A DNA stretch of 38,097 nt from positions 1 to 38,097 of IMG/VR virus record IMGVR_UViG_3300022752_000180; one strand, given 5' to 3'. The notes under the pieces are model-generated. The model worked only from the letters and a program-made list of their open reading frames with translations. It was not told the origin of the DNA and ran no database searches. Shown piece by piece: positions 1 to 38,097 of this stretch. How positions within the stretch are numbered: position 1 is the first letter of the stretch; every line of letters starts with the position of its first letter. This DNA is from a virus. The translations under genes were made by a program, and so were the position numbers.

Positions 1-759
1 CCAAACGATAGGCTTGTTAAGCTTCTTCGCAACCTTGAAAACAATCTCATCACGACGCTTCATTTGTTCGGTTGTAAGAAATCCACCAAGAGGATCATTG
101 ATATGAGGATCTGCACCAGCTTGATAAAAAAGAATTTCACAACCATGAAACTGTGAAATCAAGTCGGCTTCGAGCCGATCAAGCCAAAGATCAAAGTTCA
201 TATTGTTTTTTGCAAACTCACCAAAAGTGAGATGCTCTACAACATTTTCTGCACCCTCTATACTGGCAATAATGTCAACAGTGCCATCACCATAATGCGC
301 ATCAAAATCGATGATTCCAATCTTGTTAACACCATGATTCTGCCACAAAAGCAATGCAGCAATCATAAGACCATTAAAGGTACAAAACCCATGACACCTA
401 TCGTATCCACTATGATGAAAACCGCTTGTAGGGCTCATTGCAACAGTCTTATTTTCCAAAGCATATTCAGCCGCACGGAAGAAACTACCTGCCGTATAAG
501 GCAAGCTAGCAGCCACAGAAGGCAACTTGTTGTTAAACCCATTCACCTTGCGAAGCTTAAGAATATCGTCAACAAACTTAGCATCGTGAGCGATAGAGAT
601 ATCATCTTGGGTAAGAGGCATCCAACCGCTACGAACATCCACCCGTCCAGTCTTTTGAAACTGGTTTACAACATGTTCTGGCTTTCCTGCCGAGGGAGAA
701 AACGAAGTATTGTCACGAACTGTTTGCTTGGGAGAGTAAAAAATCTTAAGATTTGTCAT
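1..759 (-). CDS. Histone-deacetylase-family zinc amidohydrolase (C-terminus cut by window edge)
   Basis: The frame is open from the ATG at 759 to the window edge (253 codons, no stop), so the C-terminus is missing. The ATG follows an AGGA ribosome site. Visible HDAC-fold signatures, in order: a Pro-poor active-site rim SGFHHSG with the His-His pair at 115-116, then HGFCTFNG (123-130); IDFDAHYGDGT (150-160), giving zinc ligands D153 and H155; and AGADPHINDPLGG (214-226), giving the third zinc ligand D217. The catalytic Tyr in the usual GGY motif would lie just past the edge. The family includes acetylpolyamine amidohydrolases, AcuC-like proteins and lysine deacetylases; all remove acyl groups from amines. 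The substrate here cannot be told: polyamine, protein lysine or a modified nucleotide are all possible. It lies downstream of the tail tube gene beyond a terminator, so it is probably transcribed separately. Family assignment is confident; the role is unknown. Confidence 0.88.
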   Translation of the reverse strand, partial: MTNLKIFYSPKQTVRDNTSFSPSAGKPEHVVNQFQKTGRVDVRSGWMPLTQDDISIAHDAKFVDDILKLRKVNGFNNKLPSVAASLPYTAGSFFRAAEYALENKTVAMSPTSGFHHSGYDRCHGFCTFNGLMIAALLLWQNHGVNKIGIIDFDAHYGDGTVDIIASIEGAENVVEHLTFGEFAKNNMNFDLWLDRLEADLISQFHGCEILFYQAGADPHINDPLGGFLTTEQMKRRDEIVFKVAKKLNKPIVW

Positions 760-816
760 TGCTTCCTGTCTTTCTTTACACTCAGAATATCACAAAAACA
801 AGGAAAAATAAAAGAA

Positions 817-850
817 TAAAGGTGTTTTAGCGGTTGCCAAAACACCTTTA
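817..850. terminator. Hairpin terminator after the tail tube gene
   Basis: A perfect 12-bp inverted repeat (817-828 with 839-850) encloses a 10-base loop. On the minus strand it is followed by a T-rich stretch, as expected for intrinsic termination of the leftward tail operon. Confidence 0.85.
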
Positions 851-912
851 TCTTTGAGTGTTTATGTAAGGTAAGACAAGGTTTTTATATACACAGTTAT
901 CGAAATGAACCG

Positions 913-1404
913 TCAGTATTGCATAACACAGTTATCGAAGCGGATTGTGAGAGAGATTTCTGCCATGTCTGCTGTGCTGTCGTATGAGAGATCACCGAAA
1001 CCTGCTGTTGTACAGAAGGCTCCTTTGATATCCCAAAGTTGGATAACTGTACCCACTGGGTCCAGCATCTTGAGTTGAATATCACGCTTGTAAAAGTCTG
1101 GGTAGCCTGCACGGCCAGACACAGATTCAAAGCAAAGACGAATCCATTCCATTACTTGTTGAGCACCGGATGGAGCGATTGGATCGTGAATGGTTACAGA
1201 AAGTGTATTGAATGTAGTTTTACCGGCAACATAACGTGTGCTGTTGATCCAGTTGATTGGTACTTCTTCGGTGGTGATTTCTGGTCTTGCTGCTGTTTTC
1301 ACCAAGAATGCGTCAATGCCTTCAATAGCGAAGACGAACTGACGTTTCATCATTGGTGTAAACTTAGCTGGAAGCATTTCTGTGACTGATAGTGTTTGTG
1401 CCAT
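913..1404 (-). CDS. gp19: Tail tube protein (T4 gp19-like)
   Basis: A 163-aa protein, the same length as T4 gp19, directly downstream of two tail sheath genes, as in T4 (18 then 19). It has the tail-tube pattern: an N-terminal strand region with FVFAIEGIDAFLV, a middle segment EVPINWINSTRYVAGKT comparable to the T4 stretch ending in NRKINVAGDRT, and a C-terminal ISLTIRFDNC strand. Subunits of this family stack as hexameric rings that form the inner tube of the contractile tail and conduct DNA. The start is preceded by TAGGAGT. A candidate late promoter element lies in the 35-base leader, right after the sheath stop. The terminator at 817-850 ends the unit. An antisense frame and a second minus frame over this gene are shadows. 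Confidence 0.93.
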   Translation of the reverse strand: MAQTLSVTEMLPAKFTPMMKRQFVFAIEGIDAFLVKTAARPEITTEEVPINWINSTRYVAGKTTFNTLSVTIHDPIAPSGAQQVMEWIRLCFESVSGRAGYPDFYKRDIQLKMLDPVGTVIQLWDIKGAFCTTAGFGDLSYDSTADMAEISLTIRFDNCVMQY

Positions 1405-1430
1405 TTTACGTAACTCCTATTTGCTTATCT

Positions 1431-1439
1431 AGTAAATAT
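1431..1439 (-). promoter_or_regulatory. Candidate late promoter element before tail tube
   Basis: On the minus strand it reads ATATTTACT, about 28 bases before the tail tube ATG and overlapping the end of the sheath gene's spacer. It is one of a set of similar elements in leaders of leftward genes. The assignment rests on recurrence only. Confidence 0.4.
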
Positions 1440-4400
1440 TCATCCACCAACAAAGTTATTGCGGTTTGTAACAAAGAAGTCGATTGTGAAGAACTCTAGG
1501 GATGTGGTTGGGATTAGGAAAATCTTACCACGCAGAGTTTTGTTGTCCAAATCGGCTTGTGTTGTAGTTGTTGCATCGATTACAACTTTGTATTTTTCTA
1601 CACCACCAGCAGATTGATAACGAGCCATGATTGGTTGAACTGCCGCATTGAATGCGGTAAGTGTTGAAGATTGTGCTGGTTCGAACAAAAAGCGTGTTGC
1701 GACTGCACGAACATCACGACGGATTGCAATCAAAAGTCTTCTTACGTTCACTCTGTTGAGTAAGCTGTCTTTGTTGAGTAGAGTCTTTTGACCCCAAACA
1801 ACTGGTCCAACACCTTGCTTGGAAAGTAGAAGGTTAAGTCTAGCCACGTAAAGGGTGTCAGAGTTGGCTTGATTGAGAGCAACGGCAAAGTCTGTTACGT
1901 TGCTTAGTGTGCCTCTTGTAAAGCCTGCTGGTGCGTTGAATGGTTGACCAACGGTATCATTCTTGGCATATGCACCAAGAACAGCAACGGATGGTGGAAC
2001 CTTTTCATAAACAACACCACTTGGACCAACAATGTTAACATCTGGGAAGTAAGCTGCCGCAAAGCTGCTATTAACTCCACGATCAACGAATGCTTGAGCG
2101 GTTTGTGAAACGTTAACAGTTTCGTATGAACCTGTGATAGATGTACCATTTACATCATATTGTTCTGGGTCCATGATGTAGAAACAATCGAAACGATCAT
2201 TTTCTACAGCGTTGATTGCTGTATCTGTGACGTAACGAACACGGATACCGGGCATTGTTAGAAGTTGAATGTTAACATCGTTTACATCAGAGATGATTCC
2301 AATGCTCTTCATATAGCTTTGAACAGTTGGACCATTTGTTAAGCCACGAGTTGTTTGTGTGATTTCTTGAGATACCGCTGCGTTCTTAAGATAACGTGTA
2401 TCAGCGTCGAATATTCTTACACCGTCGAAACCACGTTCAAGATAGAAGCTGAACTTGGCAAGCGTTTGTACTGCTGCATTTTCTACAAGATCGTTGACAG
2501 ACAATGCTCTTGTTTTTGTTGTGGCGTCGGCAGCAATGCCTCCACCACGAACATAACTCCAGCTTAGTAGTGCTGTTGCACTTGTATCTGGACGATCACC
2601 AGAACCGGTTACAATCTTAACTTTTTCTAGAGAGAAAAGGTTGTTGTTGAAAAGATCTGAGTCGATGATACCGTTTGCTGTGGTTGTAGCTGCACCATCG
2701 TTATCAAACACTGCTGGCTGTACGTTTGTTGAACCTTCGAGATTTGGGAAGTATTTGCTATAACCAAGCAAGCTTGGATTAAAGATCGAGCTTCCATTTG
2801 GATCGGATAGGCTTGTTACGTTTTGGAACTGAACACCCCAGTAAAGTCCTGTATCCACACCAGAAGAAGCAGCAAGTTTCTTAAGGTTCAAACGCATTGG
2901 AACTGGGGGTTGTGATGCTTTATAGAGAGGAACGCCACCACCTGCACCACCAGCGAGGTTTGAGAAGTATGGGAAAGCTGGATTAAGAAGATCACCTTGT
3001 TTAATGTTGTAGAGGGAGCTTGAACCTTGTGTTACAAGGTGTTGTGGTCCACGGAATCCGAATGGAACAGCAGATGGATCTAGATCACCAGCATCTACTG
3101 CATCAGCTACTTCAACACGAACATAACGTGAGTTATTTGCATATGATCCGTCTGTTGTTACTTTTTGTGAAGCAACATCTGTATCGAAGTTGAAGAACGT
3201 GTTAATGGTACCAATCTTACGAGCGATATAGTTTGGTGAAGTTGGATCAAGTGAGCAGTTTGTAAATGTTTCCAAAGCACCGTCACTATCAATACTTGTC
3301 ATTGAACGAACAAGAACTGTAAACACACCGTATGGATTTGTTCCTGTGCCGGGTTGAATGTTGGTGATAGAGATTTTTACATCGCCGTTGCTGGATTCAC
3401 CATCTGAGAGGTGGTGGAAACGAAACAGGTTTTGTGGAACTCCACCGAATCCTTGAGAAATAACCCATGGAGAGAAAGCATGACCATAACGATCTTGAAA
3501 GCCTTCGAAGTTTGGTGTAATAGCTGAACCAACGTTTGATGTGTGAGTTGCTGCTGAACCAGAAGAAGGAACCAAGAATGCGATGTTTTGTTTTGTGCCG
3601 TATGTTGATCCAGAAGCTGTTTCGATTACGCCGGAGCCTGTTGGAACTGCTACTGCCGAATAAACATCGTAGTTTGCATACAGTAGGTGGCCAGCTTGTT
3701 GTGTTTTAAGTGGATCGGTGTTGAATACGCTAGAAAAATAGTTTGCGGCTTGTGGATCAAAGCTTGCTGTGAGTACGTTTGGATAACGCACATCTGTTCC
3801 TTTATGGCCATTTAGAATCATTACAAAGCTTTGGTTACCAGAGCTCAAATCAACAGAGCCAGTAAATGCGCCAGAGAAGCTTGATTCAGTTGCAATAAAG
3901 CTTGAGACTGGGGCATTTGATGGTTGTGCTGCGGAAGATAGACGAAGAACAACTCCAGAAGGAGCAAACAACACACCACGAACGATTGGCACAGCTGTTG
4001 TGTCTGATTGTAGACCAGCATCAGAAAGATAGGTTGAGCCTACTGATTCGCTCATAAAGCAACCAAGCATATACACTGAGCCGGTTACACCTGTAGCATT
4101 TGCAAAAACGTTGTTACCAAGAGCACCAGCACTGCCGCTGGGCTGTTGAGCACCAACAACGAAACCTGCATCTGTAACAGTTCCATTAGCATTTCGAGCT
4201 AAACCTTGCCCAGCACCAAGCACCCTAAGCTGCATAAGAGGAACGCCTGTGTTACCAAACCATTCTCTTGCAGAAAGATATCCTAGTGGTGTGTTGGCAT
4301 TTACTCCACCAAACACTGACACGTATTGACTTAGTGTTGTGGTCATGATTGGAACAAATGCTGGCCCTTTGGTTGTTGTAGAAATAACCAAAGCAGGAAC

Positions 4401-4475
4401 ACCAGATGGTGTTACCGTTGTTGGTTGACTTATATCAAATTCTCTTGCTAGTACGCCGGGGCTTAATAGTGCCAT
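1440..4475 (-). CDS. gp18: Tail sheath protein, paralog A (T4 gp18-like)
   Basis: A 1011-aa contractile tail sheath protein. The N-terminus (LLSPGVLAREFD, then KGPAFVPI) matches the sheath start, and the last roughly 200 residues carry the conserved sheath core: VWGQKTLL, NRVNVRRLLIAIRRDVR, TRFLFEP and a closing beta segment with LEFFTIDFFV. T4 gp18 has 659 residues, so about 350 extra residues sit in the middle, probably surface domains. Sheath subunits wrap the tube as six-start helical rings and contract on infection. The gene sits between paralog B and the tube gene. It has its own leader with GGAG ribosome site and follows a terminator, so it is probably transcribed from its own promoter. 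Confidence 0.95.
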   Translation of the reverse strand: MALLSPGVLAREFDISQPTTVTPSGVPALVISTTTKGPAFVPIMTTTLSQYVSVFGGVNANTPLGYLSAREWFGNTGVPLMQLRVLGAGQGLARNANGTVTDAGFVVGAQQPSGSAGALGNNVFANATGVTGSVYMLGCFMSESVGSTYLSDAGLQSDTTAVPIVRGVLFAPSGVVLRLSSAAQPSNAPVSSFIATESSFSGAFTGSVDLSSGNQSFVMILNGHKGTDVRYPNVLTASFDPQAANYFSSVFNTDPLKTQQAGHLLYANYDVYSAVAVPTGSGVIETASGSTYGTKQNIAFLVPSSGSAATHTSNVGSAITPNFEGFQDRYGHAFSPWVISQGFGGVPQNLFRFHHLSDGESSNGDVKISITNIQPGTGTNPYGVFTVLVRSMTSIDSDGALETFTNCSLDPTSPNYIARKIGTINTFFNFDTDVASQKVTTDGSYANNSRYVRVEVADAVDAGDLDPSAVPFGFRGPQHLVTQGSSSLYNIKQGDLLNPAFPYFSNLAGGAGGGVPLYKASQPPVPMRLNLKKLAASSGVDTGLYWGVQFQNVTSLSDPNGSSIFNPSLLGYSKYFPNLEGSTNVQPAVFDNDGAATTTANGIIDSDLFNNNLFSLEKVKIVTGSGDRPDTSATALLSWSYVRGGGIAADATTKTRALSVNDLVENAAVQTLAKFSFYLERGFDGVRIFDADTRYLKNAAVSQEITQTTRGLTNGPTVQSYMKSIGIISDVNDVNIQLLTMPGIRVRYVTDTAINAVENDRFDCFYIMDPEQYDVNGTSITGSYETVNVSQTAQAFVDRGVNSSFAAAYFPDVNIVGPSGVVYEKVPPSVAVLGAYAKNDTVGQPFNAPAGFTRGTLSNVTDFAVALNQANSDTLYVARLNLLLSKQGVGPVVWGQKTLLNKDSLLNRVNVRRLLIAIRRDVRAVATRFLFEPAQSSTLTAFNAAVQPIMARYQSAGGVEKYKVVIDATTTTQADLDNKTLRGKIFLIPTTSLEFFTIDFFVTNRNNFVGG

Positions 4476-4503
4476 GTTTTATCTCCGTATATCAAACGTT
4501 AAC

Positions 4504-4512
4504 GATAAATAG
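4504..4512 (-). promoter_or_regulatory. Candidate late promoter element before sheath A
   Basis: On the minus strand it reads CTATTTATC, about 28 bases before the sheath A ATG and just after a terminator, which is where a new promoter is needed. It matches the elements before sheath B, the 22390 gene and the 36714 gene. Confidence 0.5.
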
Positions 4513-4522
4513 AAGAATAAAA

Positions 4523-4552
4523 AAAAACTGCTGTCAAACAACAGCAGTTTTT
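4523..4552. terminator. Hairpin terminator between the two sheath genes
   Basis: A perfect 12-bp inverted repeat (4523-4534 with 4541-4552) with a 6-base loop, followed on the minus strand by a run of T. It ends transcripts from sheath B before sheath A and lets the two paralogs be expressed at different levels. Confidence 0.9.
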
Positions 4553-4577
4553 CTTTGCGATTAAATCGATGTTGTTG

Positions 4578-7500
4578 TCAAGGAATAGAAACACCTGATG
4601 GAAGAACAACAAAGTCCATTACGACGTACTCGATTGCTCTTGTTGGCAATACTCTGATTTGTGCGTTCATACGGTTGCTGTTAACATCCTCAGAGGTATT
4701 GTTGCGATCATCACAGATAACTGCGAACTGTTCAATGCCTTGTTGAAGTTTGACTGTTGCAAGTACCAAAGATGCTTCACTAACAAAACGTGCACGTAGT
4801 GCTGGAGTGTTTTGTTCAAAGATCAAACGGTTACCGATGGCAACAATCTGACGCTTGACTTCAAGTATCATGCGCTTGACGTTAATGCTTTCCAAAGCAC
4901 TTTCAGCTTGTTGTAGAGTATTTTGCGAGAAGAATACATAGTTGGCACCGGGGAACTTCACGATTGGGTTGATGTTGGCATCGTAAAGCGTGTTGCGATC
5001 TGTTTGGTTGACTCTAATAGATGTTTGAAGAACAAAGTTTAGAGAACCACGATCAAATCCTGCTGGGGCAAACCATGGGAACTTAACACGGTCGTTGTAG
5101 CTTAGTGCAGAGATTGCTGCAACAGAAGCTGGCAAAGTTACACGGCGAGTGTTTACTGTATCATCTATAACAACGCTTGGGAAGTAAGCAGCTGCCCCGT
5201 TGTTATCAAGCGAACGATTGATAAACGAGTTTGTGGTTTTACCAATCGACACGTATCTACTTGTTTCACCATCAAAGATTCGAACGCTATCTTTGTCATA
5301 TGGCTGGATATCCAGAAGATAAAAACTCAAACCGTAGTTTGTGTTTTTCTCTAGAGCATAGTTGGTTACAAGCGGATCACGTTGACCGGGTGTTGCAAGA
5401 ATGTTGTTGTTTGCAATCGTTGGGTTGGTTGCAATGTCAAGTGCTGTACGATATGCAACAACGTTTTGGTTGGCTGCACCAACACCTGTGTAGTTTGTTA
5501 GAGCAGGAGCACCGGGGGAAACATAGCTTGCATTTGCAAGACCATATACACCACCTGCACCAGCTTCTGTAGAAGTTGATTGGTCTGTAAATCTAGCTGC
5601 TTGCTTGTCAAAGATGTTAACACCATCCCAACCACCTTGCATAAATGTTGTGAACTTAGCATAGTTTGAGAAGTTGTTGAACTGTACTGCACTGCCGCTG
5701 TTTAGTAGCGATGCAAAAGTCAAACGATTGCTAAAGTTTGTTGCAACGTATGTGGTTGGATCGATTGTTGCATTGCGAAGATATGCAGCAGACTTCATTA
5801 GTGTTGGTACATCTGTTGAAGCAACTGTTGCCATAGATGTAGCATCCAAAGCAACTCTAGAAAGAGAGAACTTATTGTCATTCAAAATGTCAGAAGCAGA
5901 ACCAGTTGTTAGAACTTCTTGCTTCTCAATGCCAGAGAACTTCGCAAAGTTCGAAATGATTGGGTTTATCTCAGCATTAACGTTTGCGTTTAGCACGTTG
6001 TTGTTGTTACGTTCAAACTTAACACCCCAATACAAACGACCATCGAGCACTGTTTGTGTACCGGGAGCACCAAACGTTGTTCCAGTGCTTGCAAGTGGGT
6101 TACGAGTGATTGTAAAGCGGTATGGAACTGGAGGAACGATAGAGCCGGACAAATCGCAACCACCACCAGCGAGGCTTCCAGAAACACCAGAGATACGTGA
6201 CCGGTTCAATGCTACAGAACCGGTTTGGTCAGTCAATGTTACGTTTGTAAGAAGCATTTGGTGACCACGGAAACCGAATGGAAGAGCTAGTTCTGGTACT
6301 TCGTCACTTTCAAGTTGTGAGCTTGGAACAACACGAATAAATCTGCTGCGGTTACCGTATTTACCAAGTACAACAAGACCACGATCATCTGAATCAATGG
6401 CGTCGAAGTTGAATTGTGTGCGCTTGTCACCGATTGCTCTAATCACATAGTTTGAGTTATTTGGGTCAAGAGAAAGATTATTGAACTGTTCAAGTATTTG
6501 TGGTTCTGCATCTGTGTCGTTGAAAGCTCTTACAGACAAAGTGAACGAACCATATTTGGTTGATGGATTGGTTGACGCTTGAACGTTTGAAATGCTGATC
6601 TTGTATTTGCTGTTAGCAAAAGCACCATCATCACGGCTTTCAACATAGAAAAGATCATATTCGATTCCACCGAAAGGTTGTGAAATAAAGTAAGGTGTTT
6701 TTGGTGTTGTGTAACGTGTGTTAAAGTATCCAAAGGCTTCACCAAAGGTATGGCCAAAAGAGTTGGTGTTGCTTGACCCAGAAAGTACTGCAACAGTTAC
6801 AACTGAGTTGCTAGCTGACAATGCAGCTACTTGTGAGTCAACAGCATAATCAAGATAAAGAAGATGTTTCTTAGCGGCGAAGTCTTCTGGGTTTGTGTTT
6901 AGAATCTTGCCAACGTATTGTGTTGAGCTTGGATCAAGTGAAGCTGAGAAGATCTTGAGGCCAGCCACACCATCATCAGAAGCAAAGCTTGAACCGGCAG
7001 AGCATGACAAAACTAGTTTAAACAAACCTGACATTGGTCCTTCGGTACCAACTTGAGCGGCCTCGTTGGTACCTAATGAGGACAAATAAGCTGTTGGGTT
7101 GAATGTACCACCAGCATCAACCGCACCACTCAAAACAAGAAAGCGTGAGTCTGGGGCTGTGAACAAAACTGCACGAACAAGATTTACGGTGTCGTTGTCT
7201 GCGCTAAAACCACTTACGTTATAGCTGGAGTTATTGGTGAAGTCCGGCATACCAAACACTTCGTTTGTTTGTACTGCGTGTTTACCCACAAGAAACTGCA
7301 CACGTCCTTGAAGAGCCCCAGAAGCGAACACGGTACCATTTCCAACAACTTGCATTCCAGCATTGGTAACAGTGCCTTCTGTTTCTGTTGTTGATATATC
7401 TACTGAGGTGTTGTTTGCACCACATCCAAGAATACGTATATAGTTGACAGATGCAAGTTCACTTCCTTTTGCATCCAAAAATGCTTTGGCTCCATATGAC

Positions 7501-7697
7501 CCAACAAATTTTGGATCTACATCTCCAAACTTATTAGTAAAATCTGTGTAACTTCCAAGAGTTACTGGTACGAATGCTGGCCCTCTTTCAGCGCCACCAA
7601 TAACTGTTGCAGGAGTTCCACCTACAGGAATCGTGCGTTCGGTTAAATCAAACTCACGGTCAAAGTAATTGGGCGCTTTTAATACTGTTTCTGGCAT
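4578..7697 (-). CDS. gp18: Tail sheath protein, paralog B (T4 gp18-like)
   Basis: A 1039-aa second sheath protein. It shares the family start (FDREFDLTE, then RGPAFVPV) and the C-terminal core (VFFSQNTLQQAESALESINV, then RLIFEQN, IEYVVMDFVV) with paralog A, but the two are clearly diverged over most of their length. They also share a middle segment pattern (PFGFRGxQ, RLYWGVKFE or LYWGVQFQ), so the large insert was present before they split. The gene comes first in the order sheath B, sheath A, tube. The start follows GTGAGGATAATAAT. Both copies look intact, with no frameshift or stop. Whether both enter one sheath or one has another role, such as a tail-end ring, cannot be read from sequence. 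Confidence 0.94.
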   Translation of the reverse strand: MPETVLKAPNYFDREFDLTERTIPVGGTPATVIGGAERGPAFVPVTLGSYTDFTNKFGDVDPKFVGSYGAKAFLDAKGSELASVNYIRILGCGANNTSVDISTTETEGTVTNAGMQVVGNGTVFASGALQGRVQFLVGKHAVQTNEVFGMPDFTNNSSYNVSGFSADNDTVNLVRAVLFTAPDSRFLVLSGAVDAGGTFNPTAYLSSLGTNEAAQVGTEGPMSGLFKLVLSCSAGSSFASDDGVAGLKIFSASLDPSSTQYVGKILNTNPEDFAAKKHLLYLDYAVDSQVAALSASNSVVTVAVLSGSSNTNSFGHTFGEAFGYFNTRYTTPKTPYFISQPFGGIEYDLFYVESRDDGAFANSKYKISISNVQASTNPSTKYGSFTLSVRAFNDTDAEPQILEQFNNLSLDPNNSNYVIRAIGDKRTQFNFDAIDSDDRGLVVLGKYGNRSRFIRVVPSSQLESDEVPELALPFGFRGHQMLLTNVTLTDQTGSVALNRSRISGVSGSLAGGGCDLSGSIVPPVPYRFTITRNPLASTGTTFGAPGTQTVLDGRLYWGVKFERNNNNVLNANVNAEINPIISNFAKFSGIEKQEVLTTGSASDILNDNKFSLSRVALDATSMATVASTDVPTLMKSAAYLRNATIDPTTYVATNFSNRLTFASLLNSGSAVQFNNFSNYAKFTTFMQGGWDGVNIFDKQAARFTDQSTSTEAGAGGVYGLANASYVSPGAPALTNYTGVGAANQNVVAYRTALDIATNPTIANNNILATPGQRDPLVTNYALEKNTNYGLSFYLLDIQPYDKDSVRIFDGETSRYVSIGKTTNSFINRSLDNNGAAAYFPSVVIDDTVNTRRVTLPASVAAISALSYNDRVKFPWFAPAGFDRGSLNFVLQTSIRVNQTDRNTLYDANINPIVKFPGANYVFFSQNTLQQAESALESINVKRMILEVKRQIVAIGNRLIFEQNTPALRARFVSEASLVLATVKLQQGIEQFAVICDDRNNTSEDVNSNRMNAQIRVLPTRAIEYVVMDFVVLPSGVSIP

Positions 7698-7732
7698 ATT
7701 ATTATCCTCACTTTATGGTTAAAGTTCTACGG

Positions 7733-7741
7733 CATAAATAG
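7733..7741 (-). promoter_or_regulatory. Candidate late promoter element before sheath B
   Basis: On the minus strand it reads CTATTTATG, about 35 bases before the sheath B ATG in a 79-base spacer. Confidence 0.45.
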
Positions 7742-7776
7742 ATACCGAAAACCTGTTTACCTGTGAAGTTGCCGTT

Positions 7777-8985
7777 TCACTCGTTGTCAACAAAGAAATC
7801 AAACAAAGCTTGTTGGTCAGAAGCTGTATAAACCGTTTCGCCTTGTTTTTGATTGTTAGCCATTTGTTTTACATACTTTGTTTGCTTAACGTTTTGATTT
7901 GTTGGATCACGATATACTCGTTCAAATATCAGCTTTTCTTGTTCGGTTGGTTTTTGCTTGGTTGTTGGGTCTTGCTCAATATCAGTTAACACATAAGGAT
8001 TTTCTTTTGTGAAATCATTTTTGGTTTCATTATATTGATTGATAGCTGGTTGTTCTAACACATTTCCATCTGCGATATATGTTTCAAAAGATATGTTGAC
8101 GTTCGAAAGATAACGTTTAAATGGAACTTTTTGTCCGGGGCCAGACGGAGCCAACAAATAACCTCTAACGGTTACGTTAAAGCTGTACTTGATTAATCTT
8201 TCTTGATCGGTAATATCGTCAAAGTTATCTTGAGCAGTAAGACCGCTGTCAACTGTTGCAGAAAACCAATAACCTTTGTCGCTTTTAAGATAAAAACCTT
8301 TGCCGGGAACAATCTGACTTGCAAGCATTGTTTCCAGCAAATAGTTCATATGTTGCGTGTAGTTGGTCCAAAACACAATCTCATAAGTCACCGTAAAAAA
8401 CTGTGGAAAAGGTATTGCGATAATCTCATAGATGTGATCGGCTCTTAAACGATTTGTTTTGTTGTCTAAAAGCATTCCTTCACGAATAGAAGGATCATTT
8501 TGGTTTTCACCTTTATTGCCTCTTGTTGTATCAGGAGGATTGGGAACGTTTTTTAAAAGCAAGCGATTGATAAGTGATTGGTAATCTTTATCAGATGCAT
8601 CTAATCTACGTTTGATTGTAAGCTCTCCAACAAATGTGTCACCAGAAGCTTGTTCAATAGTTGTTCTGCGGATTGATATAGCTGGAAGTAGTAATACACC
8701 CGCTCGATCTCTAAAAGGCTTTAAACGCTTTGCAAGAGCAAATCTTTCACCTGTTGCCAACACAACAAATGGTTTTTTTAAGTTGATTTCTTTTTCATAG
8801 GTTGTGTTTGCTTGATACGTTTTAAACGGTATATCTTTGTCAAACAAAGCATGCATAGCTGCATCAACGTCTTCAATGCCACATGAAGGTATGTAAAATG
8901 TTGAAGGATCGTTGTTTTGAAGATCATAGCCAGTATCTAACTGAGCTTTACCTTCTTGATATGGAATGTTGTAACGTGTTGTCAT
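7777..8985 (-). CDS. gp15: Tail terminator / sheath stabiliser (T4 gp15-like)
   Basis: A 402-aa protein between the gp14-like neck gene and the sheaths, the place of gene 15 in T4. The central part resembles gp15: PFPQFFTVTYEIVFWTNYTQ followed by MNYLLETMLASQI and later LIKYSFNVTVRGYLLAP, which parallels the T4 segments with YELSIFTRY, the helix after it and the final WSLTFEVNGWMYPP-type strand. T4 gp15 has 272 residues; the extra length is an N-terminal domain and a polar C-terminal tail rich in Lys, Gln and Asn. In T4, gp15 caps the tail tube and sheath as a hexamer and joins the tail to the neck. The ribosome site is weak (spacer of 19 bases to the upstream stop). The call rests mostly on position and pattern. 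Confidence 0.72.
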   Translation of the reverse strand: MTTRYNIPYQEGKAQLDTGYDLQNNDPSTFYIPSCGIEDVDAAMHALFDKDIPFKTYQANTTYEKEINLKKPFVVLATGERFALAKRLKPFRDRAGVLLLPAISIRRTTIEQASGDTFVGELTIKRRLDASDKDYQSLINRLLLKNVPNPPDTTRGNKGENQNDPSIREGMLLDNKTNRLRADHIYEIIAIPFPQFFTVTYEIVFWTNYTQHMNYLLETMLASQIVPGKGFYLKSDKGYWFSATVDSGLTAQDNFDDITDQERLIKYSFNVTVRGYLLAPSGPGQKVPFKRYLSNVNISFETYIADGNVLEQPAINQYNETKNDFTKENPYVLTDIEQDPTTKQKPTEQEKLIFERVYRDPTNQNVKQTKYVKQMANNQKQGETVYTASDQQALFDFFVDNE

Positions 8986-9004
8986 GCAATATAACTAGAC
9001 AACA

Positions 9005-9724
9005 TCATTCATCATATATTCCTTTTTTGGGAGGCAGCGGATCGTTGTTAAAGCTTGGAGTTTCTCCTTCAATAAAGTTACCTTCTTCGCCTACGTTTGG
9101 TTCAACAGAACGTTGGCCTGTTCCAAGAGCAATAGGAGCCATATCTTGTCCGAGACGTTCTCTCATTTCACGAACGTCTCCAGTTTCTTTTCCATCATTC
9201 ATTAATGGCAAACCACGTTGCTGCTGAAACGTAACTTGAATATCTTCTGGAGCAAGTCTAGGATCGGGAAGGTTGGGTACATCCATTTGATTAAGTCTTG
9301 CAGAACGTGCTGTAATCTTCCATGCTGTGTTATATTCAGCTAAACCAAAAATATTTTTGCCAACGTTGACAACGGTAAGTACTTCATAAAACATATCGTC
9401 ATACGAAAAGAAATCACCTTCGCTTACAACAATCTTTTTGTCTTGCAAATCTTTGAACTGTACAAGTACTTCAATCTTGGCTTCAATGTCTGGACCAAAG
9501 TTTGTTGTTTTGCTTGAATACTCTGGCATTCCTACAAGAGCAGGAATGGCTATAGGATTCTCAAAAATCTTTTGCAGCGACTCGTTGTAAATCTTATGCA
9601 CAGAGCTTTTAATGGCCGACACAGGAAAATAGTGAATCACTTGCCCAGCAACATCTTTTATGAACTCCTTCGTCAAATCGTTGATGAACTGAACTTCTCT
9701 TAATCCGATGAATAGTCTTGCCAT
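9005..9724 (-). CDS. gp14: Neck protein (T4 gp14-like)
   Basis: A 239-aa protein starting 2 bases after the stop of the gp13-like gene, so the two are translationally coupled. The segment VSEGDFFSYDDMFYEVLTVV followed by a Gly-Lys-Asn-Ile-Phe turn and EYNTAWKITA resembles the gp14 beta domain in which GDLIYFPMGKNLFEI is conserved. The C-terminal 80 residues are polar and Pro-rich, probably disordered. T4 gp14 has 256 residues. In T4, gp13 and gp14 form the neck rings that join the filled head to the tail. The assignment fits the order 13-14-15 and is fairly firm. Confidence 0.77.
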   Translation of the reverse strand: MARLFIGLREVQFINDLTKEFIKDVAGQVIHYFPVSAIKSSVHKIYNESLQKIFENPIAIPALVGMPEYSSKTTNFGPDIEAKIEVLVQFKDLQDKKIVVSEGDFFSYDDMFYEVLTVVNVGKNIFGLAEYNTAWKITARSARLNQMDVPNLPDPRLAPEDIQVTFQQQRGLPLMNDGKETGDVREMRERLGQDMAPIALGTGQRSVEPNVGEEGNFIEGETPSFNNDPLPPKKGIYDE

Positions 9725-9726
9725 GA

Positions 9727-11034
9727 TTATATACCTAAAAATCTAAGCAGATCTGGGTTCATGAAGCAACAAAGGATCCCGAAGACGCCAATGCAATATT
9801 TTGGTGGCATAGGTATAAATGCTAGTTGTTTTACAGCATTTTCTGCTTTGGTTGCTTCACGTTCAGCGATCTTGTCATAAGTCAAGTTGTCCAAAGTTTC
9901 TTTCAAGCTTGTCATAAGCTTTTCTTTATCTTCTTTGCCTTGTGAGATGAGATCGTCGCCGTTAAGAGTAAGATCAGCGCCGGGAATAGGCATATTCTTG
10001 AACTTACTACGAATACGTCCAAGCTGGATTGTACAAAGAGCTAAAGTCATTTGCGCAATCCAGTTTCTGCACCACATGTTTAAACTGTTATAGTTCAATG
10101 GCCCAAACGGCGCTGTAAATGGACCGTTGACGCCGTAAATCTTATCTTGCTCATATGATCCAGCAGAACCAGAGCCAACTGGTGAATAAGCAGAACCACT
10201 GTTAACAATGCTATTAGCAAGTGTTGGAAAAGGTTGTCTGGTAAATCTAACACGAATCCAAACACGGTTGTTGTAACCGGGAACAAGACTGTTTGGTGTT
10301 GGATATATTCTGATACTACGTCCAGAAATCTTGTAGCTGTAATGTGATCTGCGAACTCTTTGTGCTGCTTCTAACATTCCCGCTCTCAATACGTCTTCAA
10401 ACAATGGAAGAACATAAAAGCGTGTGTCTGGGATATACGACTCTACAGGAAGACCTGTTGCTACGAAGTTACTTGCTAGGTTTGAGTTGAAAACATATTG
10501 CACAGGAGCATTGTGAAACACTTCAACAACTTGCATACTTCCAACAGAACCACTTGGTTGTAGATTCCATATTGGAGTTCCATTCTTATCAACAAGATCA
10601 TTATATAAATCGTATTCTTGTTTGGTGTTAACCATGGTAATATAACCAAGATACGTTTGCTCATCTTGGGCGTAGCCTACAACACCTGCATATGGAGCAG
10701 CAAGAGTTAACAAATATTCTAAGTTTGGCTGAACGTACATGTCGGTAACGTTAATGGAAGGGTTGCCGTTAACATCAATACTACCTGTTGGAGAACCAAG
10801 AAGGTTTGAAAGATTGGATACGTTTTGGTATTCAATCATTTTACCATTGAACTCACGGGTAGCTTGTTCGAAGTTATCCCAGATTTGACGCTTGGTTAGC
10901 TCAACAGACAAAACGTCTTCTCCAAGAAACCTAAGAACAAACGTAACCATGTTGTCAGCATCTTGCTGGAACAGTTGGTATTTGTCGTAAAAACCGAAAG
11001 ACGTAGGTTTTAAGGTTGTGTTGAACGTGCTCAT
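9727..11034 (-). CDS. gp13: Neck protein (T4 gp13-like)
   Basis: A 435-aa protein, longer than T4 gp13 (309 aa). It begins with a predicted helix-rich part (LGEDVLSVELTKRQIWDNFE, then a REFNGKMIEYQN helix), followed by strands and the segment SGRSIRIYPTPN near the middle, which is typical of neck proteins of T4-like phages. It ends in a Cys- and Phe-rich tail. Order with the 14- and 15-like genes supports the call. It is the first gene of the leftward tail block; only 41 bases separate it from the rightward HAD gene, so divergent promoters must lie there. The Shine-Dalgarno match is poor. Confidence 0.82.
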   Translation of the reverse strand: MSTFNTTLKPTSFGFYDKYQLFQQDADNMVTFVLRFLGEDVLSVELTKRQIWDNFEQATREFNGKMIEYQNVSNLSNLLGSPTGSIDVNGNPSINVTDMYVQPNLEYLLTLAAPYAGVVGYAQDEQTYLGYITMVNTKQEYDLYNDLVDKNGTPIWNLQPSGSVGSMQVVEVFHNAPVQYVFNSNLASNFVATGLPVESYIPDTRFYVLPLFEDVLRAGMLEAAQRVRRSHYSYKISGRSIRIYPTPNSLVPGYNNRVWIRVRFTRQPFPTLANSIVNSGSAYSPVGSGSAGSYEQDKIYGVNGPFTAPFGPLNYNSLNMWCRNWIAQMTLALCTIQLGRIRSKFKNMPIPGADLTLNGDDLISQGKEDKEKLMTSLKETLDNLTYDKIAEREATKAENAVKQLAFIPMPPKYCIGVFGILCCFMNPDLLRFLGI

Positions 11035-11075
11035 ACTTATAATTACATTCGTAAACGCAAAGAGGTTAACATATC

Positions 11076-11639
11076 ATGAGCATACACAAACTTAAAAGTC
11101 TCATTAAAGAAACGTTACTTGAAGCAACAGCTAGAACAAGAGATCGATCTCGTCTTCGTTCAAAAACTTTGTATGTGTTTGACTTCGATCATACCATCGC
11201 AAAAACAATCGAAGAAAACATTCGTTTGCCGGATGGTAGAGTTGATTTGCGTGCATTTTCTGGTTTAAGCAAGCAAACAAAACCAAACGGTCGTATATTT
11301 GATTTGTTTGCAGACAACGTTGCTAACAACCCAACAACAACGTTCATTCTCACTGCAAGACCTCCTGCTGTCAAAGAACCTATGTTGGAATGGTTAAGCG
11401 AGCATGGTGTAGATATCGATCCAGAAAATGTTATTTGTTTGGGAAGTAGTGCTGGCAGCAAAAAACGTCAATGGATTAAAGACAAAATCATTGAGCTCAA
11501 CGCAACAAAAGCAATGTTTTGGGATGACAGAGAAAGCAACACAAAAGCTGTTGAGCAACTACAAGATATAAACAAGCATCCCGAAATGGAAAATGTCGAA
11601 GTTGTAGTAACACTAGTACCAAAAAAAGTGAAGCCATGA
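11076..11639 (+). CDS. HAD-family phosphatase with virion-type N-terminus (copy 1)
   Basis: A 187-aa HAD-superfamily protein. Motif I is FDFDHT with D36 and D38; motif II is ILTARPP with T93; a Lys pair at 129-130 can serve as motif III; motif IV is FWDDRE with D150 and D151. All catalytic positions of a phosphatase are present, with no large cap domain. The first 12 residues, MSIHKLKSLIKE, match the N-terminal signature of the small proteins in this window and precede a basic linker (RTRDRSRLRSK). The start follows AGAGG. It overlaps copy 2 by ATGA. Related small HAD proteins include polynucleotide 3'-phosphatases and RNA-repair-like HADs; the substrate is not determined. The N-terminus suggests it may be packaged in the capsid (inference). 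Confidence 0.82.
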   Translation: MSIHKLKSLIKETLLEATARTRDRSRLRSKTLYVFDFDHTIAKTIEENIRLPDGRVDLRAFSGLSKQTKPNGRIFDLFADNVANNPTTTFILTARPPAVKEPMLEWLSEHGVDIDPENVICLGSSAGSKKRQWIKDKIIELNATKAMFWDDRESNTKAVEQLQDINKHPEMENVEVVVTLVPKKVKP

Positions 11640-12307
11640 ACGAAAAGTTGAAAAGCATCATCAAGTCGGTTATTCTGGAAGTTCAAGAAGAACGTTCGAA
11701 ACTTGGTGTTATATCTTCACGCACTGGGTTAAGAACGCTGCGAGTGTTTGACTTTGATGATACCTTAGCCAAAACAAACTCAAGAGTTTGTGTAAGTGAA
11801 TACGATAAAGAAACCGATGCACCTATCGGAGATGAATATGCAATCACTCCAGCAGAGTATGCCACATTCAAAGTTAACGTAGCATCTAAACATCCAGAAA
11901 TTGAATACAAGTATGATTATCGTGAGTTCGCAGAGGTGCGAGATCCAAAAATCATCGATTTCACATTTGCTATTCTTCGTAATGTTGTACGTAAACTAAG
12001 AGAAGAATCAGCGTTCCCAGCAGTTATTCTTACTGCAAGAGGACATGATGCAAACAAAAACATTGCAAACTTCTTACGATCATTTGATATCGATATTCCT
12101 GTGATCACATTATCTGGGTCTGCACCAGAACTAAAAAGCAACTGGATCAAAGAAGCTATGCTAACCAAAGATATTCCACAGATTGAGTTCTTCGATGATA
12201 GCCCTCTCAACGTCGAAGCTGTTGCCAACTTAAACTCTGATGAAGTACTTAAAGCAAGGTTTGGTACAAATCTAAGAGTACGTTCACGTTTGATCAAAGC
12301 ACACTGA
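11636..12307 (+). CDS. HAD-family phosphatase with virion-type N-terminus (copy 2)
   Basis: A 223-aa HAD protein overlapping copy 1 by four bases (ATGA). Motif I is FDFDDT with D39 and D41; motif II ILTARGHD with T133; motif III Lys near K167 (ELKSNWIKE); motif IV FFDDSP with D187 and D188. It is a diverged relative of copy 1 with an insert of about 35 residues between motifs I and II. It starts MNEKLKSIIKSVILEV, a weaker form of the shared N-terminal signature, with a candidate prohead-protease site at ILE rather than IKE. Both copies keep all acidic residues, so both are probably active. It is followed by a strong terminator. Confidence 0.83.
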   Translation: MNEKLKSIIKSVILEVQEERSKLGVISSRTGLRTLRVFDFDDTLAKTNSRVCVSEYDKETDAPIGDEYAITPAEYATFKVNVASKHPEIEYKYDYREFAEVRDPKIIDFTFAILRNVVRKLREESAFPAVILTARGHDANKNIANFLRSFDIDIPVITLSGSAPELKSNWIKEAMLTKDIPQIEFFDDSPLNVEAVANLNSDEVLKARFGTNLRVRSRLIKAH

Positions 12308-12308
12308 A

Positions 12309-12355
12309 AAAGAAAAAGACTTGCAGATTGTTACATCATGCAAGTCTTTTTCTTT
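12309..12355. terminator. Bidirectional hairpin terminator
   Basis: A perfect 17-bp inverted repeat (12309-12325 with 12339-12355) with a 13-base loop. It is T-rich on the plus side and A-rich on the other, so it can work both ways between the convergent HAD pair and the leftward gene at 12372. Confidence 0.9.
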
Positions 12356-12371
12356 AGCTATTGATCGTTGT

Positions 12372-12677
12372 TCAGCGTCGAGTTTTACGAACTGATGCAG
12401 CTTTAACACCACGTTTATAACCAGCACGAAAAGCTTCGTTAACAGCTTCTGTGTATGGGTTAACATCGATTTCTTTTTCTGGGGTGTTTGCTTCTCTTTC
12501 ACGACGCTCCCGCCCCTTCCGCATCCGATCTTCATAACCCCCTTCATCATCAGCTACATCATAAGAGTCGCCCCAGCGATTGCCGCCAGCACCCCCCCTG
12601 CTGTAGTCGTATTCTTCCAAAGATTCTTCCGCAGCTTCACGGATTAATCTTTTAAGATCTCTTATCTTAATACGCAT
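12372..12677 (-). CDS. Small virion-type protein, paralog of the 12691 gene
   Basis: A 101-aa protein in three parts: the shared N-terminus MRIKIRDLKRLIREAAEES; a Gly-, Tyr- and Arg-rich acidic middle; and a C-terminus with AFRAGYKRGVKAA followed by the basic tail SVRKTRR. The next gene upstream (12691) has the same N- and C-termini with a different middle, so the two arose by duplication. The basic tail could bind DNA; the N-terminus resembles a capsid-targeting peptide with a cleavable IRE site. No catalytic motif is visible. The start follows AAGAGAA. Confidence 0.75.
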   Translation of the reverse strand: MRIKIRDLKRLIREAAEESLEEYDYSRGGAGGNRWGDSYDVADDEGGYEDRMRKGRERREREANTPEKEIDVNPYTEAVNEAFRAGYKRGVKAASVRKTRR

Positions 12678-12690
12678 AGTTTTCTCTTAT

Positions 12691-12897
12691 TCAGCGACGA
12701 ACTTTACGGGTTGTTGCGGCTTTAACGCCACGTTGATAACCAGCACGGAATGCACGGCTCACAGCTTCATGAAGAGCAGCTTCTTCTTCAGCAGCTTCAT
12801 CCATATCCATACCTTCATCTTCTTGTTTCATTTCGTCCATAGCTTCTTCAGCAGCTTCACGAATCAACGCCTTGAGTTGTTTAACTGTAACTTTCAT
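12691..12897 (-). CDS. Small virion-type protein, paralog of the 12372 gene
   Basis: A 68-aa protein starting MKVTVKQLKALIREAAEEA after a strong AAGGAGA site. The middle is Met-, Glu- and Asp-rich, and the C-terminus AFRAGYQRGVKAA plus TTRKVRR is nearly identical to that of the 12372 protein. Only 13 bases separate the genes. The sharp charge split (acidic middle, basic end) and the N-terminus fit an internal capsid protein of the kind that T4 trims during maturation. Function is unknown; the coding call is firm because of paralogy and ribosome site. Confidence 0.78.
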   Translation of the reverse strand: MKVTVKQLKALIREAAEEAMDEMKQEDEGMDMDEAAEEEAALHEAVSRAFRAGYQRGVKAATTRKVRR

Positions 12898-12944
12898 GAT
12901 ATATTCTCCTTGGGCAACGTTGCGCCTTGCTAATAAGTAATACG

Positions 12945-13160
12945 CTATTTAGAAACTTTCTTCTTTCCCATAGCTTTCATGATTTTTGTTGCTGTACCAT
13001 ATATCGCTTTTTCATTATCACCGTAGCGTGGCTTAAGCTCAGTTTTGATAATCTTTTCTACTTCGGGTGGGAAATGAATCTTGCCCTCACGCTTTTTCTT
13101 TTTGGCTTCCATTATAATCTCTTCAACAATGAGTTTGATTAACTCTCTTACTTCCTTCAT
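12945..13160 (-). CDS. Small basic protein of unknown function
   Basis: A 71-aa, strongly basic protein that starts MKEVRELIKLIVEEIIMEA and continues into KKKKREG. The N-terminus is a looser version of the signature seen in neighbours, with IVE as a possible protease site. The second half contains the stretch KIIKTELKPRYGDNEKAIYG, which may be a small helical domain, and ends with KKKVSK. It starts after GGAGGA and lies 15 bases downstream of the HxGH nucleotidyltransferase. The basic content would suit binding to packaged DNA, but nothing shows this directly. Confidence 0.7.
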   Translation of the reverse strand: MKEVRELIKLIVEEIIMEAKKKKREGKIHFPPEVEKIIKTELKPRYGDNEKAIYGTATKIMKAMGKKKVSK

Positions 13161-13175
13161 CTTGGTTATCCTCCA

Positions 13176-13730
13176 CTATGAAGTAAATAGCTCGATAATC
13201 TTGTTAATGTTGTTTTGTACCAAAGATATATCTGGCAACGCTTCACGAAGCTTTACACGATTACCTTCAGCGAGATACGTTCTTGTATCAGTACCACTAA
13301 TACGCTTGTGACCTCTGCAACCCATTCGTGTGTTACCAACAGGCTCCAGTACTTCTACGTGAATCTTGTTGGCTTTTACAAGCTTAGGAAAGTTCTTGCT
13401 CAAAGCTTCTGGTCGATACCTAGCTCCAGCATCCTCAACACCAGCAAACAAATAAACATCATCGCAAGCTTTTTCATCAAGCTTTTGAATCATCAAATAC
13501 ATCTCACCTACAGGTGAACCGTCAATATAGTGGAACACAACATTAGGCAAAGTAGGAGCAACGTATTTCTCCACATATTCTTTGCACGCCAATCCACTCA
13601 ACTCACCACGATTCTTCACACTCATAAGCACATGAAGCTCATTCACACGCTCACACATGCTCAAGATAGACAAATAATGGCCACGATGCAAAGGCTTGAA
13701 ACTACCGGGAAAAAATCCAATCTTGTTCAT
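13176..13730 (-). CDS. HxGH nucleotidyltransferase (cytidylyltransferase / NMN adenylyltransferase-like)
   Basis: A 184-aa protein of the HxGH nucleotidyltransferase superfamily. It has FFPGSFKPLHRGH at residues 6-18 (H15 and H18 of the HxGH motif) and ISGTDTR at 144-150, corresponding to the ISxTxxR motif that binds the triphosphate. The length matches single-domain NMN or phosphopantetheine adenylyltransferases. These enzymes join an NMP from ATP or CTP to a phosphorylated acceptor with release of pyrophosphate. NAD synthesis is a likely role since phage NMN adenylyltransferases are known, but glycerol- or sugar-phosphate acceptors cannot be excluded. Divergent from the ligase-like gene; the pair shares a 95-base spacer. 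Confidence 0.82.
   Translation of the reverse strand: MNKIGFFPGSFKPLHRGHYLSILSMCERVNELHVLMSVKNRGELSGLACKEYVEKYVAPTLPNVVFHYIDGSPVGEMYLMIQKLDEKACDDVYLFAGVEDAGARYRPEALSKNFPKLVKANKIHVEVLEPVGNTRMGCRGHKRISGTDTRTYLAEGNRVKLREALPDISLVQNNINKIIELFTS
13182..13190 (-). promoter_or_regulatory. Candidate late promoter element before the 13160 gene
   Basis: On the minus strand it reads CTATTTACT, about 21 bases before the ATG of the 12945-13160 gene, inside the 3' end of the nucleotidyltransferase gene. It is a weaker member of the set. Confidence 0.3.
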
Positions 13731-13825
13731 AACCCTATGTTATTAGATGAAAATGAATATCTCAAAGAATATCTTTAGAAATATGCTTGTGTGTGATATA
13801 CTGGAACAAAGGTAGGAAACAGCAT

Positions 13826-14866
13826 ATGGGTGGAGCAGCGGGTCATATGGCCCATCCTTTCAACATCGTTCAATCTGGCAACGAACTTTATAACTTGTTC
13901 GTGCGTGCGTATGCGCACGTTCAAGATAATCCGTCACACGCATCTGTGAAGATTGATGGATTGAACGTAAGTGTAAAGCTCGTAAACGCCTCTACAGGGC
14001 ACGCAAAGGAGTTTGCCCTAGACAGGGGAAGCAACAAAACTCTTGACGTTGCAGGCATCCGTAAAATCGATCTACAAGCACGTTTTGGCGAGGGGCATGG
14101 TATGATTGCCAAGGCTGGGGTTGTGTTGGATATTCTCAACGCTAGCATTCCCAAGATCAAGCAAGAGCTCAAGCATCTTGGCATGTGGGATAACTCTGAT
14201 CTTCTTTTGAACATGGAATATGTTGAAGGTAAGAGTAACGTACAAGATTATGGTTGCAACTTTCTTGCGGTGCATGGTTTGCTGGAAAGTTATTATGCCA
14301 CTCAAAAGCGTCGAGCTACTCATGAGATCGACTATGCTTCTATCACCATGCAGCGTTTGATTAGCAAGCTTAATGGTGTTGCAAAACATTATGGTTTCAA
14401 AGTACTTGGATCGGTTGGTATTGAATCTGTGCATACTCCAGATTTTGACAAAGAACTAGCCCAGCGTTATACCATTCGTTATAACGAACAAGTTAGCGTT
14501 ACCAAGACTTTGCGTGATTGGTTGTATGCAGTTAAGCAAGTTCCTCATGATGTAACGTTCAAGCTGGCTAACGGCAAAAAGGTTGAAGCGTTGAGCAAAG
14601 AAGTGTTTACAAGTATTCTAAATGGTGTTGTGTTGAGCAAATACCTAGAAGATCCCACTGCTTCGCTTGGTCATGCAGTAAATGCATTTGTTTGTTATCT
14701 TGCCACAATGAAGCTTGGTGAAGCTTTTCTGGAAGCTTATACATCAGAGCTTGGTGCAGTGAATCAACAAGAAGGTTTGGTCATTCGTAATCTTACACAA
14801 CAACCTTTCAAGATTACTGGAAGCTTTATCTTGCGGGGTATGCAAAGTAGTTTCCAAAAGCAATAA
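13826..14866 (+). CDS. Ligase-fold covalent nucleotidyltransferase (RNA/DNA ligase-like)
   Basis: A 346-aa protein from the ATG at 13826, chosen over one 13 codons upstream because GGTAGGAAACAGC lies directly before it. It opens with MGGAAGHMAHPF. Ligase-superfamily motifs are visible: motif I KIDGLN with K42 as the AMP-accepting lysine; LDRGS with R67; a motif III-like NMEYVEGKSN (129-138); motif IV EGLVIR (316-321); and motif V FKITGS (328-333) with K329. The KxDGxN form is nearer to Rnl2-type RNA ligases than to DNA ligases. It probably forms an enzyme-AMP intermediate and seals or caps nucleic-acid ends; the true substrate is open. Followed 24 bases later by a small coiled-coil gene. Confidence 0.7.
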   Translation: MGGAAGHMAHPFNIVQSGNELYNLFVRAYAHVQDNPSHASVKIDGLNVSVKLVNASTGHAKEFALDRGSNKTLDVAGIRKIDLQARFGEGHGMIAKAGVVLDILNASIPKIKQELKHLGMWDNSDLLLNMEYVEGKSNVQDYGCNFLAVHGLLESYYATQKRRATHEIDYASITMQRLISKLNGVAKHYGFKVLGSVGIESVHTPDFDKELAQRYTIRYNEQVSVTKTLRDWLYAVKQVPHDVTFKLANGKKVEALSKEVFTSILNGVVLSKYLEDPTASLGHAVNAFVCYLATMKLGEAFLEAYTSELGAVNQQEGLVIRNLTQQPFKITGSFILRGMQSSFQKQ

Positions 14867-14890
14867 TACATATCAGTAAGGAGTACATAT

Positions 14891-15208
14891 ATGAAAGCAG
14901 TATTAGATGGTACGTATGCAGGATCTGGTGGTAAGCAAGCAATCAGAATCCAAGGTGATTTGTCTGTTGAAGGGTTGAATGTAACAGCTATCCTTGAAAA
15001 GCTTTGTGACCTTGAAGGCAAGGTTTCTTCTTTGCAAGATATCGTTTCCAGACTTCAAGAACAAAGTATGCATTCATCTGTTGGACAACTAGCAAAAGCC
15101 CTTGAAACAATCAAAGAAGCACCAGTAGAGGTTCCTGCTCCTCCTGTAGTGGCTGAAGAATCAGTACCCGCTCCAACTCAAAAGAAAAAATCAGCCAAAG
15201 AAAGCTGA
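14891..15208 (+). CDS. Small coiled-coil protein of unknown function
   Basis: A 105-aa protein after AAGGAG. A beta-like N-terminal part (GTYAGSGGKQAIRIQGDLSV) is followed by a heptad-like helix (ILEKLCDLEGKVSSLQDIV) that should form a coiled coil, and then a Pro-, Val- and Ala-rich linker ending in basic KKKSAKES. This resembles a small structural or adaptor protein. It is co-transcribed with the ligase-like gene and ends at a terminator. No family is recognised. Confidence 0.65.
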   Translation: MKAVLDGTYAGSGGKQAIRIQGDLSVEGLNVTAILEKLCDLEGKVSSLQDIVSRLQEQSMHSSVGQLAKALETIKEAPVEVPAPPVVAEESVPAPTQKKKSAKES

Positions 15209-15232
15209 TTCAATCTAACAGTCAAAACAAAC

Positions 15233-15265
15233 AAAGCCTTGGAGGGTTCATCCTTCCAAGGCTTT
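15233..15265 (+). terminator. Terminator of the rightward ligase-like unit
   Basis: An 11-bp inverted repeat (15233-15243 with 15255-15265) followed by T5 C T4 on the plus strand, 25 bases after the 14891-15208 stop. Confidence 0.85.
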
Positions 15266-15295
15266 TTCTTTTGCATCTTTGCTTTTATAAAGCAG

Positions 15296-15319
15296 AAAGG
15301 CAGCCTTTCGACTGCCCTT
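15296..15319 (-). terminator. Terminator of the major capsid gene
   Basis: On the minus strand an 8-bp stem with one G-U pair (bases 15319-15312 with 15303-15296), 8-base loop, then CTGCTTTATAAAAG. It lies 32 bases after the capsid stop, facing the rightward terminator at 15233-15265. Confidence 0.65.
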
Positions 15320-15350
15320 CCTTTAGTTATTTACCGATTTAAACCGGAAA

Positions 15351-17327
15351 TCAGATGATTGACATATCGAGACAGGTTACGGTTGCGTAGAAGTCCGCAC
15401 GAACCATCTTCTTACCGTAGCGGGTCATGATGCCCTTACGTGGGGTGAAGTCCTCTTGTCCGTAGATTACGGGGGTGAGGATGAGTGGTACGTATGGAGC
15501 GTAGATATAACCGCTTTCAAGGAAGGTTGAACCCTTAAGACCGATAAGGATCTTGTTTACTGGGAAGTATGGGTCAACGAACACTGAGTAGCGACCGTTT
15601 ACTGTACCGACTGCTTCTGCGCCGATGCTCATGTTATCACGAACTTGGCCATCGCCGTCGATCTTGTAGTTGGCACGGTAAGCAACTGTTGCTTCAAGGA
15701 TTGTACCCACTTCTGGTGAGCACACGATGAAGTTACCAGATCCACGAAGGGTCTTCTTGTGGATGACGTTGGCTGCGTCTGTGATGGTTTCGATAAGTGT
15801 TTCGTACCATTCACGGACTGTACCTGTGAACTGTGGACCGGGATAAACGGTGTTGGTACGAGCAACTTCGGTGCCTGTGTACTTGTTGACGAAGCGACCG
15901 GGTGCACGGCTCCAGAAGTAGTTAGCTGCTTGAGCTTGTGTGAGGAGGTCGTTGAGAATTTCACGGTCGATATCGAGGGTGATCATCTCGGAGAGAATGT
16001 TTGTGAGCTCTGCTTCAACGTCGATTGAGTAGAAGGCTGTGAGGTCTTGAGCCATTTCTGGTGACCAACGAGCACGGAGCTTACGGGTTGTTGCTGTCAC
16101 TGCCACTGAATCGATCTTGATATCTACGTCTGGGATGCGTGGTGATGCATCAACGGCGAAGTTAGATTCGAAGCTTGGGATTGTAAGAGCAGAACCGTCT
16201 GCGTTCACTGAGAGAGCATCAGCGATTGGGGCTGAAGCTGTTACACCTGTGTTTGCTGGAGCGCCGTTGCCGACGAAGCCTGCGCCGTTGATTGCTGTTA
16301 CGCCGTTTGCAAGTGCGAGAGCAAACAAAAGGTGGGTGCCGTTGAATGGATCTGGTGTAAATGTTGAGCTTGTGCCAGCATCTGTCCAGTTACCACGCTT
16401 GGTGAAGCGACGGAAGTTTTTGACTGCTTCGCCTTGTTGGTAGGTTTGTGGAACATTGAGGAATGTTGCTGTTGAACCACCAAAGCCTGTAAGAGCGATT
16501 TGCTCAACTGAGGTTAGGTCTGCACCATTGATTGCTGTTGTGAGAGCAGAAGCTGAAACAACCAAGAAGGTATAGTCGAGTTGACTTGCTTCTACGTCTG
16601 CTGCTAGGGTTGGGTCGTAATCAACAAAGCGTGCGTTGTAACCAACAACTGCGCTAGCTGATGCAACGGTTGAGCCTGTTGCCCAGTATGTACCGCCTGT
16701 CCATGCACCAAGAATGGTTGCTTGTGCTGCACCAGCGAGGTTACCTTGAACGTGAACTTTTGAATAACCTGAACCAATGAGGTTGTATTGACCACCAGCG
16801 GCGAGTGAACCGCTTGTGCGGATTACTGAACCTGATGGGTTGGTGTATACTGATTGGCCACGGGCATAGGTTGCTGCACCGGGATCTGCACCAACTGCGT
16901 ATTGGTTGCCAGATGTACCAGCATCACCACCGACGTATGAACCGTAGGTGTAATCTAAGTAGAAGAGTAGACCTGATGGAAGGCTCATTGGTTGAACGCT
17001 GACGATTTCGTTGGCAACGAGGCCAGCGAATACACGGCGAACGATTGGGAATGCTACGTTGGTGAAACCTGCCACTTGGCCGGATGATGCGAGTGATGCA
17101 CCACCAGTTGAGAGTGAGAGGCTTTCGTTGAGCATTGAGCTGCCACCCTTGAGAACTTCTACGGCTTGGTTTTCGAGGAGGCGAGCCATCTTTTGCTTGC
17201 CTGCTGCTGAAAGACCTTCTAGAAGACCTGTGCGTGACCATTTACCGACCATGCGATCATCGCCTGCGTTTGCTGCGGTACGTTGAATACCTTCAGCTAG
17301 TTGTGAAAGAGTTAGTGTACGTGACAT
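15351..17327 (-). CDS. gp23: Major capsid protein (T4 gp23-like)
   Basis: A 658-aa protein (T4 gp23: 521 aa). The N-terminal region, with WSRTGLLEGL and KMARLLENQAVEVLKGG, is followed by the HK97-fold body: FTNVAFPIVRRVFAGLVANE, the long central beta region, DREILNDLLTQ, NFIVCSPEVG, and a C-terminal stretch SGYIYAPYVPLILTPVIYGQ typical of T4-type capsid proteins. Several (L/I)xE sites near residues 30-60, such as LLE, are candidates for maturation cleavage by the prohead protease, as T4 gp23 is cut after residue 65. Extra Gly- and Ser-rich inserts in the middle probably form surface loops. The start follows AAGGAGATTTATAA, the strongest leader in the head block. Its base composition is richer in GC than its neighbours, typical for a highly expressed gene. 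Confidence 0.96.
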   Translation of the reverse strand: MSRTLTLSQLAEGIQRTAANAGDDRMVGKWSRTGLLEGLSAAGKQKMARLLENQAVEVLKGGSSMLNESLSLSTGGASLASSGQVAGFTNVAFPIVRRVFAGLVANEIVSVQPMSLPSGLLFYLDYTYGSYVGGDAGTSGNQYAVGADPGAATYARGQSVYTNPSGSVIRTSGSLAAGGQYNLIGSGYSKVHVQGNLAGAAQATILGAWTGGTYWATGSTVASASAVVGYNARFVDYDPTLAADVEASQLDYTFLVVSASALTTAINGADLTSVEQIALTGFGGSTATFLNVPQTYQQGEAVKNFRRFTKRGNWTDAGTSSTFTPDPFNGTHLLFALALANGVTAINGAGFVGNGAPANTGVTASAPIADALSVNADGSALTIPSFESNFAVDASPRIPDVDIKIDSVAVTATTRKLRARWSPEMAQDLTAFYSIDVEAELTNILSEMITLDIDREILNDLLTQAQAANYFWSRAPGRFVNKYTGTEVARTNTVYPGPQFTGTVREWYETLIETITDAANVIHKKTLRGSGNFIVCSPEVGTILEATVAYRANYKIDGDGQVRDNMSIGAEAVGTVNGRYSVFVDPYFPVNKILIGLKGSTFLESGYIYAPYVPLILTPVIYGQEDFTPRKGIMTRYGKKMVRADFYATVTCLDMSII

Positions 17328-17392
17328 TTTATAAATCTCCTTATTCGTTGTTTTCTAGTACCTAATATGGTAACTTATCTCTAACTATGCGC

Positions 17393-19597
17393 TTACTTTG
17401 CGTTTCTCTTCACACCAGCAAGGATTTGCCAGCGTGTAGTGTCGAAGCTTGGTTCTACAACTGATTCTGTGAGCATACGTGCTGGACGTTGTGCTGATTC
17501 TTTAATCATTGCGCCGTTTTTCTTACCAGCATCTAGTACACGAACAAGACGGTTGTAGATTTCTTTTGCTTCTGCAATTGTGTTGGCACTGTCGAGATAC
17601 TCAACGATTTTGCGTTTTTGTGTCCCGGTCAATTCGTCCCTCACGAAAAGCTTGTTTACATACAATGAACGTGCGGTGAGAAGTTGTGTTTCATGAAGTT
17701 GACCACGAAGAGCCTTGTTTTCATTAACAGCTTTGCGAACGATTCTACGAGATTCTTGAAGAGCTTCTTCTTCTGAAGATTCTTCTTCAACCTCTTCTTC
17801 ACCCTCTTCTTCACCCTCTTCTTCACCCTCTTCGGCATCTTCCATGCCTTCTTCTTCCATGTCAACTTCGAGTTCTTCACCATCAAGTGAAACGTTAACG
17901 TTGCTGACTGAGGAACCTGATACACCGTCTAGATCGATAGTGAGTGAAAGGCTATCTTCTGCTTGTTCACGAAGAGCTTTTAGACGAGTACGGGCTTTGC
18001 GTGCTTCCATCATTACTTCTTCATCTGCGAGCTCAAGAACAACTTCGTCTTCAGCTTCAGCTTCTTCGTGCATTCCTTCTTCTTCGCCTTCCATTTCGGC
18101 CATAAGCTCACCGATTTCTTCTTCTAGTTGTTCTAGAAGAGATTCTGGTGATGGCTTACCGGGCCATTCTTTCTTTTGTTTGGTTGGAAATGGAGCTTTT
18201 TCAGCTTCTGCTTTAACACCCTTTGGGTTACCAGAAACTTTGTGAGCGTGTTCAGCTGAACCGCCTTCTGAATCTCCAGCAGGATCAACCTTGCCTACTG
18301 CGTCTTCAAAACCTTCAGCACCTTCAAAAAGTGCCTTAACTAAATCTTTCAATGAATTTTTCTTTGCCATGATATTACCCTTTGCTAATGGATTTTGCTT
18401 ATAACTAGTGATTACGTTCAGATTTTCGTATAGCAATCCCAATCTGTCTTCATTGAAAGAAAATAGTCTAGGGGATATTGCATTTTTTGCCTTTAAACCA
18501 AGCAAGTTGTTGTACAATGAAAACAGCTGTTTTTCATAAGCTTCTTTCAAAAACAACACGTTTGTATTTGCTTGCTTGTTGCGTAGTGATTGAACTAAAC
18601 CTTCTGCACGATCAAGGTTTTGTTTGAAAACTTTATATTCTGTTACAGGAGCGGGAGCGGGAGGAGTTCCGGCTGCGGCTGGTGTTGGTGTAACAGGTGG
18701 TACTGCGGCACCGGTTGCTGGGGGTGTTGGTGCAGCTGCGTCGGCAGGAGGAGTTGCTGGAGGTGCTGCCCCTACGGCTGGTGGAGCAGCGGGAGGTGGT
18801 GCTGCTGGAGGTGCTGGTGCTGCCCCTGCCGCTACATTTAAATCACCTGTGGGTGGTGGAGCAGCTGCATCAGGCGTAGCTGGAGGAGTTGCCGCTGGGG
18901 CAGCTGGTGGAGTTGCTGGAGGAGCAGCGGAAGCATCTGGTGTCGCTGGTGGTGCAGCAGGAGGTGCAGCTTGTTCACGCAAAAGCTTTTGAACTGCACG
19001 ATAAATCTCTGTAAGAGATTCTGGTGATGGTTCGGCTGGAGCAGGAGTTGCTTCTGGTGATGGTGGTGCTTCTGTTGCTGATGGCATAGAAGAATCGGGA
19101 GAAGCGGCAGCTTCTGGTGCTGGAGACGCTCCTGCTGGTGTTTCTGTTGTGCCTGCTGATGCCGGTGTTGTTTCTTTTTGGAAAAGCGCATCTACAGGAA
19201 CAACGATTTGTTGTTCGCCGCCGGGACCGATATCAATCTTACCAATAACTTCACTGCCGGGAGATTTGATTGGTGGAGCAGCAGCAGAAACTGCTGGTGT
19301 CATTCCCGGCATTGTTGGTTTAACTTCTGCACCGGCTGCGGGTGCAGCATCGATTGGACCTGTTGAGCCTGCATCCGGTGATGGTGCTGGTGGAGGCGGT
19401 GGAGGTGCATCGGCTGAAGCTTCTGGTGCGGGAGGTGGTTCCTCTTGTTCCAAGATGATTCCAGAAATTTCTTTATCGATCATTTGTTTAATCAACGGAG
19501 ACACAGCTTCTAAAACTGCATTTTTTGCTTCGACGGCTGCTGCATCACGAAGCTTTTTTGCTTCAATCAATGCTTCTTGGTACAAGGGTGTTGACAT
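17393..19597 (-). CDS. gp22: Prohead core scaffold (T4 gp22-like) fused to a Pro/Ala-rich N-terminal module
   Basis: A 734-aa protein just upstream of the major capsid gene, the place of scaffold gene 22. Parts: a helical N-terminus rich in Ala, Lys and Glu (1-50); a very long Pro-, Ala- and Thr-rich low-complexity stretch (about 52-320); a helical segment (about 325-405); then from M410 a T4-scaffold-like region with acidic helices, including a run of Glu-Gly repeats, many (L/I)xE protease sites and a helical C-terminus. Scaffold proteins shape the prohead core and are then digested by the prohead protease. T4 gp22 has 269 residues; the part from M410 (325 aa) alone is close to that. An internal ribosome site before M410 suggests two products. 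The start follows TAGGAG. Confidence 0.8.
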   Translation of the reverse strand: MSTPLYQEALIEAKKLRDAAAVEAKNAVLEAVSPLIKQMIDKEISGIILEQEEPPPAPEASADAPPPPPPAPSPDAGSTGPIDAAPAAGAEVKPTMPGMTPAVSAAAPPIKSPGSEVIGKIDIGPGGEQQIVVPVDALFQKETTPASAGTTETPAGASPAPEAAASPDSSMPSATEAPPSPEATPAPAEPSPESLTEIYRAVQKLLREQAAPPAAPPATPDASAAPPATPPAAPAATPPATPDAAAPPPTGDLNVAAGAAPAPPAAPPPAAPPAVGAAPPATPPADAAAPTPPATGAAVPPVTPTPAAAGTPPAPAPVTEYKVFKQNLDRAEGLVQSLRNKQANTNVLFLKEAYEKQLFSLYNNLLGLKAKNAISPRLFSFNEDRLGLLYENLNVITSYKQNPLAKGNIMAKKNSLKDLVKALFEGAEGFEDAVGKVDPAGDSEGGSAEHAHKVSGNPKGVKAEAEKAPFPTKQKKEWPGKPSPESLLEQLEEEIGELMAEMEGEEEGMHEEAEAEDEVVLELADEEVMMEARKARTRLKALREQAEDSLSLTIDLDGVSGSSVSNVNVSLDGEELEVDMEEEGMEDAEEGEEEGEEEGEEEVEEESSEEEALQESRRIVRKAVNENKALRGQLHETQLLTARSLYVNKLFVRDELTGTQKRKIVEYLDSANTIAEAKEIYNRLVRVLDAGKKNGAMIKESAQRPARMLTESVVEPSFDTTRWQILAGVKRNAK
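17791..17838 (-). repeat. 12-bp tandem repeat coding for Glu/Gly in the scaffold gene
   Basis: Three exact copies of CCTCTTCTTCAC and a partial fourth on the plus strand. They encode GEEE units in the acidic part of the scaffold protein. Such in-frame repeats can change copy number without breaking the frame. Confidence 0.85.
18368..18383 (-). promoter_or_regulatory. Internal ribosome binding site and ATG inside the scaffold gene
   Basis: On the minus strand AAAGGG (18383-18378) stands 7 bases before an in-frame ATG (18370-18368) that codes for M410, followed by MAKKNSLKDLVKALFEG. It would give a 325-aa product of gp22-like size. No stop separates it from the upstream part. Confidence 0.6.
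18655..19440 (-). repeat. Pro/Ala/Thr-rich low-complexity coding region
   Basis: A long stretch of imperfect GGTGGAGCAGC-like units on the plus strand, coding for repeats of PPAAPPATP type in the scaffold protein on the minus strand. It is GC-rich compared with the rest of the window and gives long open frames in other phases that are artefacts. Confidence 0.75.
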
Positions 19598-19646
19598 ATT
19601 CTTAAGCTCCTAAAAAAACTCACTTAATCTTATATATGCTTGTTTA

Positions 19647-19655
19647 GCTAAATAT
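19647..19655 (-). promoter_or_regulatory. Candidate late promoter element before the scaffold gene
   Basis: On the minus strand it reads ATATTTAGC, starting at the last base of the preceding stop codon and about 50 bases before the scaffold ATG. It is a weaker member of the set. Confidence 0.3.
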
Positions 19656-20278
19656 CACGTCAATGGACGAGGAAACTGGCCACGAGAAGCTACTTCGGTT
19701 ATTGTACCGGCACCACCAGATCCAACCCCAAGAGTAAATCTACGCACTGTTCCTGTGACTTTCTCAGTTGAAGCAACACCATCTACTCTTCCCAAACTGT
19801 CAACATTTTGGTGAACTGCATCGCTTGGATTATCGATTGGCACAATCGATGCACCATTAACAGTGCTGGCAACAGATGCTAGGTTGCTTGGATCGATTCC
19901 GTTTTGTGCGCCGGGAGATGCAACAGTTGGTGAGTATGCTGTGCCAAGACCGGTACCAGCACCAACAGTAACAGTGTTTTTGTCTCTTACTGCTTCGTAT
20001 TCGGGACCGCCTACAGGTGCTGGATCAAAGCTTCTACGATATTGTGGGAACATTTCGTTCTCACCAGCATATTCTGCCATTTTTTCTCTTGCAATACGTA
20101 GAAGTGCAAGTTGACCACCCTCAGTATTTCTAGGAGCACCATCGACCCTACTAGGCTCATCGAAAGCAAGTCCTAGTGCTGTGTCCGATCTTTTTCCAAG
20201 ATTTGCTGCATTTGGTCCAGTGCCAACACTGATAGTTGATGGGGGCGTTGTTGATTCGTAGTTAACTCTTGTTGCCAT
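19655..20278 (-). CDS. Head-block protein of unknown function
   Basis: A 207-aa protein, rich in Gly, Ser, Thr and Val, with few long hydrophobic stretches. One clear helix is seen around LALLRIAREKMAEYAGE. The second half reads like a loose repetitive beta or disordered region. It lies between the 20343 gene and the scaffold gene and starts after ACAGGAGAATAGGTC. Position suggests a virion or prohead component. No family is recognised. Confidence 0.7.
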   Translation of the reverse strand: MATRVNYESTTPPSTISVGTGPNAANLGKRSDTALGLAFDEPSRVDGAPRNTEGGQLALLRIAREKMAEYAGENEMFPQYRRSFDPAPVGGPEYEAVRDKNTVTVGAGTGLGTAYSPTVASPGAQNGIDPSNLASVASTVNGASIVPIDNPSDAVHQNVDSLGRVDGVASTEKVTGTVRRFTLGVGSGGAGTITEVASRGQFPRPLT

Positions 20279-20342
20279 GACCTATTCTCCTGTAGTTGTT
20301 TCTACAAGAATAACTATAGATCACAACCAAAAATAAACAACG

Positions 20343-20870
20343 TTATTCGAAACTACCTTTTTTAGAACCGGGAAGGTGACCTTCACCACCCGAGCCTCTT
20401 GGTCCACCGGGACGATTTGAGATAGGTGAGTTAAAAGCTAAACGAGCCCATGTAGACGCAGGAGTTTGCTGTGGTTGAGCCATTTGTTGAAGTGCAGCAA
20501 CAGCATTTGGATCTCTTGGAGGTAATGGATTACGTGCTTGTGGAACATAACCAAGAGAAGAAGGAGAAGATATATTTTCTCCAAGCATGTTAAGGTTAAC
20601 TCCAGCTGGGAGAGTCATTCCATTTGGCATAATACCTTGTTGTTGCATTGGAAGCGAAGTAACAGCGGTGTCAGCAAATATTTGTTCCATAATAGGATTG
20701 CCTCCAGCAGCCATTTTGATTCGTGGATCTTGCATAACAGCTTGTTGTTGTAAAACGTTTGAGCGTTCAGCAAGCATTCCACCAACCATATGATCTAATG
20801 CACCTTCAGCAACAAGTTCCTTAAGGCACTCTTTTATAATCGCTTTAAACTCTGTTTTTTGAATCTTCAT
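20343..20870 (-). CDS. Head-block protein with virion-type N-terminus
   Basis: A 175-aa protein starting MKIQKTEFKAIIKECLKEL, a variant of the shared N-terminal signature with an IKE site at residues 12-14. The rest is rich in Met, Gln, Pro and Asn with no obvious domain, and it ends in GSKKGSFE. It sits right after the prohead protease gene, a usual place for core proteins that are packaged and trimmed. A candidate late promoter element lies in its 39-base leader. The Shine-Dalgarno is weak (AAGAAGTAAC). Unknown function; a capsid-internal role is inferred. Confidence 0.72.
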   Translation of the reverse strand: MKIQKTEFKAIIKECLKELVAEGALDHMVGGMLAERSNVLQQQAVMQDPRIKMAAGGNPIMEQIFADTAVTSLPMQQQGIMPNGMTLPAGVNLNMLGENISSPSSLGYVPQARNPLPPRDPNAVAALQQMAQPQQTPASTWARLAFNSPISNRPGGPRGSGGEGHLPGSKKGSFE

Positions 20871-20897
20871 GGTATGTTACTTCTTATTGTTTGATAG

Positions 20898-20906
20898 CGA
20901 TAAATT
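20898..20906 (-). promoter_or_regulatory. Candidate late promoter element before the 20870 gene
   Basis: On the minus strand it reads AATTTATCG, just after the protease stop and about 27 bases before the next ATG. It deviates at the first T of the core. Confidence 0.3.
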
Positions 20907-20909
20907 GTT

Positions 20910-21521
20910 TCAAGGTTTTTTACGAAGAGCTAATATTTCGTTAGCGGCACGATCTACAAGGTCGCTTTTTGTAAACACGGTCTTAACAATGTTTGCATCA
21001 TATTGTTTAGCTTCGGCCATCATGAATGCACCCGGAGTGCTTGGCTCGCTTACAAAGTCCCAGCAAATAATCTGTAGGTCATCTTGAACAACGTTTACAT
21101 TGTTTTCACGTTGCAAAGAACCCAATGCTCTGCTAGAGATTCCCGGTTTGCATTTTGCCTTGATAATAGATTCAATGATTTTACCGCAAGGTGTATCAAG
21201 GATTTCTACCTTGCCATATACAACGTCACCTTCCATCCAGATTTCACGAATAACGTGAGAGATGTTTTTCATGTTGACGATTGGTTCATTGGCATGGTCT
21301 AGTTCACCAAAGGCTCTATTCTCACGAATAAGTTTTTCGTAGTTACGGATTTCACGTTCAAGAATATGACGGGGGTATACACGACCATTTTGGTTTAATG
21401 TGTTAGCTTTTTGAAGAATGCCATTAAGAACAAGTGGTTTACCTTCTTCTCTTTTATCTAGATCTAAATCGTTGTACTCAAAGGCAGTAAACTCTTTGAG
21501 AAGAAACTTTTTGTCGTTCAT
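20910..21521 (-). CDS. gp21: Prohead core protease (T4 gp21-like)
   Basis: A 203-aa serine protease of the T4 gp21 family (T4: 212 aa). The segment RAFGELDHANEP carries the catalytic His (H76), and KPGISSRALGS carries the catalytic Ser (S129 or S130). The N-terminal part with NGRVYPRHILEREI is also typical. The enzyme acts inside the prohead, cutting scaffold, capsid protein and internal proteins after Glu in (L/I)xE contexts before DNA packaging. It overlaps the upstream gene by ATGA (21518-21521), so translation is coupled. It is the probable processing enzyme for the family of proteins with (L/I)I(R/K)E N-termini elsewhere in the window. Confidence 0.96.
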   Translation of the reverse strand: MNDKKFLLKEFTAFEYNDLDLDKREEGKPLVLNGILQKANTLNQNGRVYPRHILEREIRNYEKLIRENRAFGELDHANEPIVNMKNISHVIREIWMEGDVVYGKVEILDTPCGKIIESIIKAKCKPGISSRALGSLQRENNVNVVQDDLQIICWDFVSEPSTPGAFMMAEAKQYDANIVKTVFTKSDLVDRAANEILALRKKP

Positions 21522-22390
21522 TTTGCCTTAACCTCTCCTTCTAGTTTTGATAAGCCAAGATAGAAGGTTACAAGTTCTTCAGTTATAACTGAAGTGTCGT
21601 CATAATCTTTTTGTAGTGTAGTACGGATTTCATTGAGTTTGTTTGTTAGAACTGTGTCAGTTGAAAACTCATGAGAATGAGCAGCAACAGTTCCAAGAAA
21701 ACGACGCTTAAGTTTTTCCAAACTTTCTGAAAGCTGATTTTTTGAATATTCGTTAGTGTTGCTAAACACAAACAAACGAATAATCTCTTTTTGTTCTGTA
21801 TTGAGATTGTTATAACGTTTGTTAACTTTTTCTGTCATGATGTTAACAACGAGACGGTCAACATCTTCGGTTGTCATACTGGCAGCTTCTGTAGCTTGAT
21901 CAACTGTGTTTCGTTTCTCCAGCATAAACTCAACAAGACGTTCTTCGAGTTGAACTGTTTCGCTTACGGCTTCTTTAAGAGTTTCATCTCTCCAAGTGTT
22001 TAGTAGCACTTGAATGGTTGCAAGCTTTTTGTAGTCTGGGATTGTTTCTTCGAAGAAAAGATCTGCGTTTAGATTCGCATTAACTTCATGAATCAAGCTT
22101 GTTTTTTCTAGGTCCAAACGAGCTTGACTTTGCAGTTTAACTGTTTCACGAACTCTGCTGATTAGGTGCAATGCTTGTTCACGACTAGTAACGGCGCTTT
22201 CAGACAATGCTTTAAAAAGCTTTAGTTCTTTGTAAGTGTCTGTTCCTTTGTTGAAGTGTTTCTTTAGCAACGTTTTTGCTTTTCCGATATCGCTATCTCT
22301 GTTTTCTAAAATAGCTTTTCCAATGTAACGTGTAAAGAACTCATACAGCAATCCAGTGTTTCGTTTCTTGTTGTGTTTTAGCTTTTGCAT
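21518..22390 (-). CDS. Core-region protein between portal and protease
   Basis: A 290-aa, mostly helical and charged protein with no membrane segment. It opens with KKRNTGLLYEFFTRYIGKAI, then long Lys- and Glu-rich helices. It occupies the place held in T4 by the small prohead core genes 67 and 68, between portal and protease, but is far longer and no similarity can be claimed by eye. A role in the prohead core or portal vertex is inferred from position and from the coupled overlap with the protease. The leader has a well-formed candidate late promoter element and an AAGG site. Confidence 0.75.
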   Translation of the reverse strand: MQKLKHNKKRNTGLLYEFFTRYIGKAILENRDSDIGKAKTLLKKHFNKGTDTYKELKLFKALSESAVTSREQALHLISRVRETVKLQSQARLDLEKTSLIHEVNANLNADLFFEETIPDYKKLATIQVLLNTWRDETLKEAVSETVQLEERLVEFMLEKRNTVDQATEAASMTTEDVDRLVVNIMTEKVNKRYNNLNTEQKEIIRLFVFSNTNEYSKNQLSESLEKLKRRFLGTVAAHSHEFSTDTVLTNKLNEIRTTLQKDYDDTSVITEELVTFYLGLSKLEGEVKAK

Positions 22391-22441
22391 TTTTTACCTT
22401 GCTTACAGATATATTAGATAGCTGCTTGCCGCTAGCTGTTT

Positions 22442-22450
22442 GATAAATAG
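22442..22450 (-). promoter_or_regulatory. Candidate late promoter element before the 22390 gene
   Basis: On the minus strand it reads CTATTTATC, exactly as before sheath A. It lies in the 65-base spacer after the portal stop, about 50 bases before the ATG. Confidence 0.45.
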
Positions 22451-22455
22451 AACAT

Positions 22456-24480
22456 CTATTCTGATTTCAACTCTTTTTCTATAAGGAATAGTTCATCGTT
22501 AACTTCAACCGATTTTGTATTTTCGTTAACGATTTCTACCGACTGCGTTGTTTTCTGTGGGTGTAAAGCTTCATTTAATCTACGAAGCGATGTTTGCATT
22601 TCTTTGGACAAACCAAAAGGCAACCTGTGATTTGTACCAAAAAGATCTTTTTCCATGTCAGATTCTTCTAGCACAAACTTGCGTATCGATTCTGTGTCAA
22701 ACGGATCTTTTGCATAACGGTTGTTGGTGATATCCAACATCTTTTTAAAGTCTGGCATAACAAGAGCTCTGTCGCCTGTAAACGCTTTGCTTCTTCTGGA
22801 CTTCCTAAAGCTTTTATCTAGATTTGGTGTTGGACTGAATCTAATAGGAGCACCACTGTTGTTTCCAGATTTTTCTTCACGCTCTTTTGCTCGCTTGGCT
22901 TGATACTCTTGTTCTTCTTCTTGATTTTGAATCTCAACCTTGCGAACTTCTTTTTTGTCTGGTGCGTATGGTGATGTTGGAACTTCGTAGTTGCTCTTGT
23001 CAAAGATATCGATATTTGAATCAATGCTTTTATCAAACGGCGGATTCTCTGCAATCTTTTTAAGCTCGGCCATTGCAACTTGATCTTGACGAGCTTCTTG
23101 TTTGATTATGTTGATTTGTTCTGGGCGCAAACCAAGAATCTCTCGTTGAATATAGTTGAAGCTTAACAGCCCAGTTTCTTTTGAAAGCTCTAATGCTTTT
23201 CCTGCAATTTCGAGTTTGCTGGAAATAAGAGCCAGCTTTTGTTGCACCGCAACAGTTGATGGGTTGGAAAACTTTATATCAAAGTTCAACAAATCATCGC
23301 CAGAGAATCCAAGTGAATACAAATGAATCATTGCAAGCTTGTTAAGCTCTGCAACAAGAATCTTTTGCAGCTGACCAACTGTTCTGGAAAATCTTATGTC
23401 TTCTTGTGCTAGAGTTGCTTTGGAGCTAATCGCTTCATCGTAGGTAAGATAAGCTTTTGGCACCATAAGTGCTGCAATAAGCTTCTTGTGAATATACTCT
23501 ACGTCTTCGATAGCTGTTGCGTTTTGTCCCCCAGCCAACGACTCAATCTTGGTTTGATTGTTTGGACGGGTTGGTAGGAAGTAGTCTTCATCAATAGCAA
23601 GAGGATTATATCGGAAATCTTGACGACCTGTTTGCTGCTCGATTACAGAAGCACCACGCATGGATTCTTTAACAGCTTCCATATAGCTTGGAATATCATT
23701 TGGGTGTACAGCAGATACGTCTACATAAAACACTCTGCGTTCTGGAGAGCGTACAAGACGATATACCAACATGGAGTCTTCCATCATGGTAAGTTGTCTC
23801 CAAGGTCTTCTTGCCGACTCTAAAAAGCTCGTACCATATGGAAGAAACAAATCGTTTCCAAGAATACGGAAATGAAGCATTTGCCAGTTTTCTAGATACT
23901 TGCCGCCTCTTGTAATAAGTCTAAATCTAACAGCGTAAGGATCGTGTTTATCGAATCCTTCTTCACGTTCTACTTCGTTTACTGGAAGGGGTTCTACGTT
24001 GATTACACCATAATCAGGAACAACTTCAACATACATGAAGTAGTCACCGTTTTTGACAAGGTTACGAACCATACGACGAGCATTAAACTCAATGTTTAAA
24101 ACATCATAGAAAAGTTCTTCGAGAGCACGTTGGATTTGTGGAACATCGCTATAGATGTGAAACGTTCTACCGTTTTCATCTGAAGCACAAGATTCATCAG
24201 CGTACACGTTTAATGCTGTAGCAATGTCTGCCGTATTTTCCATCTCAGCAAACTCTGCATATCGAGACATACGATCAAGGATACCGTAGGCTCCCATTAC
24301 AGAAAACGGAGACGCTTCACGTTTGAAGCCAGCCGCACCATAGTAACCAAGATTGTTTTGCACTACTTGGTTGTCGTAGAAGTTTTTATAATCTTGACCA
24401 CGAACTTTTCTACGGATCGCAGGACCGCTACGAAACAATCGTGTTAAACGCTGATAAAAACTCTTTTCTTTTTTGGCCAT
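22456..24480 (-). CDS. gp20: Portal protein (T4 gp20-like)
   Basis: A 674-aa protein (T4 gp20: 524 aa). Visible family segments are the basic start with FYQRLTRLFRSGPAIRRK, MSRYAEFAEMENTADIATAL, FLESARRPWRQL followed by EDSMLVYRLVRSPERRVFYV, and VPKAYLTYDE with KATLAQEDIRFSRTVG. The C-terminal 150 residues are polar and rich in Lys and Glu, longer than in T4. Portal dodecamers sit at one capsid vertex, start prohead assembly and form the channel for DNA entry and exit. It is the first gene of the leftward head block and starts after CAAGGTTAAGC. The 68-base spacer on its right is shared with the divergent rightward block. Confidence 0.96.
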   Translation of the reverse strand: MAKKEKSFYQRLTRLFRSGPAIRRKVRGQDYKNFYDNQVVQNNLGYYGAAGFKREASPFSVMGAYGILDRMSRYAEFAEMENTADIATALNVYADESCASDENGRTFHIYSDVPQIQRALEELFYDVLNIEFNARRMVRNLVKNGDYFMYVEVVPDYGVINVEPLPVNEVEREEGFDKHDPYAVRFRLITRGGKYLENWQMLHFRILGNDLFLPYGTSFLESARRPWRQLTMMEDSMLVYRLVRSPERRVFYVDVSAVHPNDIPSYMEAVKESMRGASVIEQQTGRQDFRYNPLAIDEDYFLPTRPNNQTKIESLAGGQNATAIEDVEYIHKKLIAALMVPKAYLTYDEAISSKATLAQEDIRFSRTVGQLQKILVAELNKLAMIHLYSLGFSGDDLLNFDIKFSNPSTVAVQQKLALISSKLEIAGKALELSKETGLLSFNYIQREILGLRPEQINIIKQEARQDQVAMAELKKIAENPPFDKSIDSNIDIFDKSNYEVPTSPYAPDKKEVRKVEIQNQEEEQEYQAKRAKEREEKSGNNSGAPIRFSPTPNLDKSFRKSRRSKAFTGDRALVMPDFKKMLDITNNRYAKDPFDTESIRKFVLEESDMEKDLFGTNHRLPFGLSKEMQTSLRRLNEALHPQKTTQSVEIVNENTKSVEVNDELFLIEKELKSE

Positions 24481-24548
24481 TGCTTAACCTTGAATGTCTT
24501 TTCTAAAAAAAGATAACAAAGCTTAAGTATTCCAGTTCAAAATGAAAA

Positions 24549-24950
24549 ATGTCAACGTTACATTCTATTATATTTATCGATATGCCATTATCAGATTATG
24601 TTAAAGAACGATTGGAGTACGTAGCATCTTATGTGCAAGGCAACGTAACCGATTGGTTTATACTAAAACGAATAATACTTCAAGCAATACCGGGACAACA
24701 TCGTAAGTCTATCGGTTTGTCTAAACGTCATCGTAGCACGAAGAAAATGATTATCAACGATATGGATCGTGAAGTGATAGCGTACTGGAAACTAATTACA
24801 GGTGTTGAGCTATGGGTCGATCCAGCTAGATTGCATGATCCAAGTTGGATATATAGACCAAAAGGATGGGCTTTAAATGGTGGCAAAGAAAGATTACTAC
24901 AAACAGAAACTGAACGAAAAGCGAATGGAGATTCTTCTTCAAGTCATTGA
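24549..24950 (+). CDS. Unknown protein, start uncertain, overlapping the next gene
   Basis: A 133-aa frame rich in basic and aromatic residues. The central part (GNVTDWFILKRIILQAIPGQ, then LSKRHRSTKKMIIND) looks like a real small domain. The 74-base overlap with the next gene in another phase is unusual here, where neighbours overlap by four bases. No ribosome site precedes either the ATG at 24549 or the one at 24582; the latter would remove 11 residues. The last 25 residues lie in the overlap and end in a Ser run, so they may be a neutral extension. No family is recognised. Confidence 0.55.
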   Translation: MSTLHSIIFIDMPLSDYVKERLEYVASYVQGNVTDWFILKRIILQAIPGQHRKSIGLSKRHRSTKKMIINDMDREVIAYWKLITGVELWVDPARLHDPSWIYRPKGWALNGGKERLLQTETERKANGDSSSSH

Positions 24951-25914
24951 AGAAGAAGTTAACTTGGCTTTTAAAGAGTTGTTGTTAGAGCAAGAAGATG
25001 ACTTAAGCGGTGGAAGCAAGCAAGGATTGGGAAGAATCGTTGACCGTGAAAACACTGTTGGTATGTTTTTGTCACCAATATCTGATATATGGAACGCTGT
25101 AAAGTTTCGAGCTGCTGAAGCTGGTATCAAAGCTGTTAAAACGGCTGCGCAATTGGTTGGTGGTACCATAGCTGGCTTGTTGCCTTTTAACGATCCTCGT
25201 GCGGTTGAAGAAATCAATAACAAAATTGAAGGCTGGGAAGATAAAGCTTTAAGTGGTTTGGATAGACAGTTCGCAACAGCACGTAAAGAGTTGGATCAAG
25301 GTTGGGAAACGTTTAAAACCGACTTTTGGGGCATTGGTTTTGTTGCATCTCCAATGAGTGCTATAGCTGGATTGGCTGTTGGAGGAAAAGCTTTAGACAC
25401 TGCATTCTCGGTTTTAAACGTTGCTAGCGGTGGCCGAGCAGAACGTGTGTATGATTTGATTAGCGGCGAAAGAGCCAAAGGCGATATCTTTGAAGCAAAT
25501 ACACCACAGGCAAAAACAAAGTTTCAAGATCTCCCAGCTGACAAAAAGAAAAAAGTTCTAGATGACCTTATGAAGAATCCAGAAGTTGTAAAAGCGGTGG
25601 ACGCATGGAGTACAACAAACTTACCAAAAGTTATGGGAAGTGTTGTGCATGATATGAACCAAGCTATATCGTCAGGTCAAGTTGGCCAAGTAACTCCGCA
25701 AGAGATTCAAAGTTATAAAGCCATGGCTCCAGACTTTGTAACCAACATGTTCGACAAAATGAAAGGCAAGAACAAAAAGTTCGAAGTCAAACCATCTCCT
25801 GCTGCTTTGCAAGCAGCTAGTAAAGCTGTGGCAGCAGAAATAAAGAGTATGCCAGATGTTCCTGCTCAACCAGCACAGCCCGTTCAACCAGTTGCGCAAC
25901 AACCTAAACAATAA
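24877..25914 (+). CDS. Unknown protein with hydrophobic segments and Pro/Gln tail
   Basis: A 345-aa protein after AAAGGATGGG. The N-terminus is helical and charged (MEILLQVIEEEVNLAFKELLL, about 17-37). Two Ala- and Gly-rich hydrophobic stretches follow (around AAQLVGGTIAGLLPF and FVASPMSAIAGLAVGG), too polar in places to be sure transmembrane helices. The C-terminal half is helical and Lys-rich and ends in a PAQPAQPVQPVAQQ tail. This composition is found in injected or capsid-inner proteins, but its location at the head of a rightward, early-looking block gives no direct support. Unknown function. Confidence 0.75.
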   Translation: MVAKKDYYKQKLNEKRMEILLQVIEEEVNLAFKELLLEQEDDLSGGSKQGLGRIVDRENTVGMFLSPISDIWNAVKFRAAEAGIKAVKTAAQLVGGTIAGLLPFNDPRAVEEINNKIEGWEDKALSGLDRQFATARKELDQGWETFKTDFWGIGFVASPMSAIAGLAVGGKALDTAFSVLNVASGGRAERVYDLISGERAKGDIFEANTPQAKTKFQDLPADKKKKVLDDLMKNPEVVKAVDAWSTTNLPKVMGSVVHDMNQAISSGQVGQVTPQEIQSYKAMAPDFVTNMFDKMKGKNKKFEVKPSPAALQAASKAVAAEIKSMPDVPAQPAQPVQPVAQQPKQ

Positions 25915-25975
25915 GATTATACAAAAATCTCTACTTCCAAATATGATATGCTTATCCACAAGGATAGGCATAAAC

Positions 25976-26248
25976 ATGAGACGTAAGCAACAAGTTGAAC
26001 CAGACGAGATGCCAGAGAATCTCTCTGAACTCAAACCAATCGTTAACGAGTTCGTTGACAGAATGCGTACTTTAGAAAACGAAGAAGCTACTTTGCGTGA
26101 AGCAAAGAAAGAGCTAGTTGACGAGTACGCATCAAAGCTTGATACCAAAACATTAAAACTAGCTTTGCGTTTGGTTGATCTCAAAAAGAAAGTGCAACAC
26201 AAGCACTACTTCGACCTATTCCTTGAGATCCTTTCCGATGACCAATGA
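25976..26248 (+). CDS. GapR-like (DUF2312-type) DNA-binding protein
   Basis: A 90-aa protein from the ATG at 25976, which follows AAGGATAGG; a start 40 codons upstream would overlap the previous gene and has no site. The pattern matches the GapR/DUF2312 fold: a first helix IVNEFVDRMRTLENEEATLR, a second with KKELVDEYASKLD, a TLKLALRLVDLKKK segment and a final KHYFDLFLEIL helix. GapR of alphaproteobacteria is a small dimer or tetramer that binds overtwisted DNA and helps topoisomerases during replication. A phage copy near primase and recombination genes would fit a similar role. The assignment is by pattern only. It overlaps the next gene by ATGA. Confidence 0.6.
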   Translation: MRRKQQVEPDEMPENLSELKPIVNEFVDRMRTLENEEATLREAKKELVDEYASKLDTKTLKLALRLVDLKKKVQHKHYFDLFLEILSDDQ

Positions 26249-27135
26249 TACTTATTGGTATGGCATATACCGTTTATCGAATCAAAAGAAAAACAATCGA
26301 AGATAATCGCTCATATATCGGTGTCACGGGTGTAGAGTTAACAACTCGCCTCTCAAGACATAAGCATGGAAACAATAAAAAGCTTATCGCATGGTTAAAA
26401 AAGTATTGGGACGATATCATAATCGAATCGATATCTTTTTTTACTTCTTTGGAAGATGCGCTGCGGTTAGAGAAAATGTTAGTGCCAGCCAAACAAGAAG
26501 AACGTGATAAACTAGGTTTATTAAATCTAACAGAGGGCGGCGGCGCACCGGGACATTGGGATAATCTATCTTTGGAGCAACAAAATATTAGAAAAAGAAT
26601 ATTGTCAGAAAAGCTAAAAGGAAAAAAAAGATCAACAGAACAAAAAAAGAGAATGTCAGAAGCTCATAAAGGCAAAAAACAAACACAAGACCAAATAACG
26701 AAAAGAATGCAAAGTTACATAAAATCCGAAAAACTAAACAGACAAATAATGTTGATATCTCCTGCTGGGATGAGCGTAACAGAAAAAAATCCAGCGATAT
26801 TTGCAAAAAAATACAACTTAGACGATTCTTTGCTGCGTAGGCTTTTAAAGAAAAAGGTTCGCCACTATCAGAACTGGAGTCTTGATGGTATCCCAGTTTA
26901 TATTGTTTGTGCGCCTAATGGAGAAAAGTATGCGTTTTGCAACAAGAGCAAATTTGCTAAAACGCATAACTTGTCACAAGTTGGCATCAGTCATCTTGTA
27001 ACCAAACGTATACAATCCCACTGTGGATGGACTCTTATAAAAATATCTAGCAACATTATTTTATACGATTCTGATCCAGAGCATTATAAAATATATTCAG
27101 AATATTTGAAAACAGAAGAAAGAGATGAACCATGA
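26245..27135 (+). CDS. Free-standing GIY-YIG homing endonuclease
   Basis: A 296-aa protein. The N-terminal nuclease domain has YTVYRI (8-13) as the GIY strand, SYIGVT (23-28) as the YIG strand, R35 as the catalytic Arg and E76 in RLEKML as the metal-binding Glu. It is followed by NUMOD3-like repeats (LSEKLKGKKRSTEQKKRMSE and KGKKQTQDQI) and two NUMOD1-like DNA-binding modules (from about 170 to 212 and 219 to 265), each ending in a Trp-Ser-Leu or Trp-Thr-Leu. Such enzymes cut unoccupied sites and copy their own gene. The gene is more A-rich than its neighbours, a sign of separate origin, yet joins both by ATGA overlaps. An ATG five codons later is an alternative start. Confidence 0.9.
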   Translation: MILIGMAYTVYRIKRKTIEDNRSYIGVTGVELTTRLSRHKHGNNKKLIAWLKKYWDDIIIESISFFTSLEDALRLEKMLVPAKQEERDKLGLLNLTEGGGAPGHWDNLSLEQQNIRKRILSEKLKGKKRSTEQKKRMSEAHKGKKQTQDQITKRMQSYIKSEKLNRQIMLISPAGMSVTEKNPAIFAKKYNLDDSLLRRLLKKKVRHYQNWSLDGIPVYIVCAPNGEKYAFCNKSKFAKTHNLSQVGISHLVTKRIQSHCGWTLIKISSNIILYDSDPEHYKIYSEYLKTEERDEP

Positions 27136-27620
27136 GCTCAGTAAAAAAAGTTCGTAAGTTGGATAATCCACCAGAGATTCTTTATGAATCACCAAGTTAT
27201 CCCGGTGAAAAAGTATCACCTATTCCATACGTCATTATTCCAAAAGACAAGGATATGCCTGTAGGTCTTTTCATTATGCGTTACAGTCAAACCGGTGAGT
27301 TTGAAGTTGGTGATTCTGGAAAACCAGAAGAAATCATGGATGGTCCGCATCCTCACATGTTTATTGACTTTAAACATCTAGAAGAAGTATTACATGAAAC
27401 GTTTCCAAGTTTGCACATGGGAGACGCTATTGACAAGATCAGAGTTGGCTTGGGAATGAAGCCTCTTGACAAAGCACGAAAGGATGGCAACGATCTTATT
27501 GACAGAGTTGTTGCCAAGGCAAATGATATCGCAGCAACCGCTTTTGAAAAACAACAAGAACGTAAAGCAGAATACGAAAGCAAGCTTAAGAGTGATATGA
27601 AAGAGGATCAATCACAATGA
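27132..27620 (+). CDS. Unknown protein, operon member
   Basis: A 162-aa acidic and basic mixed protein. The first half has short strands (PIPYVIIPKDKDMPVGLFIM) and a conserved-looking GPHPHMFIDFKHL segment; the second half is helical, with a Lys- and Glu-rich C-terminal helix ending in DMKEDQSQ. It overlaps both neighbours by ATGA. No family is recognised. The tight coupling with the two genes that follow and with GroEL suggests a shared timing rather than a known shared function. Confidence 0.75.
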   Translation: MSSVKKVRKLDNPPEILYESPSYPGEKVSPIPYVIIPKDKDMPVGLFIMRYSQTGEFEVGDSGKPEEIMDGPHPHMFIDFKHLEEVLHETFPSLHMGDAIDKIRVGLGMKPLDKARKDGNDLIDRVVAKANDIAATAFEKQQERKAEYESKLKSDMKEDQSQ

Positions 27621-28027
27621 GATTTCATGCAAGTGTCATCGAAGACATTATTTTAAACTGCCGCAACTTTGGTGGTCATGCAAGTGAACGCAAGCTTCGT
27701 GATGTGCTGTCACAAAAGCGTTATGCGATTTACGCTGGGGATAGAAGAGACATGGTATTGGTTGATGCCGAACGTTATATGAAAGAAGCATATCAACGTG
27801 GAATGCCTACCAATCAAATTGTTCCCATGGCACTACATCCAAAAGCTTTTGAAAAGATTATGTACTTTTTTGATTTGTACTCTGGTTATGATACAGAACA
27901 AAAGTTTCGTGCTTCTATTTCTAACTTGGATTTCACTCCTTACGAACGCAAGTTAAACGTTAACCAAGGAGAAACTATTCTTGTTTTAACGGAAGATTAC
28001 GCTAAAGCATTACAAGGATCACCATGA
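27617..28027 (+). CDS. Unknown protein, operon member
   Basis: A 136-aa protein after GAGGATC. It begins with MRFHASVIEDIILNCRNFGG and has an aromatic-rich middle (KIMYFFDLYSGYDTEQKF). No catalytic motif, membrane span or repeat is seen. It overlaps the genes on both sides by ATGA and lies two genes before GroEL. Function unknown. Confidence 0.75.
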   Translation: MRFHASVIEDIILNCRNFGGHASERKLRDVLSQKRYAIYAGDRRDMVLVDAERYMKEAYQRGMPTNQIVPMALHPKAFEKIMYFFDLYSGYDTEQKFRASISNLDFTPYERKLNVNQGETILVLTEDYAKALQGSP

Positions 28028-28560
28028 GCTTTGCTATTGGACAAGTGATTTACGTTCTTAGCGACAAAACTCAAACAGTTTTGCCGGGAATTGTACAAGA
28101 AGAGATTCATCACCGATCCATTGACGGAGAAAAGGTTTCTTACCGTGTTGCTATAGGTCCACAAGGCAAACAACGTGTTGTAGATCTTGCAACCGTTGAT
28201 GGTGAGGTATATGGAGATTTAAACGAAGTAAGAAACGTTTTAATCTCTAGATTAACCGCTTTTGTTGATGATCTTTGCAACACAACAAATGAACGTGTTA
28301 ATCAATGGTATCATAATACTCAAAGATCAGTAGCTTCAACAACAAGTAATGGAAAACTTGATCCAGCAGCATTGATGAATGAAGTTGCTGCACCACAAAC
28401 AAATGGTTATGCAAAAACAGTTATGCCTACCCAACATATTAATGGTGTCAATGGCATTAATGGATTAAGAAGCGCATTAGCTGATCCAGAACTAAACACC
28501 CGTGAATTCATTGATTCGGATGGTACAATCCGTAAGATTTCTATTAACCTTCCAACTTGA
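28024..28560 (+). CDS. Unknown protein upstream of GroEL
   Basis: A 178-aa protein after AAGGATC. The first 80 residues look like a small beta domain (FAIGQVIYVLSDKTQTVLPG, then KVSYRVAIGPQGKQRVVDL), followed by a helix with LISRLTAFVDDLCN. The tail from about 110 is low-complexity, with Asn- and Gly-rich VNGINGL repeats, and ends in IRKISINLPT. It runs directly into GroEL with a TGATG junction. The SH3-like look of the N-terminus is only an impression. Function unknown. Confidence 0.75.
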   Translation: MSFAIGQVIYVLSDKTQTVLPGIVQEEIHHRSIDGEKVSYRVAIGPQGKQRVVDLATVDGEVYGDLNEVRNVLISRLTAFVDDLCNTTNERVNQWYHNTQRSVASTTSNGKLDPAALMNEVAAPQTNGYAKTVMPTQHINGVNGINGLRSALADPELNTREFIDSDGTIRKISINLPT

Positions 28561-30302
28561 TGCATATGAACAAAACAAATCAACCGGTTGCAACCGAGTC
28601 TTCTGTACAAGAAGTTACTTTCGGTCAAGAAGCTCATAACCAACTTTTAGAAGGTGCAGAAATCCTTTATAAAGCTGTTAAATCCACAATGGGTCCAAGT
28701 GGACACAATGTTATTATTGACAACGGTAAAACAGCACCATTAATCACTAAAGATGGTGTTACTGTTGCCAAGAGTATCAATCTACGTTCAAAGCTTCCAA
28801 GTTTAGGAGCGGAACTAATCAAAGAGATTGCCAGCAAAACAAATGAACAAGCTGGAGATGGCACTTCCACTGCCACCGTTCTTGGTTATGCCATGCTTAA
28901 GCAAGGTATCAAAATGACTGCAACAGGACGTTCTGCGATTGAAATCAAACGTGGAATGGAATGGGCAACAGAAAAAGTTATCGCATGGCTTAAGGAACAT
29001 GCTATCCCAGTTCGTAACAACGAAGACATTATCAATATTGGTACAATCTCTGCTAACGGCGATAGATCTATTGGTGTGCTTCTTTCCGAAGCTATTTCTA
29101 GAGTTGGCCAAGATGGTATCATCACCATCGAACCAGCTAAGAGTGTCAAAACAAGCTTGGATGTTGTTGAAGGTATGCAGTTTGATTCTGGATTTGTAAG
29201 TCCGTACTTTGTTACAAATCAAGAAAAAATGACCGCAGAACTCAATGATCCTTACATTCTTATCACTAACAAAAAGCTATCTTCACTACAAGAAATTCTT
29301 CCGGTTTTGGAACTTGCTGCAAATGCTAACAAGCCTTTGTTAATCATTGGTGATGAAATAGAAGGTGAAGCTCTTCACACTCTAATCGTCAACAAAATGA
29401 AAGGTGTTTTATTCACTTGCGCAATCAAAGCTCCAAGTTACGGAGAAAATCGTGTTGATGTTCTTTCTGATATTGCCCTTGTAACAGGTGGCAAAGTATT
29501 TGATGCCAGCTCAGAAAAGTCAATCAAAAATGCAACACTATCAGATCTCGGACAATGTAAGCGAGCAATCATCACTAAGAGCTCAACAACTCTTGTTGGT
29601 GATGACGCTGGCTCACGCAAAGACTTAATCTCTGAACGTGTTGATCAACTAAGAACATTGCTTGCTGCTAATGTTGGTTTAGACGATTTGAAGCGTGAGA
29701 ATACCAAAAAGCGTCTTGCTAAACTTGCTGGGGGTATTGCTGTTATCAAAGTTGGTGGTAGCACCGAAGTAGAAATCTTTGAAAAGAAAGATCGTGTTGA
29801 AGACGCTTTAAATGCCACGATAGCGGCTGTTCAAGAAGGAATCCTTCCCGGTGGTGGTACAGCTCTTTTCTATGCCTCAGAATGGCTACAAAAAGAAATG
29901 GCAGGCCATACCATGACAGAAGATGAACTTGCTGGTGCAAAAGTTATTTATGAAGCTTGCCGTCAACCACTAAGAGTTATTGTTGAGAACACAGGAAAAA
30001 GTTCAGATGTTGTCATGAACCAACTGCGTTCGTATGACAGTGAAAAGCTTGTAAACCTTCTACACGATATTGCTGGTGATACAAACCGTCCAGAAAATCT
30101 CGTTGAAAAGAAAGCAGAAAGCTTGTTAAATAAACGTTTGCGTCAAGGTTACGATGCAAGTCGTCATGTATATTGTGACTTAATCGATCAAGGTATTATA
30201 GATCCACACAAAGTAGAACGCTATGCAATCGAACACGCTTGTTCAGTTGTTGGGTTGCTACTTACAACAAATTGTGTTGTTGTTATAAACAACGAAGGAT
30301 AA
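28560..30302 (+). CDS. groEL: Phage GroEL-type chaperonin
   Basis: A 580-aa group I chaperonin from the ATG at 28560 (ATGs at 28560 and 28566 are both possible; the junction with the previous stop is TGATG). ATP-site motifs are intact: MGPSGHNVII, LITKDGVTVAK with D65, AGDGTSTATVL with D100, RVEDALNATIAAVQEG and LPGGGTALF. The end VVGLLLTTNCVVV matches GroEL, but the GGM-rich tail of bacterial GroEL is absent. Chaperonins fold proteins in a double-ring cage; phage versions are thought to fold capsid or polymerase-like proteins. No GroES is recognisable in the window; phage EL has a chaperonin that works without one, so this is not a defect in itself. The sequence is divergent from host GroEL. 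Confidence 0.95.
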   Translation: MHMNKTNQPVATESSVQEVTFGQEAHNQLLEGAEILYKAVKSTMGPSGHNVIIDNGKTAPLITKDGVTVAKSINLRSKLPSLGAELIKEIASKTNEQAGDGTSTATVLGYAMLKQGIKMTATGRSAIEIKRGMEWATEKVIAWLKEHAIPVRNNEDIINIGTISANGDRSIGVLLSEAISRVGQDGIITIEPAKSVKTSLDVVEGMQFDSGFVSPYFVTNQEKMTAELNDPYILITNKKLSSLQEILPVLELAANANKPLLIIGDEIEGEALHTLIVNKMKGVLFTCAIKAPSYGENRVDVLSDIALVTGGKVFDASSEKSIKNATLSDLGQCKRAIITKSSTTLVGDDAGSRKDLISERVDQLRTLLAANVGLDDLKRENTKKRLAKLAGGIAVIKVGGSTEVEIFEKKDRVEDALNATIAAVQEGILPGGGTALFYASEWLQKEMAGHTMTEDELAGAKVIYEACRQPLRVIVENTGKSSDVVMNQLRSYDSEKLVNLLHDIAGDTNRPENLVEKKAESLLNKRLRQGYDASRHVYCDLIDQGIIDPHKVERYAIEHACSVVGLLLTTNCVVVINNEG

Positions 30303-30308
30303 AAAACA

Positions 30309-30662
30309 ATGGCTGTAGGAGATTTTGTAAGAGTTGGACATGGCAGCACCGTGCATGGTATTGCCCCAGATAACGTTCCAGTATATGAACTAGAAAAAGA
30401 TGGTTATGGAGAAGTTCGTTGCGATATTAACGGCTGTGCTTTTCCAAGACCTATAGGTGGTGTAAAAGGTAACTCGCTTGCCAAAATCGTTGGCGACCCA
30501 ATCAAAGTGCAACGTTCATATGTTGAACGTATGAATGAAAGCACCAAAAGCTTTGGTGGCTCAGACTTCGTAATGCTGTTTCCTGTATACTTTGAACACT
30601 ACCAAAAACAAGCATATATTCAACAAAATCATATGCATCTAACTCATGGCCAACTTACTTGA
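30309..30662 (+). CDS. Unknown small protein after GroEL
   Basis: A 117-aa protein 6 bases after the GroEL stop, with AAGGATAAAAAAC before its ATG. The N-terminal part (MAVGDFVRVGHGSTVHGI, then NGCAFPRPIGGVKGNS) looks like a small beta-barrel, followed by a helix and an aromatic, Gln- and His-rich end. The place and length invite comparison with co-chaperonins (T4 gp31 is 111 aa), but no GroES mobile loop or conserved residue is seen. Translationally linked to GroEL; role unknown. Confidence 0.72.
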   Translation: MAVGDFVRVGHGSTVHGIAPDNVPVYELEKDGYGEVRCDINGCAFPRPIGGVKGNSLAKIVGDPIKVQRSYVERMNESTKSFGGSDFVMLFPVYFEHYQKQAYIQQNHMHLTHGQLT

Positions 30663-30683
30663 TATCGTTTATCATAGATTGCT

Positions 30684-30980
30684 ATGAAAAACACATCAGT
30701 AATACCTCCAGCGTTAACAAACTGTTTGCCTTGCAAATACGCTCCAATCGTTCTTTTTGTTGTAGCTGATTTTATAATCTCCATATATGGATTATCACAT
30801 CAATCTACATGGCTATGCCTTCAGCTATTAGTTGGTTCGTTTTATGTCAAAGCTTCTTCTTATCAAGAAGGAAGATATTTGGAAAAATCTGACAAACAAA
30901 CAAGAATCAGTACAATAATGCTGTGTCTTATGACAGGAATAACACTAAGACATATTGCGATGTATTACATGTTCTCTTAG
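30684..30980 (+). CDS. Small membrane protein of unknown function
   Basis: A 98-aa protein with three likely transmembrane helices (about residues 19-37, 42-57 and 77-97) joined by a polar loop KASSYQEGRYLEKSDKQTR. A Cys pair CLPC lies just before the first helix. No good ribosome site precedes the ATG. Its place between GroEL and the primase gives no hint of function; phage membrane proteins of this size include lysis, exclusion and unknown types, and none of these can be claimed. Confidence 0.6.
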   Translation: MKNTSVIPPALTNCLPCKYAPIVLFVVADFIISIYGLSHQSTWLCLQLLVGSFYVKASSYQEGRYLEKSDKQTRISTIMLCLMTGITLRHIAMYYMFS

Positions 30981-31007
30981 CTTCTTCTATTGGTTATCTT
31001 CCACACC

Positions 31008-31274
31008 ATGCTACCACCAATAACCGAACACGAAAAAGCCTTGTATACGCTCAAGCTTCAACTGCAAAAAGCTACCGAAGAACTGTTATCTGAAGTTTAT
31101 GAAGCTGGATACACAGGTTATGTTGATATATGGCCTGTGATTAAGACCAACAAAAAACAACTGATTATGGAAGTTGAAAGCAAAAAGGTTTTGCTTGCTG
31201 TTTCTCCTATGAGTCATAACGAAGCCATGCGCTATCATATTCAACAAGGTAAAGGTTGTAAGAGAATCAAGTAA
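31008..31274 (+). CDS. Unknown small protein
   Basis: An 88-aa protein from the ATG at 31008; a TTG six codons earlier is less likely. A helix with KALYTLKLQLQKATEELLSE is followed by YTGYVDIWPVIKTNKKQLIM and a Lys-rich end. Soluble, basic. There is no clear ribosome site. It precedes the primase by 41 bases. No family is recognised. Confidence 0.6.
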   Translation: MLPPITEHEKALYTLKLQLQKATEELLSEVYEAGYTGYVDIWPVIKTNKKQLIMEVESKKVLLAVSPMSHNEAMRYHIQQGKGCKRIK

Positions 31275-31315
31275 TAACTCTTGACTTTTTCTTATACATC
31301 TCTTAGCCTGCAACC

Positions 31316-32275
31316 ATGCACACACAAGGACAGGTTATCGATTTTCTAGAACGCTGCTTTGGACCAGCGAAACTTACCAACGCTGGACTCAACGCAAACG
31401 TTTGTTGTCCTATTTGTGGTGACGCAGATAAAAAGAAACTTGCTATTCGCACAGATAACTTTCTAACTAAATGCTGGAAGTGTGGCTACAAAGCAAGAAG
31501 CATTTATGGCCTTCTAAGGCGTTATAAGCCCGTACAAGCCGAGGAGTTTATTGCTCAGTTCGATGGTGCATCACTTGTCTCTGACGCCGAAGAAAATGCC
31601 TTTAAAAAGGAACTAGAGGTACTTCAACTACCAACAGGATTCCAACTGTTAGCTGAGTGGTTAGATAACGAAGATCCTCCAGCACATATTCGTCAATCTA
31701 TCAAGTATCTTAAACAACGTGGATTAACAGAACGTGATTTTTGGTATTTCAAGTTTGGTGTAACCGAGCTAGATAAATCATATAAGAATCGTGTTATTGT
31801 TCCTTCTCATGACATAGAAGGTAACTTGAACTTCTTTACCGCAAGAACTTACAAAAGCTTTATCAAGCCAAAGTATTTCAATCCAAGGTTTCGTAGAGAA
31901 ACTGTTGTGTTTAACGAAATCAATATCGATTGGGATGATGAACTAACAATCGTTGAAGGGCCATTCGATATGTTTAAGGTTAACGATAATGCTACTTGCT
32001 TGCTTGGTAAAGAACTAACAAAACAATGTGCTTTGTTTCAAGCGATTGTCACTCACGCAACGCCAGTGTTGCTTTGTTTAGATAATGATGCCATGAGAGC
32101 AACACTAGACACAGCCAAGCTGCTTTATGACTACAATATTGATGTAAGGATTTTAGAGTTGCCGGAAGAAATAAAAGATCCCGGTGAAATATCCAAAAAC
32201 CGATTTTTAGAGTTACGTGAAACAAACGCTGTAGAGTTCGATGAAATGTATTACTTGAGAAACATTATCAAGTAG
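31316..32275 (+). CDS. DNA primase (DnaG / T4 gp61-type)
   Basis: A 319-aa primase. The N-terminal zinc site uses C31 and C34 (CPICG) and C53 and C56 (CWKCGY). The RNA polymerase core contains a predicted FWYFKFGVTE region, then the TOPRIM domain with TIVEGPFDMF (E214) and VLLCLDNDAM (D256 and D258). The length is near T4 gp61 (342 aa). It should make RNA primers for lagging-strand synthesis together with a replicative helicase, which is not in this window. The protein starts without a clear ribosome site. The stop is 28 bases before the recombination nuclease gene, in the same transcription unit. Confidence 0.93.
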   Translation: MHTQGQVIDFLERCFGPAKLTNAGLNANVCCPICGDADKKKLAIRTDNFLTKCWKCGYKARSIYGLLRRYKPVQAEEFIAQFDGASLVSDAEENAFKKELEVLQLPTGFQLLAEWLDNEDPPAHIRQSIKYLKQRGLTERDFWYFKFGVTELDKSYKNRVIVPSHDIEGNLNFFTARTYKSFIKPKYFNPRFRRETVVFNEINIDWDDELTIVEGPFDMFKVNDNATCLLGKELTKQCALFQAIVTHATPVLLCLDNDAMRATLDTAKLLYDYNIDVRILELPEEIKDPGEISKNRFLELRETNAVEFDEMYYLRNIIK

Positions 32276-32303
32276 TGTACACTGTAACTGGAGAAATAAA
32301 CTT

Positions 32304-35300
32304 ATGCCCAAGCTAGCGTTTGTGTCTGATATTCATTGGAGAGGTATCACTCGACATGATGAATATACACAAGTTTTTACTGAACTTTTTCGTCAACTAA
32401 AAGAAGAAGTAAAGCCTGACTATATTCTTTGTGGTGGAGATATTTTCCACACTAAAACCATGTCGATTACACCAGAAGTGATTGAAAAAATCACATGGAT
32501 GTTTAATGAGCTTGCTCTTATTGCTCCGGTATACTCTATTCTTGGCAACCATGATGGTAATCTAACCAACGATAATCGTCAAGATACCATTTCTCCGATT
32601 GTTGCCGCTATCAATAATCCAAGAATCGTTTTGTTCAAGAAAAGCGGCAACTGGATTATTCCCAACACAAACATCAACCTATGTGTTTTGTCTTGCTTTG
32701 ATGAAGCTGGATGGAATAACGTTCAGACAGATCATGATCTAATCAACATCGCAATGTTTCACGGCTCTGTAAGAGGTTGTGCAACAGATAGCGAATGGGT
32801 TATGACTCATGGAGAAGCTGAAATCTCTATGTTTGAACGTTTTGACTTTGCTCTTTTGGGAGATATTCACAAGCAACAGTTTCTTGGTTATCGTTCGCAT
32901 GATGGCATCACAAGAGACATGAAGCCTTGGATTGGTTATCCCGGTTCTCTTATCCAGCAGAACTATGGTGAAGATGTTGTTAAAGGTTATCACGTTTGGG
33001 ATATTCGTTCTGCTGATGATTGGGATGTAACCTTTCATCAAGTAGCAAACGATTACCAGTTCATCACAGTGGATTGGAAAGGTGATGTAGCATCTACTGT
33101 ATCAGAAGCTCTCAAGGTTGCAGGTAAAACCTTGCAGCATAAGCGTGTTCGTATTGTGTCAGATCAAACAGTGTTTCATCTTCAAATGAAAGAACTGTAT
33201 GACGAGCTAAAGAACAAGCACAAAGCCAGTGAAGTAGTTTTCAAGGCTGGGAAGAACGAGAACATTAGCGAGAGTGGATCTGACGAAGATACGCACCAAA
33301 AGGCCACCAGCCTTCGTAACTCTCCAGAACTACTTTGTGAGCTCTATGATTCCTTTGTAGAGAAAGATTACAAGATCGCTTTGTCATCTACGCAAAAAGA
33401 TGAAGCAAAGGCATATGTTCAGAAGTCTCTGGAAAAGGTGCGGCAACTGGAAGATGATGTTGCCAGAGATGTTGTGTGGTCTATCAAAGATATCGAATGG
33501 TCTAACCTATATCGTTACGGAGAAGGAAATCGTATTGATTTTTCTAATCTCAATGGTATCACAGGTATCTTTGGTCCAAACAAGGTAGGAAAGAGTTCTA
33601 TTGTTGGTTCTCTTATGTTTGGTCTATTCAACACAACAGACCGAGGACCGGTAAAGAGCTCTTATATCATCAACAAGAATAAGCGTGAAGGTTACGCAAG
33701 AGTAACTATCAACGTATCTGGAACCGATTATGTTGTTGAACGTTCTGTTGCCAAGGCATCAAAGCGTGGCGGTAGATATGATGATGAAAAGGCTGCAACC
33801 AAGCTTTGTTTGTCTCGTCTGGAAAGTGATGGAACAGAAGTAGAACTGGTTTCTGAAAACAGTGAATCCAGAACAGATACCGACAAAGTTGTTCGCAAGC
33901 TTATTGGAACATCACAAGATTTTCTACTTACTGCCTTTTCAAACCAAGGTGGAATGAACCGCTTTATTGATGAAGGTGCAACACAACGCAAAGCTATCCT
34001 TAATCGATTCCTTGACTTGGATATCTTTGAAAAGCTTTACAAGATGGCAAATGAAGAACTCCAAAAGTTCAACACTCTTAGTAGCAAGTTCCGTAACGTA
34101 AACTGGAACGAAGCAAAGAGTGAATGCCAAGCTTCAATCGATTCTTGCAATCAAGATATCTTTGCAGCAAAACAAGATGTTGATAACAAAAAAGAAAGGC
34201 TTGAAAAGCTTCGTGGTTGGTTGCAACGTCATGGTGCGGACAAGCAAGCCGATCTTCGTCGCAAGGTTGCAGAAGCATCTAATAAGTGCGAACGCATTCA
34301 AGGTAAGCTTGCAAATCGTCAAGTAGAACTTGACGGTCATAATGACAGCTGTAATAACTTGCGTGAAAAGCTACAAGAAATCAAGCAGCAACTAGCAAAT
34401 ATGCAGCTTGCGGAACTTGAAGAGAAAGCTGGAAAGCTTAAGAAGCTCGGTGAAAGCTACAACGACCTTAAGGTTGAAGTATCACAAGAACAGCAAAAAC
34501 TAGCTGTTCAAGTAAAGAGTATCAAGAAACTTGATATGGTACCATGTGGTGATAGCTTCCCAACTTGTCACTACATTAAAGATAGTCATGCAGACAAGGC
34601 TACCCACGAAGCTCAAAAGAAGCTTGTTGAAGATATTCTTGCAACGTATGAAACTGTGAAAGCAGACTTTGACGCTCTGCAACAGGAAAAGATTGAAGAG
34701 CAAATCAAAGCATATCGTCGCTGGGAGAAAGAACTAGAAAGCAACGAACAAAAGCTTTCATTTTCCGAAACCTTGATGAAAGGCTGTGTTGATATCATTG
34801 CTTCTCTCCAGCAAGAACTTGAAGCTGCTAAAACAGAACATGTAGCTCTTGTAGAGGAGCTAAACAAGCAAGAGGATCTAGGTGCTAGTATCGAAGAAGA
34901 GCGTGTTCTAGCTGCTGCAATCCGTGACATGGAGAACAAACTTCAACGACTTTACGTCAAACTTGGAGGCTATACCAACAAGCTTGAGCAACTAGTAAAA
35001 GAAGCAGAAGAAGCTGCAAAGATTGTTGAAGAACAAAAGGTATATGATTCCATCGTGCAAGCATTCTCCAAGAATGGTATTCCAGCATATGTTCTAAAAA
35101 ACAAGCTTCCTGAGATCAATGCCGAGCTAAACAATATTCTTGCTGGTATTGTTTCATTCCGTATCTTTCTGGAAACAGAAGTAGGCAGCAACACTCTGGA
35201 TGTGTTTATCGAAGACAAGGACTCTAGAAGGGTTATAGAGCTTGCTAGCGGCATGGAGAAGATGATTGCATCTCTAGCTATTAGAGTAGCTCTAATAAGC

Positions 35301-35516
35301 CTTTCAAGCCTTCCCAAGCCCGATATCTTTATCATCGATGAAAGCTTTGGAGCGTTGGATAGCTCAAACTGTGCAAAGGTTATTGAGTTGTTGCAGACAA
35401 TCAAGAATCGTTTCAAGAGCATCTTGATTATCTCTCACGTTGAAGAGGTAAAAGAAGCTGCAAACAATATCCTAACGATTTATGACAATGGAGTAGAAAG
35501 CAGTGTTAACTGCTGA
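32304..35516 (+). CDS. Fused Mre11-Rad50 recombination nuclease (T4 gp47 + gp46 in one chain)
   Basis: A 1070-aa protein after GGAGAAATAAACTT. Residues 1 to about 350 form the calcineurin-like nuclease of gp47/Mre11/SbcD: SDIHW (D9, H11), GGDIF (D46), GNHD (81-84), MFHG (H153) and GDIH (187-190). From about 400 comes a Rad50/gp46/SbcC ATPase: Walker A GPNKVGKS (424-431), two long coiled-coil arms around a hook with C748 and C755 (PCGDSFPTC, spacing C-x6-C rather than CxxC), the signature ASGMEK (981-986), and Walker B IFIIDES (1008-1014). In T4 the two are separate proteins that resect DNA ends for recombination-dependent replication. The linker (about 340-400) is helical and charged. Both halves keep their catalytic residues. 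Confidence 0.95.
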   Translation: MPKLAFVSDIHWRGITRHDEYTQVFTELFRQLKEEVKPDYILCGGDIFHTKTMSITPEVIEKITWMFNELALIAPVYSILGNHDGNLTNDNRQDTISPIVAAINNPRIVLFKKSGNWIIPNTNINLCVLSCFDEAGWNNVQTDHDLINIAMFHGSVRGCATDSEWVMTHGEAEISMFERFDFALLGDIHKQQFLGYRSHDGITRDMKPWIGYPGSLIQQNYGEDVVKGYHVWDIRSADDWDVTFHQVANDYQFITVDWKGDVASTVSEALKVAGKTLQHKRVRIVSDQTVFHLQMKELYDELKNKHKASEVVFKAGKNENISESGSDEDTHQKATSLRNSPELLCELYDSFVEKDYKIALSSTQKDEAKAYVQKSLEKVRQLEDDVARDVVWSIKDIEWSNLYRYGEGNRIDFSNLNGITGIFGPNKVGKSSIVGSLMFGLFNTTDRGPVKSSYIINKNKREGYARVTINVSGTDYVVERSVAKASKRGGRYDDEKAATKLCLSRLESDGTEVELVSENSESRTDTDKVVRKLIGTSQDFLLTAFSNQGGMNRFIDEGATQRKAILNRFLDLDIFEKLYKMANEELQKFNTLSSKFRNVNWNEAKSECQASIDSCNQDIFAAKQDVDNKKERLEKLRGWLQRHGADKQADLRRKVAEASNKCERIQGKLANRQVELDGHNDSCNNLREKLQEIKQQLANMQLAELEEKAGKLKKLGESYNDLKVEVSQEQQKLAVQVKSIKKLDMVPCGDSFPTCHYIKDSHADKATHEAQKKLVEDILATYETVKADFDALQQEKIEEQIKAYRRWEKELESNEQKLSFSETLMKGCVDIIASLQQELEAAKTEHVALVEELNKQEDLGASIEEERVLAAAIRDMENKLQRLYVKLGGYTNKLEQLVKEAEEAAKIVEEQKVYDSIVQAFSKNGIPAYVLKNKLPEINAELNNILAGIVSFRIFLETEVGSNTLDVFIEDKDSRRVIELASGMEKMIASLAIRVALISLSSLPKPDIFIIDESFGALDSSNCAKVIELLQTIKNRFKSILIISHVEEVKEAANNILTIYDNGVESSVNC

Positions 35517-35522
35517 AATAAA

Positions 35523-35552
35523 AAACCCCGTGGGCTACCACCCACGGGGTTT
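35523..35552. terminator. Strong bidirectional terminator
   Basis: A perfect 12-bp GC-rich inverted repeat (35523-35534 with 35541-35552) with a 6-base loop, with A on one side and T on the other. It separates the rightward replication block from the convergent gene at 35576. Confidence 0.93.
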
Positions 35553-35575
35553 CTCTATATCAACGTTGATAGCTT

Positions 35576-36154
35576 TCAGTCTTCTTCTTTTTTAGCTTTT
35601 CTCTTGCTTTTCTTTCCAAGTGCTTTAAAGTCTGCTCCAGTAAGCTTACCGAAAGGTGGAGCTTTGTCAAGTTTCTTTTGATCACCTTTTAGTTCTTCTT
35701 CTTCTTCCTTGATTGCTTCACGAACAGCTTTTTTGATTGACTCTGCAAGGCGTCTACCCATACCACTCTTCATTGGAAGATTTTCCAAATCTTCTCCTTC
35801 ATAACCCATCGCAGCAAGTTCAGCTTTTGCCTTATCTGCTTCTTCACGTTCTTTTTGAAGTTCTTTAAAGAATTCTTCTTCTTCTTTAGCTTCTTGAGCT
35901 CTTGCTTTGATTTCTTCAGCGTAATGTTGCTCTAAGTGCTCGATCATAGCTGCAAGTTCATCTTCTGACACTTCATCCATTCTAAGCCAACGTGGACGAA
36001 TGTTGTACATCTCTTTGTACATATCACTGTAAAGTTGAAACAAATCTTCCTTTTTTGATGGAAGATTTTCTGCTTGACGTTCTAAATCCATTGGATCGAT
36101 ATCTTCTACAGTTTCACGAATAAGTTGTTTGAGTTGTTTTACAGTAATACGCAT
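35576..36154 (-). CDS. Virion-type charged protein
   Basis: A 192-aa protein starting MRITVKQLKQLIRETVED. The rest is highly charged: DLERQAENLPSKKEDLFQL, a long Glu- and Lys-rich helix from about 95 to 130 (with EEEEFFKELQKEREEADKAK) and a second IKE-containing helix near 140-150 (LAESIKKAVREAIKEEEEEL). It ends in a basic KKSKRKAKKEED tail. This looks like a coiled, DNA-associated or core protein. A second (L/I)xE site sits in the late helix. The start follows CAAGGAG. No family is recognised. Confidence 0.75.
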   Translation of the reverse strand: MRITVKQLKQLIRETVEDIDPMDLERQAENLPSKKEDLFQLYSDMYKEMYNIRPRWLRMDEVSEDELAAMIEHLEQHYAEEIKARAQEAKEEEEFFKELQKEREEADKAKAELAAMGYEGEDLENLPMKSGMGRRLAESIKKAVREAIKEEEEELKGDQKKLDKAPPFGKLTGADFKALGKKSKRKAKKEED

Positions 36155-36201
36155 TGTATGCTCCTTGCTATCCTTGATATATATATATCTAGTATCTTTT
36201 T

Positions 36202-36714
36202 TTAAAAGAGGCTACGACCGTAGGGGGGCATCCTACTAGTATCAAGATCTTCTGGCCACTCAGAACCCAAGCCCGTGGTTGGACGATTTGGGTTCTGAGG
36301 TCGAGGAGGTATTATTTCGTTAGCCCTCATTATTGGACTTTTCATTATGGCCGCCGCAGCGGCGTCCTTGAAGACACCGCCCGATCTACTAGCATCCACC
36401 AACTTGTGCTCGACACGCCGTTGATCGTAAAGATCTTCAAAGTCTTTAATAAAAAACTTCCACGACTTTTTTTCAAGTTTTTCAAGTTTTTCATTCAGTT
36501 CTTTTGCTACTCTTTTTCCTTCGTTTAGTTCGCTATACAAAGCTATCCACCAAACTTTATTCGTTTCTGTGTTTTTTAGACCCAATCCGCATTTGTATTC
36601 TGGTGGTGGTGGTGGTCTTCTGTTGGGTTTGTATGTGCTTGGATCGATTTTTGGTGGTAACTCGCTTAAAGCTTCTTTGATTAAACGTTTGAGTTGTTTT
36701 ACAGTAATACGCAT
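36202..36714 (-). CDS. Virion-type protein with Pro-rich linker
   Basis: A 170-aa protein starting MRITVKQLKRLIKEALSEL; its first nine residues are identical to the 35576 protein. A Pro-rich linker (RRPPPPPEYK) leads to a small domain with KVWWIALYSELNEGKRVAK, a pattern of strand and helix that might be a sporulation-related-repeat-like or other small alpha/beta fold (speculative). The C-terminal part is Pro- and Asn-rich. The start follows AAAGGAATC, with a well-formed late promoter candidate about 30 bases ahead. Function unknown. Confidence 0.72.
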   Translation of the reverse strand: MRITVKQLKRLIKEALSELPPKIDPSTYKPNRRPPPPPEYKCGLGLKNTETNKVWWIALYSELNEGKRVAKELNEKLEKLEKKSWKFFIKDFEDLYDQRRVEHKLVDASRSGGVFKDAAAAAIMKSPIMRANEIIPPRPQNPNRPTTGLGSEWPEDLDTSRMPPYGRSLF

Positions 36715-36745
36715 TGTGTATGATTCCTTTTTTGACTAGATCGTT

Positions 36746-36754
36746 CATAAATAG
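36746..36754 (-). promoter_or_regulatory. Candidate late promoter element before the 36714 gene
   Basis: On the minus strand it reads CTATTTATG, as before sheath B, about 32 bases before the ATG, in a 129-base divergent spacer with no other gene. Confidence 0.45.
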
Positions 36755-36843
36755 TTTTAGCTGAGAATATATCCATGCTATTCTATGTATGTAGCGAATA
36801 AAAGCTACAGAATCTTCAACGTTAACAAAAGAGAATATATCAC

Positions 36844-37131
36844 ATGGCAAAGCGTACAGTTCGTCTATCAGAGTCAGATCGATTTCTTCTTGAAACACTT
36901 GGTAAGTTTTGTGTTCGTGCTCGGCATTCAAGCTGGGAAAACATTACACATGCAAATGATGTAGAGGCTGTTGGTCTTCTTCGTGAGATCAGTCCCCTTC
37001 TTACTCCGTCAGAGCATCGTAACCTAATGGAAGGTTGGGGAGACATTCGGATTCTAAATGATGATTCAACACTGAATCATGCCGTTGAATCGATTACACA
37101 AAGACTTCAAGAACGTATAGAATCATTCTGA
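36844..37131 (+). CDS. Unknown small protein
   Basis: A 95-aa helical, soluble protein starting MAKRTVRLSESDRFLLETLG after AAGAGAATATATCAC. It has no visible motif for metal or nucleotide binding. Its leader contains a short hairpin (GTAGC with GCTAC at about 36790-36807). It is the first gene of a small rightward unit that also holds two tRNAs. No family is recognised. Confidence 0.65.
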   Translation: MAKRTVRLSESDRFLLETLGKFCVRARHSSWENITHANDVEAVGLLREISPLLTPSEHRNLMEGWGDIRILNDDSTLNHAVESITQRLQERIESF

Positions 37132-37156
37132 TCATACTACTTAGTTGATACATAAA

Positions 37157-37179
37157 GGGGAAGCTTAAAACACTTCCCC
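37157..37179 (+). other. Hairpin just upstream of the tRNA-Ala gene
   Basis: A 7-bp GC-rich stem (37157-37163 with 37173-37179) and a 9-base loop, 5 bases before the tRNA. No T-run follows, so it is more likely a processing or stability element than a terminator. Confidence 0.5.
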
Positions 37180-37184
37180 GGTTC

Positions 37185-37258
37185 GGGCCGTTAATTTAGT
37201 GGGAAAATAGCTGGTTTGCATCCAGTTTTCGGCAGTTCGACTCTGCCACGGTCCACCA
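37185..37258 (+). tRNA. tRNA-Ala (anticodon TGC)
   Basis: A full cloverleaf of 74 bases including an encoded CCA: acceptor GGGCCGT with ACGGTCC, 4-bp D stem ATTT/AAAT, anticodon stem GCTGG/CCAGT with loop TTTGCAT, 4-base variable region and T arm GGCAG-TTCGACT-CTGCC. The third acceptor pair is G-T (G3:U70), the classic alanine identity element. It reads GCA and probably other GCN codons. Confidence 0.95.
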
Positions 37259-37274
37259 CTCGAATAGTCGAGTG
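37257..37274 (+). other. Hairpin directly after tRNA-Ala
   Basis: A 7-bp perfect stem (37257-37263 with 37268-37274) and 4-base loop, overlapping the last two bases of the tRNA's CCA. There is no T-run. It may guide 3' processing, but this is inference. Confidence 0.45.
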
Positions 37275-37305
37275 ATTTCACACACATACACACAGGAGAT
37301 TTATT

Positions 37306-37509
37306 ATGAGTTCAACAGGTTATGAGATTCGTCATGCCTTGCTAAATGAAAGCAAGGAAATGCTTTTTGAGCGTTGGCACACAGAAATGGAAATCGAGCG
37401 TATTAGCGCAGAACGTGAGAATCGTTCGCCAGTTATGCTTCCATGCCCAACGATTGAGGATATCAAGCGTACCGCTGAAAGCCTCTACGAGTTTGTACAA
37501 AAACGATAA
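37306..37509 (+). CDS. Unknown small protein between the tRNAs
   Basis: A 67-aa protein after a strong AGGAG site. It begins MSSTGYEIRHALLNESKEML and has a second helix IEDIKRTAESLYEFVQKR. This pattern of a first helix with a GYEIR start and a last helix with LYEFV recalls a small conserved protein of T4-like marine phages whose function is not known to me. It lies in one transcription unit with both tRNAs. Confidence 0.72.
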   Translation: MSSTGYEIRHALLNESKEMLFERWHTEMEIERISAERENRSPVMLPCPTIEDIKRTAESLYEFVQKR

Positions 37510-37516
37510 TATAAGA

Positions 37517-37539
37517 GTTGCTCAACGTTCTTGAGCAAC
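37517..37539 (+). other. Hairpin just upstream of the second tRNA
   Basis: A perfect 9-bp stem (37517-37525 with 37531-37539) and 5-base loop, three bases before the tRNA. It parallels the hairpin before tRNA-Ala. No T-run follows. Confidence 0.5.
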
Positions 37540-37542
37540 GAT

Positions 37543-37626
37543 GCCGGGTTTGCATAGAGGTCGATTGCACCAGTTTTGTAAACTGGTATTTAAACACCGT
37601 GGGTTCGAATCCCACACTCGGCTCCA
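37543..37626 (+). tRNA. tRNA with Thr anticodon (TGT) and long variable region
   Basis: 84 bases including CCA. Acceptor GCCGGGT with ACTCGGC (one G-T pair), discriminator T; D arm with a 3-bp GCA/TGC stem and a loop containing A14, G18-G19 and A21; anticodon stem CCAGT/ACTGG with loop TTTGTAA, anticodon TGT; a 12-base variable region; T arm GTGGG-TTCGAAT-CCCAC. The anticodon reads ACA and would mean threonine. The 3-bp D stem and 12-base variable region look like class II (Ser, Leu, Tyr) bodies, so charging by threonyl-tRNA synthetase is not assured. Confidence 0.8.
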
Positions 37627-37633
37627 AATAAAA

Positions 37634-37672
37634 CACAAAAGGCACCAAAGGGATAACCTTGGTGCCTTTGTG
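37634..37672. terminator. Bidirectional terminator after the tRNA unit
   Basis: A 14-bp stem with one bulged A (37634-37648 with 37659-37672), T-rich on both outer sides. It ends the rightward tRNA unit and the convergent gene at 37699. Confidence 0.88.
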
Positions 37673-37698
37673 ATTTTACGCAAAAATAACGAGAAAAA

Positions 37699-38022
37699 TC
37701 AATATTCCCCGCCGCCTTGCATACTATCTATAACACGCTCCATCTCTTCTTTTGTTGGTTCAACGGCAACGGATTTAATGAATATGTTTGGAAGTTTGTA
37801 TTTTCTAGCGAAGGCTTTGGCGGCGGATTCGGTTGAGAAAAGGCCGATAGTACGACCAACACGACCAGCAGTCAAAAGATACATTTTCTTGCTTGAGCGG
37901 CCTTTATTATGTAGTTGACCACGGTCGTCGCCGGGATCGATTTCATAACCTGTCATGTCATCATGAGCTTCATCAATCGCTTCTCTAATCAAACCTTTTA
38001 GTTGTCTTACTGTTACTCTCAT
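37699..38022 (-). CDS. Small virion-type protein
   Basis: A 107-aa protein from the ATG at 38022, which follows AAAAGGAG; an ATG 16 codons upstream would place the ribosome site inside the gene and is rejected. It starts MRVTVRQLKGLIREAIDEA. A small domain follows: MYLLTAGRVGRTIGLFSTE, then AAKAFARKYKLPNIFIKSV, an alternation of strand and helix in a compact fold. It ends in GGGEY. The N-terminus is of the same class as those of the 36202 and 35576 proteins. No family is recognised. Confidence 0.75.
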   Translation of the reverse strand: MRVTVRQLKGLIREAIDEAHDDMTGYEIDPGDDRGQLHNKGRSSKKMYLLTAGRVGRTIGLFSTESAAKAFARKYKLPNIFIKSVAVEPTKEEMERVIDSMQGGGEY

Positions 38023-38079
38023 AAAATATTTCTCCTTTTGCTCTGGGATTTCTACTTTACCCAATAACAATATATAGAA

Positions 38080-38094
38080 CCCCCCCCCCCCCCC
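38080..38094. repeat. Poly-C run at the window end
   Basis: Fifteen C in a row, three bases before the end of the sequence. Such a run is typical of where sequencing or assembly fails, so its length should not be trusted. Confidence 0.85.
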
Positions 38095-38097
38095 ACC

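Follow-up and report, generated by a model that had tools for sequence, protein, structure and literature searches.

Why should a bacteriophage carry a histone deacetylase (HDAC)-like amidohydrolase beside its tail genes, and which bond would such an enzyme cut? The window analyzed here, which spans an entire IMG/VR virus record (38,097 bases, with a linear classification), raises this question with its first 759 positions, where the original prediction had placed an enzyme of this kind and called it unusual cargo for a phage. In cells, the deacylation of proteins and small molecules by zinc HDACs is well studied. The phage enzymes are seemingly uncharacterized to date as far as the papers searched show, and paywalled reports could exist. 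For phages, we found one annotation only and, in open-licence PMC papers, no study of a phage HDAC or of an HDAC together with PurZ; the Z-DNA paper PMC12884076 is without HDAC terms, and PMC7824862 holds sirtuin references only.

The deacetylase frame and its active site

The predicted frame proved to be real. It lies on the minus strand (the original prediction had given no strand), starts with an ATG at position 759, and leaves the contig at position 1. A Pfam profile search matched it to PF00850 (Hist_deacetyl) at 6.7e-27 (95 bits, cut-off of 27.9), and since a second, C-terminal Hist_deacetyl piece matches in the same frame, the match is far beyond chance. The zinc ligands D153, H155, and D217, the last within AGADPHINDPLGG, and the dyad H115-H116 are intact, and these residues, like the GFCTFNG segment (G124 to G130), were located exactly where they had been predicted. 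Moreover, the zinc ligands and the His dyad are invariant across all alignable family members. The catalytic tyrosine, Y259 (in GGY), falls past the window edge and is present in every full-length relative, including that of L003 (L numbers denote HDAC loci on other contigs). Thus, the full gene and its tyrosine could be supplied from relatives, but the window copy itself stops at residue 253. Those near relatives are 285 to 289 aa long and end in NLAGGYQ, which holds the catalytic tyrosine, followed by a helix; on viral contigs, identity to the window protein was 91% (L003), 84% (L004), 83% (L016), 77% (L017), and 58% (L007). The phage is therefore predicted to encode an HDAC-like amidohydrolase whose active site is intact, and it appears to be a large-genome bacterial virus with a complete-looking HDAC-fold zinc enzyme.

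Pairwise comparison of the window copy with six relatives gave dN/dS values of 0.10 to 0.18, indicating that selection acts on the HDAC protein. When the window is compared with L003, identity is 98.8% in the tube gene; within the HDAC gene (positions 1 to 759 of the window and 10001 to 10759 of L003), it is 98 to 100% over the initial 180 nt, just 72 to 85% over nucleotides 361 to 660, and 100% over the last compared bases, a mosaic that looks like recombination inside the gene. In the 595-kb phage LR756511 (L011, 5947 to 6857), the HDAC frame is split by an apparent frameshift into two overlapping ORFs, due to either sequencing error or decay.

Gene setting and spread among phages

As seen in Table 1, the HDAC gene adjoins late tail genes, as had been foreseen, and the tube gene and two sheath genes were confirmed. 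The tandem paralogous sheaths are unusually large (1011 and 1039 aa), and this is kept in relatives. Further phage contigs, including two of 241 and 260 kb, repeat the sheath-sheath-tube-HDAC order, which upholds the phage origin of the gene against a chimeric contig. Downstream of HDAC, the relatives carry a small HNH gene, which at several loci begins before HDAC has ended, and then more phage genes; a chimera with bacterial genes to the left of position 1 was ruled out, since relatives have phage genes on both sides. The tail-linked loci, including the window, form one clade with a support of 93 in a quick tree. The tail setting thus holds for the window but is confined to this clade, and others adjoin nucleotide genes.

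Table 1. Positions of the window features considered in this work
Feature	Position	Strand	Remark
HDAC-superfamily amidohydrolase gene, residues 1-253	1..759	minus	3' end outside window; full length about 285 aa
AGGA, ribosome-binding-site-like, ahead of HDAC ATG	764..767	minus	from sequence
Extended -10 promoter-like TGATATTCT	784..792	minus	24 nt ahead of HDAC ATG
Terminator-like hairpin, 17-bp stem and T-rich tail	815..852	minus	between tube and HDAC
Tail tube protein	913..1404	minus	upstream neighbor of HDAC, conserved
Tail sheath protein	1440..4475	minus	conserved neighbor
Second, paralogous tail sheath protein	4578..7697	minus	conserved neighbor
N-terminal-motif protein (example)	11076..12307	plus	
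N-terminal-motif protein (example)	12372..12897	minus	
N-terminal-motif protein (example)	20343..21521	minus	
GroEL-type chaperonin	28557..30302	plus	PF00118, 3.1e-61
Nuclease-ATPase frame	32304..35516	plus	SbcD-like nuclease and SbcC-like SMC ATPase domains, 1070 aa
N-terminal-motif protein (example)	35576..36714	minus	
N-terminal-motif protein (example)	37699..38022	minus	

The interval between the tube and HDAC genes is empty in some relatives; in others, it contains either one HNH-like gene or two genes of other kinds. Since its content differs among loci, it constitutes a variable slot. Hairpins similar to that of the window were found in this interval at L003, L004, L005, L006, L016, and L019. 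A -10 motif (TGNTA[TG]NNT) lies 20 to 28 nt before the ATG at 12 of 15 tail-clade HDAC loci, compared with a shuffled mean of 0.7, although these loci are mutually related and do not represent 15 independent observations; the same motif occurs no more than 60 nt from the start in 3 of 26 other window genes. From the hairpin and the recurring -10 element, we infer that HDAC is not simply a member of the tail operon and is a separately transcribed, moron-like accessory gene, probably read by the host RNA polymerase apart from that operon. Elsewhere in the window, a GroEL-type chaperonin is encoded, and a single frame joining nuclease and SMC ATPase domains is predicted to yield a fused Mre11-Rad50-type protein.

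The description of the gene as unusual phage cargo holds for GenBank phages, among which only 6 of 50,697 sequence records (5 distinct sequences) carry the family, but not for environmental phages, in which an IMG/VR profile scan gave 291 matching stretches on about 290 contigs. Two of the six GenBank records belong to Rhodococcus phage E3, whose gp202 is the sole annotated family member among them; the others come from uncultured phages of 595 kb, 636 kb, and 735 kb, the largest of which has two records. When grouped at 90% identity, the sequences from the IMG/VR profile scans and a purZ scan formed 133 groups, including a few from cells; relatives with cellular neighbors came from Planctomycetota and Verrucomicrobiota assemblies (MAGs). 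No model matching the HDAC protein was found in PHROG, NCBIfam, or PADLOC.

Fold, enzyme class, and candidate substrates

Modeled with AlphaFold (mean pLDDT of 96, pTM of 0.93), the L004 protein was most similar in the PDB to Leptospira HDAC11 (9gz5) and Vibrio cholerae HdaH (9gky/9gkv), with TM scores of 0.83 to 0.84 and a Foldseek E value of 3.8e-18 against 9gz5. The family profile gave the same picture, scoring 147 bits for 9gkv and 124 bits for 9gz5 versus 62 to 74 bits for single-domain HDAC6, HDAC2, and acetylpolyamine amidohydrolase (APAH) chains. In a library of viral structures, only giant-virus HDACs and one uncharacterized Caudovirales fragment resembled the model well. RPPxHH foot-pocket motifs mark robust deacetylases and bacterial polyamine deacetylases, and GGGxHH marks long-chain deacylases (PMC11532494). 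In the window clade, the motif reads TSGFHH, and elsewhere in the family it reads A(T/S)QGFHH or LSSGLHH; being neither RPPxHH nor GGGxHH, TSGFHH does not allow the acyl preference to be read from the motif. The gatekeeper segment of the window is DPLGG, with leucine as in lysine deacylases, and the family has mostly Leu or Tyr. Based on the profile and the model, the window enzyme is predicted to be closest to the class IV (HDAC11-like, bacterial "cluster 5") deacylases, and since the class IV foot-pocket motif GGGxHH/SGGYHH is missing from the HDAC family clades aligned, it was filed as class IV-like and not as a member of class IV.

We tentatively propose, at a little under an even chance, that this moron-like gene encodes a small (about 285 aa) zinc amidohydrolase with the arginase/deacetylase fold, closest to class IV, which removes acyl groups from lysine so that DNA-precursor synthesis stays active. 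Following the established superfamily mechanism, Zn2+ held by D153, H155, and D217 would act with Y259 to polarize the amide carbonyl, and the H115/H116 pair would activate water, leading to cleavage of the amide and release of the acyl group. The target would be acyl-lysine on host or phage proteins, favored because its closest known enzymes deacylate lysine and because the window has the gatekeeper leucine; the benefit, continued DNA-precursor synthesis, is proposed because the relatives repeatedly adjoin nucleotide-metabolism genes. Among the roles suggested originally, lysine deacylation appears to fit the fold best, as judged by profile and Foldseek, and a nucleotide role draws its support from gene context, namely the purZ loci and the density of nucleotide genes. 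Counting against acyl-lysine, a phage-encoded GNAT acetyltransferase is found in a minority of the records only (6 to 7 of 22).

In one clade of 25 sequences, wherever the contig extends so far, HDAC belongs to a 2-aminoadenine (Z) genome operon, dpoZ-purZ-mazZ-datZ, and comes right behind its DatZ-like HD phosphohydrolase gene. One such locus, L009, clears the NCBIfam cut-offs for PurZ (343 bits, cut-off of 300) and DpoZ (774 bits, cut-off of 500). Of 46 purZ loci whose contigs continue for 6 kb or more downstream, 37 have HDAC directly after the DatZ-like gene and 9 are without it, a ratio biased upward because the query of the purZ scan came from an HDAC-bearing phage. ThyX abuts HDAC in two lineages, with HDAC downstream in one and upstream in the other, and two lineages have a class II ribonucleotide reductase (RNR) gene no farther than about 2 kb away. 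Per kb-side of HDAC flank, nucleotide genes numbered 0.17 within 2 kb, 0.04 at 2 to 4 kb, 0.02 at 4 to 6 kb, and 0.005 at 6 to 8 kb; the families counted were chosen after being seen near HDAC, the loci are related to one another, and clustering is common among early phage genes anyway, so that this enrichment is no more than suggestive. A protein of about 411 aa follows HDAC in 25 of 25 Z-clade representatives (L009, L098-L150); one was tested, with no Pfam match, and it would be a second uncharacterized gene of Z operons.

Because of these neighborhoods, the main rival is a small-molecule amidohydrolase that takes an acyl or amide group off a nucleotide or its precursor and thereby helps to make or clean the dNTP pool, also in Z phages, which we consider rather unlikely. 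To our knowledge, HDAC is not among the Z-pathway enzymes, and no known pathway step requires a deacylase. Chemically, such a role would have precedents, since dimethoate and propanil hydrolases of the same fold cleave nonprotein amides (PMC11532494). Nevertheless, the PurZ/MazZ/DatZ triad is reported to suffice for Z-DNA in phage S-2L (PMC8342488), which, together with the nine HDAC-less loci, argues that HDAC is not essential to the Z pathway. Moreover, the window clade sits by tail genes, and its only nucleotide neighbor is PurA, found 5 to 8 kb past HDAC on the opposite strand in several tail-clade phages. This is an ordinary adenylosuccinate synthetase (L004, 17527 to 18672, minus strand; L007, 15621 to 16790, minus strand); it was rejected as PurZ, as it passes the PurA equivalog cut-off and reaches 150 bits where 300 are required for PurZ. 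In the window, a fragment of 38,097 nt, neither PurZ nor DatZ was seen. For the family as a whole, it is possible, though short of likely, that a large, hitherto unrecognized group of phage class IV-like deacylases serves DNA-precursor metabolism, also as an accessory enzyme of the 2-aminoadenine pathway, either by turning on nucleotide enzymes through their deacylation or by hydrolyzing a nucleotide-linked amide.

Polyamines matter to phages, and the release of acetylpolyamines had also been suggested as a role. As an APAH (cluster 4), the enzyme would release spermidine or putrescine, which could then condense DNA or serve translation. Imitervirales giant viruses offer a precedent, as their APAHs belong to the same superfamily and are active in vitro (PMC9992855). 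Polyamine enzymes are marked by an extended L2 loop, associated with a head-to-head dimer, and by a gatekeeper motif that is PIS or, in HDAC10, PEG (PMC11532494). Neither RPPxHH nor a PIS/PEG gatekeeper is present in the window protein, which has TSGFHH and DPLGG instead; at about 285 aa, versus about 341 to 353 aa for APAHs, the protein is probably too short for an extended L2 dimer loop, and the L004 model has no low-confidence insert. The profile score for APAH is also less than half of that for V. cholerae HdaH, AdoMet decarboxylase occurs in 1 of 22 records, and virus APAH homologs have been reported from Imitervirales only (PMC9992855). The motif tests and the gene content thus disfavor polyamine release, and we regard it as improbable. 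Similarly improbable, in our estimate, is a counter-defense enzyme that deacylates a host defense protein, a toxin target, or an acylation-using signal. Consistent with such a role, HDAC seems to be an accessory gene: it has a promoter-like element of its own, occurs patchily among unrelated phages, lies in a variable slot with homing-type HNH genes, and shows signs of mosaic recombination; nevertheless, PADLOC holds no matching model, and no defense gene was recognized among the recurring HDAC neighbors.

The tube-HDAC order at 15 related loci could also mean that the enzyme belongs to the virion or takes part in tail assembly, with tail proteins or the host surface as its target. Consistent with this, the 735-kb phage has a sheath-like ORF (no Pfam match) 2.4 kb downstream of HDAC, and gp202 of E3 lies two genes ahead of a virion structural gene. 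However, the hairpin and the promoter-like element part HDAC from the tube gene, and most other clades are not beside tail genes. The pattern [LI][IL][RK][ES] occurs among the first 28 residues of nine of the 39 window proteins, versus a mean of 0.7 and a maximum of 3 in controls, and most of these nine start with a similar basic peptide, e.g., MRITVKQLKxLIREA. T4 internal proteins carry a capsid-targeting peptide that is cut by the prohead protease, and the shared peptide of the window proteins may be of this kind; it is not present in HDAC. We therefore hold a virion role to be very improbable. Finally, a host-derived or misassembled gene, functionless in the phage, would fit the cellular relatives in Planctomycetota and Verrucomicrobiota MAGs but is scarcely credible given the low dN/dS, the phage genes on both sides at L004, L007, and L017-L019, and a gene order shared by independent contigs from different samples, as a chimera would be required on every contig.

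Significance and relation to known systems

The family comprises more than 100 distinct sequences from environmental phages and, wherever dN/dS was measured, is under purifying selection, which suggests that phages benefit during infection from removing some acyl or amide group. The HDAC-fold family would thus be a common yet unstudied viral trick, often placed beside genes for DNA building blocks, and the ThyX, RNR, and Z-genome genes adjoining it are concrete partners that can be tested. As Rhodococcus phage E3 is a cultured phage on record with a relative, the question is open to experiment. Among viruses, polyamine deacetylases are known and have been tested in giant viruses (PMC9992855).

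Compared with known systems, the Z-genome operon dpoZ-purZ-mazZ-datZ is related through the one HDAC clade located directly downstream of datZ, but the relatives of the window have an ordinary PurA and the window shows no Z operon. The APAHs of Imitervirales giant viruses and bacteria share the superfamily and its zinc chemistry and can likewise be virus encoded (PMC9992855), whereas the window family is without RPPxHH and PIS, appears too short to accommodate the L2 polyamine-specificity loop, and has a weak profile score. The "putative histone deacetylase" gp202 of E3 is of the same superfamily, phage encoded, and the same in its catalytic motifs; nevertheless, it is about 34% identical, belongs to the other large branch of the tree, and has no adjoining recognized sheath or tube genes. 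Class IV, represented by V. cholerae HdaH, which is a lysine de-decanoylase (PMC11532494), Leptospira HDAC11, and human HDAC11, differs in that the phage family is only 23 to 24% identical to it and shorter, with TSGFHH in place of SGGYHH/GGGFHH and CTFNG in place of CxFND. What the phage family has in common with class IV is the whole catalytic set, the GGY tyrosine, an xGFHH-like foot pocket without the RPP proline pair, and, in many members, the gatekeeper leucine.

Follow-up and report, generated by a model that had tools for sequence, protein, structure and literature searches.

The closest described arrangement is the capsid-targeting sequence (CTS) of bacteriophage T4, carried by three internal proteins, one of which blocks a host restriction enzyme; proven cuts in this phage fall at SFLTE/A in gp23, MAKINELLRE/S in gp24 and FIAE/A in the CTS (a slash marking the cut). 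Passages of one source give the CTS a length of 10-19 residues, with residues 4, 7, 8 and 10 as those that matter (PMC9026906), and passages of two others describe mature internal proteins that reach the host along with the DNA and are active in it (PMC3012670, PMC9391042).

We describe here an N-terminal ‘tag’ that resembles the T4 CTS in several respects: it is an extreme N-terminal peptide common to otherwise different proteins of one phage, it starts MK and finishes (F/L/I)IxE/A at a gp21-type site, and, as in T4, it has a short and a longer form. CTS residues 4, 7, 8 and 10 correspond to tag residues 8, 11, 12 and 14. The tag differs in being 14 or about 22-27 residues long, basic and Leu/Ile-rich, in sitting on bodies that are mostly without known identity, and in that upstream DNA is common to ipII and ipIII but not to the tags. 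No homology with the T4 CTS was detected (the tag HMM scores IPI, IPII and IPIII at -1.0 to -1.4 bits), so that our claim is limited to ‘works like’ and does not extend to membership by descent. The gp24 and gp23 propeptides of T4, which gp21 cuts after (L/I)xE, have a junction like the I(R/K)E/A or S of the tag; they are, however, propeptides of shell proteins and not an address common to unrelated cargo.

The window analysed is a whole stretch of 38,097 nucleotides (IMG/VR virus record IMGVR_UViG_3300022752_000180), with a T4-type set of head genes that includes, as a preliminary description had stated, a gp21-like protease:

15351..17327, minus strand: gp23-type capsid protein (phrog_138, E 9e-71)
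17393..19597, minus strand: 734-aa Pro/Ala-rich protein, placed by gene order where the scaffold (gp22) would lie
20910..21521, minus strand: gp21-type prohead protease, the proposed cutter (PF03420, E 1.8e-29; phrog_207, E 4.7e-48)
22456..24480, minus strand: gp20-type portal protein (phrog_213, E 8e-57)

Pfam finds nothing in the 17393 protein and PHROGs give only a weak match; by position only, it is a possible docking partner for the tag.

The preliminary description had proposed nine proteins with a common N-terminus. Six of them match the pattern M[RK][IV].{2,6}[FL]K.[LI]I[RK]E in a search of the window's ORFs (minus-strand starts 12677, 12897, 20870, 36154, 36714 and 38022) and are found at E 4e-15 to 4e-12 by a first tag HMM built from 16 training rows, six window proteins among them. 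We reject a chance origin of the shared N-terminus: when the window was resampled 200 times under a first-order Markov model, no match arose. The six, each identified by pattern and HMM, are:

12372..12677, minus strand: tagged protein, 101 aa, C-terminus in common with 12691; tag (codons 1-14) 12636-12677, minus strand, MRIKIRDLKRLIRE then A
12691..12897, minus strand: tagged protein, 68 aa; tag 12856-12897, minus strand, MKVTVKQLKALIRE then A
20343..20870, minus strand: tagged protein, 175 aa, directly downstream of gp21; tag 20829-20870, minus strand, MKIQKTEFKAIIKE then C, with another VAE/G after it
35576..36154, minus strand: tagged protein, 192 aa; tag 36113-36154, minus strand, MRITVKQLKQLIRE then T
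36202..36714, minus strand: tagged protein, 170 aa; tag 36673-36714, minus strand, MRITVKQLKRLIKE then A, a Pro-rich stretch next
37699..38022, minus strand: tagged protein, 107 aa; tag 37981-38022, minus strand, MRVTVRQLKGLIRE then A

Three more proteins have starts that make their membership plausible but unproven:

11076..11639, plus strand: HAD-type protein, weak tag-like start, MSIHKLKSLIKETLLE then A; weak tag-HMM match (E 0.006 and 0.022)
11636..12307, plus strand: second HAD-type protein, tag-like extension, MNEKLKSIIKSVILE then V; no tag-HMM match in the window search
12945..13160, minus strand: small basic protein, tag-like start, MKEVRELIKLIVEEIIME then A; no tag-HMM match in the window search

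In homologues of all three, the conserved part is preceded by a short extension at the N-terminus that contains (I/L)xE (one comparable homologue in the case of 12945), and it is because these extensions are kept that we regard the three as plausible members; homologues of the 11076 protein in two relatives (L171 and L229) are without the extension. The proposed family is thus partly confirmed, with six firm tagged proteins and three possible ones. The accompanying claim, that the rest of each protein is unrelated, does not hold throughout, since the 12372 and 12691 proteins agree at 74% over 23 residues near the C-terminus and the HAD pair is paralogous, with 32% identity. The C-terminal third of the 35576 protein is similar to small proteins of relatives that carry tags of their own, and the 11076 protein matches phrog_415, a polynucleotide kinase family, at E 1e-8. 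Little is added by modelling the structure of the second HAD protein from five sequences (pTM 0.66, mean pLDDT 76): the extension is predicted as a low-confidence helix, and Foldseek, run on the model, found nothing in the PDB at E<=0.001 (best hit 8.5e-3), with HAD-type proteins making up several of the ten best hits.

The preliminary description had also suggested a motif search through related phages, and this finds the tag far beyond the window: related IMG/VR contigs have up to 28 tagged genes, often arrayed (28 in one 289-kb relative), as against three in T4. The tagged proteins collected number 584, and their bodies fall into no more than 409 groups, an upper limit given that the bodies are short (median tagged protein 115 aa) and some are paralogous. 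A 137-kb relative with gp21 (G008) has no tag at E<=0.01. We ran a second tag HMM against nine named records. The isolate Flavobacterium phage vB_FspM_immuto, whose head is of the gp20/gp21/gp23 type as in the window, gives four hits at E<=0.01, of which three coincide with gene starts and the fourth lies within immuto35A_191; its tag-like starts are MKKSQLRQIIKEA (immuto35A_190, E 3e-6), MKKSQLREIIRKE (immuto35A_176, E 0.001), MKLDLLKKLIKEA (immuto35A_156, E 0.004) and, noticed by eye, MKKSELVKLIKEE (immuto35A_175). It differs in having few members, and several of its proteins begin with a second type of N-terminus (M..NFDLKKFLVENKLT). In LR756508 (484 kb, uncultured) there are 15 matches at E<=0.01, counted irrespective of start codons; S-SSM7 has a single match (0.002), located within the portal gene; phiM7 and Mel-JY01 have only matches weaker than E 0.01; and RM378, LR756511, XacN1 and S-RIM2 have none at E<=0.5. 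A tblastn search of annotated phages with a 25-residue consensus-like peptide, too short a query, returned nothing even at E 10. Large uncultured T4 relatives appear to share one removable N-terminal address tag across unrelated proteins.

Within the tag, residues 8, 12 and 14 show the highest conservation after Met1, and residue 13 is variable. Of 382 tags, 367 have Glu at residue 14 and none has Asp, a count biased by the HMM and the contig-picking pattern, both of which favour Glu there. Residue 15 (n=373) separates two classes, with E in 247 and A/S/T/C/G in 101; the window's six tags (A, A, C, T, A, A) belong to the latter. Where residue 15 is small, conservation stops at that point, and the peptide ends, as read from sequence, in a gp21-type (L/I)xE plus small residue at residue 14. 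A further (L/I)xE occurs in residues 16-35 of 188/247 E15 tags, mostly at 21/22 or 27, vs 31/101 small-residue-15 tags; uncollapsed by body and in strict form, this class contrast is weaker (114/319 vs 39/178, p 0.0016). In E15 tags [LI]xE stands at 77% in the 16-35 zone and 23% deeper in the protein, and at the second site residue 22 is E in 95 and D in 1 of the 120 cases with L/I20, despite E and D being used equally in the bodies. Patterns of the (L/I)xE kind also fit an amphipathic helix. The proposed propeptide end of the window's gp23-type capsid protein (SMLNE68/S) lies at a junction conserved among relatives, which in 44 of them reads L/I/V, then R/N/K (41/44), E, then S/A/F/Q/T/N, never E. 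The cut after E14 envisaged by the preliminary description therefore survives for one class: E14 is probably the cut site when residue 15 is small, and in the larger E15 class the (L/I)xE that comes next, usually at 21/22 or 27, would be the better candidate.

These patterns bear directly on the strongest rival, in which the helix would bring proteins by ‘docking’ to some phage assembly (the head core, the tail, or a complex for transcription or replication) and would never be removed. The tag has a basic, amphipathic pattern, its sharing by unrelated bodies would be explained by recruitment alone, 59 of the 247 E15 tags are without a further (L/I)xE in residues 16-35, and [LI]xR, too, becomes twice as frequent there (from 0.12 to 0.25). 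Against this, conservation stops at two lengths, either one at (L/I)xE, Asp is as good as absent at both proposed sites, and a like junction is found in the capsid protein of relatives; we consider docking without cutting unlikely, though deserving of some weight.

The proposed cleavage of the tag by gp21 also draws on gene neighbourhood. Co-conservation with gp21 was put forward earlier as a check; a tagged ORF lies directly behind gp21 in 55/59 loci of relatives. Both the window and every one of the 20 tag-selected records with a T4-type (gp23) capsid gene encode a gp21-type protease, so that the case named as refuting, the motif without gp21 where T4-type head genes are seen, was not found in these 20. 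The 25 of 48 tag-selected records without gp21 are also without gp23 and an HK97-type portal; they therefore look like fragments without a head module, and as such would be uninformative on gp21. Among 46 records chosen without the tag, two have one, and gp21 adjoins it in both. As 15 of 17 control records with gp21, and likewise G008, carry no tag, gp21 does not require it; shared descent may account for the co-occurrence.

Far less probable, and in our view barely tenable, is a DNA-level element, in which the first 42 bases would be a recombination joint or a translation enhancer passing from gene to gene and the peptide a by-product. Identical codons are indeed more frequent in tags than in non-tag 5' ends (0.65 vs 0.48 in G010, 0.59 vs 0.41 in G012, 0.59 vs 0.44 in G013), and the excess stops at codon 14, but codons differ in 35-41% of same-residue comparisons, the protein pattern is kept across genomes, the 40 bases upstream are barely alike (0.29-0.34 vs 0.28-0.29 expected), and such an element would not stop at protease-like junctions of two lengths. 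DNA-level copying may nonetheless be an additional way in which tags spread. The likeness of a tag to unrelated tags of its own contig is 0.75 and to its orthologue's tag 0.71 (177 pairs, 45 body groups), the former being higher in 118/177 pairs, a comparison given no weight as the pairs are not independent.

Domains among the tagged bodies include HAD, seen both with and without the tag, AAA_33, YkuD, RNase_T, zeta-toxin-like and EF hand. We scanned 112 payloads (the 110 longest of 390 complete representatives and the two window HADs), most of which have no recognised domain: Pfam gave 15 families of one or two members each, some overlapping on one protein, PHROGs 12 families, with three proteins matching phrog_415 (polynucleotide kinase), and PADLOC two, and no common function emerges across the 112 from these three. 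A single fast-evolving family, its C-terminal parts diverged past recognition, has next to no probability and is rejected: the 409 groups are only an upper limit and include short bodies and some paralogues, but the domains are unrelated and HAD homologues without the extension exist.

At the level of sequence, then, one tag is seen on unrelated bodies, with a sharp end at a gp21-type junction and a link with gp21. We think it likely that the tag is a prohead-targeting propeptide cleaved by gp21, working like the T4 CTS; the earlier proposal to this effect has partial support: conservation confined to particular positions, a residue 14 that is Glu but never Asp, the capsid junction, the gp21 neighbourhood, the 20/20 records and HAD with and without the tag speak for it, and the lack of homology to the CTS speaks against it. 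We infer a docking partner, cleavage, packaging, injection and functions of the bodies as follows. The 14-residue basic amphipathic segment would dock on the prohead core as the head assembles; the gp21-type protease would then cut after (I/L)xE, at residue 14 if residue 15 is small and at the further (L/I)xE, mostly 21/22 or 27, in the E15 class; the freed bodies would remain inside the head among the DNA; and at least some may enter the next host with it, acting before phage gene expression.

With somewhat less assurance, we suggest that a mostly uncultured T4-like branch loads many proteins per virion (dozens, in the largest contigs) via one protease-removable tag, in exchangeable arrays. 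If this is true, the tag would be a signature by which hundreds of phage-delivered protein families could be read straight from metagenomes. Should it work like that of T4, it would offer a second, unrelated-looking targeting sequence for studying cargo choice by phage heads, and would single out protein groups by the hundred as possible cargo that large aquatic phages bring to their hosts; the tagged proteins would then rank high among candidates for roles in counter-defence and early takeover.

A shared N-terminus of about 14 residues ending in (I/L)xE, referred to here as the tag, is a real and strongly non-random module, as seen in its distribution, its anatomy and its link with the gp21-type protease. 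In its strict form it begins six ORFs of the window, with no match when the window was resampled 200 times by a first-order Markov model, and the same six score E 4e-15 to 4e-12 with a first tag HMM, built from 16 tags that include them. The preliminary description had claimed at least nine tagged proteins; on the motif, resampling and HMM results six are firm, the HAD-type ORF at 11076 is weak (E 0.006), and those at 11636 (HAD-type) and 12945 (small, basic), with no match to this HMM in the window search, are suggested only through homologues. A loosened core motif, sought in the longest ORFs of seven genomes, clusters in the first residues (7 versus 0.11 expected in the window; 34 versus 1.4 in G010, a related IMG/VR contig). 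The C-terminal third of the protein at 35576-36154 (minus strand) is similar to separately tagged small proteins of relatives (loci L105 and L119), and the whole therefore looks like two tagged proteins fused, with a tag-like stretch inside.

The window, a virus record in its own right of 38,097 bases, carries a T4-type head module on its minus strand:

Head-module genes of the window
22456-24480, minus strand, portal
20910-21521, minus strand, gp21-type protease (PF03420, E 1.8e-29)
17393-19597, minus strand, Pro/Ala-rich 734-aa protein in the scaffold position
15351-17327, minus strand, gp23-type capsid protein

Around it lie two tail-sheath-like proteins, side by side and about 1,000 residues apiece (1440-4475 and 4578-7697, minus), a GroEL-type chaperonin (28557-30302, plus; PF00118) and a 1,070-aa chain in which Metallophos (SbcD-like) and SMC/SbcC-like parts are fused (32304-35516, plus). 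The window also holds a GIY-YIG protein (26245-27135, plus; PF01541) and, truncated at its edge, a histone-deacetylase-family protein (1-759, minus; PF00850, E 7e-27).

A motif search through related phages, as the preliminary description had proposed, finds tags well outside the window. The window's gp21 led to 65 related loci in IMG/VR, where the tag's DNA pattern occurs in at least 120 stretches; across a collection of 84,980 species genomes from bacteria and archaea this pattern has nine stretches, on six contigs of five MAGs, two of which hold gp21 (scored per MAG rather than per contig). Counted as start-anchored matches (E<=0.01, one per ORF) to a second HMM of 49 rows, many drawn from the genomes then searched, tags number 28 in G010 (289 kb), 21 in G013 (202 kb), 12 in G012 (102 kb), 8 each in G015 and G004, 6 in the window, 4 each in G003, G001 and G002, 2 each in G014 and G005, 1 in G011 and none in G008; G006, G007, G009 and G016, outside this count, have one or two first-HMM matches apiece at E<=0.1. 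Tagged genes often form head-to-tail runs (e.g. G010 52.6-60.2 kb; G012 50.6-54.5 kb). In Flavobacterium phage vB_FspM_immuto (L554, L534) another recurrent N-terminus, M..NFDLKKFLVENKLT.NS.(L/I)L(K/E), perhaps a second tag type, begins several unrelated-looking proteins, some adjoining the terminase and gp21 genes.

From 314 loci we gathered 584 tagged proteins, each different set of 40 C-terminal residues counting once (median 115 aa), whose bodies, the remainders behind the tag, form at most 409 groups (BLAST E<1e-5, single linkage), an upper bound because the proteins are short and some are truncated at locus ends. Few of the 112 proteins scanned have any Pfam match: AAA_33 accounts for two, and there are single matches to YkuD, RNase_T, zeta toxin, tRNA-ligase CPD, EF hand and other families. 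Judged by sequence comparison, the HAD domain shows cleanly that the tag is modular: homologues in L171 and L229 have no extension and start directly at the core, one from L142 bears a full tag, MRITVGQLRTLIKEAMQEL, ahead of VFDFDET, and in the window and its near relatives the tag is weak. A 477-aa ORF within G010 (L229:4018-5448, minus) combines an HAD domain lacking the tag with a stretch further on that contains MKITKRHLKRIIKKALIE, where a separate tagged gene may also begin.

Among the 382 ungapped tags (out of 409 representatives), the most informative positions after Met1 are 8 (Leu, 4.12 bits), 12 (Ile, 4.01) and 14 (Glu, 4.00); positions 10 (2.17) and 13 (2.30) carry less. Residue 14 is Glu in 367/382 and Asp in 0/382, a count that is biased because the HMM and contig-picking pattern favour Glu there; the bodies use Glu and Asp equally (8.9% and 8.6%). 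Residue 15 is nearly bimodal: for the 373 representatives left once 36 lacking a recognisable core were dropped, it is Glu in 247 (‘E15’ tags), A/S/T/C/G in 101 (‘small-15’ tags) and another residue in 25. Conservation drops off past residue 16 in small-15 tags, and in E15 tags runs on to residue 22 (Glu in 47%) and then falls. A further (L/I)xE, its Glu at 18-35, is present in 188/247 E15 versus 31/101 small-15 tags; with A/G/S/C/T/N required behind it, the figures are 93/247 versus 12/101 (Fisher p 8e-7) or, without collapsing by body, 114/319 versus 39/178 (p 0.0016). For E15 tags of at least 72 residues, [LI]xE stands at 77% in the 18-35 zone versus 23% further in; by the same comparison [LI]xD falls from 29% to 15%, [LI]xR rises from 12% to 25% and others change little. 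Where residue 20 is Leu or Ile, residue 22 of this second site is Glu in 95/120 and Asp in 1/120, and ten E15 tags are five residues longer and still end in (L/I)xE, at 27 (e.g. EYSRLKRRGLIRES). We read these forms as one propeptide in two or three lengths, each of which would end at a protease site; the 59/247 E15 tags without a further (L/I)xE are unexplained by this reading.

According to PMC9026906, T4 gp21 cleaves after (L/I)xE and, in the capsid targeting sequence (CTS) of internal protein IPIII, residues 4 and 7 are important for targeting and 8 and 10 for processing, which Asp at 10 blocks; aligned by the cut, residues 4, 7, 8 and 10 correspond to tag residues 8, 11, 12 and 14. The capsid proteins of 44 relatives (including immuto, Mel-JY01 and LR756508; eight more distant ones, those of T4 and cyanophages among them, were left out, as was a partial ORF) share one junction past a LENQ-like motif, with P3 Leu 41, Ile 2, Val 1; P2 Arg 24, Asn 11, Lys 6, Ser 2, Ala 1; and P1' Ser 19, Ala 14, Phe 3, Gln 3, Thr 3, Asn 2, never Glu. 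The junction of the tag, I(R/K)E|A/S, belongs to the same type as this one and as the cuts in T4 gp23 (65 residues removed, SFLTE|A) and gp24 (ten removed, MAKINELLRE|S), both cuts as given in a passage of PMC9958956. A tag-bearing ORF begins within 1.3 kb behind gp21 in 55 of the 59 gp21 loci with room for one (HMM E<=0.1; near-duplicates occur among the loci, and two of the HMM's 49 rows derive from that gene); L013, L014, L016 and L063 are the others.

Co-conservation of tag and gp21, which the preliminary description had proposed to check, holds among those tag-selected records that have gp23. From 49 of the 80 tag-pattern loci among the matches listed (of at least 120 stretches), mostly contigs <25 kb and repeats being left out, came 48 records, with gp21 in 23 and gp23 in 20. 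All 20 with gp23 have gp21, so that the contrary case, a tag without gp21 though gp23 is present, was found in 0/20; neither gp23 nor an HK97-type portal was found in the 25 gp21-less records. At >=130 kb, gp21 is present in 11/12, the exception (G035) also being without gp23. The control, 46 records of >=60 kb picked without the tag from the matches listed (39/80 ThyA-pattern and 7/80 random-pattern loci), has gp21 in 17 (15 over the cut-off) and, at >=130 kb, in 12/19 (10 over the cut-off); tags occur in two, each gp21-positive with the tag beside gp21, and 2/17 gp21-positive versus 0/29 gp21-negative are numbers too small for a test. Sharing of tag and gp21 by descent in one phage lineage is a partial alternative explanation of this association. 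Two IMG/VR records, G023 and G041, each have two gp23-type capsid genes near one another.

Codon sharing among tags exceeds that expected from the 5' ends of non-tag genes (0.65 versus 0.48 in G010, 0.59 versus 0.41 in G012, 0.59 versus 0.44 in G013); the excess stops at codon 14, and the 40 upstream bases show hardly any similarity, which suggests that copying or exchange of tags may take place in 42-bp modules. The T4 genes ipII and ipIII, by contrast, have in common both the CTS and the immediately upstream DNA.

The open-access literature yielded T4 CTS papers, with no listed title or abstract describing such a tagged family and no paper found for six tag strings; since full texts seldom print peptide strings (that of the T4 CTS itself has no occurrence in the open-access papers listed for it), this silence is weak evidence of novelty.

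Taken together, the module is quite probably best read as a prohead-targeting propeptide cleaved by gp21: the tag would dock on the prohead core and be cleaved by the gp21-type protease, and the tagged proteins would be packaged and, in turn, injected. It would work like the T4 CTS by analogy, and we do not claim it as a homologue. Rao and Black, in a passage of PMC3012670, describe T-even internal proteins as varied defence proteins that have nothing but the CTS conserved among them; the present case would be that architecture, enlarged and with a different tag.
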